From Ovis canadensis (lineage: Eukaryota; Chordata; Mammalia; Artiodactyla; Bovidae), in NCBI RefSeq assembly GCF_042477335.2, contig NC_091255.1:17400501-17464500 (forward strand): 64,000 bases of DNA. The letters run 5' to 3'. Below are positions 1 through 64,000 of this stretch, piece after piece; position 1 is the stretch's first letter, and every line of letters begins with the position of its first letter. The notes beneath the pieces were generated by a model, which was not told the origin of the DNA, searched no databases, and was given only the letters and a program-made list of their open reading frames with translations. The translations under genes were made by a program, and so were the position numbers.

Positions 1-732
1 GACATCAACATAGAGAATTAATTCCTTGGCTGTAATACATCATCTGGATTCAGTTATACTCTATTTTCTTTCTACATGAAATACCTATTTTTCCTGCAGT
101 TCATTATGTATAATTTCTTCTCTTTTTAATTAAATTTGAATATATGTCAATTATTATTTTTTACATTAAGTACTATTCTTGACTCCAGTCAAGATATATA
201 ACCTTATGTTCTATCTCATAATCATGTCAGTACATGATATCAGTACAATTTTTCATACTTCTAAAAATCCTTATAAATTCTACCTTTATTATTTGCAAAA
301 GCAAAATTAAATCTATTTCTTTAATTATCTGTATCAAAACTAAGGCAGTGTGTATATATTTACTTCAAGATGAGGTAATCAGTATAGGTTGGGCTTACCC
401 TTCTAATTTTTAATTGTATAATCTACTTGTTTGAAACAACTTACTATAATGTTTAAAACTTACCATAATCTTTAATTTTGCCTGTTTTTTCTATCAAAAT
501 ATTTTATGTCATTTTTCCTGTTTTATACCAAATTAGAATAACTTTTGCAATTATATATTTAAATGTTTAGTGATGCCAGGCACAATTAAATGGGCTAAAT
601 CATAGTCATTTAAAATAAAATGTTTTTTCTTGATTTTAATAGAACTATGAGCTCATTCTGAAAAAAAATAAAAGATGTAGCAACAGAATTAAAATGTTTT
701 GTAATCCAGAGGAAAATATCTTGGTGGTTTTC
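1..732. other. AT-rich intergenic DNA, nothing recognised
   Basis: Strongly AT-rich sequence with no long open frame and no repeat that I can name with confidence. It does not align by eye with the flanks of the olfactory receptor genes further right, so it appears to lie outside the duplicated units. Confidence 0.5.
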
Positions 733-1008
733 TTTTTAAAAATTATTTTATTTATTGTAATTGGAGGCTAATTAGTTTACAATATTGTGGTGGTTTTTGC
801 CGTACGTCGATATGAATCAGCCACAGGTGTACATGTGTCCCCCCGTCCCGAACCCCCCTCCCACATCTCTCCCTATCCCATCCCTCTGGGTTGCCCCAGT
901 GCACCGGCTTTGAGTGTCTTGTTTCATGCATCAAACTTGGACTAGTCATTGATTTCACATATGGTACTATACCTGTTTCAATGCTATTCTCTTTACAATC
1001 ACTTTTTT
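733..1008 (-). mobile_element. L1 3' end fragment (ruminant L1)
   Basis: Antisense copy of the ruminant L1 3' untranslated end. On the + strand it opens with the T-rich tail, then shows the signature TTTACAATATTGTGGTGG, the CCCCCCTCCCAC tract and the TCATGCATC segment. It is 5'-truncated. The same 3' end recurs at about ten other places in this window. Its right part was used as the target site of a later retrocopy. Confidence 0.88.
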
Positions 1009-1337
1009 TTTTTTTTGACATTTAATGCTACTTTTTTTAACCTGGATGTTTAAATTGTGTTATTGAACAAACTGCTTTACAGATAGTTGGTAAACCAATA
1101 CAGAACTGTTTAAGTTCTGTTTGATTTTAGAGACCTCGATCTAACATTTCTAAGAATCCATCAGAACTGGCAAAGAAGGTATGTGCTTGTATATATTTAC
1201 ACATAAATTTATCTTAATCACCAGAATAGAATATATTTATCAACAAGAAGAATGTAAAAATGTGAAACAATGGTTGTATCATGAATACATAAAGGAAACA
1301 TTTAAATAAAGAATTATGTGAATAGTAAAAAAAAAAA
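1009..1337 (+). pseudogene. Poly(A)-tailed retrocopy of an unidentified transcript
   Basis: A 329-base insertion flanked by an 11-base direct repeat, AATCACTTTTT, at 998-1008 and 1338-1348. It ends in a pure A tract from 1327, preceded at 1305-1310 by the polyadenylation signal AATAAA at normal spacing. This is the form of an L1-mobilised mRNA 3' end, 5'-truncated. I do not recognise the parent. Inside it, 1131-1178 looks like a 48-base exon: it follows a pyrimidine-rich tract ending in TTTTAG, is followed by GTATGT, and reads 16 codons without a stop (RPRSNISKNPSELAKK). If that is a true exon, the retrotranscribed RNA was unspliced there; it may also be chance. Confidence 0.72.
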
Positions 1338-1348
1338 AATCACTTTTT

Positions 1349-2382
1349 AAAATCCGGATGCACATTAGAAACACTTCCTCCCTCCCCCGCGTCCCTCCTC
1401 GCCCAAGCTCTAGGTGCGATTCTAATAAGCAGACTTGTTTGAAAACAGCTAGACTGTATGATGATCTTTTACTTTGATCTAGCTTGTTTCTCTTTTTCTA
1501 TTTCATGTTCGGTGTTCTCATTTCATTCAGTTCATAATGCCCAATTTCTCTGTCTCTTTTTTGGTTGTTCTTTCTCAGGCCTTTATCAAGTGTAGTAGAA
1601 AAGTTTGTGTGTGTGTGTAGTATGTATAATATTATTAAAAAATATTTTAGAAAACATGAATTTTTGCATATCTAAATATTTATGACACTTGGTTCCACTT
1701 GCAGGACTAAGTATGAATAGAATGCTAGACTTCTAATTTACATTTACTTAAAACTTTGAGATAGTTCCATTTATTCTGACATCTAGCATTACTGCTAAAA
1801 GTCTAGAAAGCTTATTATTTTAGTGATTTTTTAAAAAAAAGATTGAACGAGGCTTGAAACTCCTAATCCAATTCTGAGAATATAAACAACTACTATGTTG
1901 TGAAAAAAAAAAAAACCAGGAAATTAACATGTATTAGTAACTAGAGATTTTGTTCAAATTTCACAAAAGTTTATGCTAGTGTCCATTATTTGTTTTCATA
2001 CCTTATTCAGTATTCCACATTGTACTTATGTGCATTGAGCAGCTTCAGCTGAATGCAACAAATTCTGATACATTCTCTTTTCATTTTTATTGTTACAAAT
2101 ATTTTCTAATTTTCCTTGTTGTGGCTGCTTCGATACATCCATCATTTAAAAGCGGACATTTAATTTCCAAACACATGGGATTTCAAAATTATCTTTGATA
2201 TTAGTTTCTGATTTTTATATTAATTTCTCATTTAAATGTTTATTCTCTGCAATCACTCTCTGTGTTTTTTCAGTCTTTTAACTTTATTGAGGCTTTCAAT
2301 GGCTAAGTCAAAGATCTCTCTAGGTAAATGTCACATTGCACTTGAAAATATGTAGGTTATTTTCAAATATCTTTTGATAGTG
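1349..2382. other. Intergenic; possible MER5-like scrap, otherwise nothing
   Basis: About 1 kb without a gene. At 1355-1445 a fragment reads like a decayed hAT-Charlie (MER5/MER20-type) element, with GATGCACATTAGAAACAC and GTGCGATTCTAAT, but the match is too poor to name. A short GT run lies at 1603-1617. The rest is AT-rich and unrecognised. Confidence 0.4.
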
Positions 2383-2553
2383 ATTTCTTTTTAAAAATTA
2401 ATTAATTTATTTTGATTGGAGGCTAATTACTTTACAATACTGTGGTGGTTTTTGCCATACATTGGCATGAATTAGCCATGGGTGTACATGTGTCCCTCCA
2501 TTCCAAACCCTCCCTCCCCATCCTATCCCTCTGGGTTGTCCCAGTGTACCAGA
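2383..2553 (-). mobile_element. L1 3' end fragment (ruminant L1)
   Basis: Short antisense L1 3' end with the T-rich tail first and then the signatures TTTACAATACTGTGGTGG and CATCCTATCCCTCTGGG. It is 5'-truncated near 2553 and appears to have landed in an older L1-like segment. Confidence 0.85.
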
Positions 2554-2960
2554 TTCGAATTCCACAGTGATAAAAGAGAATACACTCTGTATGATTTCAG
2601 TACCTTTAGACTGTGAAATACTTGCACCTTGTTTTACATCCTTGGATTTCACATCCCTGGATATGTTCCAGTGACTCCTGGTTTATAGCCTATGGAAACT
2701 TGAATAGAGCTTATAGCCTACTGTTGTGTGAAGACTGTATAAATCTTAATTTTGTTGAATTGGTTCATAGTGCTTTTCAGGTCTACTATGTCCTTTTACT
2801 TTTCTGTCCATTCTATTAATTTTTGAGAGTTTGATATTGAAACACCTACTAAAAATCTTAATTTATCTACTTAAAATAATTGTAATATATAGTAGAACTA
2901 TATGTAACTTTGTTCTGTATTTTCCAAGTCTCCTGTAAATGCATTATCATATTTTCATAA
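2554..2960 (-). mobile_element. Old L1M-like segment
   Basis: Antisense sequence resembling the endonuclease part of old mammalian L1 ORF2. Phrases such as TTGGTTCATAGTGCTTTTCAGGTCTACTATGTCC match the general L1 pattern but are heavily decayed. Called from pattern memory only. Confidence 0.45.
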
Positions 2961-2962
2961 TT

Positions 2963-3195
2963 TAGGGGCTTCCCAGGGGGTATTAGTAGTAAAGAAACAC
3001 CTGACAATCCAGGAGACATGAGAGACACTGGTTTGATCCCTAGGTCGGATGATCCCCTGGAGGAGGGCATGGCAACCTATTCCAATATCCTTGCCTGAAG
3101 AATCTCATAGACAGAGGAGCCTGGCAGGCTACAGTCCAGTCCATAGGGTTGCAAAGAATCAGATATGACTGAAGAGACTTAGCACACATGCATGC
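2963..3195 (+). mobile_element. Bov-tA SINE
   Basis: tRNA-derived ruminant SINE starting GGGGCTTCCCAGGGGG, with the internal GGTTTGATCCC box and the conserved tail segment GACAGAGGAGCCTGGCAGGC. It ends near ATGCATGCAT. Confidence 0.9.
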
Positions 3196-3252
3196 ATACT
3201 TTCATAATGTAAAAAATAAAAAAGAAGAAATAAGCTCATCTATAAAAAGAAA

Positions 3253-4205
3253 AAAAAAAAAAGACAGAAGACCTAAATGGCATTTCTCCAAAGAAGACAC
3301 ACAGATGGCTAAGAGGCGCATGAAAGGATGCTCAACATCACTAATGATTAGAGAAATGTGAATCAAAACTACAATAAGCTATTACCTCAAACCAGTCCAA
3401 ATGGCTATTATCAGAAAATCTACTAGCAATAAAAGGGAGAGAGAGTGTGGAGAGAAGGGAACCCTTCTACAGTGTTGGTGGCAATTTAAATTGGTTTAGA
3501 CACTCTGGAGAACAGTATGGAAATTCCTTAAAAAGCTAAAAATAGAGTTACCATATGACCCTGCAGTCCCACTCTTGGGCACATATCCAAAGAAAAACAT
3601 GGTCTGAAAGGATACACGAACCCCATGCTCATTGCAGCACTGTTTACAATTGCCAAGACATGGAAGCAGCCTGAATGTCCGTTGACAGAGGAATGGATAA
3701 AGATATGTGGTGGATATATACAATGGAATGTTACTCAGCCTTAAAAAGAATGAAATAATTCCATTTGCAGCAACATCAATAGACCTAGAGACTGTCATAC
3801 TGAGTGAAGTAAGTCAGACAGAGAAAGAGAAATATGGCATGATATTCCTTATATGAAGAATCTAAAAAAATGATGCAAATGAATTTATTTATAGAACAGA
3901 AGCAGACTCACAGACTTAGAGAATGAACTTGTGGCTACCAGCGGGTAAGGATAGGAGGAAAGAGATACTTAAGGAGTTTGGGATAGACATGTACACCCTG
4001 CTATATTTAAACTGAATAACCGACAAGGAACTACTCTACAGCACAGGGATCTCTGCTCAATGTTATATGGCAGCCTGGAGGGGAGGGGAGTTTGGAGGAG
4101 AATGGATACTTGTATATGTATGGCTGAGTCCCTTTGTTCTCCACCTGAAACTATCACAACATTATAAATTGGCTATGCTCCAATATAAAACAAAAAGTTA
4201 AAAAA
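3253..4205 (+). mobile_element. L1 3' half, older subfamily, sense strand
   Basis: About 950 bases of the ORF2 C-terminal coding region and 3' untranslated region in + orientation. It opens with the ORF2 segment around CATTTCTCCAAAGAAGACA, passes the CCATATGACCCTGCAGTCCCACTC segment (conserved among mammalian L1s), and ends with the CTATGCTCCAATATAAAA tail region and an A-rich end. It abuts an L1 in the opposite orientation. Confidence 0.85.
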
Positions 4206-4261
4206 TAAATATAACCGAATGACTAAGTTAATGAACAAACACAAAATGAAAAAAAAAAGAA

Positions 4262-4873
4262 CAATTTTTTTTTACTTTATTTTACTTTACAATACTGTAA
4301 TGGTTTTGCCATACATTGACATGAATCCACCACGGGTGTACATGCGTTCCCAAACATGAACCCCCCTCCCATCTCCCTCCCCATAACATCTCTCTGGGTC
4401 ATCCCCGTGCACCAGCCCCAAGCATCCTGTATCCTGCATCGGACATAGACTGGTGATTTGTTTATTACCTGACAGTATACATGTTTCAATGCCATTCTCC
4501 CAAATCACCCCACCCTCTCCCTCTCCCTCAGAGTCCAAAAGTCTACTCTACACATCTGTGTCTCTTTTGCTGTCTTGCATACAGGGTCATCATTGCCATC
4601 TTTCTAAATTCCATATATATGTGTTAGTATACTGTACTGGTGTTTTTCTTTCTGGCTTACTTCACTCTGTATAATTGGCTCCAGTTTCATCCATCTCATT
4701 AGAACTGATTCAAATGAATTCTTTTTAATGGCTGAGTAATACTCCATTGTGTATATGTACCACAGCTTTCTTATCCATTCATCTGCTGATGGACATCTAG
4801 ATTGTTTCCATGTCCCGGCTATTATAAACAGTGCTGTGATGAACATTGGGGTACATGTGTCTCTTTCAATTTA
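4262..4873 (-). mobile_element. L1 3' end fragment (ruminant L1)
   Basis: Antisense L1 3' untranslated region and the last part of ORF2 (TGGCTGAGTAATACTCCATT, then CATCTGCTGATGGACATC). The 5' truncation point at about 4873 is also the left limit of detectable homology between duplicated units A and B. Confidence 0.88.
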
Positions 4874-5448
4874 AATCTATCTCACTTGTATGTGGAAGAA
4901 CTTCACATTGTACTCTTATCTACCAAAGGCAGATACTCTATTTTGCCAAGAAGAAACATTTTCAGTGAAATAATTCAGACCAATCTGGAAGTCCTATGCA
5001 GAACAGACAATTCTAAGAAATAAGAAAGTTTTTACAGCACATCAAGGTTACAATGCCAATTAATTCCAGTGTTGATCAGTTCCTCATAATGAGAAATATG
5101 TGGGTTTCCTGTAGGAATCCTTGTATTAGAGGTAGTATGAGTTCACAGGTAAAGAATGCATCTATTCTTTAGATGATGGATCTAACAGATCTTAGAATAG
5201 ATGAATAAAGAATCATCAGTTTACTGTATAGATGATCTAGTTACACTTGGGATGGATGGTAAAACAGTATCAGGGCTTTGATTCACAAAATAAAGGGCAA
5301 GGTTTACAGGCAGTTAGCTTCCATTGTATTGACAGTATATGTTTGTCCATCTATGACTATTTCTAAGTAAGATCAGTTAGGCTTAAAATTAGAAGTAAAG
5401 GAAAAAAGGGAGAAAGAAGAGAACAAGAAGGAAAGAAAGAAATCAAGC
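4874..5448. other. Unit A left flank, no gene
   Basis: Non-coding DNA shared with unit B at about 30,545-31,290 (for example TATTTTGCCAAGAA near 4940 and 30,595, and AATGCCAATTAATTC near 5051 and 30,709). It ends in a purine-rich stretch at 5400-5445 also present in unit B. Confidence 0.7.
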
Positions 5449-5459
5449 CAGTTATCCAT

Positions 5460-8326
5460 CAGTTCAGTTCAGTTTAGTCACTCAGTCGTGTCTGACTCTT
5501 TGCCACCCATGAACCGCAGCACTCCAAGCCTCCCTGTCCATCATCAGCTCCCAGAGTTTACCCAAACTCATGTCCATTGAGTCGGTGATGCCATCCAACC
5601 ATCTCATCCTCTGTCATCCCCTTCTCCTGCACTCAATCTTTCCCAGCATCAAAGTCTTTTCAAATGAGTCAGCTCTTCACACCAGGTGGCCAAAGTATTG
5701 GAGTTTCAGCTTCAACATCAGTCCTTCCAGTGAACACCCAGGACTGATCTCCTGTAGGATAGACTGGTTGGATCTTCTTGCCGTCTAAGGGACTCTCAAG
5801 AGTCTTCTCCAACACCACAATTCAAAAGCATCAATTCTTCAGCTCTCAGCTTTCTTCATGGTCCAACTCTCACATCCATACATGATTACTGGAAAAATCA
5901 TAGCCTTGACTAGATGGACTTTGTGGACAAAGTAATGTCTCTGTTTTTTAATATGCTGTCTAGGTTGGTCATAACTTTTCTTCCAAGGAGTAAGCATCTT
6001 TTAATTTCATGGCTGCAGTCACCATCTGCAGTGATTTTGGAACCCCAAAAAATAAAGTCAGCCACTGTTTCCACTGTTTCCCCATCTATTTGCCATGAAG
6101 AGATGGGACCAGATGCCATGGTCTTAGTTTTCTGAATGTTGAGCTTTAAGACAAATTTTTCACTCTCCTCTTTCACTTTCATCAAGAGGCTTTTTAGTTC
6201 TTCTTCACTTTCTGCCATAAGGATGGTGTCATCTGCATATCTGAGGTTATTGATATTTTTCCCAGCAATCTTGATTCCAGCTTGTGCTTCTTCCAGCCCA
6301 GCGTTTCTCATGATGTACTCTGCATATAAGTTAAATAAGTAGGGTGACAATATACATCCTTGATGTACTCCTTTTCCTATTTGGAACCAGTCTGTTGTTC
6401 CATGTCTTGTTCTAACTGTTGCTTCCTGACTGGCACATAGGTTTCTCAAGAGGCAGATCAGGTGGTCTGGTATTCCCATCTCTCTCAGAATTTTCCACAG
6501 TATATTGTGATCCACACACTCAAAGACTTTGGCATAGTCAATAAAGAGGAATAGATGTTTTCCTGGAACTCTCTTGCTTTTTCTATGATCCAGCAGATGT
6601 TGGCAGTTTGATTTCTGGTTCCTCTGCCTTTTCTAACACCAGCTTGAACTTCTGGAAACTCACGGCTCATGTATTGCTGAAGCCTGGCTTGGAGAATTTT
6701 AAGCATTACTTTACCAGCGTGTGAGATGACTGCAATTGTGTGGTAGTTTGAGCATTCTTTGGTCCTACCTTTCTTTGGGATTGGAATGAAAACTGATCTT
6801 TTCCAGTCCTGCGGCCACTGCTGAGTTTTCCAAATTTGTTGGCATATTGAGTGCAGCACTTTCACAGCATCATCTTTTAGGATTTGAAATAGCTCAACTG
6901 GAGTTCTATCATCTCCACTAGCTTTGTTTGTAGTGATGCTTCCTAAGGCCCACCTGACTTCACATTCCAGGATGTCTGGCTCTAGGTGAGTGTGAGTGAT
7001 CACACCATCATGATTATCTGGGTCATGAAGATCTTTTTTGTACAGTTCTTCTGTGTATTCTTGCCACCTCTTCTTAATATCTTCTGCTTACGTCCATACC
7101 ATTTCTGTCCTTTATTAAGCCCATCTTTGCCATTCAATATCATGGTAATCCAAGTCTATGCCTCGACAAGTAATGCTGAAGAAGCTGAAGTTGAATGGTT
7201 CTATGAAGACCTACAAGACCTTTTGGAACTAACACTCCCCAAAAATGTCCTTTTCATGTAGGGGACTGAAATGTAAAAGTAAGAAGTCAAGAAACACCAG
7301 GAGTATGTCATGCACCTCTGTCCATAGTTCATCAGGCACTCTGTCTATCAGATCTAGTCCCTTAAATCTATTTCTCACTACCACTGTACAGTCATAAGGG
7401 ATTTGATTTAGGTCATACCTGGATGGTCTAGTAGTTTTTCCTACTTTCTTCAATTTAAGTCTGAATTTGGCAATAAGCAGTTCATGATCTGAGCCACAGT
7501 CAGCTCCTGGTCTTGTTTTTGTTGACTGTATAGAGCTTCTCCATCTTTGGCTGCAAAGAATAAATATGATCAATCTGATTTTGGTATTGACCAACTGGTG
7601 ATGTCCATGTGTAGAGTCTTCTCTTGTGTTGTTGGAAGAGGGTGTTTGCTATGACCAGTGCGTTCTCTTGGCAAAACTCTATTAGCCTTTGCCCTGCTTC
7701 ATTCTGTACTCTAAGGCCAAATTTGCCTGTTACTCCGGGTGTTTTTTGACTTCCTACTTTTGCATTCCAGTCGCCTATAATGAAAAGGACATTTTTTGGG
7801 GGGAGGGGGGTGTTAGTTCTAAAAGGTCTTGTAGGTCTTCATAGAACCATTCAACTTCAGCTTCTTCAGTATTACTGGTCAGGGCATAGACTTGGATTAC
7901 TGTGATATTGAATGGTTTGACTTGGAAACAAACAGAGATCATTCTGTCGTTTTTGAGATTGCAAAAGTACTGAATTTCAGACTCTTTTGTTAACTATGAT
8001 GGCTACCCCATTTCTTTTAAGGGATTCCTGCCTGCAGTAGTAGACATAATGGTCATCTGAGTTAAATTCACCCATTCCAGTCCATCTTAGTTTGCTGATT
8101 CCTAGAATGTCGACGTTCACTCTTGCCATTTCCTGTTTGAGCAGTTCCAATTCGCCTTGATTCATGGACCTAACATTCCAGGTTCCTACGCAATATTGCT
8201 CTTTACAGCATTGGACCTTGCTTCTATCACCCGTCACATCCACAACTGGGTGTTGTTTTTCCTCTGGATCCATCTGTTCATTCTTTCTGGAGTTATTTCT
8301 CCACTGATCTCCAGTAGCATATTGAG
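5460..8326 (-). mobile_element. BovB LINE (RTE clade), nearly full ORF, rearranged
   Basis: A 5'-truncated BovB lying antisense. Exact 11-base target duplications, CAGTTATCCAT, flank it at 5449-5459 and 8327-8337. Reading on the - strand, the N-terminal endonuclease (GTWNVRSMNQGE near 8190, ILGISKLRW near 8100) is followed by the reverse transcriptase (LRYADDT near 6230) and the conserved C-terminal tail; the 3' end carries the CAGTTCAGTTCAG-type terminal repeats. The frame is broken in several places. An inverted second copy of an endonuclease segment occupies 7131-7305 where the linker should be. Unit B has the empty site near 31,290-31,310, so this insertion postdates the A/B duplication. 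Confidence 0.92.
7131..7305 (+). repeat. Inverted endonuclease segment inside the BovB
   Basis: This piece is in + orientation inside a - strand BovB. It encodes the segment around VYASTSNAEEAEVEWFYEDL and is the inverted counterpart of about 7736-7912 in the same element. On both sides the - strand BovB resumes with the linker and RT start, so about 300 bases of linker are missing and replaced by this piece. Confidence 0.8.
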
Positions 8327-8384
8327 CAGTTATCCATAAGATTCCAGAAAAGAGAGAAAAGTTTGTTGAGGAGCAAGTCTGTGG

Positions 8385-8568
8385 TTCTCAAAGTGTGGTC
8401 CCTGTAACAGGGGATCAGCATCACCTGAGAACTTGTTACGAATGCAAATTCTGGGCCCTACCATGGGCCAACACATTGAGAAAGTCTAGAGGTTGGGCGC
8501 AGTGATTTATCTTTTAACAAGCTCTGCAAGTCACTGTCTCAAAGGTAAGAATCACTGGTCTAAGAAAT
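8385..8568 (+). mobile_element. MER5A-type hAT-Charlie DNA transposon
   Basis: Starts TGGTTCTCAAAGTGTGGTCCC, contains CATCACCTGAGAACTTGTTA, and ends with AAGAATCACTGG, the inverted terminal pair of MER5A. It sits in the same place upstream of all four receptor genes (others at 18,293, 31,350 and 57,050). Confidence 0.85.
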
Positions 8569-10022
8569 GGGTTCTTCTAAAACTCCCAGTAGTCTGTTTC
8601 TTTTGAAGAGATTCCTGTACTTTTGGATCTTGACCAAGGAATCCTGTATTCTACAAGTTTATAAAATTATATTGTCCTTGGTCCTTTTGGTCCCCAAGGA
8701 ATAACTTTTAATGAATATGTGGTTTTGAAACACTGAGAAACTTTTTAACAACTCCCATTGCTCCCTTCCCCCAAGTGGTAATCAGCCCAGCCCTATCTCC
8801 TGAGCCGAGTCCAGTAGTTTCTCACAAGGATATCTCCTCTTCCCCTAGAGTCACACTCATGGTTGCATACTCGATGTATGGGCAGTAACTTGGAAACGGA
8901 TGCTGGAGAAAAAGGATCTGCAAGAAGATGGAAGACCTGGAGACTCTCTCCCAGTCTGGCTGAAGGAAGGTGAGACCAGGATTTCCTCACCTGTGGATAC
9001 AGTAAGAAGGATCCAGAGTCACTTGCTGGAGAGTGCAGAGAATAAACAAAGAACACAGACTGATGGCAGGAAATCCAAAGTGTGAAGGGAGCCTCAGAAA
9101 GTAATGCAGAGGAAATGAGGCTCTGAAAACAGACTCCTCAAGTTGCATGTGCAAAACCAGGCTTTTAACAACCAAGTGAGAACGTGGTCCTGTGACTTAG
9201 AGGGAGGATGTTGAGAACAGAGGATAAAGAAATACACCGCAGAATTCTCCACATGGTCACACTGAACAAAATCATGTAACTCTCCTAATACATTAGGATA
9301 GCCAACTGTTTTTTGAGCAACTGCTAAATCAGAGTTGCTATTATATATTTTTGGGCTACTGAGTAATTAAATTTAAAATCTAATTCAAAGAGACAACAGA
9401 AAAGAAATGATAAATGCCGTATTAGAGGTACTTATAAAATGTTATTGGAACCCTGAGAAGGGAGGGATTAATTCTGCATGGGAGAAATGGAGAAAGAGTC
9501 AGAGAGAAGGTGATATCTGAGGACTTCTAGGTTGAGAAAGTTGTAGAATATATTTCAGGAAAGAGAATTCATTTCCAGAGCTACAGAAGCAACTGAATAT
9601 ATGACATATGTGATAGACTATGAATTCCCTGAACAGCAACCAGTTCCTGGGTAACAGGGATACTGATGAGAAGGGTAGATGGAACCTACATTTTAGAACT
9701 TGGTGTGACGCACTAAGAGGGAGTCACATGTATGTAAGCGTGTGTTTCAACCCTGAATTAACCCATAAATCATGTTAGGTCACTTCTAAGCATTTGAGTT
9801 TTAAGCTGTGGGCCTTCAATACTCATTAAAAGATTATAATGATGGGGGCAGGTGATCAAATATGAGTTTGGAAAGATCTCGCTGACAGTGATATAGTATA
9901 TAGACAAGAGTGGAGGCAGATGGAAGCGCAAGGATAAGACTAAAATGATCTCTGATGGACAATGGATTGCAGGAGGCAAGAGGAGGGGAGTGAGGCAAGA
10001 CAGGGGAGTGCAGAAGCCACTT
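8569..10022. other. Shared upstream flank of the first OR4D2-type gene
   Basis: Non-coding. The block at 8730-8960 (AACTTTTTAACAACTCCCATTG, then the GAGTCCAGTAGTTTCTC segment) recurs upstream of the other D2 gene (31,690-31,900), in recognisable form upstream of both D1 genes (18,680-18,900 and 57,430-57,660), and at the start of unit C (62,120-62,290). The stretch 8960-9805 aligns with 62,300-63,124. Apparent open frames here are not conserved between copies. Confidence 0.7.
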
Positions 10023-10210
10023 AACCCTCACTTGTCACCTCTATCTCTCACCTCCCTAACCTTCTTCACCTTTCTTCCCTTCCATCTCCCACCCCTCCAC
10101 CTTGTCATTCCCTTTCTTTCCTCCCCCTTAATCTTAATCTTCTCCTTTTTGTTCCTTTGTCTATTCTATTTCTCTTATTTCAGTATCTTCCCGTGTCTTC
10201 TGCTCTTGTA
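10023..10210 (+). other. Pyrimidine-rich tract upstream of the first OR4D2-type gene
   Basis: Nearly uninterrupted C/T-rich sequence on the + strand. Equivalent tracts occupy the same relative place upstream of the other three receptor genes (20,402; 32,450; 58,915). It gives an open frame here only because of composition. Confidence 0.7.
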
Positions 10211-10664
10211 TTCAGTAACATTTTATAAATTCTTGGGCTTTTTATTAAAGGTCTTCCAATCCCCTTCATACAGTATCCACCACCTGTTTTTAATTAGAGA
10301 ATCTCTCTCCACTTCCTCGTGTCTCAGCACACACACCATATACGTCCTTGCTTCATCCAGTAAGGGACCACCTACACCAGGGAGAGGGGACATTCCCTAT
10401 AGCTGTTCACCCACCCAGAGTCAACACCACATGCTTTTTGAGTATTGACTATCACAAAGCGTGAGCACTGCAGGGCACAAATAAATTGTGAATCAAGACA
10501 TAATGTCAGTAGCACGTTATGGTTGAATTGGGGAGGAAAAACCTAGAGACAAAAAGTTCATTAACATTTTGATGTGTTAGCTGTTACACGAGAAATGATT
10601 GGTGCAAAATGTATTAGAGACTTGGAAGAAGGCAAGGGATCTTTACAGTGGGACACTACATAGA

Positions 10665-10895
10665 GGAGAGTGATTACCATGTAATATTCCAGGTACTATT
10701 TAAGGAACCTATGTGTTATCTCATTTAATCTCCTAGACAGTCCATAGAGACAACATTTTTGTTGTGGAAACTGAGACAGAGAGCTTGAATAACTTACTCT
10801 GGGTCAAATCTCAAGAATAAGAAGCTCTGGAATTTGACTACAAGTCTACCAGATGTTTGGACTCCAAACATCTTCTCATCACTGTACTACACAGA
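10665..10895 (+). mobile_element. MIR SINE upstream of the first OR4D2-type gene
   Basis: Decayed MIR with the recognisable core TTATCTCATTTAATCTCCTAGACAG and GTGGAAACTGAGACAGAGAG. The same MIR lies at the same distance upstream of the other three receptor genes. Confidence 0.8.
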
Positions 10896-11107
10896 ATGTT
10901 TAAAAAGCAGCCTGTATGTGTCTCTGGATGGTTTTTTGATATAGCATGAATATATATTTCAGCACCAACTTGTACATGCTCCAAAGGCAAGGCCATTTAA
11001 TCAGTATCTGGAATTATGATCTGCACAAAAATGTCCATCATCTAGAACTGGAACTCAATTTGAGCCCCTGAGCACTAATACATCTCTGTCTGTGGTGTGT
11101 TTTCTTC

Positions 11108-11109
11108 AC
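11108..11109 (+). other. Lost 3' splice-site AG before the first OR4D2-type gene
   Basis: In the other three genes the pyrimidine run TTTTCTTT (TTTCCTTT in D1a) is followed by AG and then GTGTATGG or GAGTATGG/GAGTATGC, 18 bases before the start codon. Here the aligned bases read TTTTCTTCAC, so AG has become AC. OR genes typically splice a 5' non-coding exon to a site just upstream of the coding exon; assigning this site is inference from conservation. Confidence 0.6.
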
Positions 11110-11127
11110 GTGTATGGAGAAGACACC

Positions 11128-12063
11128 ATGCAACCAGGGAACCTCACATGTGTATCAGAATTTGTCTTCCTGGGGCTCTCACAGACTCACGAGCTCCACC
11201 TCTTCTTGTTTCTGGTGTTCCTGCTTGTCTACACAACCACTGTCATGGGAAACCTCCTCATCATGGTCACGGTGAGCTCTGATTCCAGGCTCCACACACC
11301 CATGTATTTTTTGCTCAGAAACCTGGCTGTCATAGACCTCTGTTTCTCCTCAGTCACTGCCCCAAAGATGCTGGTGGACTTCCTCTCTGAGAAGAAGACC
11401 ATCTCCTACCAGGGCTGCATGACCCAGATCTTCTTCTTCCACTTTCTGGGAGGTGCCATGGTCTTCTTCCTCTCAGTGATGGCCTATGACCACCTTGTTG
11501 CCATCTCCCGGCCCCTCCACTATGTCACCATCATGAACACTCAGGTCTGTGCTGGGCTGGTGGTGGCAAGCTGGGTGGGAGGCTTCATTCATTCCATTTC
11601 CCAACTGGCTCTGATGCTCCCACTGCCTTTTTGTGGCCCCAATGTCCTAGATAACTTCTACTGTGATGTTCCACAAGTGCTGAGACTCGCCTGCACTGAC
11701 ACTTCTGTCCTGGAGTTCCTCGTGATCTGCAACAGTGGGGTGCTGGATGTCATCTGGTTCCTCCTCCTCCTGGTCTCCTACTCAGCCATCCTGGTGATGC
11801 TGAGGTCCTACTCAGGGCAGGCAAGGAGGAAGGCAGCTTCCACCTGCACCACCCACATCATCGTCATGTCTATGGTCTTCATTCCAAGCATTTACCTCTA
11901 TGCCCGGCCCTTCACCTCCTTCTCCATGGACAAGGCTGTATCCATCAGCCACACGGTCATGACCCCCATGCTCAACCCCATGATCTACACCCTGAGGAAC
12001 CAGGAGATGCAGGCAGCAGTGAAGAGATTAGGGAGGCGCTGGCTGCTTTGTAAAAGAGAGTGA
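11128..12063 (+). CDS. OR4D2: Olfactory receptor family 4 subfamily D, OR4D2-type, copy 1 (D2a)
   Basis: Seven-transmembrane class A odorant receptor of olfactory sensory neurons, expected to couple to G-olf; its ligand is unknown. The protein is 311 residues; I chose the ATG at 11128 because it aligns with the other three genes. Seen: N-glycosylation site NLT at residues 5-7, [13 protein letters not shown] at 55-67 (ICL1/TM2), Cys97 for the TM3-ECL2 disulfide, Cys169/179/189 in ECL2, KAASTC at 235-240 before TM6 and [12 protein letters not shown] at 280-291 in TM7. D2-type marks are GGAMVFF in TM3 and SIYLYARPF in TM6. Odd: the motif is MAYDHL, with His122 replacing the arginine found in D2b (CGC to CAC), and the upstream 3' splice-site AG is lost. 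The frame is complete, so it is called a gene, but its function is doubtful. It is about 90% identical to D2b. Confidence 0.95.
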
Positions 12064-12481
12064 TAGTGGGTCACTTCTCTTTGGCTTTGTTTTCCATTGA
12101 TAATTAGGAGAGAGAGCTGCTGTAACTGGCCTCTTCAATAACTTGTGTATGTGTTATAAGGGTGATCATAAAAGTGAATGCCTATTGAAAATAAGCAGCT
12201 TACCCAGATTTTGAGGAAAAAGGTAAATTCTTACTTTTGTTTGTGTTAGATGATTTGAACACTCCAATGACAGCAACATTTGTTGTCGTGGAAACATTCT
12301 GGCAAGCCACACTCTCCTTTCTGCCTGTTAGAATGATAGCATTTCCCCAGGAGAGCAGTTCTGTTTTCTGTATTTTGACCTCTTTCTCAGTACCTCATTT
12401 TGGTGTGAGACTGGATTATTGGAGACTGCCCAGGATTCTGAGTCTTAAGCTTTAATTTGGAGACCCTAACTACTGAACTAC
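12064..12481. other. 3' flank of the first OR4D2-type gene
   Basis: Non-coding sequence matching 35,227-35,640 after the second OR4D2-type gene, including the AAGCATTCTGG/AAACATTCTGG and AGCAGTTCT segments. It presumably holds the 3' untranslated region; no single polyadenylation signal stands out. Confidence 0.6.
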
Positions 12482-12602
12482 GTGAGTCTGAGTGAACTCT
12501 GGGAGTTGGTGATGGACAGGGAGGCCTGGCGTGCTGTGATTCATGGGGTTGCAAAGAGTCGGACACGACTGAGCAACTGAACTGAACTGAACTGAACTGA
12601 AC
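12482..12602 (+). mobile_element. BovB 3' terminal fragment (Bov-A/ART2A type)
   Basis: The last 120 bases of the BovB 3' end in sense orientation, with GAGTTGGTGATGGACAGGGA and the terminal run of GAACT repeats at 12,575-12,600. Confidence 0.9.
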
Positions 12603-12979
12603 CCATCACTTACCAAATGGATGACCTTGCATGAGACACTTGCCTTCTCTTGAACTCATAACTTCTTATCAACAAACTCACTGATCTTAATATCTGATCC
12701 CAAGCCTCCCAGTTTTATTATGAGTCATATATAAAAACTGTGAGATAACATTGAGTGGACTATGGAATTACATGTTATTTTCAAGTTGAAAATAACACTT
12801 CAAGTCACGCTTTTTCACTGTACATTTTAGTATAGTATAATGATTATTACAAGCAAAAGATTACATGTAAAACACGCAATTTCAAAACACTATGTAATAT
12901 AATATGAATATTCATGTACATGATACTCAATTCAGGAATCACAGGGTACCAATAGCTTATACCTGCCTATAGGTCCTCT

Positions 12980-14830
12980 CCATCACATGACTTTTCCCCA
13001 GATGAAACCATTTATTTGAATTTTGTGTTTATCATTCCATTGCTTATAAAAATAATCTCATCACATTTTAACATAATCAGCATATTGTTTTATTTTGCTA
13101 TTTTGAGCTTCATACAAATATTACATTGTATATAATATTCCAGGATTTGCTTTTTTCCACTCCACATTATGTTTCTAAATGATACATGTTATTCTTTTTG
13201 TCTGTAGTTTATTCATTTGCTCTGCTGTATAATATTCCTTTGTGAGGATAAGCTTAGAGGGATTGTTCCCAGTTTTTGCTGTTGCAAACAGTGCTTTTTT
13301 GAATATTCTTCTACTTGTTGTTTTGTTGAGGGGCTTGGGTCATATATCTGCAAGTGGAAATGCCGATTAAAGTGGATAAAAATATTTCACTGTAGAGAAA
13401 TTGGTATTTCTATCATATTTCTTTCCACACTTTTTATTGTACGCAATTTCCCATGAATGCTTTATTTGCTTTTCTACTGACTGTTTCTATGTAGTATAGG
13501 AGTGCCTGTGTAATTTGGTTGCTGATTTATTGCCGGCTATATTTATTACAATGCCTTCTCCCAGTTTATGGTTTGTCTTCTTTATTTTTGGTATTAGTTT
13601 TCATGTAATCAGGTATATCAATCTTTTATTTTAGTATTAGCTAATGTGTGTTTAGTCTCTCAGTCTTGCCTGACTCCGAAACCCCTTGGATTGTAACCTG
13701 CCAGGCTCCTCTGTCCATGGAATTTTTCAGGCAAGAATACTGAAGTGGGTTGCCATTTCCTCCTCCAGGGGATCTTTCCAGTCCAGGTACTGAACCTGCA
13801 TCTCCAATGTCTCCTGCATTGCGGGTAGATTCTTTACCTGCTAAGCCGTTGGGGAAGCCCAGCTAGCTCATATTAATATCTAATTTTAAAAAATAGTTTC
13901 TTATCCAGAGGATAACATGATATTCTGCTACCAAATTCTATCTTAACTTTTTAAAAATTTTAACTTTAAAAACATTTTACACTCTTTGAGAAACTTCAAA
14001 CTTACAGAAAATTTGTAAGTATAGTAGATTTTTTTTTCCCTGAAAGATTGAGGGTAATTTACCAACCCAATGCCCACCACTCCTTAATATTTGTATGCAT
14101 TTCCTACAAAGAAAATTTCCTCCAATACTGCCATACAGTGATTAAAACTAATATAAAACAAACATTGATAGAGTATAATATTTAGTTTCTACTCAAGTTT
14201 TGCCAGATTTCTCAATAAAGTCTGATAAACAGAGAATCTGGTGAGAAGCCATGTGTTGCATTTAGCTGTCATGTCTTTTTAAACTCATTAGATCTGAAAG
14301 AGTTTCCCCTTGGTTTTGCTGAATAGTACCCCATTCTTCTTTATGGCTGAATACTATTCCACTGTCTGGATACAGTACATTTTGCTTATCCACTCATCTG
14401 TTGAATGACATTTTGATTGTTTCCTCATTTTGTCTATTGTAAGGGCTACTGCTAATATTTATTAACAAATATTTGTCTGAATACCTATTTTCAGAACCTT
14501 TGAGTATATACCAATGAGTAGAATTGCTGGATCATGTGGTTAATTCTGCGTGTAAATCTTTGAAGAACTGTGAAAGTGTTTTTTATAGCAGCATTCCCAT
14601 TGGAACTTATGAGGTTTCTAATTTCTTCACATTCTCACACTTGTTATTTATTACTGCTATTACTACTACTATCCTATCAGGCATGAAATAGTATCACATG
14701 GGTTTTATTTTCATTTCCTTAATTACTGATGATATTGAACATCATTTCATGTTGAGCATTATTTATCATAGGGCATTTAAATACTTTCTTTAGAGAAATG
14801 TATATTCAATCACATTGCCTATTTGGAAAA
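12980..14830 (-). mobile_element. Old L1 (L1ME/L1MB-like) 3' portion, interrupted
   Basis: Antisense ORF2 end and 3' untranslated region of an old mammalian L1. The parts are 12,980-13,640 (with GCTGTATAATATTCC), 13,865-14,270 and 14,290-14,830 (with GAATTGCTGGATCATGTGG). Part of it recurs in unit B at 36,260-37,560, so it predates the duplication. A Bov-tA SINE splits it. Confidence 0.7.
13646..13861 (-). mobile_element. Bov-tA SINE
   Basis: Antisense Bov-tA with CCAGGCTCCTCTGTCCATGG and ending GGGGAAGCCC at the SINE start. It interrupts an old L1. The copy in unit B has no SINE at this point. Confidence 0.88.
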
Positions 14831-15087
14831 TTGGGTTTTTGCCTTTTTCTTGTTGAACTGTTGTTGCCATTCAATCACATGTCCAACTCCTGTGACCCCA
14901 TGGACTACTTATATAAACTTTTCTTATGTTTCCTATGTCATTTCTGCTTATTTCTCAGTCATTTTCCTATTTATTTGGTTTTTCCTTTTTGTCTCCGTGG
15001 CCTTCCTTAATCTCGTATTGATCCTTGGCTATCTATACTTAAGAACAAGGCAGTAAATATAAATTTGTACATCTCTATATGAAAGCA

Positions 15088-15300
15088 TTTCCCTGGTGGC
15101 TCACACAGCAAAGAATTTGCCTGCAATGAGGGGGACCCAGGTTTGATCCCTGGGTTGGGAAGATTCCCCTAGAGAATGAAATGCAACCTAGCTTCAGTAT
15201 TCTTGCCTAGAGAATTCCTTGGACAGAGAAGCCAGGTGGGCTACAGTCCAGGGGTTGCAAGGAGTCTGACACAACTGAGTGGCTAACACTTTCACTTTCA
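15088..15300 (+). mobile_element. Bov-tA SINE
   Basis: Sense Bov-tA from TTTCCCTGGTGGCTCA to the terminal CACTTTCACTTTC. Near-identical decamers ATATGAAAGC and ATATAAAAGC flank it and may be its target duplication. It is absent from the unit B counterpart near 39,925. Confidence 0.88.
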
Positions 15301-16229
15301 TATAAAAGCTTTTAGACTTTATCTTAGAGGTTCAGGTGGATATCCGCTATTTACTGGGGGACACCTGAATATCAAAACATGGAGGTCTATTTTTCTGGAG
15401 TTACTGCTTCTGCAAAGGAAAATCTTGCTTTCTTGTCTTTGTCTTAGATGCTCAAATTTTATGGTATGGTAGGGAGAGTGACGGGTCAGTACTTCTTTAG
15501 AGAATAAATTCTTACTCGTTCTTTCATTTACATTCCTCACAATTTTACCTCTGATGCATCATATTCATTCCCTATTCCAGGTACTTTATAAGAAGATGAT
15601 TTTGTTCTTGGGGGTCTATCCAAAGCTATTCCCAACCACCTCCCTCTTGCTTGTCCCCGAACATAAGTGTGCACTTTCCTAGAACATTTAGGAGCCAGGC
15701 TTCCTGATGTGTGTATCTGATCCAGGATTGAAAATTACAACAAAAAATGTGTTAGCCAAGTAGCTTCTGGAGAAGGTTTCTTCTCCATGAGTAGAGATAA
15801 GAGATGAAGGAGGATAAAGAAATTGCCCCCTACCCCTTTCCTCCCCTCCAGGTTTTGAATGAGATGTGTGAGGACACACACCATAATGAAGCATGGTGGC
15901 ATCTTGGCTCATGAGGGAGAGGCCAAGAGCACCACAGACTCACTGAACCCGTGTCCTGATATCAGAGAACTGTGTGTCTCTGGTGGCTCACTGGCTTTCA
16001 TTCCTGATTTTTCTTAATTACCTTTTAATCCTTATCTTTCTTAGCTCCCATTTCCTTTTCCCTTCCTCCTTCATATCTCCACCCTACTCACATCTTTAAT
16101 AATTTTGAAGCTGGGATGGACTAGTCATGAGCACAGAACAGTTATAAGCCCCTAACTGCCTTCATTCAGTCTTTCCTGAACAGAATTGAATAAACAGAAG
16201 AGCTGTACACCATTATGTCCATCCACTCA
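15301..16229. other. Intergenic DNA shared with unit B, no gene
   Basis: Aligns with 39,940-40,970, for example AACATGGAGGT near 15,376 and 40,012. Long frames in this stretch are not conserved between the two copies. Nothing identified. Confidence 0.6.
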
Positions 16230-16770
16230 GCTCTCCCTTCTCTCCTCCTCCCTGCTGTCATGGAGGCCCTTGTCTGTAGGGCATTCTTCCATGTGATATC
16301 CTCCACTGTCTTCCCACACCTCTGAAGGTAAAAACCTAAATGTATGAGACTGGTCTCTTAACACTATTTAGAGTGATCTTTGTCTGCTCTTCACCTAAAT
16401 GCCCCACCGCTTCTCCTGTGCTCAAGCTCCGTTGAGGCTTTCAGGGTTCATGGAGCATATGCTATACCATTTCATCTGTGGATCTTTGTTCTTTTGCCAG
16501 ATACGCACTTTCCCTCCTCTGTATGCCTAACACACTTGTACTTTACTTCTGCTTAAATGTCATCTCCTCTCCAAAGTTTTCCTTCTCTTTCAGTCATGGT
16601 TGGTTTCTCAGTCTTTTAACTTTTGAGCATTGCCCTAGTAGAGCTAGAAAAGCATTTATTAATATGTGTTTCTGGGTTTAGCTTTCCCATCAGTCTGTGA
16701 GTTCCTTGAGAAGAGAATATATGTCTTATTTTTTGCATCCTAAGCATGAAATGTACCCAGACCTAACTCT
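16230..16770 (+). mobile_element. L2 LINE 3' portion
   Basis: Decayed L2 with the typical order: CTTAAATGTCATCTCCTC, then CAGTCTGTGAGTTCCTTGAG. The counterpart in unit B is 40,970-41,470, so it predates the duplication. Confidence 0.6.
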
Positions 16771-16795
16771 CACTGCTCTCCTATTCTTCTTGCTG

Positions 16796-17748
16796 TTCAG
16801 TCACTCAGTGGTCTCTGACTCTTGGAGACCCCATGGACTGCAGTGTGCCAGGCTTCCCTGTCCTCCACTATCTCCCGGAGTTTGCTCAAACTCATGTCCC
16901 CTGAGTCAAGGATGCCGTCAAACATCTCATCCTCTGTCGCCCACTTCTCCTCCTGTCCTCAATCTTTTCCAGCATCAGAGTCTTCTCAAATGAGTCAGCT
17001 CTTTGCACCAGGTGGCCAAAGTATTGGAGTTTCAGCTTCAACATCAGTCCTTCCAGTGAACACTCAGGACTGATCTCCTTTAGGATGGACTGGTTGGATC
17101 TCCTTGCAGTCCAAGGGACCCTCAAGAGTCTTCTCCAACACCATAGTTCAAAAGCATCAATTATTCAGTGCTCAGCTTTCTTTATCGTCCAACTCTCACA
17201 TCCATACATGACTACTGGAAAAACTATAGCCTTGACTAGATGGACCTTTGTTGACAAAGTAATGTCTCTGCTTTTTAATATGCTGTCTAGGTTGGTCATA
17301 ACTTTACTTCCAAGGAGTGAGCGTCTTTTAATTTCATGGCTGCAGTCACCATCTGCAGTGATTTTGGAGGCCCAAATAATAAAGTCAGCCACTGTTTCCA
17401 GTTTCCCCATCTATTTCCCATGAAGCGATGGGACCGGAGGCCATGATCTTAGTTTTCTGAATGCTGAGCTTTAAGCCAACTTTTTCACTCTCCTCTTTAA
17501 CTTCTCCAAAACTACAGTTCAAAATTGTCAGTTCTCCAGTGCTCAGCCTTCTTTGTGATCCAACTCTGACAGACACACATGACTACTGGAAAAACCATAG
17601 CTTTAACTACATGGACCTTTGTCCGTAAAGTCGTGTCTCTGCTCTTTAATAACCTGTCTAGGTTTGTCATAGCTTTTCTTCCAAGGAGCAAGTGTCTTTG
17701 AACTTCATGACTGCAGTCACCATCCACTGTGATTTTAGAGTCCAAGAA
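16796..17748 (-). mobile_element. Two BovB 3' fragments in tandem (Bov-A/ART2A type)
   Basis: 16,796-17,506 is the BovB 3' end reaching into the reverse transcriptase C-terminal side (KTKIMASGPIASWEIDGE). 17,507-17,748 is a second, more diverged antisense BovB piece covering the same CHEVQRHLLLGRKAMTNLD region. Having two overlapping parts of the same element side by side means two insertions or a local duplication. Confidence 0.82.
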
Positions 17749-17814
17749 GATATTCTTTAAAAAGGATAACTTTCCATCATGTTAACTAATGTTAACCTAA
17801 AAATGTATGTGTTG

Positions 17815-18038
17815 TTGTGTTGAGTGCTCAATCACTCAGTTGTATCTGACTCTTTTCAGCCCCACAGATTGTAGCCTGCCAGGCTTCTCTCTTCATGGAA
17901 TTCTCCAGGCAAAAATACTGGAATGGGTGCCATTTCCTACTCCAGGGGACCTTTCCAACCCAGGGATTGAACCCAAGTCTTTTACGTCTCCTGCACTGCC
18001 AGGCAGGTTCTTTACCACTAGCGCCACCTGGGAAGCCC
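17815..18038 (-). mobile_element. Bov-tA SINE
   Basis: Antisense Bov-tA, from the GAGTGCTCAATCACTCAG end to the start ACCTGGGAAGCCC, with CCAGGCTTCTCTCTTCATGG inside. Confidence 0.9.
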
Positions 18039-18194
18039 ATATAAAGAGTACTAGAGTTTTATAGATGGTGGAATAGAATTGGATATGGAGGGAGAATCAA
18101 CCTTGAGACCTGATTGACAAAATAAGATTCATAGGATTTTTTTTCCAATGTTGTATACAAACATTTTCCAACCTATGATGTTGTCCATGTAAAG

Positions 18195-19770
18195 ATCAAT
18201 TAATTTTTTTAAGTAAGCTATCAAACCATTTGTCTTACTGTGATACTGTGAGAAGAACTGTTCATTGTAGCCGACAAGAGCAGTGAAACTCAAAGTTAGT
18301 GGTTCTCAAGATGTGGCCCCAGAAAAGCAGTGTCAGCCTCACCTGAAAGCTTGTTAGAAATTTGAATTCTTCAGCTCCATCCAAGATCTACTAAATCAAA
18401 ATTTTCTGCATGGCCATTTCTCAGGTTTAACATCCCCTTGAGTGATTCTAACACAATAGGTTCAAAAAATCCCACAAACTTTGAGAGAATCTGGTTTTTC
18501 AAATCTTGGTCTCCTAATCTTACATGTCATAAATCTACAATTTTCAATGTTTTTTGTTGTCTTTTCTTTCATTCTGGTTTGTGTGTGTATGTGTGTGTTT
18601 TGAATTTTGGATTTTTTTTTTTTTTAGTTTTTGCCCTCAAGGTAGACCTCTCATACAGTGAGTGTTTTTGAGAGACTTAGATACTTTTTTTTTAACAACT
18701 CCCACTGTTCCTTGCCCCTAGTGGGAATCATTTCAGCTCCACTTCCTGAGCTCAGTCCAATAATTTCTCCCTGAGGATATACCCTCTTCCCCAGGGTCAT
18801 GGCCATGAATCATGTGTGTGAGGTATGAGCAGAGTTCAGGAAATTTGAAGCTCATAGAGAGGACCTCCTAGAACAATGCAAGATCTGAATTCTCTTCTCC
18901 CATTCAGGGTTGAAGGAAGGTGAGAGCCTGAGGGTTTTCATACCTGCCAAAGGTGATTAAGTTCTTTGAAACATCTGCTGAATGGTGGTGAGTATAAAAA
19001 AGTGACATAGGCATGATGGTACTAAGTCTAATGTTGGAGGAGAGCCTCACAAAGTAATTTGGAACAGGGGTGGGGAATGTACTGTTAAAACAGCTGCTTC
19101 AGGTTGCATGTAAAGCCCAGTAGTTTCAACAACCAACAATCACCCAATCACTGGCCTTGTGAGATAGGGAACACAGGATAAGTAAAATTACTTTAAAAAT
19201 CTTCCATTACCTACTTAATACATTAACTTGACAATATTTACTGAGCATGTGCTATATCAGAGTTGCTGTTCCAAGTTCTGGGGTTAGCAAGATATTGAAA
19301 TTATGATGTAGCTGGTTGAGGGGAGATGCTGAAAAAAAAAAAAGAATAATGATAAACCTGGAACAGAGGTTTGTTTTGATGTTAAAGAACCTTGAAAAAT
19401 GGGGAATTTGTTTGCATGGGAGAAGTAGTGACGGGAGTGACAGAGAGGGTGACATTTAAGTGGTGGACCTTTTCTAGTGTTGAGAAGGTAGGAACAGAAT
19501 TTCAGGAAAGAAATATGGCATGTCTAAGACTATAATCCATTGAAGAGCTAGTGGTTCATTAGAGGTGCAGATACTGATTAGAAAGGCAGATGGAGGTTAT
19601 GTTTTACAGCCCAGCGTGACATGCTGAGTTGCATGCCCATGTGTATGTGTTTCTACTCTGACTAGACCCACAAAGTGTCGCATGTGGACCCTAAGGGGCT
19701 CTGGCGAGCATCACTCAGAGTAGAAGCGAGAGGAGAACATGAATAAATCAGCATTTAGAAAGGTCTCATG
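18195..19770. other. Shared upstream flank of the first OR4D1-type gene
   Basis: Aligns with 56,955-58,760 in unit B (AAGTAAGCTATCAAACCA, then the block near 18,680-18,960). A MER5A-type element at 18,293-18,470 matches those upstream of the other receptor genes. No conserved open frame. Confidence 0.7.
18293..18470 (+). mobile_element. MER5A-type hAT-Charlie DNA transposon
   Basis: Decayed MER5A (GGTTCTCAAGATGTGGCCCC, CACCTGAAAGCTTGTTAGAAAT) in the position equivalent to 8385, 31,350 and 57,050. Confidence 0.78.
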
Positions 19771-19777
19771 GACACCT

Positions 19778-20295
19778 TATCAGTCGCTCACTCATGTCTG
19801 ACTCTTTGCAACCCCATGGACTGCAGCACACCAGGCCTCCCTGTCCATCACCAACTTGCAGAGATTACCCAAACTCATGTCCATTGAGTTGGTGATGCCA
19901 TCCAACCATCTCATCCTCTGTCGTCCCCTTCTTCTCCCACCTTCAATCTTTCCCAGTATCAGGGTCTTTTCAAATGAGTCAGCTCTTCACATCAAGCGGT
20001 CAAAGTATTGGAGTTTCAGCTTCAACATCAATCCTTCCAATGAACACTCAGGACTGATCTCCTTTAGGATGTAATGGTTGGATCTCCTGCAGTCCAAGGG
20101 ACTCTCAAGAGTCTTCTCCAGCACCACAGTTCAAAAGCACCGATTCTTCAGCCCTCAGCTTTCTTTATAGTCCAACTCTCACATCCATACATGACTACTG
20201 GAGAAGCTGTAGCCTTGACCAGATGGACCTTTGCTGCCAAAGTAATGTCTCTGCTTTTTAATATGCTGTCTGGGTTGGTCATAACTTTCCTGCCT
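19778..20295 (-). mobile_element. BovB 3' fragment (Bov-A/ART2A type)
   Basis: Antisense BovB 3' end, from GTCGCTCACTCATGTCTGAC to the GTTGGTCATAACTTTCC region. It is private to unit A: the unit B counterpart near 58,775 runs through without it. Confidence 0.88.
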
Positions 20296-20401
20296 GGTGT
20301 AAAAGCAAATTGAAGTGAAAAACAAGAAGGGAATGGTCTCTGATAGATAAGAGAGGTCCGGAGGTGGGGGATGGGATGAGGCAGGCGGAGTAGGGAGGGC
20401 A

Positions 20402-20600
20402 TTTAATCCTCACCTGTCACCTCTGTCTCTCACTCTCCAAGTCCTTCTTTACCTTTAGTTCCACTCACTCCCCCACCCAACCACCTTTCCATTCCCCTTC
20501 CTTCACTCATTCTATTTTCCCATTTTCCTTCCTTGTAATTTTCTTCCTCCCCTTAATTCTTCATCTATTTCTATTTCTCTACCTTCAACATTTTTCTTTC
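20402..20600 (+). other. Pyrimidine-rich tract upstream of the first OR4D1-type gene
   Basis: C/T-rich tract with TCACCTGTCACCTCTGTCTCTC, equivalent to those upstream of the other three receptor genes. Confidence 0.7.
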
Positions 20601-21180
20601 TTTTCTATGCTGGATTCAGTATCATCTTCTAAAATTGCCATTCTTCAGACCTTCAACCAGAGGGGCAAGAGCGTGTGCAAGTGGTGGCAGGTCCTGAAAT
20701 TCTCTTCAGTTCTTGAGACTGGCCACTCACATGTGTAAAGAGTATTTCCAAGAGACAAAGAAGCTTCTATTGATACTTAAGGTGTGTGACTTCAGAGAGA
20801 AATGGATAATTGTGCAACAAATCCAAACTTTTAGATTAGTGAATTTTTGAACTGCTAATCTTTCTTGATTCCCAAAGGAACAGATTATTTATGATTGAAT
20901 GTAACATGTTCCTGAATTTTGCATGGCATGTTACAGCAATGCAGTTGCTAAGAATCCCGTTTGGCTTGTCAACTTTCTACTCTTCCATTGTGTTGTAAAG
21001 GCCACATTCAGTGAACAGATTGTCCTGAACTGAACTCAACACCTTCCTCTGAACCCTCCTCTGCTCTCAGGGTTACTCTTTCAGGGAACTAAGCATTACC
21101 ATCACCACTCAATAGCCCAACCCAGCAATCTAAGGATCATTCATGACATTTTCCTCTTCCCCTCAATCCAAACTATCACC
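20601..21180. other. Intergenic, nothing recognised
   Basis: No gene, repeat or conserved frame identified. Much of this stretch has no counterpart in unit B, where 59,090 continues directly with the sequence matching about 21,765. Confidence 0.45.
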
Positions 21181-21185
21181 ATGCA

Positions 21186-21409
21186 TGCATGCTAAGTTGC
21201 TTCAGTCATGTCCAGCTCTTTGTGACCCTATGGATTGTAGCCTGCTAGGCTCCTCTGTCCATGGGATTCTCCAGGCAAGAATCCTGGAGTGGGTTGCCCT
21301 GCCCTCCTCCAGGGGATCTTCCCAGTCCAGGAATCTAACCTGTGTCTCGTGTCTCCTGCATGAGACCTGGCAGGCAGGTCCTTTACCACTCGCACCACCC
21401 GGGAAGCCC
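21186..21409 (-). mobile_element. Bov-tA SINE
   Basis: Antisense Bov-tA from GCATGCTAAGTTGCTTCAGT to CCCGGGAAGCCC. Absent from the unit B counterpart. Confidence 0.9.
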
Positions 21410-22299
21410 AAACTATCACCAAGTCCTCTCAACCCTACTTCCAGTTAGTGCTATTTCTACCACCCTAGTTCAGGCTATACTCACCTTCTCTACTGCCTTA
21501 ACCACATGCAGCTCCTAACCGGGCTCCCTTCATCCTCCTTTGTGTCCTGTCCAATCAACTTGATGTCCAAATCAACATCCCAGTCAATCAAAATCACACA
21601 ACTGAGCTCACTGTTCTCTACCGTGAACCTTTTGGTGGCTCCCATATGATATGAATGTGTAGTAAGACTCTACCAGGAAAGAAAAGTTACAGCTTAAAAG
21701 AGAACAAAGTTTAGAAATAAAATAAAAAAAAAAGAAAAATAAATACAATTACTGATCTTTCAGAAGAGCTCTATGTCTCCTTTAAACAATATATTCATTT
21801 AATTTCTTTGCTAACAAAATAGTTACCCCTCTGCCCCTTGTCTCCACCTATAATCTGAGGAGCCTCAGCTGGTAAGGGGCCAGCTACTCTGGAGGATGGA
21901 AAGGAATGGAATGCCCCAGGTGCGCAGCTGTGCCCAGAGTCTCCCTTGCTTGTCCCATGCAGGCACTATTGCACACCAAGTCGATTTTCACCCGTCAAGC
22001 CATAACACCAAGTACTTGTTAATAGTAATTACTGACTATGAGCAAGGATGGACAGTGCAGAGCACAAATAAATTGTGAAATCAAGACCTATGTGTCTAGC
22101 ACCGTATGGTTGAATTATGAAGGAGAAACACTGGCACATGAAAAGTTCATGAACATGCTGATCTGTTCACATGAGAAATGTGGACATGAGTGTGTTACAT
22201 GAAAAATGATTGATACAACAGCCAATATTTTCTAATAACTGTAAATGGAAACTAACCTTTAAGTTGCCTAAAGACAAGGACGTTTTTTAATAAATTATT

Positions 22300-22416
22300 A
22301 TTTTTTTAATTTTATCTTTACTTTATTTTACTTTACAATACTGTATTGGTTTTGCCATACATTGACATGAATCCGCCATGGGTGTATACGAGCTCCCAAT
22401 CCTGAATCCCCCTCCC
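22300..22416 (-). mobile_element. L1 3' end fragment with target duplication
   Basis: A 117-base L1 3' end, flanked by AATAAATTATT at 22,289-22,299 and 22,417-22,427. The unit B counterpart near 59,920 has no insertion. Confidence 0.9.
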
Positions 22417-22497
22417 AATAAATTATTTTTTTAAAAGGAAAAGTGATTAGTAAAAAATGTAGTAGAGACTGGGGTGGAGTAGGAGACTGCACAGAAG

Positions 22498-22845
22498 AGA
22501 GTAATTAACATTTATTATTGCAGATACTGTCCTAGGAACTTTCTGTGTTCTTTTACTTAATCCCTTAGGCAGTTTCTATAAAGCAAATATATTTCTTACA
22601 GATATGAATGCGACCCCATGGACTGCAGCCTACCAGGCTCCTCTGTCCATGGGATTTTCCAGGCAAGAGTACTGGAGTGGGGTGCCATCGCCTTCTCCGA
22701 TATTTCTTACAGATATGGAAATTGTAATGCAGATTAAGAAAGTAGCTCAAAGCCAAATCTCTCTCAAGGAAATGAACGCTCTGAAGTTTTGGCTCTGGTT
22801 CTGAAGAATTCTGAGGGCTTCCCACCCCTATATTACACTGAATCT
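22498..22845 (+). mobile_element. MIR SINE upstream of the first OR4D1-type gene, interrupted
   Basis: Decayed MIR (TTCTTTTACTTAATCCCTTAGGCAG) split at 22,589-22,717 by a Bov-tA fragment and its target duplication. Equivalent to the MIRs at 10,665, 33,830 and 60,003. Confidence 0.75.
22607..22699 (-). mobile_element. 3'-truncated, tailless Bov-tA fragment
   Basis: 93 bases of Bov-tA in antisense, flanked by a perfect 18-base duplication ATATTTCTTACAGATATG at 22,589-22,606 and 22,700-22,717. The SINE copy stops at GGGGTCGCATTC, so the usual SINE 3' end is missing, as is any A-rich or simple tail. The unit B counterpart near 60,091 is the empty site. Confidence 0.9.
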
Positions 22846-23074
22846 TAGAAAGGTAGGTGGCATGTATTTCTGGATGGTTTTAAGATATCTCATGTGTGTG
22901 TACTCAAACACAAACTGGTAAACTTTCAAGAGACAAGTCATTGAATTGGCACTTGATATTGTGATCTGTACATGAGGATGTCCATCACATTTCCTTGGAC
23001 AACTGAATTGAGCCCTTGAGCCCTAAAAGGACAAACAATAATTCATGTGTCTATGTCTCTGCCTTGTTTCCTTT

Positions 23075-23076
23075 AG
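23075..23076 (+). other. Probable 3' splice site of the first OR4D1-type gene
   Basis: The pyrimidine run CTTGTTTCCTTTAG ends 18 bases before the start codon, in the position conserved in D2b and D1b. Inferred to be the acceptor of an intron in the 5' untranslated region, as is usual for OR genes. Confidence 0.6.
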
Positions 23077-23094
23077 GAGTATGGAGAAGACAGC

Positions 23095-24030
23095 ATGGAT
23101 TCAGAGAACCTCACGTGGGTATCAGAATTTGTCTTCCTAGGGTTCTCCCAGAATCAGGAGCTCCAGTTTTTACTGTTTCTGGTGTTCCTGCTTGTTTACA
23201 CAACCACTGTCATAGGAAACCTCCTCATCATGGTCACAGTGAGCTCTGATTCCAGGCTCCACACACCCATGTATTTCCTGCTGAGAAATCTGGCCGTCAT
23301 AGACCTCTGCTTCTCCTCAGTCACTGCCCCAAAGATGCTGGTGGACTTCCTTGCTGAGAAGAAGACCATCTCCTACCAGGGCTGCATGGCCCAGATCTTC
23401 TTTTTCCACCTCTTGGGAGGTGGGACTGTCTTCTTCCTCTCAGTGATGGCCTATGACCGCTACATAGCCATCTCCCGGCCTCTCCACTACATTACCATCA
23501 TGAACACTCGAGTGTGTGTGGGGCTGGTGGTTGCTGCCTGGGTAGGGGGCTTTGTCCACTCCATTGTCCAGCTGGTTCTGATACTCCCATTGCCCTTTTG
23601 TGGACCCAACATCCTAGATAACTTCTACTGTGATGTTCCACAAATGCTGAGGCTTGCCTGCATGGACACCTCCCTCCTGGAGTTCCTTATGATCTCCAAC
23701 AGTGGGATGCTGGTCCTCATCTGGTTCCTCCTTCTTCTGATCTCTTATACTGTCATCCTGGTGATGCTGAGGTCCCAGTCTGGGCAGGCGAGGAGGAAGG
23801 CAGCTTCCACCTGCACCACCCACATCATTGTCGTGTCTATGATCTTCATTCCCTGTATCTATATCTATGCCCGGCCCTTCACCTCTTTCCCCATGGACAA
23901 GGCTGTGTCCATCAGCTACACTATCTTGACCCCCATGCTCAATCCCATCATCTACACCCTGAGGAACCAAGAGATGCAGGCAGCCATGAAGAGATTAGGC
24001 AAGCACCTAGTGATTTCCAGCAGGGAGTGA
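23095..24030 (+). CDS. OR4D1: Olfactory receptor family 4 subfamily D, OR4D1-type, copy 1 (D1a)
   Basis: Intact 311-residue seven-transmembrane odorant receptor; plasma membrane and cilia of olfactory neurons, G-olf coupling expected from the family, ligand unknown. Seen: NLT glycosylation site at 5-7, [13 protein letters not shown] at 55-67, Cys97, [10 protein letters not shown] at 118-127 with a complete DRY motif, ECL2 cysteines 169/179/189, SY at 217-218 in TM5, KAASTCTTH at 235-243 and [12 protein letters not shown] at 280-291. D1-type marks are GGGTVFF in TM3, HSIVQLVL in TM4 and [10 protein letters not shown] in TM6. The start is the first ATG giving the usual short extracellular N-terminus. 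A 20-codon upstream frame (23,081-23,140) overlaps the start. About 92% identical to D1b. Residues 41-100 are nearly identical to the D2-type genes, suggesting past conversion. Confidence 0.97.
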
Positions 24031-24169
24031 ACTTAACATAAGTTGACTTTGAATGACAAATCTTCTCTCTGAACTTTGTTTTTCCATATGAGAAGTGAAG
24101 GTAAGTCTTCTGGAATGCAACAGTTGAAATTAATATATCTATGGAGATTAATATTTCTATGGAGCTGTT

Positions 24170-24400
24170 GTTCTGTCAGGTATTATGTTAGGCACTTTCA
24201 CACTTTTGTCTCATTCTCAGAAAATTGACAGTGGATATGTTATTCTTGTATTAAACAGTTTAGAAATAAGAAAACTCAGAAGTGACTTGCTCATTGATGA
24301 ACAGAAAGAGAGAAGAAGGCCAGGAGATGGTTCCTCTGATCCCCCAGTTTCAAGACAGGAGATATGGGTGGGATTTGAAACCCAGGGCTTCTTCCAATCA
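24170..24400 (+). mobile_element. MIR SINE downstream of the first OR4D1-type gene
   Basis: Decayed MIR: GTCAGGTATTATGTTAGGCACTTTC, then GGGATTTGAAACCCAGGGC. The counterpart in unit B is 61,520-61,760. Confidence 0.75.
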
Positions 24401-24434
24401 CAAGGGAGAGCTTAGAGTTTCTCATCTATGGATG

Positions 24435-24654
24435 GGGGCTTCCCTGGTGGTTCAGTGGTGAAGAATCCACCTGCCAAACAGGAGACACAGGTTCGATCCC
24501 TGGATGGAAGATTCCCTAGAGAAGGAAATGGCAACCCACTTAAGTATTCTTGCCTGGGAAATCCAATGGACAGAGGCACCTGGTAGATTGCAGTCCATGG
24601 GGTCACCGTAAAGAGTTAGACACAAATTAGCGACTAAAGAACACCAACAACAAT
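24435..24654 (+). mobile_element. Bov-tA SINE with target duplication
   Basis: Sense Bov-tA starting GGGGCTTCCCTGGTGGTTCAG, flanked by ATCTATGGATG at 24,424-24,434 and 24,655-24,665. Absent downstream of the second OR4D1-type gene near 61,795. Confidence 0.92.
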
Positions 24655-24960
24655 ATCTATGGATGAATATCTGTGATGAATCTTCAACTCTTTCATCCTA
24701 AATCTGGAACACTCACCTTTGTTCTGCTCCCTCATCCCCTCTGTGGTTTTTGGAAGTGGTATCACTTGTAATATCATCTAAATATTTCCCATAAGGGTAT
24801 ATTCCCTTTGGGTTTGTTTCTTTTCTGTGAAATACACCTTGGGTAATCTGAAAAACTACTCTGCCTTCCCAACCTGTTCTTTGCATTATATAGATGATAT
24901 GGCTGAGAAGAGGATGCTGTAGTGTAGTTGGGGATCCAAGGCCGGAGAGGGCAAAGCCAT

Positions 24961-25867
24961 GTTTATCAGTGGTCCAGATATAAGGTATGGGTTCAATCCA
25001 AGGTTGCCACCTCATGGGTTTTTGCCTTTCTCTTTGACTTCCTGCCCCAGATTAAGGGCTCCTTGAATGTGGGCCATGCCTTATTCACCTTGAAATTTGC
25101 TCAACACCTTGAACAGTAGCTCATCCAGAGAGGTATTTCTACTTTTTCTTGTACCCCATTCCTTCCTTGTATAGTTCAGATCTATATTTGATTTCTCTCT
25201 GTATAACATTTCTTTGCTCCATCTTCTTATTTCCTTTTTAAAACTTTTGGGCAATGTAGAATCTTGACCCAAAGTTAGGAAGATAATATGAAGACTTTTT
25301 TCCCCTATTCCCTCCCAATAACCACCTCATCTGGGAAATATTTAATAAAACTTGCAGGCTCTTCAAGCCATCGCTGCAGCTCTGAGTTGATGCTTTCTTC
25401 ACTTTTACGTCCCTGCGCCTTTTCATGCATTTCTCCCCATTCTTAGTGGGTGTTTGGAGATGAGGGCAGAGAAAATGGACTGTATCATATTTGATTGGAG
25501 TGTCCCTCAAAACAGTGTTTTCCCCTTTCGCACAAAAGTCCTTTAAATATCTGGGGATACTTTTCTCACCCTCTAACTTGTCTCTTCTCTAGATGAAGCA
25601 TCTGCTTTCCTTCAATTGTTCCCATTGTGACAAGTTTCCTAATTCCACCATCTTGGCCATCTCCTCTGTATTTACTCTCCTATGACAACATCCCTCTTAA
25701 AATGTGATGCTCAGCCTATGACATATAGCTAATTGGAGAGTGTGATCTCTTTGGAAAACTATGATAGTCCTACTTGAGATATATAGCCCCAAAGATGTTT
25801 TTGGTGGCAAACAGCAGCATAACCAAATCAGTGCTTAAAGAATGAGGAGATTATCTCATTTAAAAAG
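24961..25867. other. Spacer between units A and B, nothing identified
   Basis: Non-coding. Begins where the D1 downstream homology of unit B stops (its counterpart jumps into unit C at 62,109). No gene or nameable repeat; short open frames only. Confidence 0.5.
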
Positions 25868-26205
25868 ATTAGAGGGCTTCCCTGGTGATTCAGTAGTAAA
25901 GAATCCACTTGCCAATGCAAGAGACATGGGTTCAATCCCTGGTTCAGGAAGATCCTACATGCCTTGGAGCAACAAAGCCCATTCACCTCAACTATTAAAC
26001 CTGTGCACTAGAGCCCTGGAACCACAACTACTGAGCCCATGTGCCTCAAGTACTAAAGTCAGAGCACCCTAGAGCCCCTGCTCTGCAATGAGTGAAGCTA
26101 CTGCAATGAGAAGCCAGGACACCACAACTAGAGAGAAGCCCCTGCAAAGAGAAAAGCCCATGTAGCAGCAAAGACCCAGCACAACCAAAAATAAATGAAT
26201 AAATA
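25868..26205 (+). mobile_element. CHR-2/CHRL-type artiodactyl SINE, long form
   Basis: Begins GGGCTTCCCTGGTGATTCAG, continues with GAACCACAACTACTGAGCCC and ends with an A-rich tail of AAATAAATG repeats. This is the longer tRNA-Glu-derived SINE of artiodactyls. Confidence 0.8.
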
Positions 26206-26209
26206 AAAT

Positions 26210-26776
26210 TCAGTTCAGTTCAGTCACTTAGTCATGTCCGACTCTTTGCGACCCCATGAATCACAGCATGCCAGGCCTCCCTGTCCATCACCAACTCCCA
26301 GAGTTCACTCAGACTCGTGTCCATCGAGTTGGTGTTGCCATCCAGCCGTCTCATCCTCTGTCGTCCCCTTCTCCTCCTGGCCCCAATCCCTCCCAGCATC
26401 AGAGTCTTTTCCAATGAGTCAACTCTTCTCATGAGGTGGCCAAAGTACTGGAGTTTCAGCTTCAGCATCATTTCCTCCAAGGAAATCCCAGGGCTGATCT
26501 CCTTCAGAATGGACTGGTTGGATCTCCTTGCAGTCCAAGGGACGCTCAAGAGTCTTCTCCAACACCACAGTTCAAAAGCATCAATTCTTCGGTGCCCAGC
26601 TTTCTTCACCGTCCAATTCTCACATCCATACATGACTACTGGAAAAACCATAGCCTTGACTAAACGGACCTTTGTTGGCAAAGTAATGTCTCTGCTTTTG
26701 AATATGCTATCTAGGTTGGTCATAACTTTTCTTCCAAGGAGTAAGCATCTTTTAATTTCATGGCTGCAATCACCAT
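26210..26776 (-). mobile_element. BovB 3' fragment (Bov-A/ART2A type), young
   Basis: Antisense BovB 3' end starting with CAGTTCAGTTCAGTCAC and still showing a 163-codon open frame of the BovB C-terminal tail ([17 protein letters not shown]). Little decayed, so relatively recent. Confidence 0.92.
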
Positions 26777-26924
26777 TATATATATATAAATTAGAGGATT
26801 GACAATTCCAGAGGTGGTTAATTCAGCAGTTCCAACATTTTAGGGCCCTGAGTTGGCTATTCTATAATTTGCTGTCTTTTCCCTCACGATGGCAATATGA
26901 CTGGTAAAGCTTCAGTAATCATAT

Positions 26925-27065
26925 TTGTGTGTGTGTGTGTGTGTGTGCGTGCATGCTTAGTTGTGCCCAGATCTTTGCAACCCTATGGACTGTAGCCCAC
27001 TAGGCTCCTCTGTCCATGGGATTCCCCAGGCAAGAATACTGGAGTGGGTTGCCCTTTCCTCCTTT
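26925..27065 (-). mobile_element. Bov-tA fragment next to a TG microsatellite
   Basis: A TG run (26,925-26,948) followed by the 3' two-thirds of an antisense Bov-tA (GACTGTAGCCCACTAGGCTC to GGTTGCCCTTTCCTCC). The SINE start is missing. Confidence 0.8.
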
Positions 27066-28055
27066 AGGAGTCATACATTTATATCCAAACAATTCAGCAA
27101 GAAGGAAGAGGAGGGGCATTCATGTGCTTTCCTTTTTTATTTTTTTAGACCTAGGGGAAATTTTTTTTCCAGAACCATGCCAACAGAATTTGCTTATGAC
27201 TTGTTGGGCAGAAACTGGGTCATATGGTCACCCTACTCTACAAAGGAAATGGAAAGTGCATGGCTGGCTGTTTCAGCCAGAAAATGGCAATCGACAATGT
27301 CTGCCACATAGATGGAAGCCCCTGGTAGCAGGATGGCAGAGAGGTGATTGGCCTGAGTCAGAAATCTTGACAATGAGCAAAGTTTCTCGTGGACAGGGTC
27401 ATAAAAGTAAATGGCTAGAGGAGCTGACAAATAACAGATATGTTAAGTGGGCCCAGGTAAAGACTAAGGGAACTAGAGAGTGCATGCTCAGGTCAGAGGG
27501 AAAACAGCACTCCTACTGCTCTTGCCCACCCTTTGCAGAGATCCAATACCTAAATCCTTACAGAACAATCAGAAGAATTTTATTTAAAGATACTAAACGC
27601 CCCAGATGAGTAGTCCAGGCCATCTTCCCAAACTGACATTCAGGGATCTTCTGACAAAACAACTGACCTGATCATCCTAAACAGAAGCCTCAATGAATAC
27701 AGCTCTATCCATGAGAATTTACACCTTTAAGACATCTCCCATGGAAGTTATGTTGTGTTTATGATATGAAATTGGCTCAACTCCACATTTATTTATTACC
27801 TAAACTCACAATGGACCTTCAATGTTCTTTAGTTATTTTGTTTAGTGATTAGTGAAAGCACCTCTCTTAAAAGTTGTTGAGGGAAGGCTGTAAGTCATTC
27901 CAGTGGTAGTACATTAATTTTGGTCCAGAGAATAAATCACTGCTTCTCAGCCTCATTGTCCCTTGATCTTGCCATTCCACTTGTATTTATATCAAGCATG
28001 GGGATGATTTAAGTGTAAGGAGAGAAAAACCTCAATTAACTTTACCTATGAAATT
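27066..28055. other. Spacer, nothing identified
   Basis: About 1 kb without a recognisable gene. A long open frame crosses 27,066-27,609, but its protein has no family look, starts within a SINE and shows no conserved motif. The phrase GGGTCATATGGTCACCC hints at an old unnamed repeat. Confidence 0.45.
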
Positions 28056-28065
28056 TACTTCATAT

Positions 28066-28557
28066 CAGTGAATTCAGTCATGTCTGACTCTTTGAGATCC
28101 CATGGACTGTGGCACATCAGGCTTCCCTGTCCATAACCAGCTCCCAGAACTTGCTCAAATTGATGTCCATCAAGTCAGTGATGCCATCTAACATCTCATT
28201 CTCTGTCATCTCCATCTCTTCCTGTCCTCAATCTTTCCCAACATCAGGGTCTTTCCTAATAAGTCAGCTCTTCACATGAGGTAGCCAAAGTATTGGAACT
28301 TCAGGTTCAGCATCAGTCCTTCCAATCATTATTCAGGACTGATTTCCTCTAGGATTGACTGGTTTGATCTTGTTGCAGTCCAAGGGACTCTCTAGAGTCT
28401 TCTCTAGCACCACAGTTCAAAAGCATCAATTCTTTGACACTCTGCTTTCTTTATGGTCCAACTCTCACATCCATTCATGACTACTGGAAAAACCATAGCT
28501 TTTGATTATACAGGCCTTTGTTGGCAAAGTAATGTCTCTGCTTTTTAATATGCTGTC
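28066..28557 (-). mobile_element. BovB 3' fragment with target duplication
   Basis: Antisense BovB 3' end flanked by TACTTCATAT at 28,056-28,065 and 28,558-28,567. More diverged than the copy at 26,210, so older. Confidence 0.9.
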
Positions 28558-28574
28558 TACTTCATATATGATCC

Positions 28575-29390
28575 ATTAAAAGTGGTGTATCAGTCAAGGT
28601 TCTGCCAGAGAAACAGGACCAGTATGATATGGAAGTGTTGTGAAGGGAGAAATTTTCCTCCACCGTTCTAGGTTCTCATGGCTGGTCTATGAAATTGACA
28701 TAAGACAAATTAAGAGAAAAAATAAAGCACAGTTTGAGAACATGTATACATGGTAGAGAACCAGGCACACTGAGTAACCCACCAAAATGGCTGAAACTTT
28801 CACCTTGAATATGACCTTCTGCTAAAGACCAAAGAAGGTGTTGGAGGAAGTTGTGTGGGACTCCAAAAGGGAGGAAGACAATTCACATGGAAGTGGAAAA
28901 GAAAATGTTTGGTAAGTAAATACTTGCTGGGCCATGTAGAGACAATGGAACACAGAGTGGACCCTGATCTCTAGGCCCGGTCCCCTCTCACTATACACAC
29001 ACACACACACACAAACATACCTAGTCCATATTCTTTGTAGGCGAATCTGGTGAAAACCCATTCTGGGAACAGGTTCTCTATTTAAATACTTTAGACAGCT
29101 AAAGGGAAAAGTCAAGATTTCTTCCTGAGTCTTTTGGGCCTTGACAATTTTCAGCTCAAAATAATCCAAAGACATTTTGGGGTGGCAAACTTTATATGTG
29201 TTATATATGAAGAGGGAGAGAGAGAGATTTATTTCAAGGAATTCCTTACCTGATTGTGAGACTTGCTTGGCAAGTATGAAATCTGTAGGGCAGGCCAACA
29301 AGAAAGGCAGGCTGGAATTCTTGGGCATGAAGCTGCAGTCCAGATTGCACCCTCTTCAAGGAAACCTCAGTTCTGCTGTTCAAACCTTTT
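28575..29390. repeat. Unidentified dispersed repeat with an insertion
   Basis: The outer parts (28,575-28,630 with CAGTCAAGGTTCTGCCAGAG, and 29,190-29,390 with TTTATTTCAAGGAATTCC and TGTAGGGCAGGCC) resemble a common mammalian repeat. A separate repetitive-looking block of about 550 bases lies between them. I cannot name either family; the inner block could be an LTR-type relic. It includes an AC run at 28,996-29,015. Confidence 0.45.
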
Positions 29391-29391
29391 T

Positions 29392-29608
29392 AAAAAAGTA
29401 ATTAGTTTATTTTAATTGGAGGATAATTACAGAATTGTTACGGTTTTTGCCATGCATCAACATGAATTGGCCACAGGTATACATGTGTACCCCTCACCCT
29501 GAACTCTCTCCCACCTCCCTCCCCACCCTCCCCCTCTGGGTTGTCCCAGAGCGCTGGCTTTGGGTGCCTTGCTTCATGCATCGATCTTGCTCTGGTCATA
29601 ATTTATTG
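29392..29608 (-). mobile_element. L1 3' end fragment (ruminant L1)
   Basis: Antisense L1 3' end: TTTTAATTGGAGGATAATTAC, then CCCTCCCCCTCTGGGTTGTC, truncated after CATGCATCGATC. Confidence 0.87.
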
Positions 29609-29660
29609 AATCTGGTACATCCACATTGGCTAGGATAATCTCCTTTACTTAAAATGAATG

Positions 29661-29800
29661 GATGGGATTTCCCTGGCAGTTCAGTGGTTAACACTCCACC
29701 ATTCAAATGTAGGCAGCAGGGTTCAATTGCTGGTCTGGGAACTAAGATCTCACAGGCCATTTTGTATGGCCAAAAGAAAAAAATATTTTAATGAATTGAT
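29661..29800 (+). mobile_element. CHR-2-type artiodactyl SINE
   Basis: Sense copy: GGGATTTCCCTGGCAGTTCAG, then AACTAAGATCTCACAGGCC and an A-rich tail. Confidence 0.8.
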
Positions 29801-30067
29801 TGTAAAAAAATAAAATTAGCTGATTAGAGAATCAATCACATCTATAAAATACCTTCACAGCAACACCTAGATTCAAGTTTGAATAACTGAGAACTACAGA
29901 CTAGTCGTTTGACGCATAAAACCAACCATCAAGAGGGGAATGATTAATCATCAATGACTCGGGCCTCTTTCAATGAGGATGTAAATGAAGTTCCTTCTAA
30001 AATGAAGTTCCTTCTAAATGGATGTATCCTGCATCCATTTAGCAGTTTGAAGTTAAGTCAGGTAAAT

Positions 30068-30113
<46 letters not shown>

Positions 30114-30539
30114 GCATATTTAGATATGTGATACATATGATAATCATTTTCTGATCTCAGTGTACATGACTGGGTGTTTACTCCATTCTGGCCATTCTTG
30201 GCTTTGGAACTCATGTTGGTGAGAGGATGCAGTGAACAGATGACTTTTGGTGAACATTTCACACAATCACATGTGACCCGACAAGAGAATATATAAAGTG
30301 GGACATGTTAGGTTTCTCTTATTGAAAACTAAATCAGAATATGTATCAAAATCATCTACATGATACTCAGCGAGATGGACAAGTCCTGTCACTTCCTCAG
30401 AATCAATCAAGGCTACTTTTGTGTGACTTAATTTTATTTTCTTATTTTACTGTTTTTTCATTGTGAATCAATGTTAAAATGGACTAGAGCTCTAAATAAG
30501 AACTTTTTTTGAAAAGATTATTTATGTTTGTGACTGTGC
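29801..30539. other. Spacer before unit B; CA/TA microsatellite
   Basis: Non-coding. Contains a compound microsatellite at 30,067-30,112, (CA)n followed by (TA)n. Nothing else recognised. Confidence 0.6.
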
Positions 30540-30845
30540 TGGGTCTGTTTCTGGAAGAGCTTCACATCTTACTCTTACCTGCCATTGTACTCTATTTTGC
30601 CAAGAATGAGCATTTGCAGTAAAACATTCAGACCAACCTGAAAAGTTATATGCAGTTCAGAAAGCTCTGTCTAAAAAATTAGACTATTTTTTTAGCACAT
30701 CAAGTTTAAAATGCCAATTAATTCTAGTTTTGATCAATCCCCCATAATGAGCACTGCATAAATTTCCTGTACCAGTCCTTGCATTAGAGGTAGTAAGAGT
30801 TCACAGGTAAAGAATACTGGCATTTAAATAGATGATGTACTGGAC

Positions 30846-31075
30846 TGGGGCTTCCCTGACGGCTCAGTGGGTAAAGAACCCATCCGCAATGCAGAAGACA
30901 CAGGAGATGAGGGTTTGATTCTTGGGTCAGGAAGATTCCCTAGAGGAAGGCAAGACAACCCACTCCAGTATTCTTGCCTGGATAATCTCATGGACAGAGG
31001 AGCCTGGTGGGCTACAGTCCAAAGGGTCACAAAGAGTCATACATGACTGAGTGACTAAGCACGCATGCACATAGT
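30846..31075 (+). mobile_element. Bov-tA SINE
   Basis: Sense Bov-tA from GGGGCTTCCCTGACGGCTCA to GCACGCATGCACAT. It is private to unit B: the unit A counterpart near 5180 runs through. Confidence 0.9.
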
Positions 31076-31349
31076 GGACTTGGGTACAGATGGTAAATCA
31101 ATAATTGGGCTTCAGTTGCCAAAATAAAGGACAAGTTTTACAGGACAGTAAGGTTCTGTTGAACTGATGCCATATATCTGCCCATGTATGACTTGCTCTA
31201 AGTAAAGATCAGTTAGGCACAAAAGTAGAAGAAAAAGAAAAAGGGAAGAAGCAGGAGAAGAAAGAGAAGAAGAAGGAAAGACATCAGACCAGTTGTCTCA
31301 GATTGCACAAGAGAGAGAACAGTCCTTTATACTGACGAGCAAGTCCATG

Positions 31350-31520
31350 GTTCTCAAAGTGTGGTCCCTGGAACAGAGAAATCTGCATCATCTGAGAATT
31401 TGTTACAGATGCAAATTCTTGGCCTTATCATTGGTCAACAGAATGAGGAAGTCTGGAGCTTGGGCACTGTAATTTGTCTTTTAACCAGCTCTCCAGGTGA
31501 TGGTCTCAAGGGAAAGAATT
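31350..31520 (+). mobile_element. MER5A-type hAT-Charlie DNA transposon
   Basis: TGGTTCTCAAAGTGTGGTCCC, then TGAGAATTTGTTACAGATGCAAATTC. Counterpart of the copy at 8385. Confidence 0.85.
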
Positions 31521-32449
31521 GAAGAAATGGGTTCTTCTAAAACTCCCAGAGAAACTGTTTCTTTTGAAGAGACTCTTATAGTTTTAGATCTTGGCCTGAG
31601 ATCCTACATGCTACAAATCTATAAAATTGTATTGTTCTTAGTCCTTTTGACCCCGAGGAATAATTTTTAATGAATGTGTGTTTTTGAGAGATTGAAAAAC
31701 TTTTTAACAAGTCCCATTGCTCCCTTGCCCCCAGTGGTAATTAACCCAACCCTGCCTCCTGAATCGAGTCCAGTAGTTTCTCCATACACCCATTGTTGTA
31801 TACGTGATGTTTGGGCAGTGGCTAGGAAACTAAGTTTCCAGAAAAGGGATCTTCAAGAAGATGCAAGACATGAGGGCTCTTTCCCATTCTGGGCTGAAGG
31901 AAGCTGAGAGACCAGGGTTTTCTCACCTGTAAATAGAGCAGCTGTTAAGAAGAATCCAGACACACTTGCTGGAGAGTGTGGAGAAAAAGCAAGAGATTTA
32001 GACTTGATGATGGTAAGGCTAAAGTGTGAGGAAAGCTTCAGAAAATGATGCAGGGGAAATGGGGTGTTGAAAACAGATTTTCCAACGAGCATGTGCAAAA
32101 CCAGGCTTTTAATGACAAAGTGGAAACTATGTCCTGTGATTTAGAGGGACGATATTGAGAGCAAAGGATAGGAAAATACACCACAGAATTATCCACATGG
32201 TCACACTGAACAGGAAAGATTGCATAATTACCTACTTATTCATTATGATAGCAACTTTTTTTGAGCAACTGGTGAATCAGAGCTGCTGTTACAGGTGCTG
32301 GGGCTGCTAAGTTACTGAACTTGCAATCTAGTCAACAGGGACAACGGAAAAAAATATGATGAGACTAAAATGACCTCTGATGAACAATACACTGCAGGAA
32401 GCAGGTGAGGGGTGGGGAGTGAGACAAGGCAGGGGAGTGAGAAGGCCAC
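31521..32449. other. Shared upstream flank of the second OR4D2-type gene
   Basis: Aligns with 8570-10,020 in unit A, with gaps (no counterpart of about 9,400-9,930). No conserved open frame. Confidence 0.65.
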
Positions 32450-32580
32450 TTAACTCTCACCTGTCACCCTTATCTCTCACCTTCTGTGTCCTTCTTCGCC
32501 TTTGTCTCCAGCCTCTTCCCTCCCCCTCCACTTTTCCCTTCCTCTTCCTTCCTTTTAATATCCCCTCTTCGTTCTTTTGA
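32450..32580 (+). other. Pyrimidine-rich tract upstream of the second OR4D2-type gene
   Basis: C/T-rich tract equivalent to 10,023-10,210, cut at its right end by a Bov-tA fragment. Confidence 0.7.
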
Positions 32581-32584
32581 CAAT

Positions 32585-32682
32585 ACCCTGGTGGCTCAGA
32601 TGGTAAAGAATCTGCCTGCAATGCAGGAGACCTGGGTTCAAAAGATCCCCTGGAGAAGGGAATGGCAACTCGCTCTAGTATT
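32585..32682 (+). mobile_element. Bov-tA fragment
   Basis: The first 100 bases of a sense Bov-tA (CCCTGGTGGCTCAGATGGTAAAG to GGCAACTCGCTCTAGTATTC), 3'-truncated, within the pyrimidine-rich tract. Absent from unit A near 10,145. Like the one at 22,607, it lacks the SINE 3' end. Confidence 0.85.
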
Positions 32683-33195
32683 CTTTATTCCTTTGTCTAT
32701 ACTGTTTCTCTTATTTCGACATCGTCCTTCCTCACCTATCTTTGTATTCAGTAACAGAAATTCTTGTAGCTTTTAAAAGAGCCCTTCCATTCCCCTTCAT
32801 ACAAAATCTATCACCTATTTCTTAATCCAGAAAATCTCTCTCCACCTTCTCATGTCTCAGCACACAAACTATGCATATCCTGTTAACTCACCCAGTAAGG
32901 GACCACCTACACCAGTGATGAGGGGACGTGCCCTATAATTGTTTACCCACCCAGCAATCAATGCCACATGCTTTTTGAGTATTGACTGTGAGCAAGCATG
33001 AGCACTGCAGTGCACAGGTTAATTGTGAATCAAGGCACATGTCTGTAGTGGCACATTATGGTTGAGTCCAGAGGAAAAACCTAGAAATACAAGAAGTTTA
33101 TTAATTTTTAGATGTGATAACCTTTGCATGAGAAATGACTGGTACAAAAATGTATTAGAGACTGTAAGAAGGCAGGAGGTTTTTAGTGGGAGACT

Positions 33196-33823
33196 ACACA
33201 TAGATGGGAAAACAGTGGAAACAGTGTCAGACTTTATTTTGGGGGGCTCCAAAATCACTGCAGATGGTGACTGCAGACATGAAATTGAAAGATGCTTACT
33301 CCTTGGGAGGACAGTTATGACCAACCTAGATAGCATATTCCAAAGAAGAGACGTTACTTTGCCAACAAAGGTCTGTCTAGTCGAGGCTATGGCTTTTCCA
33401 GTAGTCATGTATGGATGTGAGAGTTGGACTGTGAAGAAAGCTGAGCGCTGAAGAATAGATGCTTTTGAACTGTGGTGTTGGAGAAGACTCTTGAGAGTCC
33501 CTTGGACTGCAAGGAGATCCAACCAGTCCATTCTAAAGGAGATCAGCCCTGGGTGTTCATTGGAAAGAATGGTGCTAAAGCTGAAACTCCAGTACTTTGG
33601 CCACCTGATGCAAACAGTTGACTCATTGGAAAAGACTCTGATGCTGGGAGGGATTGGCGGCAGGAGGAGAAAGGGAAAACAGAGGATGAGATGGCTGGAT
33701 GGCATCACCAACTCAATAGACGTGAGTTTGAGTGAGTTGGTGATGGATAGGGAGGCTTGGCGTGCTGCAATTCATGGGGGTCGCAAAGAGTCAGACACAA
33801 CTGAGCAACTGAACTGAACTGAC
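33196..33823 (+). mobile_element. BovB 3' part, 5'-truncated
   Basis: Sense BovB from just after the reverse transcriptase core (DGKTVETVSDFI) to the 3' terminal GAACTGAACTG repeats. Comparison with the three other receptor upstream regions places the uninterrupted target at ACTACACAGAGGAG; only a short ACACA duplication is visible. It lies about 470 bases before the second OR4D2-type gene. Confidence 0.92.
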
Positions 33824-33829
33824 ACAGAG

Positions 33830-34065
33830 GAGAGTGATTACTATTTATTATTTCAGACGCTATTCTAGGACCCTTATATGCTATCTTATTGAATCCCCCA
33901 GACATTGTATAGAGACAACACTTATTTCTACCTTACAGATGTGGAAACTGAGACAAAGGGCTTGAATAACTTATTGTGGGTCACATCTCAAGGATAAGAA
34001 ACTCTGTAATTTGATGACATGTCTGCTGGACTCCAAGTGTCTTCCTATCACTATATTACACTGAA
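33830..34065 (+). mobile_element. MIR SINE upstream of the second OR4D2-type gene
   Basis: Decayed MIR with GATGTGGAAACTGAGACAAAGGG. Counterpart of the copies at 10,665, 22,498 and 60,003. Confidence 0.8.
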
Positions 34066-34270
34066 TTTTTTAAAGCAGGTTGTATATGTCATGAATGGCT
34101 TTAAGATACCTCAAGAATATATATTCCAGTACCAACTGGTACACATTCCAGGACCAAGGCAATTTAGTCAGCATCTGGAGTTATGATATTCACATAGATG
34201 TCCATCATCTAAATTTGGACACTCAGTTTGAGCCTCTGAGCACTAATTCATTGCTGTCTGTGTTTTCTTT

Positions 34271-34272
34271 AG
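34271..34272 (+). other. Probable 3' splice site of the second OR4D2-type gene
   Basis: GTTTTCTTTAG ends 18 bases before the start codon; conserved with both OR4D1-type genes and lost in D2a. Confidence 0.6.
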
Positions 34273-34290
34273 GTGTATGGAGAAGACACC

Positions 34291-35226
34291 ATGGAAACAA
34301 GAAACCACACATGGGTGCCAGAATTTGTCTTCCTGGGGCTCTCACAGACTCAGGAGCTCCAGCTCTTCTTGTTTCTGCTGTTCCTGTTAGTTTATATCAC
34401 TACTGTCATGGGAAACCTCCTCATCATGGTCACGGTGAGCTCTGATTCCAGGCTCCACACACCCATGTATTTTTTGCTCAGAAACCTGGCCGTCATAGAC
34501 CTCTGTTTCTCCTCAGTCACTGCCCCGAAGATGCTGGCAGACTTCCTCTCTAGGAAGAAGACCATATCCTACCAGGGCTGCATGGCCCAGATTTTCTTCT
34601 TCCACTTTCTGGGAGGTGCCATGGTTTTCTTCCTCTCAGTGATGGCCTATGACCGCCTTGTTGCCATCTCCCGGCCCCTCCACTATGTCACCATCATGAA
34701 CACTCAGGTCTGTGTGGGGTTAGTGGTGGCTAGCTGGGTGGGAGGCTTCATCCACTCCATTTCCCAACTGGCTCTGATGCTCCCACTGCCTTTCTGTGGC
34801 CCTAACATCCTAGATAACTTCTACTGTGATGTTCCCCAAGTGCTGAGACTCACCTGCACTGACACCTCCCTCCTGGAGTTCCTTATCATTTCCAACAGTG
34901 GGGTGCTGGTCCTCATCTGGTTCCTCCTCCTCCTGGTCTCCTACTCAGCCATCCTGGTGATGCTGAGGTCCCACTCAGGGCAGGCGAGGAGGAAGGCAGC
35001 TTCCACCTGCACCACCCACATTATCGTGGTGTCTATGGTCTTTGTTCCAAGCATTTACCTCTATGCCCGGCCCTTCACCTCCTTCTCCATGGACAAAGCT
35101 GTGTCCATTAGCCAAACTATCATGACCCCCATGCTCAACCCCATGATCTATACCCTGAGGAACCAGGAGATGCAGGCAGCAGTGAAGGGATTAGGGAGGC
35201 ATCCTCTGGCTTGTAAAAGTGAGTGA
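34291..35226 (+). CDS. OR4D2: Olfactory receptor family 4 subfamily D, OR4D2-type, copy 2 (D2b)
   Basis: Intact 311-residue odorant receptor, the better preserved of the two D2-type genes. Class A GPCR role as for the family: ciliary membrane of olfactory neurons, G-olf, ligand unknown. Seen: NHT glycosylation site at 5-7, [13 protein letters not shown] at 55-67, Cys97, [10 protein letters not shown] at 118-127 (DRL form, which I recall also in human OR4D2), ECL2 cysteines 169/179/189, KAASTCTTH at 235-243, [12 protein letters not shown] at 280-291. The start ATG is supported by alignment and by the 3' splice site 18 bases upstream; a longer frame with a GTG start is ignored. Residues 201-210 read [10 protein letters not shown] as in the D1-type genes, whereas D2a has [10 protein letters not shown], a likely conversion patch. 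Confidence 0.97.
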
Positions 35227-35913
35227 CAGTGGGTTCCTCACTTCTCTTTGACCTTGTTTTCTTTGTAGAGTGGGCATAGAGAGCTACTGTATCTCCCCTG
35301 TTCATAACTTGTGTTTTTGTTGTATGGATTATCATAGAAGTGAATGCATAGTGAACCTAAGCAACTTACTCAGAGTTTTTAGCAAAATTGATAATATCCT
35401 TATTTTTTAATTTTGATGTTGATTTGAATACTCCTGTGACAAGAAGATGCATTGTCATGGAAGCATTCTGGAAAGTCACACCTTCTTTTCTGCCATCTTG
35501 GTGGACAGTTTCCTCTTAGGATGACAGCATTCCTCCAGAAAAGCAGTTCTTTTTCCTGTACCTGACCCCCTTTTCACAGGACCCCTTTTTGTGTGAGTCT
35601 GGATTGTTGGAAACTGCACAGGATCCAGAGCCTGAAATTGGAGACTTTAACCAACACTTACCCCATGGATGACCTTGAATGAGATACCTGGCCTCTCTCG
35701 AACTCATAACTTCTTCCTCAACAAACTTGCTAAAATTAATATGTGACCCCAAACCTTCCAGTAACAGAATCAGAAATTGTGACAAAACATTGAATGATCC
35801 ATATAATTGTATTTTTTATTTTCAAATTGGAAATTATTATGAGTATTCAGATATTTTCACTGTATATTTTAATATAGTATAATAATTATTACAAGTAAAA
35901 AGTCATGTGTAAA
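35227..35913. other. 3' flank of the second OR4D2-type gene
   Basis: Non-coding, aligned with 12,064-12,870 after the first OR4D2-type gene. No functional site identified. Confidence 0.6.
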
Positions 35914-36118
35914 ACTCATTGGAAAAGACCCTTATGCTCAGAAAGACTGATGGTAAAGGAGAAGAGGGCAGCAGAAGATGAGATGGTTAGATAGCATCAT
36001 CGACCCAATGGTCATGAATTTAAGCAAACTCAGGGAGGTAGTGAAGGACAGGTGAGCCTGGAGTGCTGCAGTCCATGGGGTCACAAAGAGTCAAACAAGA
36101 CTTAGTAACTGAACAAAA
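35914..36118 (+). mobile_element. BovB 3' terminal fragment, old
   Basis: Sense copy of the last 200 bases of BovB: CTCATTGGAAAAGACCCTTATGC to TTAGTAACTGAACAAAAAC. It is diverged. Absent from unit A near 12,865. Confidence 0.82.
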
Positions 36119-36259
36119 ACAAATGTATATACATTATAATATACAACATTATCAATATATTGTATAAACTATTGTATATTGTATACAATAGTCAGTTCAA
36201 GAATCACATGGTACCAGTGACTTCCCTATAGGTGCTCTCTACCACATCACTTCTTCCCA

Positions 36260-37760
36260 AATGAAAGCACTTTCTTGAATTTTGTGTTTATCATTCCATC
36301 ATTTATAAAAATAATCTCACTACACCTTTGCATAATCAACATATTGTTTTATTTTGCTTTCTTGAGCTTTATACAAATATTAGACTGTATATAATATTCT
36401 GGGGTTTGCTTTTTTTCACTCCACATCATGTTTCTAAACGCCACATGTTACTTCGTTTGGCTGTAGTGTTATTTTTTTTGCTGTATAATATTCCTTTGTG
36501 AGAATAAGCTTAGTGGGATTGTTTCAGGTTTTCTGTTGCAAACAGTGCTCTTTTGAATTTTCTTCTACTTGTCTCCAATTGTTATGTTGAGGAACTATGT
36601 GTCATCATATATTTTAAAGTGGAATTGCTGAGCCATGAGATCTTCAAAGATTTACCTTTACAAAATCATGCCAAATTCTTTCCCAAAGTTGTTAATGCAT
36701 TGCATTTCATCAGCAGTGTTGAAGTAGTCCTATTGATTCATATCCTCCTAATATTAGCTATTGTCAGATTTCTTTATTTTTGCTAATTAAGTGGGTAAAA
36801 AAATGAAATTTCACTGTAGTCTTAATTTGCATTTCTCTAACATTTCCTCCCATACTTTTTATTGTATGCAGGTTTCTCATGAATGCATTTTGTTCCCTTT
36901 CCTCTGACTTTTTCTGTTCAGTGTATGAGTTCTTACGTAATTTAGTGGTTGATCTATTATCACCTATATTTATTACAGTACTTTCTTCCACTTTGTGATT
37001 TGCCTTCTCTATTTTTTGTGTTAGTTTTTATGTAGTCAGTTTTATTTTAGTGTTAGTTCATATTGAAATCTTATTTTTTTAAATTGCTTTTTATCCAGAG
37101 GACAAAATGATATGATATTCTGCGATGTAGTTCTTCTAGCTTTAAAAAATGTTTAAAAGCATTTTTAACTTTTTGAAAAATCTCACACTTACAGAATATG
37201 TGCAAGTAGAGCATAACGCACTTTTTCCCTGAAAGTTTGAGGGTAAGTTACAATCTTGATGCCCACTAATCCCTAACATTTGTGTGCATTTTCTGCAAAA
37301 AGACATTTCCACCAATACTGCTGTACAGTCAGGTGTGGCATTTTTGTGACTGACTTTACCAGGAATATTACAGAAGTCGCATAAGAGATTTTGCTATGTC
37401 CTGTTACTAATGTCTCATCACTTTGATTACTAAGAGGTGTTCATTAGGCTTATCACTAAAGTTATTCATTTTCCCTTGGAAGTTAGTAAATATTTTGTGG
37501 GAAAGTACTTTGAGACTATGTGAATATCTAGTTTCTTACCAAACTTCCAATTTATTCATTTATTTATTTATGCCTGTGTGAAATTAATTTTCCTTTTTTG
37601 TTCATTAAGTTATAATTTATTATTATCATGACTTATTTTGATGCTCCACTTACCCCAGAATTGGCTGGTCAGAGTCTGTAAGCTGGCTTCTGTGTTCTTT
37701 TTATTGTTTGAGCACTTTTTTTCTTACTGGCCCAGTGAAATGTCCCATGCTTATTTTATG
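36260..37760 (-). mobile_element. Old L1 (L1ME/L1MB-like) 3' portion
   Basis: Unit B counterpart of 12,980-14,270, less interrupted and with extra 3' untranslated sequence (GTGGGAAAGTACTTTGAGACTATG). Contains GTATAATATTCC and GTGGAATTGCTGAGCCATGAG. Confidence 0.68.
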
Positions 37761-38095
37761 CTTTCTCTGCTCCAGCTCTGGAATCACCTATTTCAGTAAA
37801 CAGTCCTGCTTCCTTTGAGGAGAATGGTAGTGAAAGGCAAATCTGAGTGCTGGGTGTGCTCGTATATAACAGTCCCATTCAATTTTTGTGTATCTATCAT
37901 CTATCTATCTACCTCTATCATCCGTGTAACTAATGAAAATCATATATTCACACAGATATTTCCATTTCCAATGGAACACCATAGAATTCAATTTTTCTTT
38001 TTCTTTACTTATAATTCCTTTCTCTGGTGAGGAACCTGGCTCCCATTATTATTTATATATATATAAAGTTATTATATATTTATATTATTCTTTAT

Positions 38096-39107
38096 CAGTT
38101 CAGTTCAGTTGCTCAGTCGTGCCCAACTCTGCAACTTCATGAAACACAGTACACCAGGCCTCCCAGTCCATCACCAACTCCTGGAGTCTACCCAAACTCA
38201 TGTCCATTGAGTCGGTGATGCCATCTAACCATCTCATCTTCTGTTGTCCCCTTCTCCTCCTGCCTTCAATCTTTCCCAACATCAAGGTCTTTTCCAATGA
38301 GTCAGCTCTTCGCATCAGGTGGCCAAAGTATTGGAGCTTCAGCTTCAACATCAGTCCTTCCAATGAACATTCAGGACTGATCTCCTTTAGGATGGACTGG
38401 TTGGATCTCCTTGCAGTCCAAGGGACTCTCAAGAGTCTTCTCCAACACCATAGTTCAAAAGCATCGATTCTTCTGTGCTCATCTTTCTTTATAGTCCAAC
38501 TCTCACATCCATACATGACTACTGGAAAAACCATAGTCTTGACTAGACGGACCTTTGTGGACAAAATAATGTCTCTGATTTTTAAAAATATGCTGTTTAG
38601 GTTGGTCATAACTTTCCTTCCAAGAAGTACGTGTCTTTTAATTTCATGGCTGCAATCACCATCTGCAGTGATTTTGGAGCCTGCCAAAATAAAGTCTGCC
38701 ACTGTTTCCACTGTTTCCCCATCTATTTGCCATGAAGTGATGGGACAAGATGCCATGATCTTAGTTTTCTGAATGTTGAGCTTTAAGCAAACTTTTTTGC
38801 TCTCCTCTTTCACTTTCATCAAGAGGATCTTTAGTTCTTCTTCACTTTTTGCCATAAGGGTGGTGTCATCTGCATATCTGAGGTTACTGATATTTCTCCC
38901 GGCAATCTGTATTCCAGCTTGTACTTCATCCAGCCCAGCATTTCTCATTATGTACTCTGCATATAAATTAAATAAGCAGGGTGACAATATACAGCCTTGA
39001 TGTACTCCTTTTCCTATTTGGAACCAGTCTGTTGTTCCATGTCCAGTTCTAACTGTTGCTTCCTGACCTGCATATAGGTTTCGCAAGAGGCAGGTCAGGT
39101 GATCTGG
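38096..39107 (-). mobile_element. BovB LINE, 5'-truncated, 328-codon open frame
   Basis: Antisense BovB flanked by an exact 13-base duplication TATTATTCTTTAT (38,083-38,095 and 39,108-39,120). It retains an open frame across the reverse transcriptase C-terminal part ([33 protein letters not shown]) and the tail domain ([18 protein letters not shown]). It has no 5' end, promoter or endonuclease, so it is a dead copy, but a little-decayed one. Absent from unit A. Confidence 0.94.
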
Positions 39108-39120
39108 TATTATTCTTTAT

Positions 39121-40969
39121 ATATATATATAATTATATATTATATATATTTCAAATCACATAAAATTAATTATTTAATTCACCCTTTCTATGCAAACATC
39201 TCCCATAGTAATTCTGTCTACATTTCCACTCTCCTGATACTTTCCTCACTGCACTTGGGCCTTGGTATCACACAGCAGGTCAGCTCCCTGCTCAGATGCT
39301 TTTCTTACCTTACTCATGTTCCATCAGAACCTTCCAATGTGGAAACCCTCCTCACCCTGCTTGTGCTCTGACAGTTAACATCAGGCTCCACCTCTGTATA
39401 GACACCTTTCTCATCCATTTGGAGATATGCTACCTAAACTGAGTCATCCTGCTATAGGAACAGTCTTCTCGTCTTGAGTTAACACCACAGTGGGTAGCTC
39501 GAAAAGGAGACTCAGACTCTGACTACCCTTTCTGGGCCCTATCTTGAGGACACGCTAATTAATTGTATTTTCATTCTACATTCAGAAGAAAATTCCTCAG
39601 TGCTACTTTCCAGCCCTCTATTAAAGTTTCCATTTCTGAAAACATGTTTTAATTCCCAAGAATTCTTTTTTGCTCTATAATTTTTTCGTACATTATTTTT
39701 TCATGCCCTTGTTTTATGGATATTATACCTTCTTGCTTCTCTCAACAGATGTTAGCTAAATAAACTTTTTTCCTGTTTCTTATGTCATTTTGGTTTTGCT
39801 TCGCATTCATTTTCCTATTTATTTGTTTCTTCCTTTTGTGTTAGTGGCCTTCCTTAATCCCTGGTGATCCCTGGCTACCTACACTCAAGAGCAAGGCAGT
39901 ACCTCTCTTTATGTTAAAATTTGTACCCCTCTTTATGTTAAAACTTTCAGACTTCATTTTAGGAGCTCAGGTGTATATCAGCTGTTTACTGGAAGTCACC
40001 CAAATGCCAAAACATGGAGGTACATTTTTCTGGAGTTACTGTTTCTGCAAATAAAAATTCTGCTTTCCTGTCTTTTCACCTTGAGTTAAACACTCAGATT
40101 TAACTCAATTTGGGGAGAATGATGGGTCCCAGTACCTCTTTAGAGAGTAAATTCTTATCTGACCTTCTTCTCTCATTTACATGCATTTGAGTACATGACC
40201 TCTGCTGTTAAGAGTTTTTCTGTATAAGACAGACTTTGCATCTCTCAACCTGCTGTTGCCTCTGGTCCATCATGTTCAGTCCATATTGCAGGTGCTTTAT
40301 AAGATGATAGTCTTGTTTTGGGGGGTCTACTCAAAGCCATTCTTAGCCACTTCCCCTTTGTTTGTCCCGCAGCAAAATTGTGCACTTTCCTAAAACATTT
40401 AGAAGCAAGGCTTCCTGAAGTGTGTATCTGATCCAGGATTGAAAATTTCAACAAAAAATGTATTAGCCAAGGAGCTGCTAGAGAAGGTTTCTGCTCCATG
40501 ATTACAGGCAAGATATGCAGAAGCGACTTCCCCCAAATGTATCATCACCTCCAGCCCTTGAATGAGATGTGTGAGGACACACACCATAATGAAGCATGGA
40601 GGCATCCTGGCTCATGAGGGAGAGGTCAAGGGCACCACAGACTCACTGAACCAGTGTCCTGATATCACTGAGTTAGTGGGTCCCTGGGGGCTCACAGTCT
40701 TCCACTCCTGATTTTTCTTAATATTTTTAATCTTCCTCCTTCTTTCTTAGCTCGCAACTCCTGTTCCCTTTCTCCTCTACCTCTTCACTCTCCTCACATC
40801 TTTAACAACTTTGAAGTTGGGATGGGCTGAATTGAGGACAGAGGAAAAGTCATAGGACTTTAACTACTCTGATTAAGTCTTTTATGAAACAAGATGTGGT
40901 ATGAATAAACAGAGGAGCCATATACCGCTCTGTCCATCCTCTCAACTCTCCCCTCTGTCCTCCTCCCTG
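39121..40969. other. Intergenic DNA, partly shared with unit A
   Basis: A TA-rich run to 39,150, then non-coding DNA; 39,765-40,970 aligns with 14,930-16,230. No gene identified. Confidence 0.6.
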
Positions 40970-41470
40970 CTGCCACTGAGGCCCTACTAAGTAGGTCATT
41001 CTTCTGCGTAATGTCCTCCCCTGGTTCTCACCACCCTCAAGGTAAAACCTAAATGTATGGACCTGGTCCCTTAGCACAATTCAGAGTGATCCCTGCCTTC
41101 TCTCCACCTAATGTCCCACCACTTCCTCTGTGCTCCAGCCTTGTCGAGGCTTTCAAGGGTCATGGAGGGTATGCTGTACCATTTCATCTCTGGTTTCTGT
41201 TCTTCCTGCCAGATACCCACTTTCCCTCCTTTGTCTGCCTAACAGACTTGAACTTCACTTCTGTTTAAATATCATCTCCTCTCCAAAGACTTCCTTCTCT
41301 CCCAGTCATGGTTATTTGCTCAGTCTTATAACCTTGGAGCATTCCCCTAGTAGAGCTCTCTCCTCTCTGAAATGCCTTTATTTTCCCCATCAGCAGCTGA
41401 GTTCCTTGAGAGGAGAATGTAGTCTTATTTTTGTATCCTCAGCATTGAGTATAGAGGTGGACTCAAGCTA
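40970..41470 (+). mobile_element. L2 LINE 3' portion
   Basis: Unit B counterpart of 16,230-16,770, with TTTAAATATCATCTCCTCTCC and CAGCAGCTGAGTTCCTTGAG. Confidence 0.6.
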
Positions 41471-41489
41471 CCTTTTACTGCTCTCTTAC

Positions 41490-42060
41490 TCTTAAAAAAG
41501 ATAACCCTCAATTCTGTTAACAAATTGATCTAAAACAAATAGCCAAATACTTCTCCAGCAAAGATGGGTTCATTTGGGACCAGCAGAGAATTGCAATTCA
41601 GGGTCTGCACCCTTGGTGAGCCGTGTGCAAGTCCTTCAGGGCAAGAGAAGAAGAATGCATTTATACAGAAGGGAAAGGAGAGTGGGAGACTGCAGTAACA
41701 AAGTGTCCATGGCTCTTCACAGACTGAATCCTTGCCAGTCTTTTCATTGGAAGTAGGGAAGCCTTTGTTCTTCTTTTTGGTTTTGGAGGTTGTCGTAGGG
41801 TGTGAGAACTCCTCCATCTGTTCTCCTGATTTTACTTAATTGATGTTTTGGTTTATTAATTTTTTAAAGCATTTATTGAACTTTCACAATGGGCCAAGTA
41901 ACACAAAACAATAATACACTGGAATCATTTCTCTAAAGCAGACAAATTCCATACAGTCCCACACTGAGGAATCAACTTGGAGGCTGAGATGTGGCTTAGT
42001 AGATACTTTATCATCTTATGTGTCTTGAGAAAAGAAATATATAGACAGAAAAAACAATGG
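41490..42060. other. Unidentified segment, no counterpart in unit A
   Basis: Non-coding with a repetitive look (CTTCTCCAGCAAAGATGGG, then TTGCAATTCAGGGTCTGCACC). I cannot place it in a family. Absent from unit A near 16,780. Confidence 0.4.
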
Positions 42061-42089
42061 CTTTTTAAAAATAAAAGTATTTGTTTTTT

Positions 42090-43262
42090 AAAAGAATGAT
42101 AATTGCTTTGCAGAATTTTGTTGTTTTCTGTCACACCTCAACATGAATCAGTCATAGGTATACATACATCCTCTCCCTTTTGAAGCTCACTCCCATCTCC
42201 CTCCCCATCCCACCCGTCTAGGTTGATACAGAGCATACAGCAAATTCCCATTAGCTATCTATTTTACACATGGTAATGTAAATTTCCATGTTACTCTCAT
42301 CATACATATCACCATCTCACCCTCTCCTCCCCTCTCCCACGACCATAGGTCTATACTTTTTGTCTGTTTCTCCACTGATGACCTGCAAATAAATTCTTCA
42401 TTACCATTTTTCTAGATTCTGTATATATGTGTTGGAATACGATATTTATCTTTCTCTATCTGACTTACTTCACTCTGGATAATAGGCTCTAGGTTCATCC
42501 ACCTCATTAGAACTGACTTAAATGCATTCCTTTTTATGGCTGAGTAATATTCCATTGTGTATATGTACCACTTCTTTATCTATTCATCTGTCAATGGACA
42601 TCTAGATTGCTTTCATGTTTTAGCTATTGTAAATAGTGCTGCAGTGAACAATGGGATACATGTATCTCTTTCAGTTTTTATTTCCTCAGGGTATATGCCT
42701 AGGAGTGGGATTGCTGAGTCACATTGTGGTTTTATACCTAGCTTTTTAAGGAATCTCCATACCATCTTCCATTGTGGCTGCATCAATTTACATTCCCATC
42801 AACAGTGCAAGAACAATCTCTTTTCTCCACACCCTCTCCAGCATTTATTGTTGTAGACTTTTGATGATGGCCATTCTAACTGGTGTGAGGTAATATTTCA
42901 TTCTAATTTTGATTTGCATTTCTCTAATAATGAGCAATGTTGAGCATTTTTTCAAGTGTTTATTAGCCTTCTGTATGTCTTCTTTGGAAAAATGGCTGTT
43001 TAGGTCTGTTACCCACTTTTTGATTGGGTTGTTTGCTTTTTTGGAATTGAGTTGTATGAGCTGCTAGCATATTTTGGAAATTAATCCTTTGTCAGTTGTT
43101 TCAGTTGCTATTATTTTCTCCCATTCTGAGGGTTGGCTTTTCACCTTACTTATAGTTTCTTTTGCTGCATAAAAGCATCTAAGTTTAATGAGGTCCCATT
43201 TGTTTACTTTTGTTCTTATTTCCATTACTATAGGAGGTGGGTCATAGAGAATCTTACTTGGA
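42090..43262 (-). mobile_element. L1 3' portion, intermediate age
   Basis: Antisense L1 3' untranslated region and ORF2 C-terminal region: GGCTGAGTAATATTCCATTG, ATTGCTGAGTCACATTGTGG, TCTTTGGAAAAATGGCTGTT. It is cut at 43,262 by another L1 3' end. Confidence 0.85.
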
Positions 43263-43703
43263 TTTATTTTTTTTTATGTATATAGTGCCTCACTTTTATT
43301 TATTTTCTAAAATTAATTAGTATATTTATTTTACTTTACAAAATTGTATTGGTTTTCCATACATTGACTTGAATCCATCATGACTGTACATGTGTTCCCC
43401 ATCCTGAACTCCCATCTCACCTCCCTCCCCATCCCATCCCTCTGGGTCATCCCAATGCACCAGGCCCAAGTACCCTGTATCATGCATCAAACCTGGACTG
43501 GTGATTCGCTTCACATATGATATTTTACATGTTTCAATGCCATTCTCCCAAATCATCCTGCCCTCTCCCTCTCCCACAGAGTCCAAAAGACTGTTCAGTA
43601 CATCTGTGTCTCTTTCTGTCTCACATATAGGGTTATCATTACCTTCTTTCTAAATTCCATATATATGCATTAGCATACTGTATTGGTGTTTTTCTTTCTG
43701 GCT
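43263..43703 (-). mobile_element. L1 3' end fragment (ruminant L1)
   Basis: Antisense ruminant L1 3' end (TTTACAAAATTGTATTGGTT, CATGCATCAAACCTGG) ending at GTTTTTCTTTCTGGC, where BovB sequence begins. Confidence 0.87.
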
Positions 43704-46075
43704 TCAGTTCAGTTCAGTTCAGTCACTCAGTCGTGTCCGACTCCATGAATCGCAGCACGCCAGGCCTCCCTGTCCATCACCATCTCCCGGAGTACACTCA
43801 GACTCACGTCCATCGAGTCCGTGATGCCATCCAGCCATCTCATCCTCTGTCGTCCCCTTCTCCTCCTGCCCCCAATCCCTCCCAGCATCAGAGTCTTTTC
43901 CAATGAGTCAACTCTTCTCATGAGGTGGCCAAAGTACTGGAGTTTCAGCTTCAGCATCATTCCTTCCAAAGAAATCCCAGGACTGATCTCCTTCAGAATG
44001 GACTGGTTGGATCTCCTTGCAGTCCAAGGGACTCTCAAGAGTCTTCTCCAACACCACAGTTCAAAAGCATAAATTCTTCGGTGCTCAGCCTTTTTCACAG
44101 TCCAACTCTCACATCCATACATGACCACAGGAAAAACCATAGCCTTGACTAGACGGACCTTAGTCGGCAAAGTAATGTCTCTGTTTTTGAATATACTATC
44201 TAGGTTGGTCATAACTTTTCTTCCAAGGAGTAAGCGTCTTTTAATTTCATGGCTGCAGTCACCATCTGCAGTGATTTTGGAGCCCCCAAAAATAAAGTCT
44301 GACACTTTCTGTTTCCCCATCTATTTCCCATGAAGTCATGGGACCAGATGCCATGATCTTCGTTTTCTAAATGTTGAGCTTTAAGTCAACTTTTTCACTC
44401 TCCTCTTTCACTTTCATCAAGAGGCTTTTTAGTTCCTCTTCACTTTCTGCCATAAAGGTGGTGTCATCTGCATATCTGAGGTTATTGATATTTCTCCCGG
44501 CAATCTTGATTCCAGCTTGTGTTTTTTCCAGTCCAGCGTTTCTCATGAAGTTCTCTGCATAGAAGTTAAATAAGCAGGGTGACAATATACAGCCTTGATG
44601 TACTCCTTTTCCTATCTGGAACCACTCTGTTGTTTCATGTCCAGTTCTGACTGCTGCTTCCTGACCTGCATAGAGATTTCACCAGAGGCAGGTCAGGTGG
44701 TCTGGTATTCCCATCTCTTTCAGAATTTTCCACAGTTTCTTGTGATCCACACAGTCAAAGGCTTTGGCATAGGCAATAAAGCAGAAATAGATATTTTTCT
44801 GGAACTCTCTTGCTTTTTCCATGATCCAGCAGATATTGGCAATTTGATCTCTGGTTCTTCTGCCTTTTCTAAAACCAGCTTGAACATCAGGAAGTTCATG
44901 GTTCACGTATTGCTGAAGCCTGGCTTGGAGAATTTTGAGCATTACTTTATTAGCATGTGAGGTAAGTGCAATTGTGCGGTAGTTTGAGCATTCTTTGGCA
45001 TTGCCTTTCTTTGGGATTGGAATGAGAACTGACTTTTCCAGTCCTGTGGCCACTGCTGAGTTTTCCAAATTTGCTGGCATATTGAGTGCAGCACTTTCAC
45101 AGCATCATCTTTCAGGATTTGAAATACCTCAACTGGAATGCCATCACCTCCACTAGCTTTGTTCATAGCGATGCTTTCCAAGGCCCACTTGACTTCACAT
45201 TTCAGGATGTCTGGCTCTAGATTAGTGATCACACCATCATGATTATCTGGGTCGTGAAGATCTTTTTTGTATGGTTCTGTGTATTCTTGCCACCTCTTCT
45301 TAATATCTTCTGCTTCTGTTAGGTCCAGACCATTTCTGTCCTTTATCGAGCCCATCTTTGCATGAAATATTCCCTTGGTATCTCTAATTTTCTTGAAGAG
45401 ATCTCTAGTCTTTCCCATTCTGTTGTTTTCCTCTATTTCTTTGCATTGATCACTGAAGAAGGCTTTCTTTTCTCTTCTTCCTATTCTTTGGAACTCTGTA
45501 TTCAGATGCTTATATCTTTCCTTTGCTTTTCACCTCTCTTCTTTTCACAGCTATTTTTAAGGCCTCCCTAGACAGCCATTTTTCTTTTTTGCATTTCTTT
45601 TCCATGGGGATGGTCGTGATCCCTGTCTCCTGTACAATGTCACGAACCTCAGTCCATAGTTCATCAGGCACTCTATCTATCAGATCTAGGCCCTTAAATC
45701 TATTTCTCACTTCTACTGTATAATCATAAAGGATTTGATTTAGGTCATACCTGAATGGTCTAGCGGTTTTCACTACTTTCTTCAATTTGAGTCTGAATTT
45801 GGTAATAAGGAGTTCATGATCTGAGCCACAGTCAGCTCCTGGTCTTGTTTTTGTTGACTGCATAGAGCTTCTCCATCTTTGGCTGCAAAGAATATAATCA
45901 ATCTGATTTTGGTGTTGACCATCTGGTGATGTTCATGTGTAGAATCTTCTATGGTGTTGTTGGAAGAAGGTGTTTGCTATGACCAGTGCATTTTCTTGAC
46001 AAAACTCCATTAGTCTTTGCCCTGCTTCATTCCGCATTCCAAGGCCAAATTTGCCTGTTACTCCAGGTGTTTCTT

Positions 46076-46259
46076 TTTCTTTTTTTTTTCATTTCAGCAT
46101 AGTATTTTATTTTTTTTCTATTAGTATTTGTTTATTTTTTTTTCTTTATGAGTATTAACATTTTATTTTATTTTTTTTTTTAAATTTTAAAATCTTTAAT
46201 TCTTACATGCATTCCCAAACATGAACCCCCCTCCCACCTCCCTCCCCATAACATCTTTC
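46076..46259 (-). mobile_element. L1 3' end inserted in BovB, with target duplication
   Basis: T-rich on the + strand for about 120 bases, then the L1 3' segment ACATGCATTCCCAAACATG. Flanked by the 16-base duplication ACTCCAGGTGTTTCTT at 46,060-46,075 and 46,260-46,275, in the endonuclease coding region. It proves that L1 was active here after the BovB landed. Confidence 0.95.
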
Positions 46260-46910
46260 ACTCCAGGTGTTTCTTGACTTCCTACTTTTGCATTCCAGTC
46301 CCCTATGATGAAAAGGACATCTTTTTTGGGTATTAGTTCTAAAAGGTCTTGTAGGTCTTCATAGAACCGTTCAACTTCAGCTTCTTCACCATTACCAGTT
46401 GGGGCACAGACTTGGATAACTGTGATATTGAATGGTTTGCCTTGGAGATGAACAGAGATCATTCTGTCATTTTTGAGATTGCATCCAAGTACTGCATTTC
46501 GGAATCTTTTGTTGACCATGATGGCTACTCCCTTTCTTCTGAGGGATTCCTGCCCGCAGTAGTAGATATAATGGTCATCTGAGTTAAATTCACCGTTTCC
46601 AGTCCATTTTAGTTCACTGATTCCTAGAATGTTGATGTTCACTCTTGCCATCTCTTGTTTGACCACTTCCAATTTGCCTTGATTCGTGGACCTGACATTC
46701 CAGGTTCCTATGCAATATTGCTCTTTACAGCATCGGACCTTGCTTCTATCACCAGTCACATCCACAGCTGGGTATTGTTTTTGCTTTGGCTTCATCCCTT
46801 CATTCTTTCTGGAGTTATTTCTCCACTGATCTCCAGTAGCGTATTGGGCACCTACTGACCTGGGGAGTTCCTCTTTCAGTATCCTATCATTTTGCCTTTT
46901 CATACTGTTC

Positions 46911-47031
46911 ATGGGGTTCTCAAGGCAAGAATACTGAAGTGGTTTGCCAGTCCCTTCTCCAGTGGACCGCATTCTCTCACTGGAGAAGGGAATGGCAAAC
47001 CACTTCAGTATTCTTGCCTTGAGAACCCCAT
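46911..47031. repeat. 53-base near-perfect inverted repeat at the BovB 5' end
   Basis: Left arm 46,911-46,963 and right arm 46,979-47,031 are reverse complements with one mismatch, separated by 15 bases. The left arm continues normally into the BovB 5' region; the right arm is an extra, inverted copy of the first 53 bases. Confidence 0.95.
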
Positions 47032-47289
47032 TTAACCTCCATATGGTTGTATTTTTAATAGTTTTTTTTTTCTGTAGTTGACATCTCATCTTACCACATC
47101 ATGATCAGAAAAGATGCTTGGAATGATTTTAATTTTTTAAATGTACCAAGGCTAGATTTATGGCCCAGGATGTGATCTATCCTGGAAAGGGTTCCACGTA
47201 CACTTGAGAAAAAGGTGAAATTCATTGTTTGGGGGTGAAATATCCTATAGATATCAATTAGGTCTAACTGGTCCATTGCATCATTTATA
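47032..47289 (-). mobile_element. L1 ORF2 endonuclease fragment
   Basis: Antisense L1 fragment encoding QLDLIDIYRIFHPQTMNFTF and RIDHILGHKS, with the region matching 52,580-52,820 of the long L1. Presumably part of another L1 split from its 3' end by the BovB or by deletion. Confidence 0.85.
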
Positions 47290-48160
47290 TATATGTATTA
47301 TGGTAAGATATACATAACATAAATGTTACCATTTTTAGCATACAATTCAGTATCACTAAGCACATTTACAATGTTATATAATTGTCACCACTATTTATTT
47401 TAAGAACTTTTTCATCATCCCAAAGAGAAACTATACCCATTGAATACTAACTCCCTATTCTTTCCTCTCCTCCAGCCCCTGGTAACCTTTATTTTATTTT
47501 CCCTCTTTATGAATCTGTCTATTCTGGTACCTTGTATAAGTTGAATCTTATATACTTGTCCTTTTGTGTCTGGCTTATTTCACTTAGCATAATGTCTTCA
47601 AGGTTCATCCATGCTGTACAATAGCATGTTTTGGTACTTTATACTTTTATATGGCTGAATAATGTTCAATAATATATATATTTTAAAAACAAGCCTTATT
47701 TATTTTTTAAAATTTTAGACTCACCCTATGGCATATGGAACCTTAGTTCTCCAGCCAGAGATTGAACCCACACCCCTGTATTGGAAGGCAGAGTCTTAAT
47801 CACTGGACCTCCAGAGAATTCCTTGTTCAATCATATATTATCAATGATAGCCATATATTTTACATCTTAGTTACCCATTCATCTATGGGCAGACAGTTTG
47901 TTGCCACTTTTGGCTATTGTGAATACTGCTGCTTGAACATTCGTATATAAGTATCTATTTAAGTAGTACCTGTTTTCAAACCTTTTGGAACTATACCTAG
48001 AGGTATAATTGCTGGGTCATATGATAATCCTATGCTTAAGTTTTTGAAGAATCATCCTACTTTTTCCCCAGTGGCTATGTCATTCTACATTCCCATCAGC
48101 AGTTCACAAGGATTCCAGTCTCCCCACCTCCTTCTGCATATGCTTCGATAGCTTTTATTT
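47290..48160 (-). mobile_element. Old L1M-like segment with CHR-2 insertion
   Basis: Antisense decayed L1 ORF2 end: TGTCTGGCTTATTTCACTTAG, ATTGCTGGGTCATATGATAA, TTCTACATTCCCATCAGCAG. It is interrupted by a SINE at 47,690-47,826. Confidence 0.72.
47690..47826 (-). mobile_element. CHR-2-type artiodactyl SINE
   Basis: Antisense: GGAACCTTAGTTCTCCAGCC, ATTGAACCCACACCCCTG, then TTAATCACTGGACCTCCAGAG. Confidence 0.82.
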
Positions 48161-48344
48161 ATTTATTTTTGCCACCCATTTAAATCTGTTTAATACAGGA
48201 AACCTCAAATAAATCATAAGATTAGTAAATCTCAAGGGGTTCACCACTTTCCCCTGATCATTTAGGAGTTAAAATATTTAATTAAATCATTCATTTGGTG
48301 TAGACATATACATAGTAATGGGCTTCCCTGGTAGCTAATATTTT
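48161..48344. other. Short spacer with a Bov-tA start scrap
   Basis: AT-rich DNA; 48,321-48,338 (GGGCTTCCCTGGTAGCTA) looks like only the first bases of a Bov-tA, cut off by the L1 that follows. Confidence 0.5.
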
Positions 48345-48701
48345 TTTAAATAATTTATTTTTAATATAAATTTATTTTAATTGGAGGTTAATTACTTTAC
48401 AATATTGTAGTGGTTTTGCCATACATCGACATGAACTAGCCATGGGTGTACATGTGTTCCCCATCCTGAACCCCCCCTCCCACCTCCCTCCCCATCCCAT
48501 CCCTCTTGGTCATCCCAGTGCACCAGCCCTGAGCACCCTGCCTCATGCATCGAACCTGGACTGGTGATCTGTTTCACATATTACAATATACTTGTTTCAA
48601 TGCTATTCTCTCTAATCATCCCACCCTTGCCTTCTCCCAGAGTCCAAAAGACTGTTCTATACATCTGTGTCTCTTTTGCTGTCTCATATATAGGATTATC
48701 G

Positions 48702-48916
48702 TTCAGTTCAGTTCAGTTCAGTTCAGTCACTCAGTAGTGTCTGACTCTTTGCGACCCCATGAATTGCAGCACGCCAGGCCTCCCTGTCCATCACCAACTC
48801 CTGGAGTTTACTCAAACTCATGTCCATCGAGTCAGTGATGCCATTCAGCCATCTCATCCTCTGTCGTCCCCTTCTCCTCCTGCCCTCAATCCCTCCCAGC
48901 ATCAGGGTCTTTTCTT
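48702..48916 (-). mobile_element. BovB 3' terminal fragment inserted in the L1 3' region
   Basis: Five CAGTT repeats, then antisense BovB 3' end to GCATCAGGGTCTTTTC. L1 sequence is continuous across the insertion (ATAGGATTATCG then TTACCATCTTTC). Confidence 0.9.
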
Positions 48917-50460
48917 ACCATCTTTCTAAAGTCCATATATATACATTAGTATACTGTATTGGTGTTTTCCTTTCTGGTGTACTTCACTCATTATAATAGG
49001 CTCCAGTTTCATCCACCTCGTTAGAACTGATTCAAATGTATTCTTCTTAATGGCTGAGTAAATATTCCGTTGTGTATATATACCACAGCTTCCTTATCCA
49101 TTTGTCTGATGATGGACGTCTAGGTTGCTTCCATGTCCTGGCTATTATAAACAGTGCTGCGATGAATATTGGGGTACACGTGTCTCTTTCAATTCTGGTT
49201 TCCTTGGTGTCTATGCCCACCAGTGGGATTGCTGGGTCATATGGCAGTTCTATTTCAAGTTTTTAAAGGAATCTCCACACTGTTCTCCATAGTGACTGTA
49301 CTAGTTTGCATTCCCACCAACAGTGTAAGAGGGTTCCCTTTTCTCCACACCCTCTTGAGCATTTATTGTTTGTAGACTTTTGGATAGCAGCCATTCTGAC
49401 TGGCGTGATATGGTACCTCATTGTAGTTTTGATTTGCATTTCTCTGATAATGAGTGATGTTGGGCATCTTTTCATGTGTTTGTTAGCCATCTGTATGTCT
49501 TCTTTGGAGAAATGTCTGTTTAGTTCTTTGGCCCATTTTCTGATTGGGTGGTTTATTTTTCTGGAATTGAGCTGCATGCACTGCTTGTATATTTTTGAGA
49601 TTAATTCATTGTCAGAATTAATTTTTGAGATTAATTCATTTGCTATTATTTTGAGATTAATTAATTTGCTATTATTTTCTCCCATTCTGAAGGCTATCTT
49701 TTCACCTTGCTTATAGTCTCCCTTATTGTTCAAATGTTTTTAAGTTTAATTAGGTCCCATTTGTTTATTTTTGCTTTTATTTCCATTCCTCTGGGAGGTA
49801 GGTCATAGAGAATCCTGCTGTGATTTATGTCGGAGAGTGTTTTGCCTATGTTTTCCTCTAGTTTTATAGTTTCTGGTCTTACATTTAGATATTAATCCAT
49901 GTTGAGTTTATTTTTGTGTATGGTGTTAAAAAGTGTTGTAGTTTCATTCTTCTACAAGTGGTTGACCAGTTTTCCTAGCACCACTTGTTAAAGAGATTGT
50001 CTTTTCTCCATTGTATATTCCTTGTCTCCTTTGTCAAAGATAAGGTATCATAGGTGCATGGATTTATCTCTGTGCTTTCTATTTTGTTCCACTGATCTAA
50101 GTTTCTGTCTTTTTGCCAGTACCATACTGTCTTGATGACTGTAGCTTTGTAGTAGAGCCTGGAGTCAGGCAGGTAGATTCCTCTAGTTCCATTCTTCTTC
50201 AAGATTGCTTTGACTATTCGAGGTTTTTGGTAATTACATACAAACTGTGAAATTATTTGTTCTAGTTCTCTGAAAAATACCGTTGGTAGCTTGACAGGGA
50301 TTGCATTGAATCTATAGATCGGTTTGGGTAGTATACTTATTTTCACTATATTGATTCTTCCAATATATTAAGTCATGGTATATTTCTCCATCTATTTGTG
50401 TCCTCTTTGATTTCTTTCGTCAGTGTTTTATAATTTTCTATGTGTAGGTCTTTTTTTCCT

Positions 50461-51034
50461 TTCAGTTCAGTCGCTCAGTCGTGTCCGACTCTTTGCGACC
50501 CCATGAATCGCAGCATGCCAGGCCTCCCTGACCATCATCAACTCCCAGAGTTCACTCAGATTCATGTCCATCGAGTCAGTGATGCCATCCAGCCATCTCA
50601 TCCTCTGTCGTCCCCTTCTCCTCCTGTCCCCAATCCCTCCCAGCATCAGATTCTTTTCCAATGAGTCAGCTCTTCGCATGAGGTGGCCAAAGTACTGGAG
50701 TTTCAGCTTTAGCATCATTTCTTCCAAAGAAATCCCAGGGCTGATCTCCTTCAGAATGGACTGGTTGGATCTCCTTGCAGTCCAAGGGACCCTCAAGAGT
50801 CTTCTCCAACATCGCAGTTCAAAAGCATCAATTCTTCGGCGCTCAGCCTTCTTCACAGTCCAACTCTCACTTCCATACATGATTACTGGAAAAACCATAG
50901 CCTTGACTAGATGGACCTTAGTTGGCAAAGTAATGTCTCTGCTTTTGAATATGCTATCTAGGTTGGTCATAACTTTTCTTCCAAGGAGTAAGCATCTTTT
51001 AATTTCATGGCTGCAGTCACCATCTGCAGTGATT
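50461..51034 (-). mobile_element. BovB 3' fragment inserted in L1 ORF2
   Basis: Antisense BovB end with a 167-codon open tail domain. L1 ORF2 resumes at ATTCCTAAGTATTTTATTC. Little diverged, so young. Confidence 0.93.
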
Positions 51035-53299
51035 TATTCCTAAGTATTTTATTCTTTTCATTGCAATGGTGAATGGAATTGTTTCCTTAATTTCTCTTTC
51101 TGTTCTCTCATTATTAGTGTATAGGAATGCAAGGGATTTCTGTGTGTTAATTATATATCCTGCAACTTCACTGTATTCATTGATTAGCTCTAGTAATTTT
51201 CTGGTGGAGTATTTAGGGTTTTCTATGCAGAGGATCATGTCATCTGCAAACAGTGAGAGTTTTACTTCTTCTTTTCCAATCTGGATTCCTTTTATTTCAT
51301 TTTCTGCTCTGATTGCTATGGCCAAAACTTCCAAAACTATGTTGAATAATAGTGGTGAGAGTGGGCACCCTTGTCTTGTTCCTGACTTTAAGGAAAATGC
51401 TTTCAGTTTTTCACCATTGAAGATAATGTTTGCTGTGGGTTTATCATATATGACTTTTATTATATTGAGGTATGTTCCTTCTATCCTTGCTTTCTGGAGG
51501 GTTTTTATCATAAATAGATGTTGAATTTTGTAAAAGGCTTTCTCTGTATTATTGAGATAATCATATGGTTTTTATCTTTCAATTTGCTAATGTGGTGTAT
51601 TACATTGATTGATTTGTGGATATTGAAGAATCCTTGCATCCCTGGTATAAAGCCCACTTGGTCATGATGTAGGATATTTTTAATATGTTGTTGGATTCTG
51701 TTTGCTAGAATTTTGTTAAGGATTTTTGCACCTATGTTCATCAGTGACATTGGTCTGTAGTTTTCTTTTTTGTGGCATCTTTGTCTGGTTTTTGGTATTA
51801 GGGTGATGGTGGCCTCCTAGAATGAGTTTGGAAGTTTACCTTCTTCTGCAATTTTCTGGAAGAGTTTGAGTAGGATAGGTGTTAGCTCTTCTCTAAATTT
51901 TTGGTAGAATTCAGCTGTGAAGGCGTCTGGTCCTGGGCTTTGTTTGTTGGAAGATTTCTGATTATGGTTTCAATTTCTGTGCTTGTGATGGGTCTGTTAA
52001 GACTTTCTATTTTTTCCTGGTTCAAGTTTGGAAAGTTATATTTTTCTAAGAATTTGTCATTTCTTCCAAGTTGTCCATTTTATTTGCATATTGTTGCTAA
52101 TAGTAGTCTCTTATGATCCTTTGTATTTCTGTGTTGTCTGTTGTGATTTCTCCATTTTCATTTCTAATTTTGTTGATTTGATTCTTCTCCCTTTGTTTCT
52201 TGATGAGTCTGGATAATGGTTTGTCAACTTTATTTATCTTCTCAAAGAACCAGCTTTTAGCTTTGTTGATTTTTACTATGGTCTCTTTTGCATTTATCTG
52301 CCTTAACTTTTAAGATTTCTTTCCTTCTACTAACTCTGGGGTTCTTCATTTCTTCCTTTTCAAGTTGCTTTAGGTGTAGAGTTAGGTTATTTATTTGACT
52401 TTTTTCTTGTTTCTTGAGGTAAGCCTGTATTGCTATGAACCTTCCCCTTTGCACTCCTTTTACAGTGTCCCATAGGTTTTGAGTTGTGTTTTCATTTTCA
52501 TTCATTTCTATGCATATTTTGATTTCTTTTTTTTAATTTCTTCTGTGACTTGTTGGTTATTAAGAAGTGTGTTGCTCAGCCTCCATATGTTGGAATTTTT
52601 AGTAGTTTTTCTCCTGTAATTGACATCTAATCTTACTGCACTGTGGTCAGAAAAGATGCTTGGAACGATTTCAATTTTTTTGAATTTATAAAGCTATATT
52701 TATGGCCCAGGATGTGATCTATCCTGCAAAGGGTTCCATGTACACTTGAGAAAAAGGTGAAATTCATTGTTTTGGGGTGAAATGTCCTATAGATATCAAT
52801 TAGGTCCAACTGGTGCATTGTATTATTTAAAGTTTGTGTTTCCCTATTAATTTCCTGTTTAGTTGATCTATCCATAGATGTGAGTATGGTATTAAAGTCT
52901 CCCACTATTATTGTGTTATTGTTAATTTCCCCTTTCATACTTGATAGCATTTGTCTTACATATTGCAGTGCTCCTATGTTGGGTGCATATATATTTTTAA
53001 TTGTTATATCTTCTTCTTGGATTGATCCTTTGATCATTATGTAATGTCCTTCTTTGGCTCTTTTCACAGACTTTATTTTAAAGTCTATTTTATCAGATAT
53101 GAGTATTGCTACTGCTGCTTTCTTTGGGTCTCCATTTATGTGAAATATCTTTTTCCAGCCCTTCACTTTCATCCATATGTGTCCCTTGTTTTGAGGTGGG
53201 TCTCTTGTAGACAGCATTTATAGGGGTTTTGTTTTTGTATCCATTCAGCCAGTCTTTGTCTTTTTGTTGGGGCATTCAACCCATTTACATTTAAGGTAA

Positions 53300-53945
53300 T
53301 TATATATGTCTCGGGGTGTTTTGCCTTGGGTTATTCCTGTTTGGGACTCTCTGTGTTTCTTGGACTTGGGTGATGATTTCCTTCCCCATTTTAGGGAAGT
53401 TTTCAACTATTATCTTCTCAAGTATTTTCTCAAGGCCTTTCTTTTTGTCTTCTTCTTCTGGGACTCCCATGATTCGAATGTTGGGGCATTTGACATTGTC
53501 CCAGAGGTCTCTGAGGTTGTCCTAGTTTCTTTTAATTATTTTTTCTTCTCTGCTTCATTTATTTCTCCCATTCTATCTTTCACATCTCTTATTCTATCTT
53601 TTGCCTCGGTTATTCTACTGTTGGTTCCCTCCAGAGTGTTTTTGATCTCAGTTATTGCATTATTCATTATTGATTTACTCTTTTTTATTTCTTCTAGGTC
53701 CTTGTTAAACATTTCTTGCATCTTCTCAATCCTTGTCTCCAGTCTATTTATCTGTAACTCCAATTTGTTTTCAAGATTTTAGATCATCTTTACTATCATT
53801 ATTCTGAATTCTTTTTCAGGTAGACTCCTTATCTCCTCCTCTTTTGTATGGTTTGGTGGGCTTTTATCCTGTTCCTTTACCTGCTGAATATTTCTCTGCC
53901 TTTCATCTTGTTTAGATTGCTGCATTTGGGGTAGCCTTTCTGTAT
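53300..53945 (-). pseudogene. L1 ORF1 remnant, N-terminal and middle part
   Basis: Encodes a leucine/charge-rich coiled coil (RLETRIEKMQEMFNKDLEEI, near 53,700-53,750) followed by the start of the RNA-binding part. At about 53,310 it runs directly into ORF2 endonuclease sequence, so the ORF1 C-terminal part and the inter-ORF spacer are deleted. Confidence 0.8.
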
Positions 53946-54469
53946 GCTGATAGTTTGTGGCTCCTCTTTAATGTGGAGGTTCCTCCCTGTGGGTGGGGTT
54001 GGACAAGTGGCTTGTCAAGGTTTTCTGGTTTGGGAAGCTTGCATCAGTGTTCTGGTAGGTGGAGTTGGATCTCCTCTCTCTGGAGTGCAATGAAGTGTCC
54101 AGTAGTGAGTTTTCAGGTGTCTCTGGGTTTGGTGTGACTTTTGGCCACCTGTATTTTAATGCTCAGAGTTATATTCCTGTGTTGTTGGAGAATAATCTTC
54201 ATATATCTTGCTCAGAAACTTGTTGGCTCTTGTGTGGAGCTTGATTTCATTGTAAGTATGGAAGTTTTTTGATGAGCTCTTCTTGATCAATGTTCTCTGG
54301 ATTCAGGAGTTTTCTGTAGTTCTCAAATTTTGTATTTAAGCTTTCTGCCTCTGGCATTCAGTCTTATTTTTACAATAGCCTCAAGACTTCTCCATCCATA
54401 CAGCACTGATGATAAAACATGTAGGTTAATGATGAAAAGCTTCTCCGCAGTGAGGGACACCCTGAGAGG

Positions 54470-54850
54470 TTCACAGAGTTACATGGAGAAGAAAAGAGGG
54501 AGGAGGGAGATAGAGGTGACGAGGAGGAGAAGAGAGGAAATCAAAAGGGGAGAGAGCAAGCTAGCTAGTCATCAGTTCCCTATGTGCTCTCCACAGTCTG
54601 GACCCCTCAGAGAAGAGAAGAGGCAGGAAGGAGACAGAGGTGACCAGGAGGAGAAAAGGGGGAATCAAAAGGAGAGAGACAGATCCAGCCAGTAATCAGT
54701 TCCCTAAGTGTTCTCCACAGCCAGGATCACACAAGGGGATTCACAGAGTTGGGTAGAGAAGAGAAGGGGAAGGGAGGTGATAGAGGTGACCTGGTGGAGA
54801 AAAAGGTGAGTCAAAAGGGGGAGAGAGCAATCAAGCCAGTAATCACACTC
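54470..54850. repeat. Three tandem repeats in the L1 5' untranslated region
   Basis: Three imperfect copies of a purine-rich unit marked by GAGGTGAC (54,513, 54,637, 54,783), spaced about 124 and 146 bases. The long open frame across it follows from composition. Confidence 0.8.
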
Positions 54851-55079
54851 CTAAGTAAAAATGGGTTCTGAACACTAGGTTCTTAAAGGTACAAAATTGA
54901 TAACAAACACCAAAAAGCAAAGACTAAAAATCTAGAGTAGAGGTTAGACTCTCAAAAATACAGTATTAAAAAAATAACAAAAATTATAAATATATATATA
55001 TATGAAATTTAGTTTAAAAACAGGGTATTTTTTGCAAGGTAATAGTAGGTTATAAAAATGAAAATTAAAGGAGTAATAA

Positions 55080-56016
55080 CCACAGACTGGCTCCAAATAT
55101 GAAAAGGAGTATGTCAAGGCTGAATATTGTCACCCTGCTTATTTAACTTCTATGCAGAGTACATCATGAGAAACACTGGGCTGGAGGAAGCACAAGCTGG
55201 AATCAAGATTGTGGGGAGAAATATCAATAACCTCAGATATGCAGATGACACCACCCTTATGGCAGAAAGTGAAGAGGAACTAAAAGGCCTCTTGATGAAA
55301 ATGAAAGAGGAGAGTGAAAAAGTTGGCTTAAATTTCAACATTCAGAAAACGAAGATCATGGCATCTGGTCCCATCACTTCATGGGAAAGAGATGGGGAAA
55401 CAGTGGAAACAGTGTCAGACTTTATTTTTGGGGGCTCCAAAATCACTGCAGATGGTGACTGCAGCCATGAAATTAAGACGCTTACTCCTTGGAAGAAAAG
55501 TTATGACCAACCTAGATAGTATATTCAAAAGCAGAGACGTTACTTTGCCAACAAAGTTCTGTCTAGTCAGGGCTATGGTTCTTCCAGTGGTCATGTATGG
55601 ATGTGAGATTTGGACCATGAAGAAGGCTGAGCACCAAAGAATTGATGCTTTTGAACTGTGGTGTTGGAGAAGACTCTTGAGAGTCTCTTGGACTGCAAGG
55701 AGATCCAACCAGTCCATTCTGAAGTAGATCAGCTCTGGGATTTCTTTGGAAGAAATGATGCTAAAGCTGAAACTCCAGTACTTTGGCCACCTCATGAGAA
55801 GAGTTGACTCATTGGAAAAGACTCTGATGCTGGGAGGGATTGGGGGCAGGAGGAGAAGGGGACGACCTAGGATGAGATGGTTGGATGGCATCACTGACTA
55901 GATGGACATGACTCTGAGTGAACTCTGGGAGTTGGTGATGGACAGAGAGGCCTGGTGTGCTGTGATTCATGGGGTCGCAAAGAGTCGGACACGACTGAGC
56001 GACTGAACTGAACTGG
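55080..56016 (+). mobile_element. BovB 3' third inserted in the L1 5' untranslated region
   Basis: Sense BovB from GACTGGCTCCAAATATG (within RT) through [17 protein letters not shown] to the terminal GAACTGAACTG. Opposite in orientation to its host L1. No clear target duplication seen. Confidence 0.93.
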
Positions 56017-57049
56017 AAGAATTTAAAAATTACAAAATTATAACAGTAAAATGTATCTAGGAATTTCTCTGGAGCTGTTGAGGGCAGTGTGGGGTCAGTT
56101 CAGTTTCAGATAGTCCCTCGTTCCAGCTTCTACTTCTTCTCAAGGTCTATAGGCCCCTTCCAATGTAGTCACTAAAGGGTTTTAATCTGTTGCACCTGTC
56201 ACTTCCAGTGCAATTCCCTCTTGGTTTATTTTGGCTTCCTCTGTTTGCAAGTCTCTTCAGTGTCTAATTTCCACCCTGACACAAGGCGGCAAAGGTGGTC
56301 ACTTATTTAGGCACAATTGTTCAGTTGTCCTGTGGGGAGGGAGAAACACTGCAAAGAAACATCACTGGTGTGTGTGGGGAGTGCTCGCAGTGTCTGGGCC
56401 ACATTGGGTTTGCCCCCAGTCCTGGTGTGCTTTGCCGGTCTACACTGCTCAGGCTCCAGGTTGCTCTGCAGGGGAACTGTCTAAAGTGGGCCCTGGGTTG
56501 CGTGCACTTCCCAGGTCTAAGCTGTTCAGGTTCAGGGTCTCGGATACTCCACAAAGGCACAGACTTGGTTGGAAGTCACAGCTAGGTGTGTAATCTGTGG
56601 GTTCTTTTTTGTTTTTTTTTTTCCCCTCCCAGTTATGTTGCCTTTCAAGATTCCAAAACTCCCCAGAGACCCGCTGGTGAGAGGGTTTCCTGGTGTTTGG
56701 AAACTTCTCCTCTTTCACAACTCCCTCCCCGGGATGGGTCTCCATCCCTAAGTCTTTTGTCTCTCTTTTTATCTTTTATATTTTGCCCTACTTCCTTTTG
56801 AAGAAAATGGTCTGCCTTTCTGGGTGCCTGGTGTCCTCCGCCAGCATTCAGAAGTTGTTCTGTGGAATTTGCTCAGCGTTCAAATGATCTTTAGATGAAT
56901 TTTGGGGGGAGAAAGTGGTCTCCCCATCCTATTCCTCCATCATCTTCTAGAATACAGCCAATTAATTTTTTTTAAGTAAGCTGTCAAACCAATGGTCTTG
57001 ATAATGTGAGAGAGAAACTGTCCATCATACTGACAAGAGCAGTGAAACT

Positions 57050-57215
57050 CAGTCATTCTCAAACTGTGGCCCCAGATAAGTAGCACTAGCATCACATGAA
57101 AAGTTGTTAGAAATGCTAATTCCCTGTAGACCTCAGCCATCCAAGAGCTACTGAATCTTAGGTTTAGCATCCCCTTCAGATGATTCAGGTGCATGCTTAC
57201 AGTCTCTGAAATGGG
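57050..57215 (+). mobile_element. MER5A-type hAT-Charlie DNA transposon
   Basis: CATTCTCAAACTGTGGCCCC, then CATCACATGAAAAGTTGTTAG; counterpart of the three other upstream copies. Confidence 0.75.
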
Positions 57216-58149
57216 TCCTTCCAAAAATCCTGGAAACTTTCAGAGAATCTGATTTTTCTAATCTTGATCTCCTAATCTTATATGTCATGAATCTCTATAA
57301 TTTTCAGTGTCCTTTGTTGACTTTTCTTTTGTTTAGGTTGTGTGTGTGTGTATTTGATTCTTATTTTGTTTTCATTGTTGTTGTTGTTGTTTCCTCAAGG
57401 TAAGCCTCTTAAACGGTGTTTTCGAGAGACTTAGAAACTTTTTTAACAACTCCCATTGTTCCCTCACCCTAGCGGGAATTGTTTCAACTTTGCTTCCTGA
57501 GCTCAGTCCAATAATTTCTCCCTGAGAATATGGACTCTTCCCCAGGGTCATGACTCATGTGTGTCAGTGATGCCAGAGATGAGGAAGCTGTGAGGCCGTA
57601 TGGAGAGAGTCTCCCAGAAAGTGTAAGACATGAACTCTCTTCTCCCATCCAGGCCTGAAGAAAGGTGAGAGCCTGAGGGTTTCCACACCCTCAGATAGGT
57701 CAATGATAGTTAGGTTCTTAGAAACACTTGTTGGAGGGTGGGGAGAATAAACAAGTGACCTAGACTTGATGGTACTAAGTGTAATGTTGGAGAAGAGCTT
57801 TGGGAAGAAATCTGAGGGTGGGTATATGCTATTAAAACAGCTGCTTCAGGTTGCATGTAAAACCCAGTACTTTTAGCAACCAAATATAGACCTGCCCTTA
57901 TAAGACAGGGAACAGAAGATAGGTAAAATCACTTTAAAAATCTCCACATAATTAATTACCTATTTAATACATTAATTGGACAATATTCACTGAGCATAAG
58001 GTGTATCAGAGTTGCTGTTCCAAGTTCTGGGGTTACCAAAATATTGAAATTATGATGTGGTTGGTTGAGGGGAGAAGTTTAAAAAAATGAATGATAATAA
58101 ACCTGTAACAGAGGTTTGTTTTCAATGTTTGTATGTTTATGTTTGTATA

Positions 58150-58361
58150 TGTGTCTGTTATTCACTCAACTGTGTCTGAATCTTTATGATCTCATGGATT
58201 GTAGCCTGCCAAGGTCCTCTGTCCATGAAATTCCCCAGGAAAAATTACTGGAGTGGGTTGTCATTCCCTTCTCCAGGGGATCTTCCTGACCCAGGGATGG
58301 AACTGCGGTTTCCTGCACTGCAGGCAAATTCTTTATCATCTGAGCCACAAGGGAAGCCCCA
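58150..58361 (-). mobile_element. Bov-tA SINE
   Basis: Antisense Bov-tA: GTTATTCACTCAACTGTGTC to CACAAGGGAAGCCCC. Absent from unit A near 19,380. Confidence 0.88.
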
Positions 58362-58914
58362 TTTTTTATGTTTAAGAACATTGAAAAATGAGGAATTTGT
58401 TCTGCATGGGAGAAATAATGAGAAGAGTGATGAAAACGGTGATATTCGCATTGACTTTTTCTATGGTTGAGAAGATGAAGAAAATTGCAGGAAACAAAAA
58501 GGGAAATAAATACACAGCATCTTTAAGACTATTTTCCATTAAAGAGCTAGTGGATCACCAGAGGTGGAGGTACTAATTAGAAAGGCAGATGGAACTTACA
58601 TTTAAAGCCCTGTGTGACATGCTGAATTGTATGCACATGTATATGTTTCTACCCTGACTTGATCCACAAAGTATTATATGTGTCTCCTAAGGGGCTCTGG
58701 TGGAATCACTACAAGAATAGATGTGAGAGGGGAACATGATCAGATTAGCATTCTGAAAGGTCTGGACAGCTGTGTAGAAGGTGTACTGGAATGAAAGATG
58801 AAAGGGAAAATTAAAAAGGGAGTAATCCCTGAGAGATAACGGATTTCAGGAAGTCAGGTGAGAGTGGGTGGAGATTGAGAGGAAGCCAAAGGAATAGGGA
58901 GGGCACTTAGCCCT

Positions 58915-59080
58915 CGCCTTTTGCCTCTGTCCCACTCCTTCCCCCGCCACACCACCTTTCCATGTCTTCTTCCTTCACCATTCTATTCCCCCAGCTTCCT
59001 TCCTTATGATAAATTTTCTCCTTTGAATTCTTCATTTATTTCACTTTCTTTTACTTCAACGTTTTTTTCTTCTACCCTTG
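58915..59080 (+). other. Pyrimidine-rich tract upstream of the second OR4D1-type gene
   Basis: C/T-rich tract equivalent to 20,402-20,600. Confidence 0.68.
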
Positions 59081-59454
59081 GATCAATACCACCTTCTGAA
59101 ATTGCCGTCATTTCAGAAGAACTCTAAGTCCCCTTCAAACAATGTATTTATGTATTTCTTCACTAATGAAATACTTACTCCATGCCATTTTCCCACATAT
59201 AATCTGAGGAGCCTCATTTAGTAAGGGTTACCTACCCTGGAGGTTGGAAAGAAATGGAATGTTCCAGATGTGCAGCTGTATTCAGAGACTCCCTCACATG
59301 TCCTGAACCCCAATAACTTTTAACACACCTAGCAGTTAACCCCAGTTAACACCACCTAAATTGGAATATTTAGGACATTCTCTGCTTTGAGGATTAACCC
59401 CATAAACAGCAAAAAAAAATCCTTAAACAGTTCAGCTAAAACTGGATCTCTCTC
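59081..59454. other. Intergenic flank shared with unit A
   Basis: Aligns with about 21,755-22,010 (AGAAGAACTCTAAGTCCCCTTC, then ATAATCTGAGGAGCCTCA). No gene. Confidence 0.6.
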
Positions 59455-59685
59455 TCCCAGGTGGCACACTGGTAAATAATCTGCCCTCCAATGCAGGAGT
59501 CACAAGAGACCCCTGGGTTGGGAAGATCCCATCCCATGAAGTAGGAAATGGCAACCCACTCTAGTTTTCTTGTCTGGAAAATCTCATGGACAGAGGAGCC
59601 TGGGGGGCTACAGCCCATGAAATTACAAAGAGCTGGACATGACTGAAGTGACATAGCACGCGCACTCACACATGCAGGTTTTAAT
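59455..59685 (+). mobile_element. Bov-tA SINE
   Basis: Sense Bov-tA: CTCCCAGGTGGCACACTGGT to CACGCGCACTCACACATGC. Absent from unit A near 22,010. Confidence 0.87.
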
Positions 59686-60002
59686 TACCGACCATAAGCA
59701 AAGATGGGTAGTGAAGGGCACAAATAAATTGGGAAATCAAGGCCTATGTGTCTAGCACATTATGACGAAATTCAGAAGGGAAATCAGGCACATGAGAACT
59801 TCATGAACATTCTGTTGCTTTCACTGTTGCATGAAAAAAGATGGATATAATATTCACGCTTTCTAATAACTCTAATTGAAAATAACCTGTAAGTTATGTA
59901 AAACATAATAGGTTTTTAAAATAAATTAATATTTAAAAAGGAAAAATGATTGGTGTAAAAATGTAGAGACTGGAGTAGAGTAGAAGACTACACAGAGGAG
60001 AG

Positions 60003-60215
60003 TGATTAATATTTATTATTCTAAATACTATCCTGGGAAGTCTATGTGTCATTTTATTTAATCCCTTAGCCAATTTCTATAAAGAAAACATATTTCTTTC
60101 AGATGCAGAAACTGAGACTCACATTAAATAGCTTACTCAAGGCCAAATCTCAAAGAAATAGAAGTTCTCAAATTCAATTCTGTTTGGTTTCACTCTAAGT
60201 ATCTTCCCAGCTAGA
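60003..60215 (+). mobile_element. MIR SINE upstream of the second OR4D1-type gene
   Basis: Decayed MIR with GTGTCATTTTATTTAATCCC and GATGCAGAAACTGAGACTCAC; the uninterrupted counterpart of 22,498-22,845. Confidence 0.78.
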
Positions 60216-60453
60216 TTACACTGAATCTTGGAAAGGCAGGTGGCATGTGTCTGGACGGCTTTAAGATATCTCACGTATGTTTTTCCCAGCACCAACTAGT
60301 AAACTTTCCAGAGACAAGGTCATTCAGTCAGCACTTGGTATTGTAATCTGTACATAAGAATGCCCATTATATTGTCTTGGACAACTGAATTGAGCCCTTG
60401 AGCACTAAGAGGGCAAGCAACAACTTCATGCCTATCTCTGGTGTGTTTTCTTT

Positions 60454-60455
60454 AG
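60454..60455 (+). other. Probable 3' splice site of the second OR4D1-type gene
   Basis: GTGTTTTCTTTAG ends 18 bases before the start codon, as in D1a and D2b. Confidence 0.6.
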
Positions 60456-60473
60456 GAGTATGCAGAAGACATC

Positions 60474-61409
60474 ATGGATTCAGGGAACCTCACGTGGGTA
60501 TCAGAATTTGTCTTCCTAGGGTTCTCACAGAACCAGAAGCTCCAGCTTTTCTTGTTTCTGGTGTTCCTGTTTGTCTACACAACCACTGTCATGGGAAACC
60601 TCCTCATCATGGTGACAGTGACCTCTGATTCCAGGCTCCACACACCCATGTATTTCCTGCTGAGAAACCTGGCAGTCATAGATGTCTGCTTCTCCTCAGT
60701 CACTGCCCCAAAGATGCTGGTGGACTTCCTCGCTGAGAAGAAGACCATCTCCTATGAGGGCTGCATGACTCAGATCTTCTTCTTCCACTTTCTGGGAGGT
60801 GGGACTCTCCTCTTCCTTTCAGTGATGGCCTATGACCGCTACATAGCCATCTCCCAGCCTCTCCACTACATCACCATCATGAACACTCGAGTGTGTGTGG
60901 GGCTGGTGGTTGCTGCCTGGGTAGGGGGCTTTGTCCACTCCATTGTCCAGCTGGTTCTGATGCTCCCATTGCCTTTCTGTGGACCCAACATCCTAGATAA
61001 CTTCTACTGTGACATTCCACAAGTGCTGAGGCTTGCCTGCATGGACACCTCCCTCCTGGAGTTCCTTATGATCTCCAACAGTGGGATGCTGGTCCTCATC
61101 TGGTTCCTCCTCCTTCTGATCTCTTACACAGTCATTCTGGTGATGCTGAGGTCGCACTCTGGGCAGGCGAGGAGGAAGGCAGCTTCCACCTGCACCATCC
61201 ACATCATTGTTGTGTCTATGGTCTTCATTCCCTGTATCTATATCTATGCCCGGCCCTTCACCTCTTTCCCCATGGACAAAGCTGTGTCCATCAGCCAAAC
61301 AGTTATCACCCCCATGCTCAACCCAATGATCTACACCCTGAGGAACCAGGAGATGCAGGCAGCAGTGAAGAGATTGGGCAAGCGCCTAGTGATTTCCAGT
61401 AGGGAGTGA
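60474..61409 (+). CDS. OR4D1: Olfactory receptor family 4 subfamily D, OR4D1-type, copy 2 (D1b)
   Basis: Intact 311-residue odorant receptor, paralogue of D1a with 26 differences by my count (about 92% identity). Class A GPCR of olfactory cilia by family; ligand unknown. Seen: NLT glycosylation site at 5-7, [13 protein letters not shown] at 55-67, Cys97, [10 protein letters not shown] at 118-127 with full DRY, ECL2 cysteines 169/179/189, KAASTC at 235-240, [12 protein letters not shown] at 280-291. Many D1a/D1b differences lie in or near TM3 and the loops (Q95E, A98T, L106F, V111L, F112L), where ligand contacts are expected in ORs, so the pair may differ in tuning. Thr242 of the KAASTCTTH segment is Ile here. 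A 20-codon upstream frame at 60,460-60,519 overlaps the start, as in D1a. Confidence 0.97.
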
Positions 61410-61519
61410 ACTTAAAATAGGTTGATTTTAAAAGACAAATCTTCTCAATGAACCTTTGTTTTCCATGTGAGATGTGGAAAATATGGAGTGTGATGGTTGA
61501 AATTAAACTGATATTTCCA

Positions 61520-61760
61520 CAGACATTTTCCTGTGTCAGCTCTTTTGTTAGTTACTTTCAGACTTCTCTCTCATTCTTACAAAGCTGACAGAAGGTATGG
61601 TAGTAATATAGAGTTTTACAAACGAGAAAACTCAGAGAGAAAAAACTTGCTCAGTGATGAACAGCAAGTGAGGGGCAGAGCTTGGCCAGGAGATGGCTCC
61701 TCTGACTCCAGGTTTTGAGGCAGGAGATATGGGTGGGATTTGAAACTCAGAGTATCTCGC
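61520..61760 (+). mobile_element. MIR SINE downstream of the second OR4D1-type gene
   Basis: Counterpart of 24,170-24,400, with GGGATTTGAAACTCAGAG near its 3' end. Confidence 0.72.
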
Positions 61761-62108
61761 CATCACAAAGGAAAACTTAGAGAGTTCCTCTTTTATGGGT
61801 GAATATCTCTGCTGAATGGTCAACACTTCCATGTCAAATCTGGAGCAATTACATTTGTTCTCCTCCCTGCTCTTTGCCTCTTTCCCTACTGTGGTATTTC
61901 AGAAGTGATATCATTTGCTAAGCTTCTAAATATGTTTCATCCTCAAAGTACATATTTATCCACACTTTGGATTGGGTCTTTCTTGACCAAATACTTCTTG
62001 GATATTCTGCAGGATATTCTACTTTAGTGACCAAATCTTTATATACTTTGGATGATATGGCTATGAGGACAATGTTGTGGGTGGTTGGGGAACCCAGGCT
62101 TGAGAGGG

Positions 62109-63124
62109 CAGGGACCTTGTCCTGCTTCCTGAGGGAGTCCAGTAGTTTCTCCCCAAGGATATACTCTTGTCTCCTAGGGTCACTCTCCTTGTTGTATGGG
62201 TGATGTGTGGGCACTGGCTGGGAAACTGATCCTGCAGATAAAGGATCTCTAACAAGACGGATGACCTGACGACTCTTTTCCATTCTGGCCTGAAGGAAGG
62301 TGTGAAACTAAGATTTTCTCACCTGCATATAGAGCAGCTGTAAGAAGCATCCAGAAACTTGTTGGAGAATGTAGAGAATAAATAAGTGATATGGACTCCA
62401 TGCTAGTCAATCTAAAGCCTGAGGATAACCTCAAGTGTAATGGAGGGGATACAAGGCATTCAAAATAGATTCCTCAAGTGGCAAGTGAAAACCAGGCTTT
62501 AACCACCAAGTTACACTTGGTCTTGTGATTTGGAGGGAAGATGCTGAGAGCAAAGGATAAGGTGATACACCCCACAATTTATCACATGGTCAAATTGAAC
62601 AAGATCATGTAATTATCTCGTAATGCATTAGAATAGGAACATATTTGAGCAAGTACTAAGTCAGAGTTGCTATTATAGGTGCTGGGGCTACTAAATTATT
62701 GAATTTACAATCTAGTTAAGAGAAAGAACAAGAAAGATATGATAAAAGTTGTAACAAATGTACTTACAAAATGTTATTGGAATCGGAACCCAGAGAAATG
62801 GATTAATTCTGCATGCGAGAAATGGAGGAGTCACAGAGGTGATATCTGAGGACTTCAAGGTTGAGAAGGTAGTAGAAGGTATTTCAGGAAACAGAATGCA
62901 TTGCTAAAGCTACAGAAATAACCAAACATATAGCATGTGTGAGACACCATGGATTCCTGACTGCCATCTGTTCCCAGGTAACAGAGATACTGATAAGAAA
63001 CGTAGATGGAGCCTACGTTTTAGAACTTGCTGTGACCCACTGAGAGGAAGTTGCATGCACATATGTAAGCGTGTCTTTGAACCATGAACTAACCCTCAGT
63101 GCATGTTAGGCAGCTTCTAAGAGT
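62109..63124 (+). repeat. Start of segmental duplication unit C (third OR4D2 upstream flank)
   Basis: From GAGTCCAGTAGTTTCTCC at about 62,133 the sequence follows the D2 upstream flank: 62,120-63,124 aligns with about 8,795-9,805 of unit A, including ACTTGTTGGAGAATG, GTTATTGGAATC and the final CATGTTAGGCAGCTTCTAAG. Left of it is the D1 downstream flank (as at 24,700-24,960). The MER5A and the part left of 8,795 are missing from this copy. An L1 breaks the alignment at 63,125. Confidence 0.85.
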
Positions 63125-63375
63125 CTGAGTTGTTTGTTTTTTTAATAGTCAAACTTTTTATCCAAAAAGAAACAAGAAAAAAAGATCCAAAAAAATTGAA
63201 ACATGTGTATTGCCATATGTGGAACAGATCGCCAGTCCAGATTCGATGCATGAGACAGGGTGCTCAGGGCTGGTGCACTGAGATGACCCTGAGGGATGGG
63301 ATGGGGAGGGAGGTGGGAGCGGGGTTCAGGATGGGGAACTGTAGAAATTATAGAGATTATTTTATTTTAAAAAAA
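63125..63375 (+). mobile_element. L1 3' end fragment (ruminant L1), sense
   Basis: Sense L1 3' end: GATTCGATGCATGAGACAGG, GGGATGGGATGGGGAGGGAGG, then an A/T-rich tail. Confidence 0.82.
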
Positions 63376-64000
63376 TAAGCTTAAAATCTGTAGAACTAAT
63401 AGAAAACAAAAACTAAGATGATAAATATAAACATGTATGTCAGTAATTACATTAAATTTATTCAGACTAAATGTCCCAGTTAAAACAACAAAGATTGTTA
63501 TACTGAATAAAAATTTAAAATCTAACTTTATGCAGCTTACAAGACAAAACTTAAATGTAATTTAATAGAGTGAAATAATACTATCATTATACATAGCACT
63601 CAAACACTAACTAAAAAACAGCTCCCTGGGACAACCCAGAGGGATGGGGTGGGGAGGGCGGCGGGAGGTGGGGTTCAGGATGGGGGGGACACATGTCCAC
63701 CCATGGCTGATTCATGTTGATGTATGGCAAAAAACCACCACAATATTGTAAAGTAATTATTCACCAGTTAAAATTAATTAATTAATTAAAAAAAACACAA
63801 AATAGCCAATGCAGTTAGACTAATATTAGAAAAGCAGATTTTTTTAAATAATAAAGAGGGATAATTCATAATATTAGATGAGGAATACACTGAGAAGATG
63901 GAATAATTCTAAATTTGTGTGTACCTAAAATATCACCTGTGAATATATAAAGCCAATATCAGCATCATTAAATGCAGAATTTTTTTTAAATCCCAGAAGC
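63376..64000 (+). mobile_element. L1 ORF2 5' region, old, with a nested L1 3' end
   Basis: 63,430-63,600 and 63,800-64,000 resemble the endonuclease part of an old L1 ORF2 in sense orientation (CAGACTAAATGTCCCAGTTAAAA; ATAAAGAGGGATAATTCATAAT). Between them, 63,607-63,793 is a younger sense L1 3' end (CCCTGGGACAACCCAGAGGG to the AATTAATTAATTAA tail). The element runs past the window edge. Confidence 0.7.

Follow-up and report, generated by a model that had tools for sequence, protein, structure and literature searches.

Olfactory receptor genes and their upstream regions

The stretch of Ovis canadensis DNA analysed here (64,000 nucleotides; hereafter the window) carries four olfactory receptor (OR) genes, all on the + strand and each encoding 311 amino acids followed by a stop codon. 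Their starts at 11128, 23095, 34291 and 60474 bear out the gene order D2, D1, D2, D1 given in a preliminary description of the window. We take the two classes to be those of human OR4D1 and OR4D2, going by general knowledge of these genes together with the DYNLL2-, EPX-, LPO- and MPO-like neighbours described below.

11128..12063 (+): D2A (g5), OR4D2-type; 311-aa ORF intact; MAYDHL; no AG splice acceptor left ahead of the ATG
23095..24030 (+): D1A (g6), OR4D1-type; intact, 311 aa, MAYDRY; nt 1 to ~324 inseparable from the D2 class
34291..35226 (+): D2B (g7), OR4D2-type; intact, 311 aa, MAYDRL
60474..61409 (+): D1B (g8), OR4D1-type; intact, 311 aa, MAYDRY; 5' pattern like that of D1A

The Pfam domain 7tm_4 spans nearly the whole protein in all four (E 8.9e-42 or better, exceeding the cut-off), and the best PDB sequence match of D2B is consOR4 (E 6.5e-127). 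In class II OR genes, one exon of some 310 codons carries the whole coding sequence, and a splice acceptor lies close upstream of the ATG. Judged from the sequence, an AG acceptor lies just 5' of the ATG at 10 of the 11 loci of the array to which these genes belong, and arginine 3.50 of the DRY-type motif is kept in six of its seven intact genes. D2A is the exception in both cases, the arginine being replaced by His (DHL), and this gene looks damaged. The intact genes should encode ordinary class II odorant receptors, and an upstream non-coding exon would be joined to the coding one by splicing.

Two conserved blocks upstream of the genes are candidate promoter regions:

8324..9411 (+): conserved upstream block of D2A; candidate promoter region
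18197..19377 (+): conserved upstream block of D1A; candidate promoter region with two EBF-like sites; matches 56959-58122

The D2A block is homologous to 31287-32360 and 62127-62743, and more weakly to the D1 block at 18197-19377. When 10 upstream blocks were compared for an EBF-like pattern, the first aligned site was kept in six, the second in six and at least one in eight. The D2A and D2B blocks have neither aligned site, and each contains another match elsewhere. The sites are only candidates, since the pattern is common in the window (73 occurrences, 0.57 per kb per strand).

Repeated units and extent of the array

The genes lie within repeated units, of which the window holds two and the start of a third:

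4887..24953 (+): unit A, from D2A to D1A; aligned part only, bounded where alignment to unit B stops
30546..62110 (+): unit B, from D2B to D1B; the part aligned with unit A
62121..64000 (+): start of unit C, a D2-type upstream flank matching the A and B flanks

Self-comparison of units A and B chained 24 of the 113 plus-strand HSPs collinearly, over 12,770 aligned columns and with a score of 10,433; the minus-strand control chained 7 of 65 HSPs and scored 2,634. Without the two BovB HSPs, the chain consists of 22 blocks, and the 9,401 noncoding sites in them are 78.3% identical, so that the A-B diagonal extends beyond the coding exons and the earlier statement that the flanks align over kilobases holds. 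The stretch 41494-56958 of unit B is rich in insertions and, repeats aside, has no aligned counterpart in unit A. The third D2 upstream flank was likewise found as described, 62127-63131 matching 8798-9800 and 62121-62743 matching 31751-32360; its D2 gene is a pseudogene lying just past the window (65579-66505; positions outside the window are given relative to it, as C11 position minus 17400500, unless marked C11).

The window is only the middle part of an array of 11 loci, which covers 197 kb of its own genome (C11:17293500-17490916) and comprises five D1-type and six D2-type loci, one of them inverted. Two D2-D1 units and the start of a third thus describe the window correctly but not the whole array, in which the D2-D1 register is arbitrary. 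Intact 311-codon frames are present at seven of the 11 loci, and the other four are degenerate. The unit blocks recur in order along the array, with the order reversed around g1, and collinear homology reaches far past the exons in direct order (except for the inverted g1 block), as in a tandem segmental duplication. The leftmost locus is a D1-type pseudogene (psi0) and the last a D2-type gene, which fits growth from an ancestral D1-D2 pair. To the left of the array lies a Dynein_light exon (C11 position 17241716; DYNLL2-like), and to the right lie peroxidase exons at C11 positions 17507703-17516810, 17594922-17610268 and 17613932-17621251, belonging to EPX-, LPO- and MPO-like genes. Relatives were also sought in viral contigs, where none were found.

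Probable mosaicism of the coding exons

The separation of the two classes differs along the coding exon. In nt 1-324, the mean D1-D2 distance is near the within-class distance, while in nt 325-936 it is approximately 2-3 times the within-D1 distance. The breakpoints located by the maximum chi-square method were matched by 0 of 2000 permutations in four of four array D1 copies. Moreover, divergence at fourfold sites was lower than that of the flanks in all 21 array pairs (14 with an uncorrected Fisher p < 0.05), and in 16 of 16 pairs when g10, which has a mixed-class upstream flank, was left out (10 with an uncorrected Fisher p < 0.05). In the four pairs involving psi0, fourfold-site divergence was close to flank divergence, with ratios of 0.84-1.04. 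The p values of a run-length test for conversion, which covered 55 pairs without correction, were mixed, and we place no reliance on them.

Exchange of coding exons between copies, with gene conversion as the presumed cause, is a probable explanation for this pattern. A less likely explanation, which nevertheless deserves weight, is that purifying selection and synonymous constraint keep exon divergence low and that the 5' part of psi0 simply evolves fast. Selection clearly acts on these genes (dN/dS 0.21-0.27 in all six pairs among the four window genes), and low fourfold-site divergence could partly reflect synonymous constraint. Approximately unbiased (AU) tests of a clean D1/D2 split did not reject it in the 5' part (p 0.33 for nt 1-210 and 0.41 for nt 1-324), constraint tests rejected neither placement of psi0, and its branch is long in this part (0.29 in nt 1-210 vs 0.09 in nt 331-936). 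However, such constraint would not readily account for fourfold-site divergence falling below the flanks in every array pair and yet remaining near them in every psi0 pair, nor for the class signal being absent from the 5' third alone. Gene conversion, as an exchange among tandem OR genes, has reportedly diversified a primate OR cluster (Sharon et al. 1999, going by its title).

The last gene of the array, g10, joins a D2 coding exon to a largely D1-like upstream region, although in two windows of this region the D1 units are no closer than the D2 units. Because g10-D2 flank distances mix in D1-class upstream sequence, the 3' flank is the fairer reference for the pair g7-g10, and here K was 0.349 (295 sites) vs 0.072 in the coding exon. 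We regard g10 as a probable crossover product.

Retrotransposon insertions and age of the array

Six insertions in the window had been proposed as private to one unit and later than the A/B split. Their positions were recovered to within 5 bases; the names BovB and Bov-tA are those we take the elements to bear.

5459..8323 (-): BovB, unit A; empty in unit B
33197..33822 (+): BovB, unit B; empty site at A 10658/10659
38095..39111 (-): BovB, unit B; site within an unaligned gap of unit A
13641..13863 (.): Bov-tA-like SINE, unit A; empty in unit B
24435..24657 (.): Bov-tA-like SINE, unit A; empty in unit B
30847..31066 (.): Bov-tA-like SINE, unit B; unit A lacks it (5157 to 5245)

Five of the six are private and later than the split: the other unit aligns to either side of the site and lacks the element. 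Privacy is unproven for the BovB at 38,096, as the corresponding part of unit A is an unaligned gap. Among the insertions that could be placed along the array, just one site proved common to more than one unit. This is a Bov-tA-like SINE in g2 and g4, two D1 units to the left of the window, which stands in one orientation at unit coordinate ~18268; its target duplications match by eye, and the site is empty in g6 and g8. Trees of the 3' coding part also pair the two units as sisters, with support of 95 and 96%. The SINE copies themselves are K 0.22 apart, no closer than to several other copies. Near-coincident insertions do happen in the array, since the g1 and g3 SINEs near 13541-13567 are no more than ~25 bases apart and oppositely oriented (by mapping, unaligned). 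The insertions near unit coordinate 21942-22070 in g2, g8 and g10, which mapping had suggested to be shared, occupy different target sites when aligned (by eye).

Noncoding K2P distances are 0.21-0.30 between the D2 units (g1, g3, g5, g7, g9) and 0.19-0.32 between the D1 copies (g2, g4, g6, g8), with 0.26 between A and B. At an average mammalian rate of 2.2e-9 per site per year, the latter value would correspond to ~59 million years, which predates the published arrival of BovB. The Jukes-Cantor (JC) flank distance of g2/g4 (0.263) exceeds that of A/B (0.222 in the D2 part and 0.233 in the D1 part). Bov-tA depends on BovB. The latter reportedly entered the ruminant ancestor approximately 50 million years ago (PMC8620236). 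Combined with this date, the SINE that g2 and g4 have in common supports at least some amplification of the array in early ruminants. The preliminary attribution to ruminants gains support for g2/g4, while the A/B split and the remaining units carry no shared insertion by which to date them.

A somewhat improbable alternative is that most units already existed in a cetartiodactyl or laurasiatherian ancestor and that ruminant repeats merely decorate an older array. It would agree with the ~59 million years calculated for A and B, with the single common site among the placeable insertions, and with the fact that six of the 16 unit pairs (set without g0 and g10) lie farther apart than g2/g4, for which reason the first splits may be older. 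OR4D expansion is moreover not unique to ruminants, as the horse reportedly has 57 OR4D genes in 18 clusters, compared to up to 18 genes in the other species studied (PMC7160942); the subfamily is likewise expanded in clusters there, though in a different lineage, at many loci and not necessarily at this syntenic place. Against this stands the g2/g4 SINE, shared by a pair more distant than A and B, which weakens a pre-ruminant duplication deduced from K ~0.26. Ten 3' ends of BovB elements within the window, at 0.05-0.18 from a rough majority sequence, also bracket half the unit distance (~0.13). False duplication of units by the assembler, to which tandem OR arrays are prone, is extremely improbable given the ~22% noncoding difference and the private insertions, far above haplotype difference.

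Evolution of the array and comparison with known OR4D genes

We consider it likely, with a probability of roughly 80%, that this 11-locus OR4D array grew from an OR4D1-OR4D2 pair, at least partly in early ruminants, and then underwent birth and death. Starting from such a pair at the same place, unequal crossing over between repeated units would have enlarged the array, at least partly in the early ruminant lineage. Retrotransposons would later have inserted, mostly into single units, one block would have been inverted and four loci would have degenerated. Coding exons were probably exchanged, leaving the 5' third of D1 inseparable from D2, and one probable crossover would have joined a D2 coding exon to an upstream region largely of D1 type. 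Within a single 200-kb interval, the array records the copying of units, insertion clocks, an inversion, recombination between upstream and coding parts and a probable exchange of exons, which makes it a readable, well-preserved example of OR birth and death with recognisable neighbours.

Human OR4D1 is presumably the orthologue of the D1 class, which here consists of the pseudogene psi0 and of copies with a 5' third inseparable from D2. Tentatively, the original OR4D1 may have died as psi0 and its role may have passed to chimeras with an OR4D2-like N-terminal third and an OR4D1-like remainder, while the crossover may have set an OR4D2 exon under OR4D1-type upstream control. The OR4D2-like third presumably reaches about the start of TM3. 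If this were true, ruminants would read OR4D1-type ligands, including an androstenone-type steroid, with chimeric receptors, which would also bear any role in sperm; human OR4D1 has been reported in testis and sperm and is activated by 5alpha-androst-16-en-3-one (PMC4703994).

Multiplicity of OR4D2 is already annotated in cattle, where an enrichment table names OR4D1, OR4D2, OR4D2B, OR4D2D, OR4D2E and OR4D2G (PMC11909109), and the present array is an ordinary example of the growth of such gene families. The cattle list likewise has several OR4D2-named genes together with OR4D1 in a bovid, though by names alone, leaving aside gene order, pseudogenes and mosaicism. The main text of a cattle OR survey (PMC3766653) contains neither 'OR4D' nor 'chromosome 19', and in the passages of pig and warthog papers that name OR4D members, these are OR4D5, OR4D10 and OR4D11 only. 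To assign one-to-one orthologues of OR4D1 and OR4D2 is unsafe in ruminants, as are SNP or CNV associations at this locus. In sheep, a CNV region at 11:8.67-8.68 Mb covers OR4D2 (PMC7297042), placing a copy-number variable OR4D2 on chromosome 11 by one array-based loss call that leaves the structure of the gene array undescribed.

The OR4D array and its genes

The search of the genome to which the window belongs (2.97 Gb, 42 contigs), in which only the best candidates were scored and the genome total is thus a lower bound, gave at least 127 scored matches, 11 of which fall in the array interval. The identical 11 loci were recovered by tblastn of the four window proteins against C11:17280501-17544500 (C11 being contig NC_091255.1, with the window at 17400501-17464500). 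The preliminary description had proposed an array of D2-D1 (OR4D2-type and OR4D1-type) pairs; tandem pairs are indeed present, but the array extends beyond those in the window. It comprises five D1-type and six D2-type loci, seven of the 11 being intact from the usual ATG. Block order is identical across units, and the D2 block with the intact g1 (-69182 to -61028) is inverted as a whole.

Loci of the array from left to right (positions are C11 position minus 17400500)
-107000: g0 (psi0), D1-type pseudogene, two stops
-65766..-64831, minus strand: g1, D2, intact
-53417: g2, D1, intact
-32150: g3, D2 pseudogene
-21175: g4, D1, frame shifted against the usual ATG by the loss of one base near codon 15
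11128, plus strand: g5 (D2A), OR gene, 311 codons, Pfam 7tm_4
23095, plus strand: g6 (D1A), OR gene, 311 codons, Pfam 7tm_4
34291, plus strand: g7 (D2B), OR gene, 311 codons, Pfam 7tm_4
60474, plus strand: g8 (D1B), OR gene, 311 codons, Pfam 7tm_4
65579-66505: g9, D2 pseudogene
89481-90416: g10, D2, intact

All four window proteins matched Pfam 7tm_4, and the top PDB sequence match of D2B was consOR4. Protein identity within the classes (89.7% for D2A and D2B, 91.6% for D1A and D1B) exceeds that between D1 and D2 window genes (81.7-83.0%), so the two classes are clear; they presumably correspond to human OR4D1 and OR4D2. The dN/dS values of 0.21-0.27 in all six pairs among the window genes are as would be expected under purifying selection. 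An AG acceptor about 20 bases upstream of the ATG is kept in 10 of the 11 array copies, the sole exception being D2A (11090-11130), which also carries DHL where DRL is expected (11480-11510), the DRY-type arginine being gone with the frame open. Owing to the acceptor loss and the DHL motif, D2A is probably impaired although its frame is open. Both aligned EBF-like sites are altered in D2A; in the upstream block of D2B (31287-32360), a deletion takes out the pair.

OR4D multiplicity in a bovid is already known, as the accessible part of a cattle gene list includes OR4D1, OR4D2, OR4D2B, OR4D2D, OR4D2E and OR4D2G (PMC11909109). Literature searches on OR4D1/OR4D2, OR4D expansion and OR4D in sheep returned no description of the array in the accessible text. 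A CNV call over OR4D2 is reported on sheep chromosome 11 (PMC7297042). Human OR4D1 is reported to occur in testis and sperm and to respond to 5alpha-androst-16-en-3-one (PMC4703994).

Structure of the repeat units

Comparison of unit A (D2A to D1A) with unit B (D2B to D1B) chained 24 HSPs collinearly, two of which were BovB on BovB and were left out. The remaining 22 blocks showed 78.3% noncoding identity over 9,401 sites (K2P 0.261; 0.251 without CpG) and 92.6% coding identity over 1,872 sites, bearing out the tandem units with aligning flanks of the preliminary description. The third unit it had placed at the right also holds: unit C starts at 62121-62127, with the D2 pseudogene g9 following at 65579-66505, and since the 3' flank of D1 in unit B aligned as far as 62110, units B and C abut directly. 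The segment 24954-30545, between units A and B, lies outside the collinear chain and lacks a counterpart at the B/C junction, which may reflect a deletion or a different breakpoint. BovB copies lie within it at 26209 and 28074, the latter being the most diverged among ten compared. In unit B, about 15 kb (41494-56958), rich in BovB and other repeats, separate two blocks whose spacing in unit A is about 1.4 kb; a minus-strand frame in this stretch (52633-53217) is presumably L1-ORF2-like.

Age of the duplications

Noncoding K2P distances among the D2 units (g1, g3, g5, g7, g9) were 0.210-0.298 upstream and 0.211-0.277 downstream, and those among the D1 units (g2, g4, g6, g8) were 0.225-0.320 and 0.188-0.298, respectively. 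The 264-kb stretch holds 57 BovB-like pieces and 37 SINE copies, and for 27 of 47 insertion entries within unit intervals at least one flank could be located on the unit coordinate scale. On inspection, one insertion place was common to two units: a Bov-tA-like SINE in g2 and g4 (unit coordinate about 18268), in identical orientation and with target duplications apparently from the same base, the site being empty in g6 and g8. Its tail weakly matches BovB (E 3e-4 and 9e-5). The two copies differ by K 0.22, and several other copies are at least as close to them; an old shared insertion is compatible with this pattern, which is no proof of one. According to the accessible text of PMC8620236, BovB entered the ruminant ancestor about 50 million years ago and Bov-tA is RTE-dependent. 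As the g2/g4 flank distance (0.263, JC) exceeds the A/B values (0.222 and 0.233), the A/B split should, given a clock, also lie within the ruminant lineage. Six of the 16 unit pairs (without g0 and g10) are more distant than g2/g4 and may be older; the amplification in the ruminant lineage proposed earlier is supported in part by the g2/g4 SINE and may not cover these pairs. Measured against their own rough majority, ten BovB 3' ends of the window show distances of 0.05-0.18, a range that includes half the distance between units.

Probable exchange between coding exons

At 116 sites psi0, the leftmost D1-type pseudogene, is unlike every D2 copy. Left of a breakpoint, psi0-like sites numbered 2/38 in g2, 4/48 in g4, 3/48 in g6 and 2/49 in g8; to the right, they rose to 45/76, 33/63, 32/62 and 28/61, respectively. 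The breakpoint falls at nt 210-218 in g2 and at 324-329 in the other three, and in each of the four the observed statistic was matched by none of 2000 permutations. Class distances, computed from four array D1 copies and four intact D2 copies, gave a mean D1-D2 distance of 0.142, 0.122 and 0.130 at nt 1-90, 91-210 and 211-324, compared with 0.136, 0.097 and 0.113 within D1, and of 0.166 and 0.167 in two later segments, compared with 0.057 and 0.086. Trees with three further OR genes from this genome (61-67% identical to D2B) as outgroups split D1 from D2 in the 3' coding part (support 90-100%) and intermix them, with weak support, in the 5' part. For the 5' part the AU test did not reject the D1/D2 split (p 0.33, 0.41), and neither placement of psi0 was rejected in any part of the coding exon; a fast-evolving psi0 could be the source of part of the breakpoint pattern. 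Given these two points, gene conversion between the copies is no more than an inference, as is a D2-to-D1 direction. In all 21 array pairs, fourfold sites had diverged less than the flanks (uncorrected p < 0.05 in 14), as they had in all 16 pairs without g10 (10 at uncorrected p < 0.05); in all four psi0 pairs the fourfold-site value was near that of the flanks.

The last gene, g10, has a largely D1-like upstream region and a D2 coding exon. Upstream, D1 units are closer than D2 units at 86.4-86.8 kb (0.80-0.85 vs 0.68-0.71) and 87.6-87.8 kb (0.76-0.83 vs 0.66-0.70), and at 87.0-87.2, 87.4-87.6 and 88.2-88.4 kb at least 50 sites aligned with D1 units only; two further windows, 87.2-87.4 and 87.8-88.0 kb, show either a tie between the classes or a slight lead of D2. 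From 88.6 kb both are about equally close. Identity of the coding exon from nt 235 onward is 0.93-0.98 with D2B and 0.80-0.89 with the array D1 copies; the 3' flank aligned to D2 units only. A D1 x D2 crossover or conversion would leave such a pattern, with the patchy upstream windows unaccounted for.

Neighbouring genes

The neighbour search covered two families, dynein light chain and peroxidase. A Dynein_light first exon at C11 17241716 is read, by position, as DYNLL2, and three groups of peroxidase exons (C11 17507703-17516810, 17594922-17610268 and 17613932-17621251) are read, by order, as EPX, LPO and MPO. With D1 first and D2 last, the array matches the human order, which we take to be DYNLL2-OR4D1-OR4D2-EPX. 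The accessible text of PMC7119366 states that no annotated EPX was retrieved from sheep or goat and that the matches there were short sequences. Set against the MPO gene of this genome, the EPX-like gene beside the array (C11:17507703-17516810) has in-frame stops in two of three detected exons and may therefore be a pseudogene.
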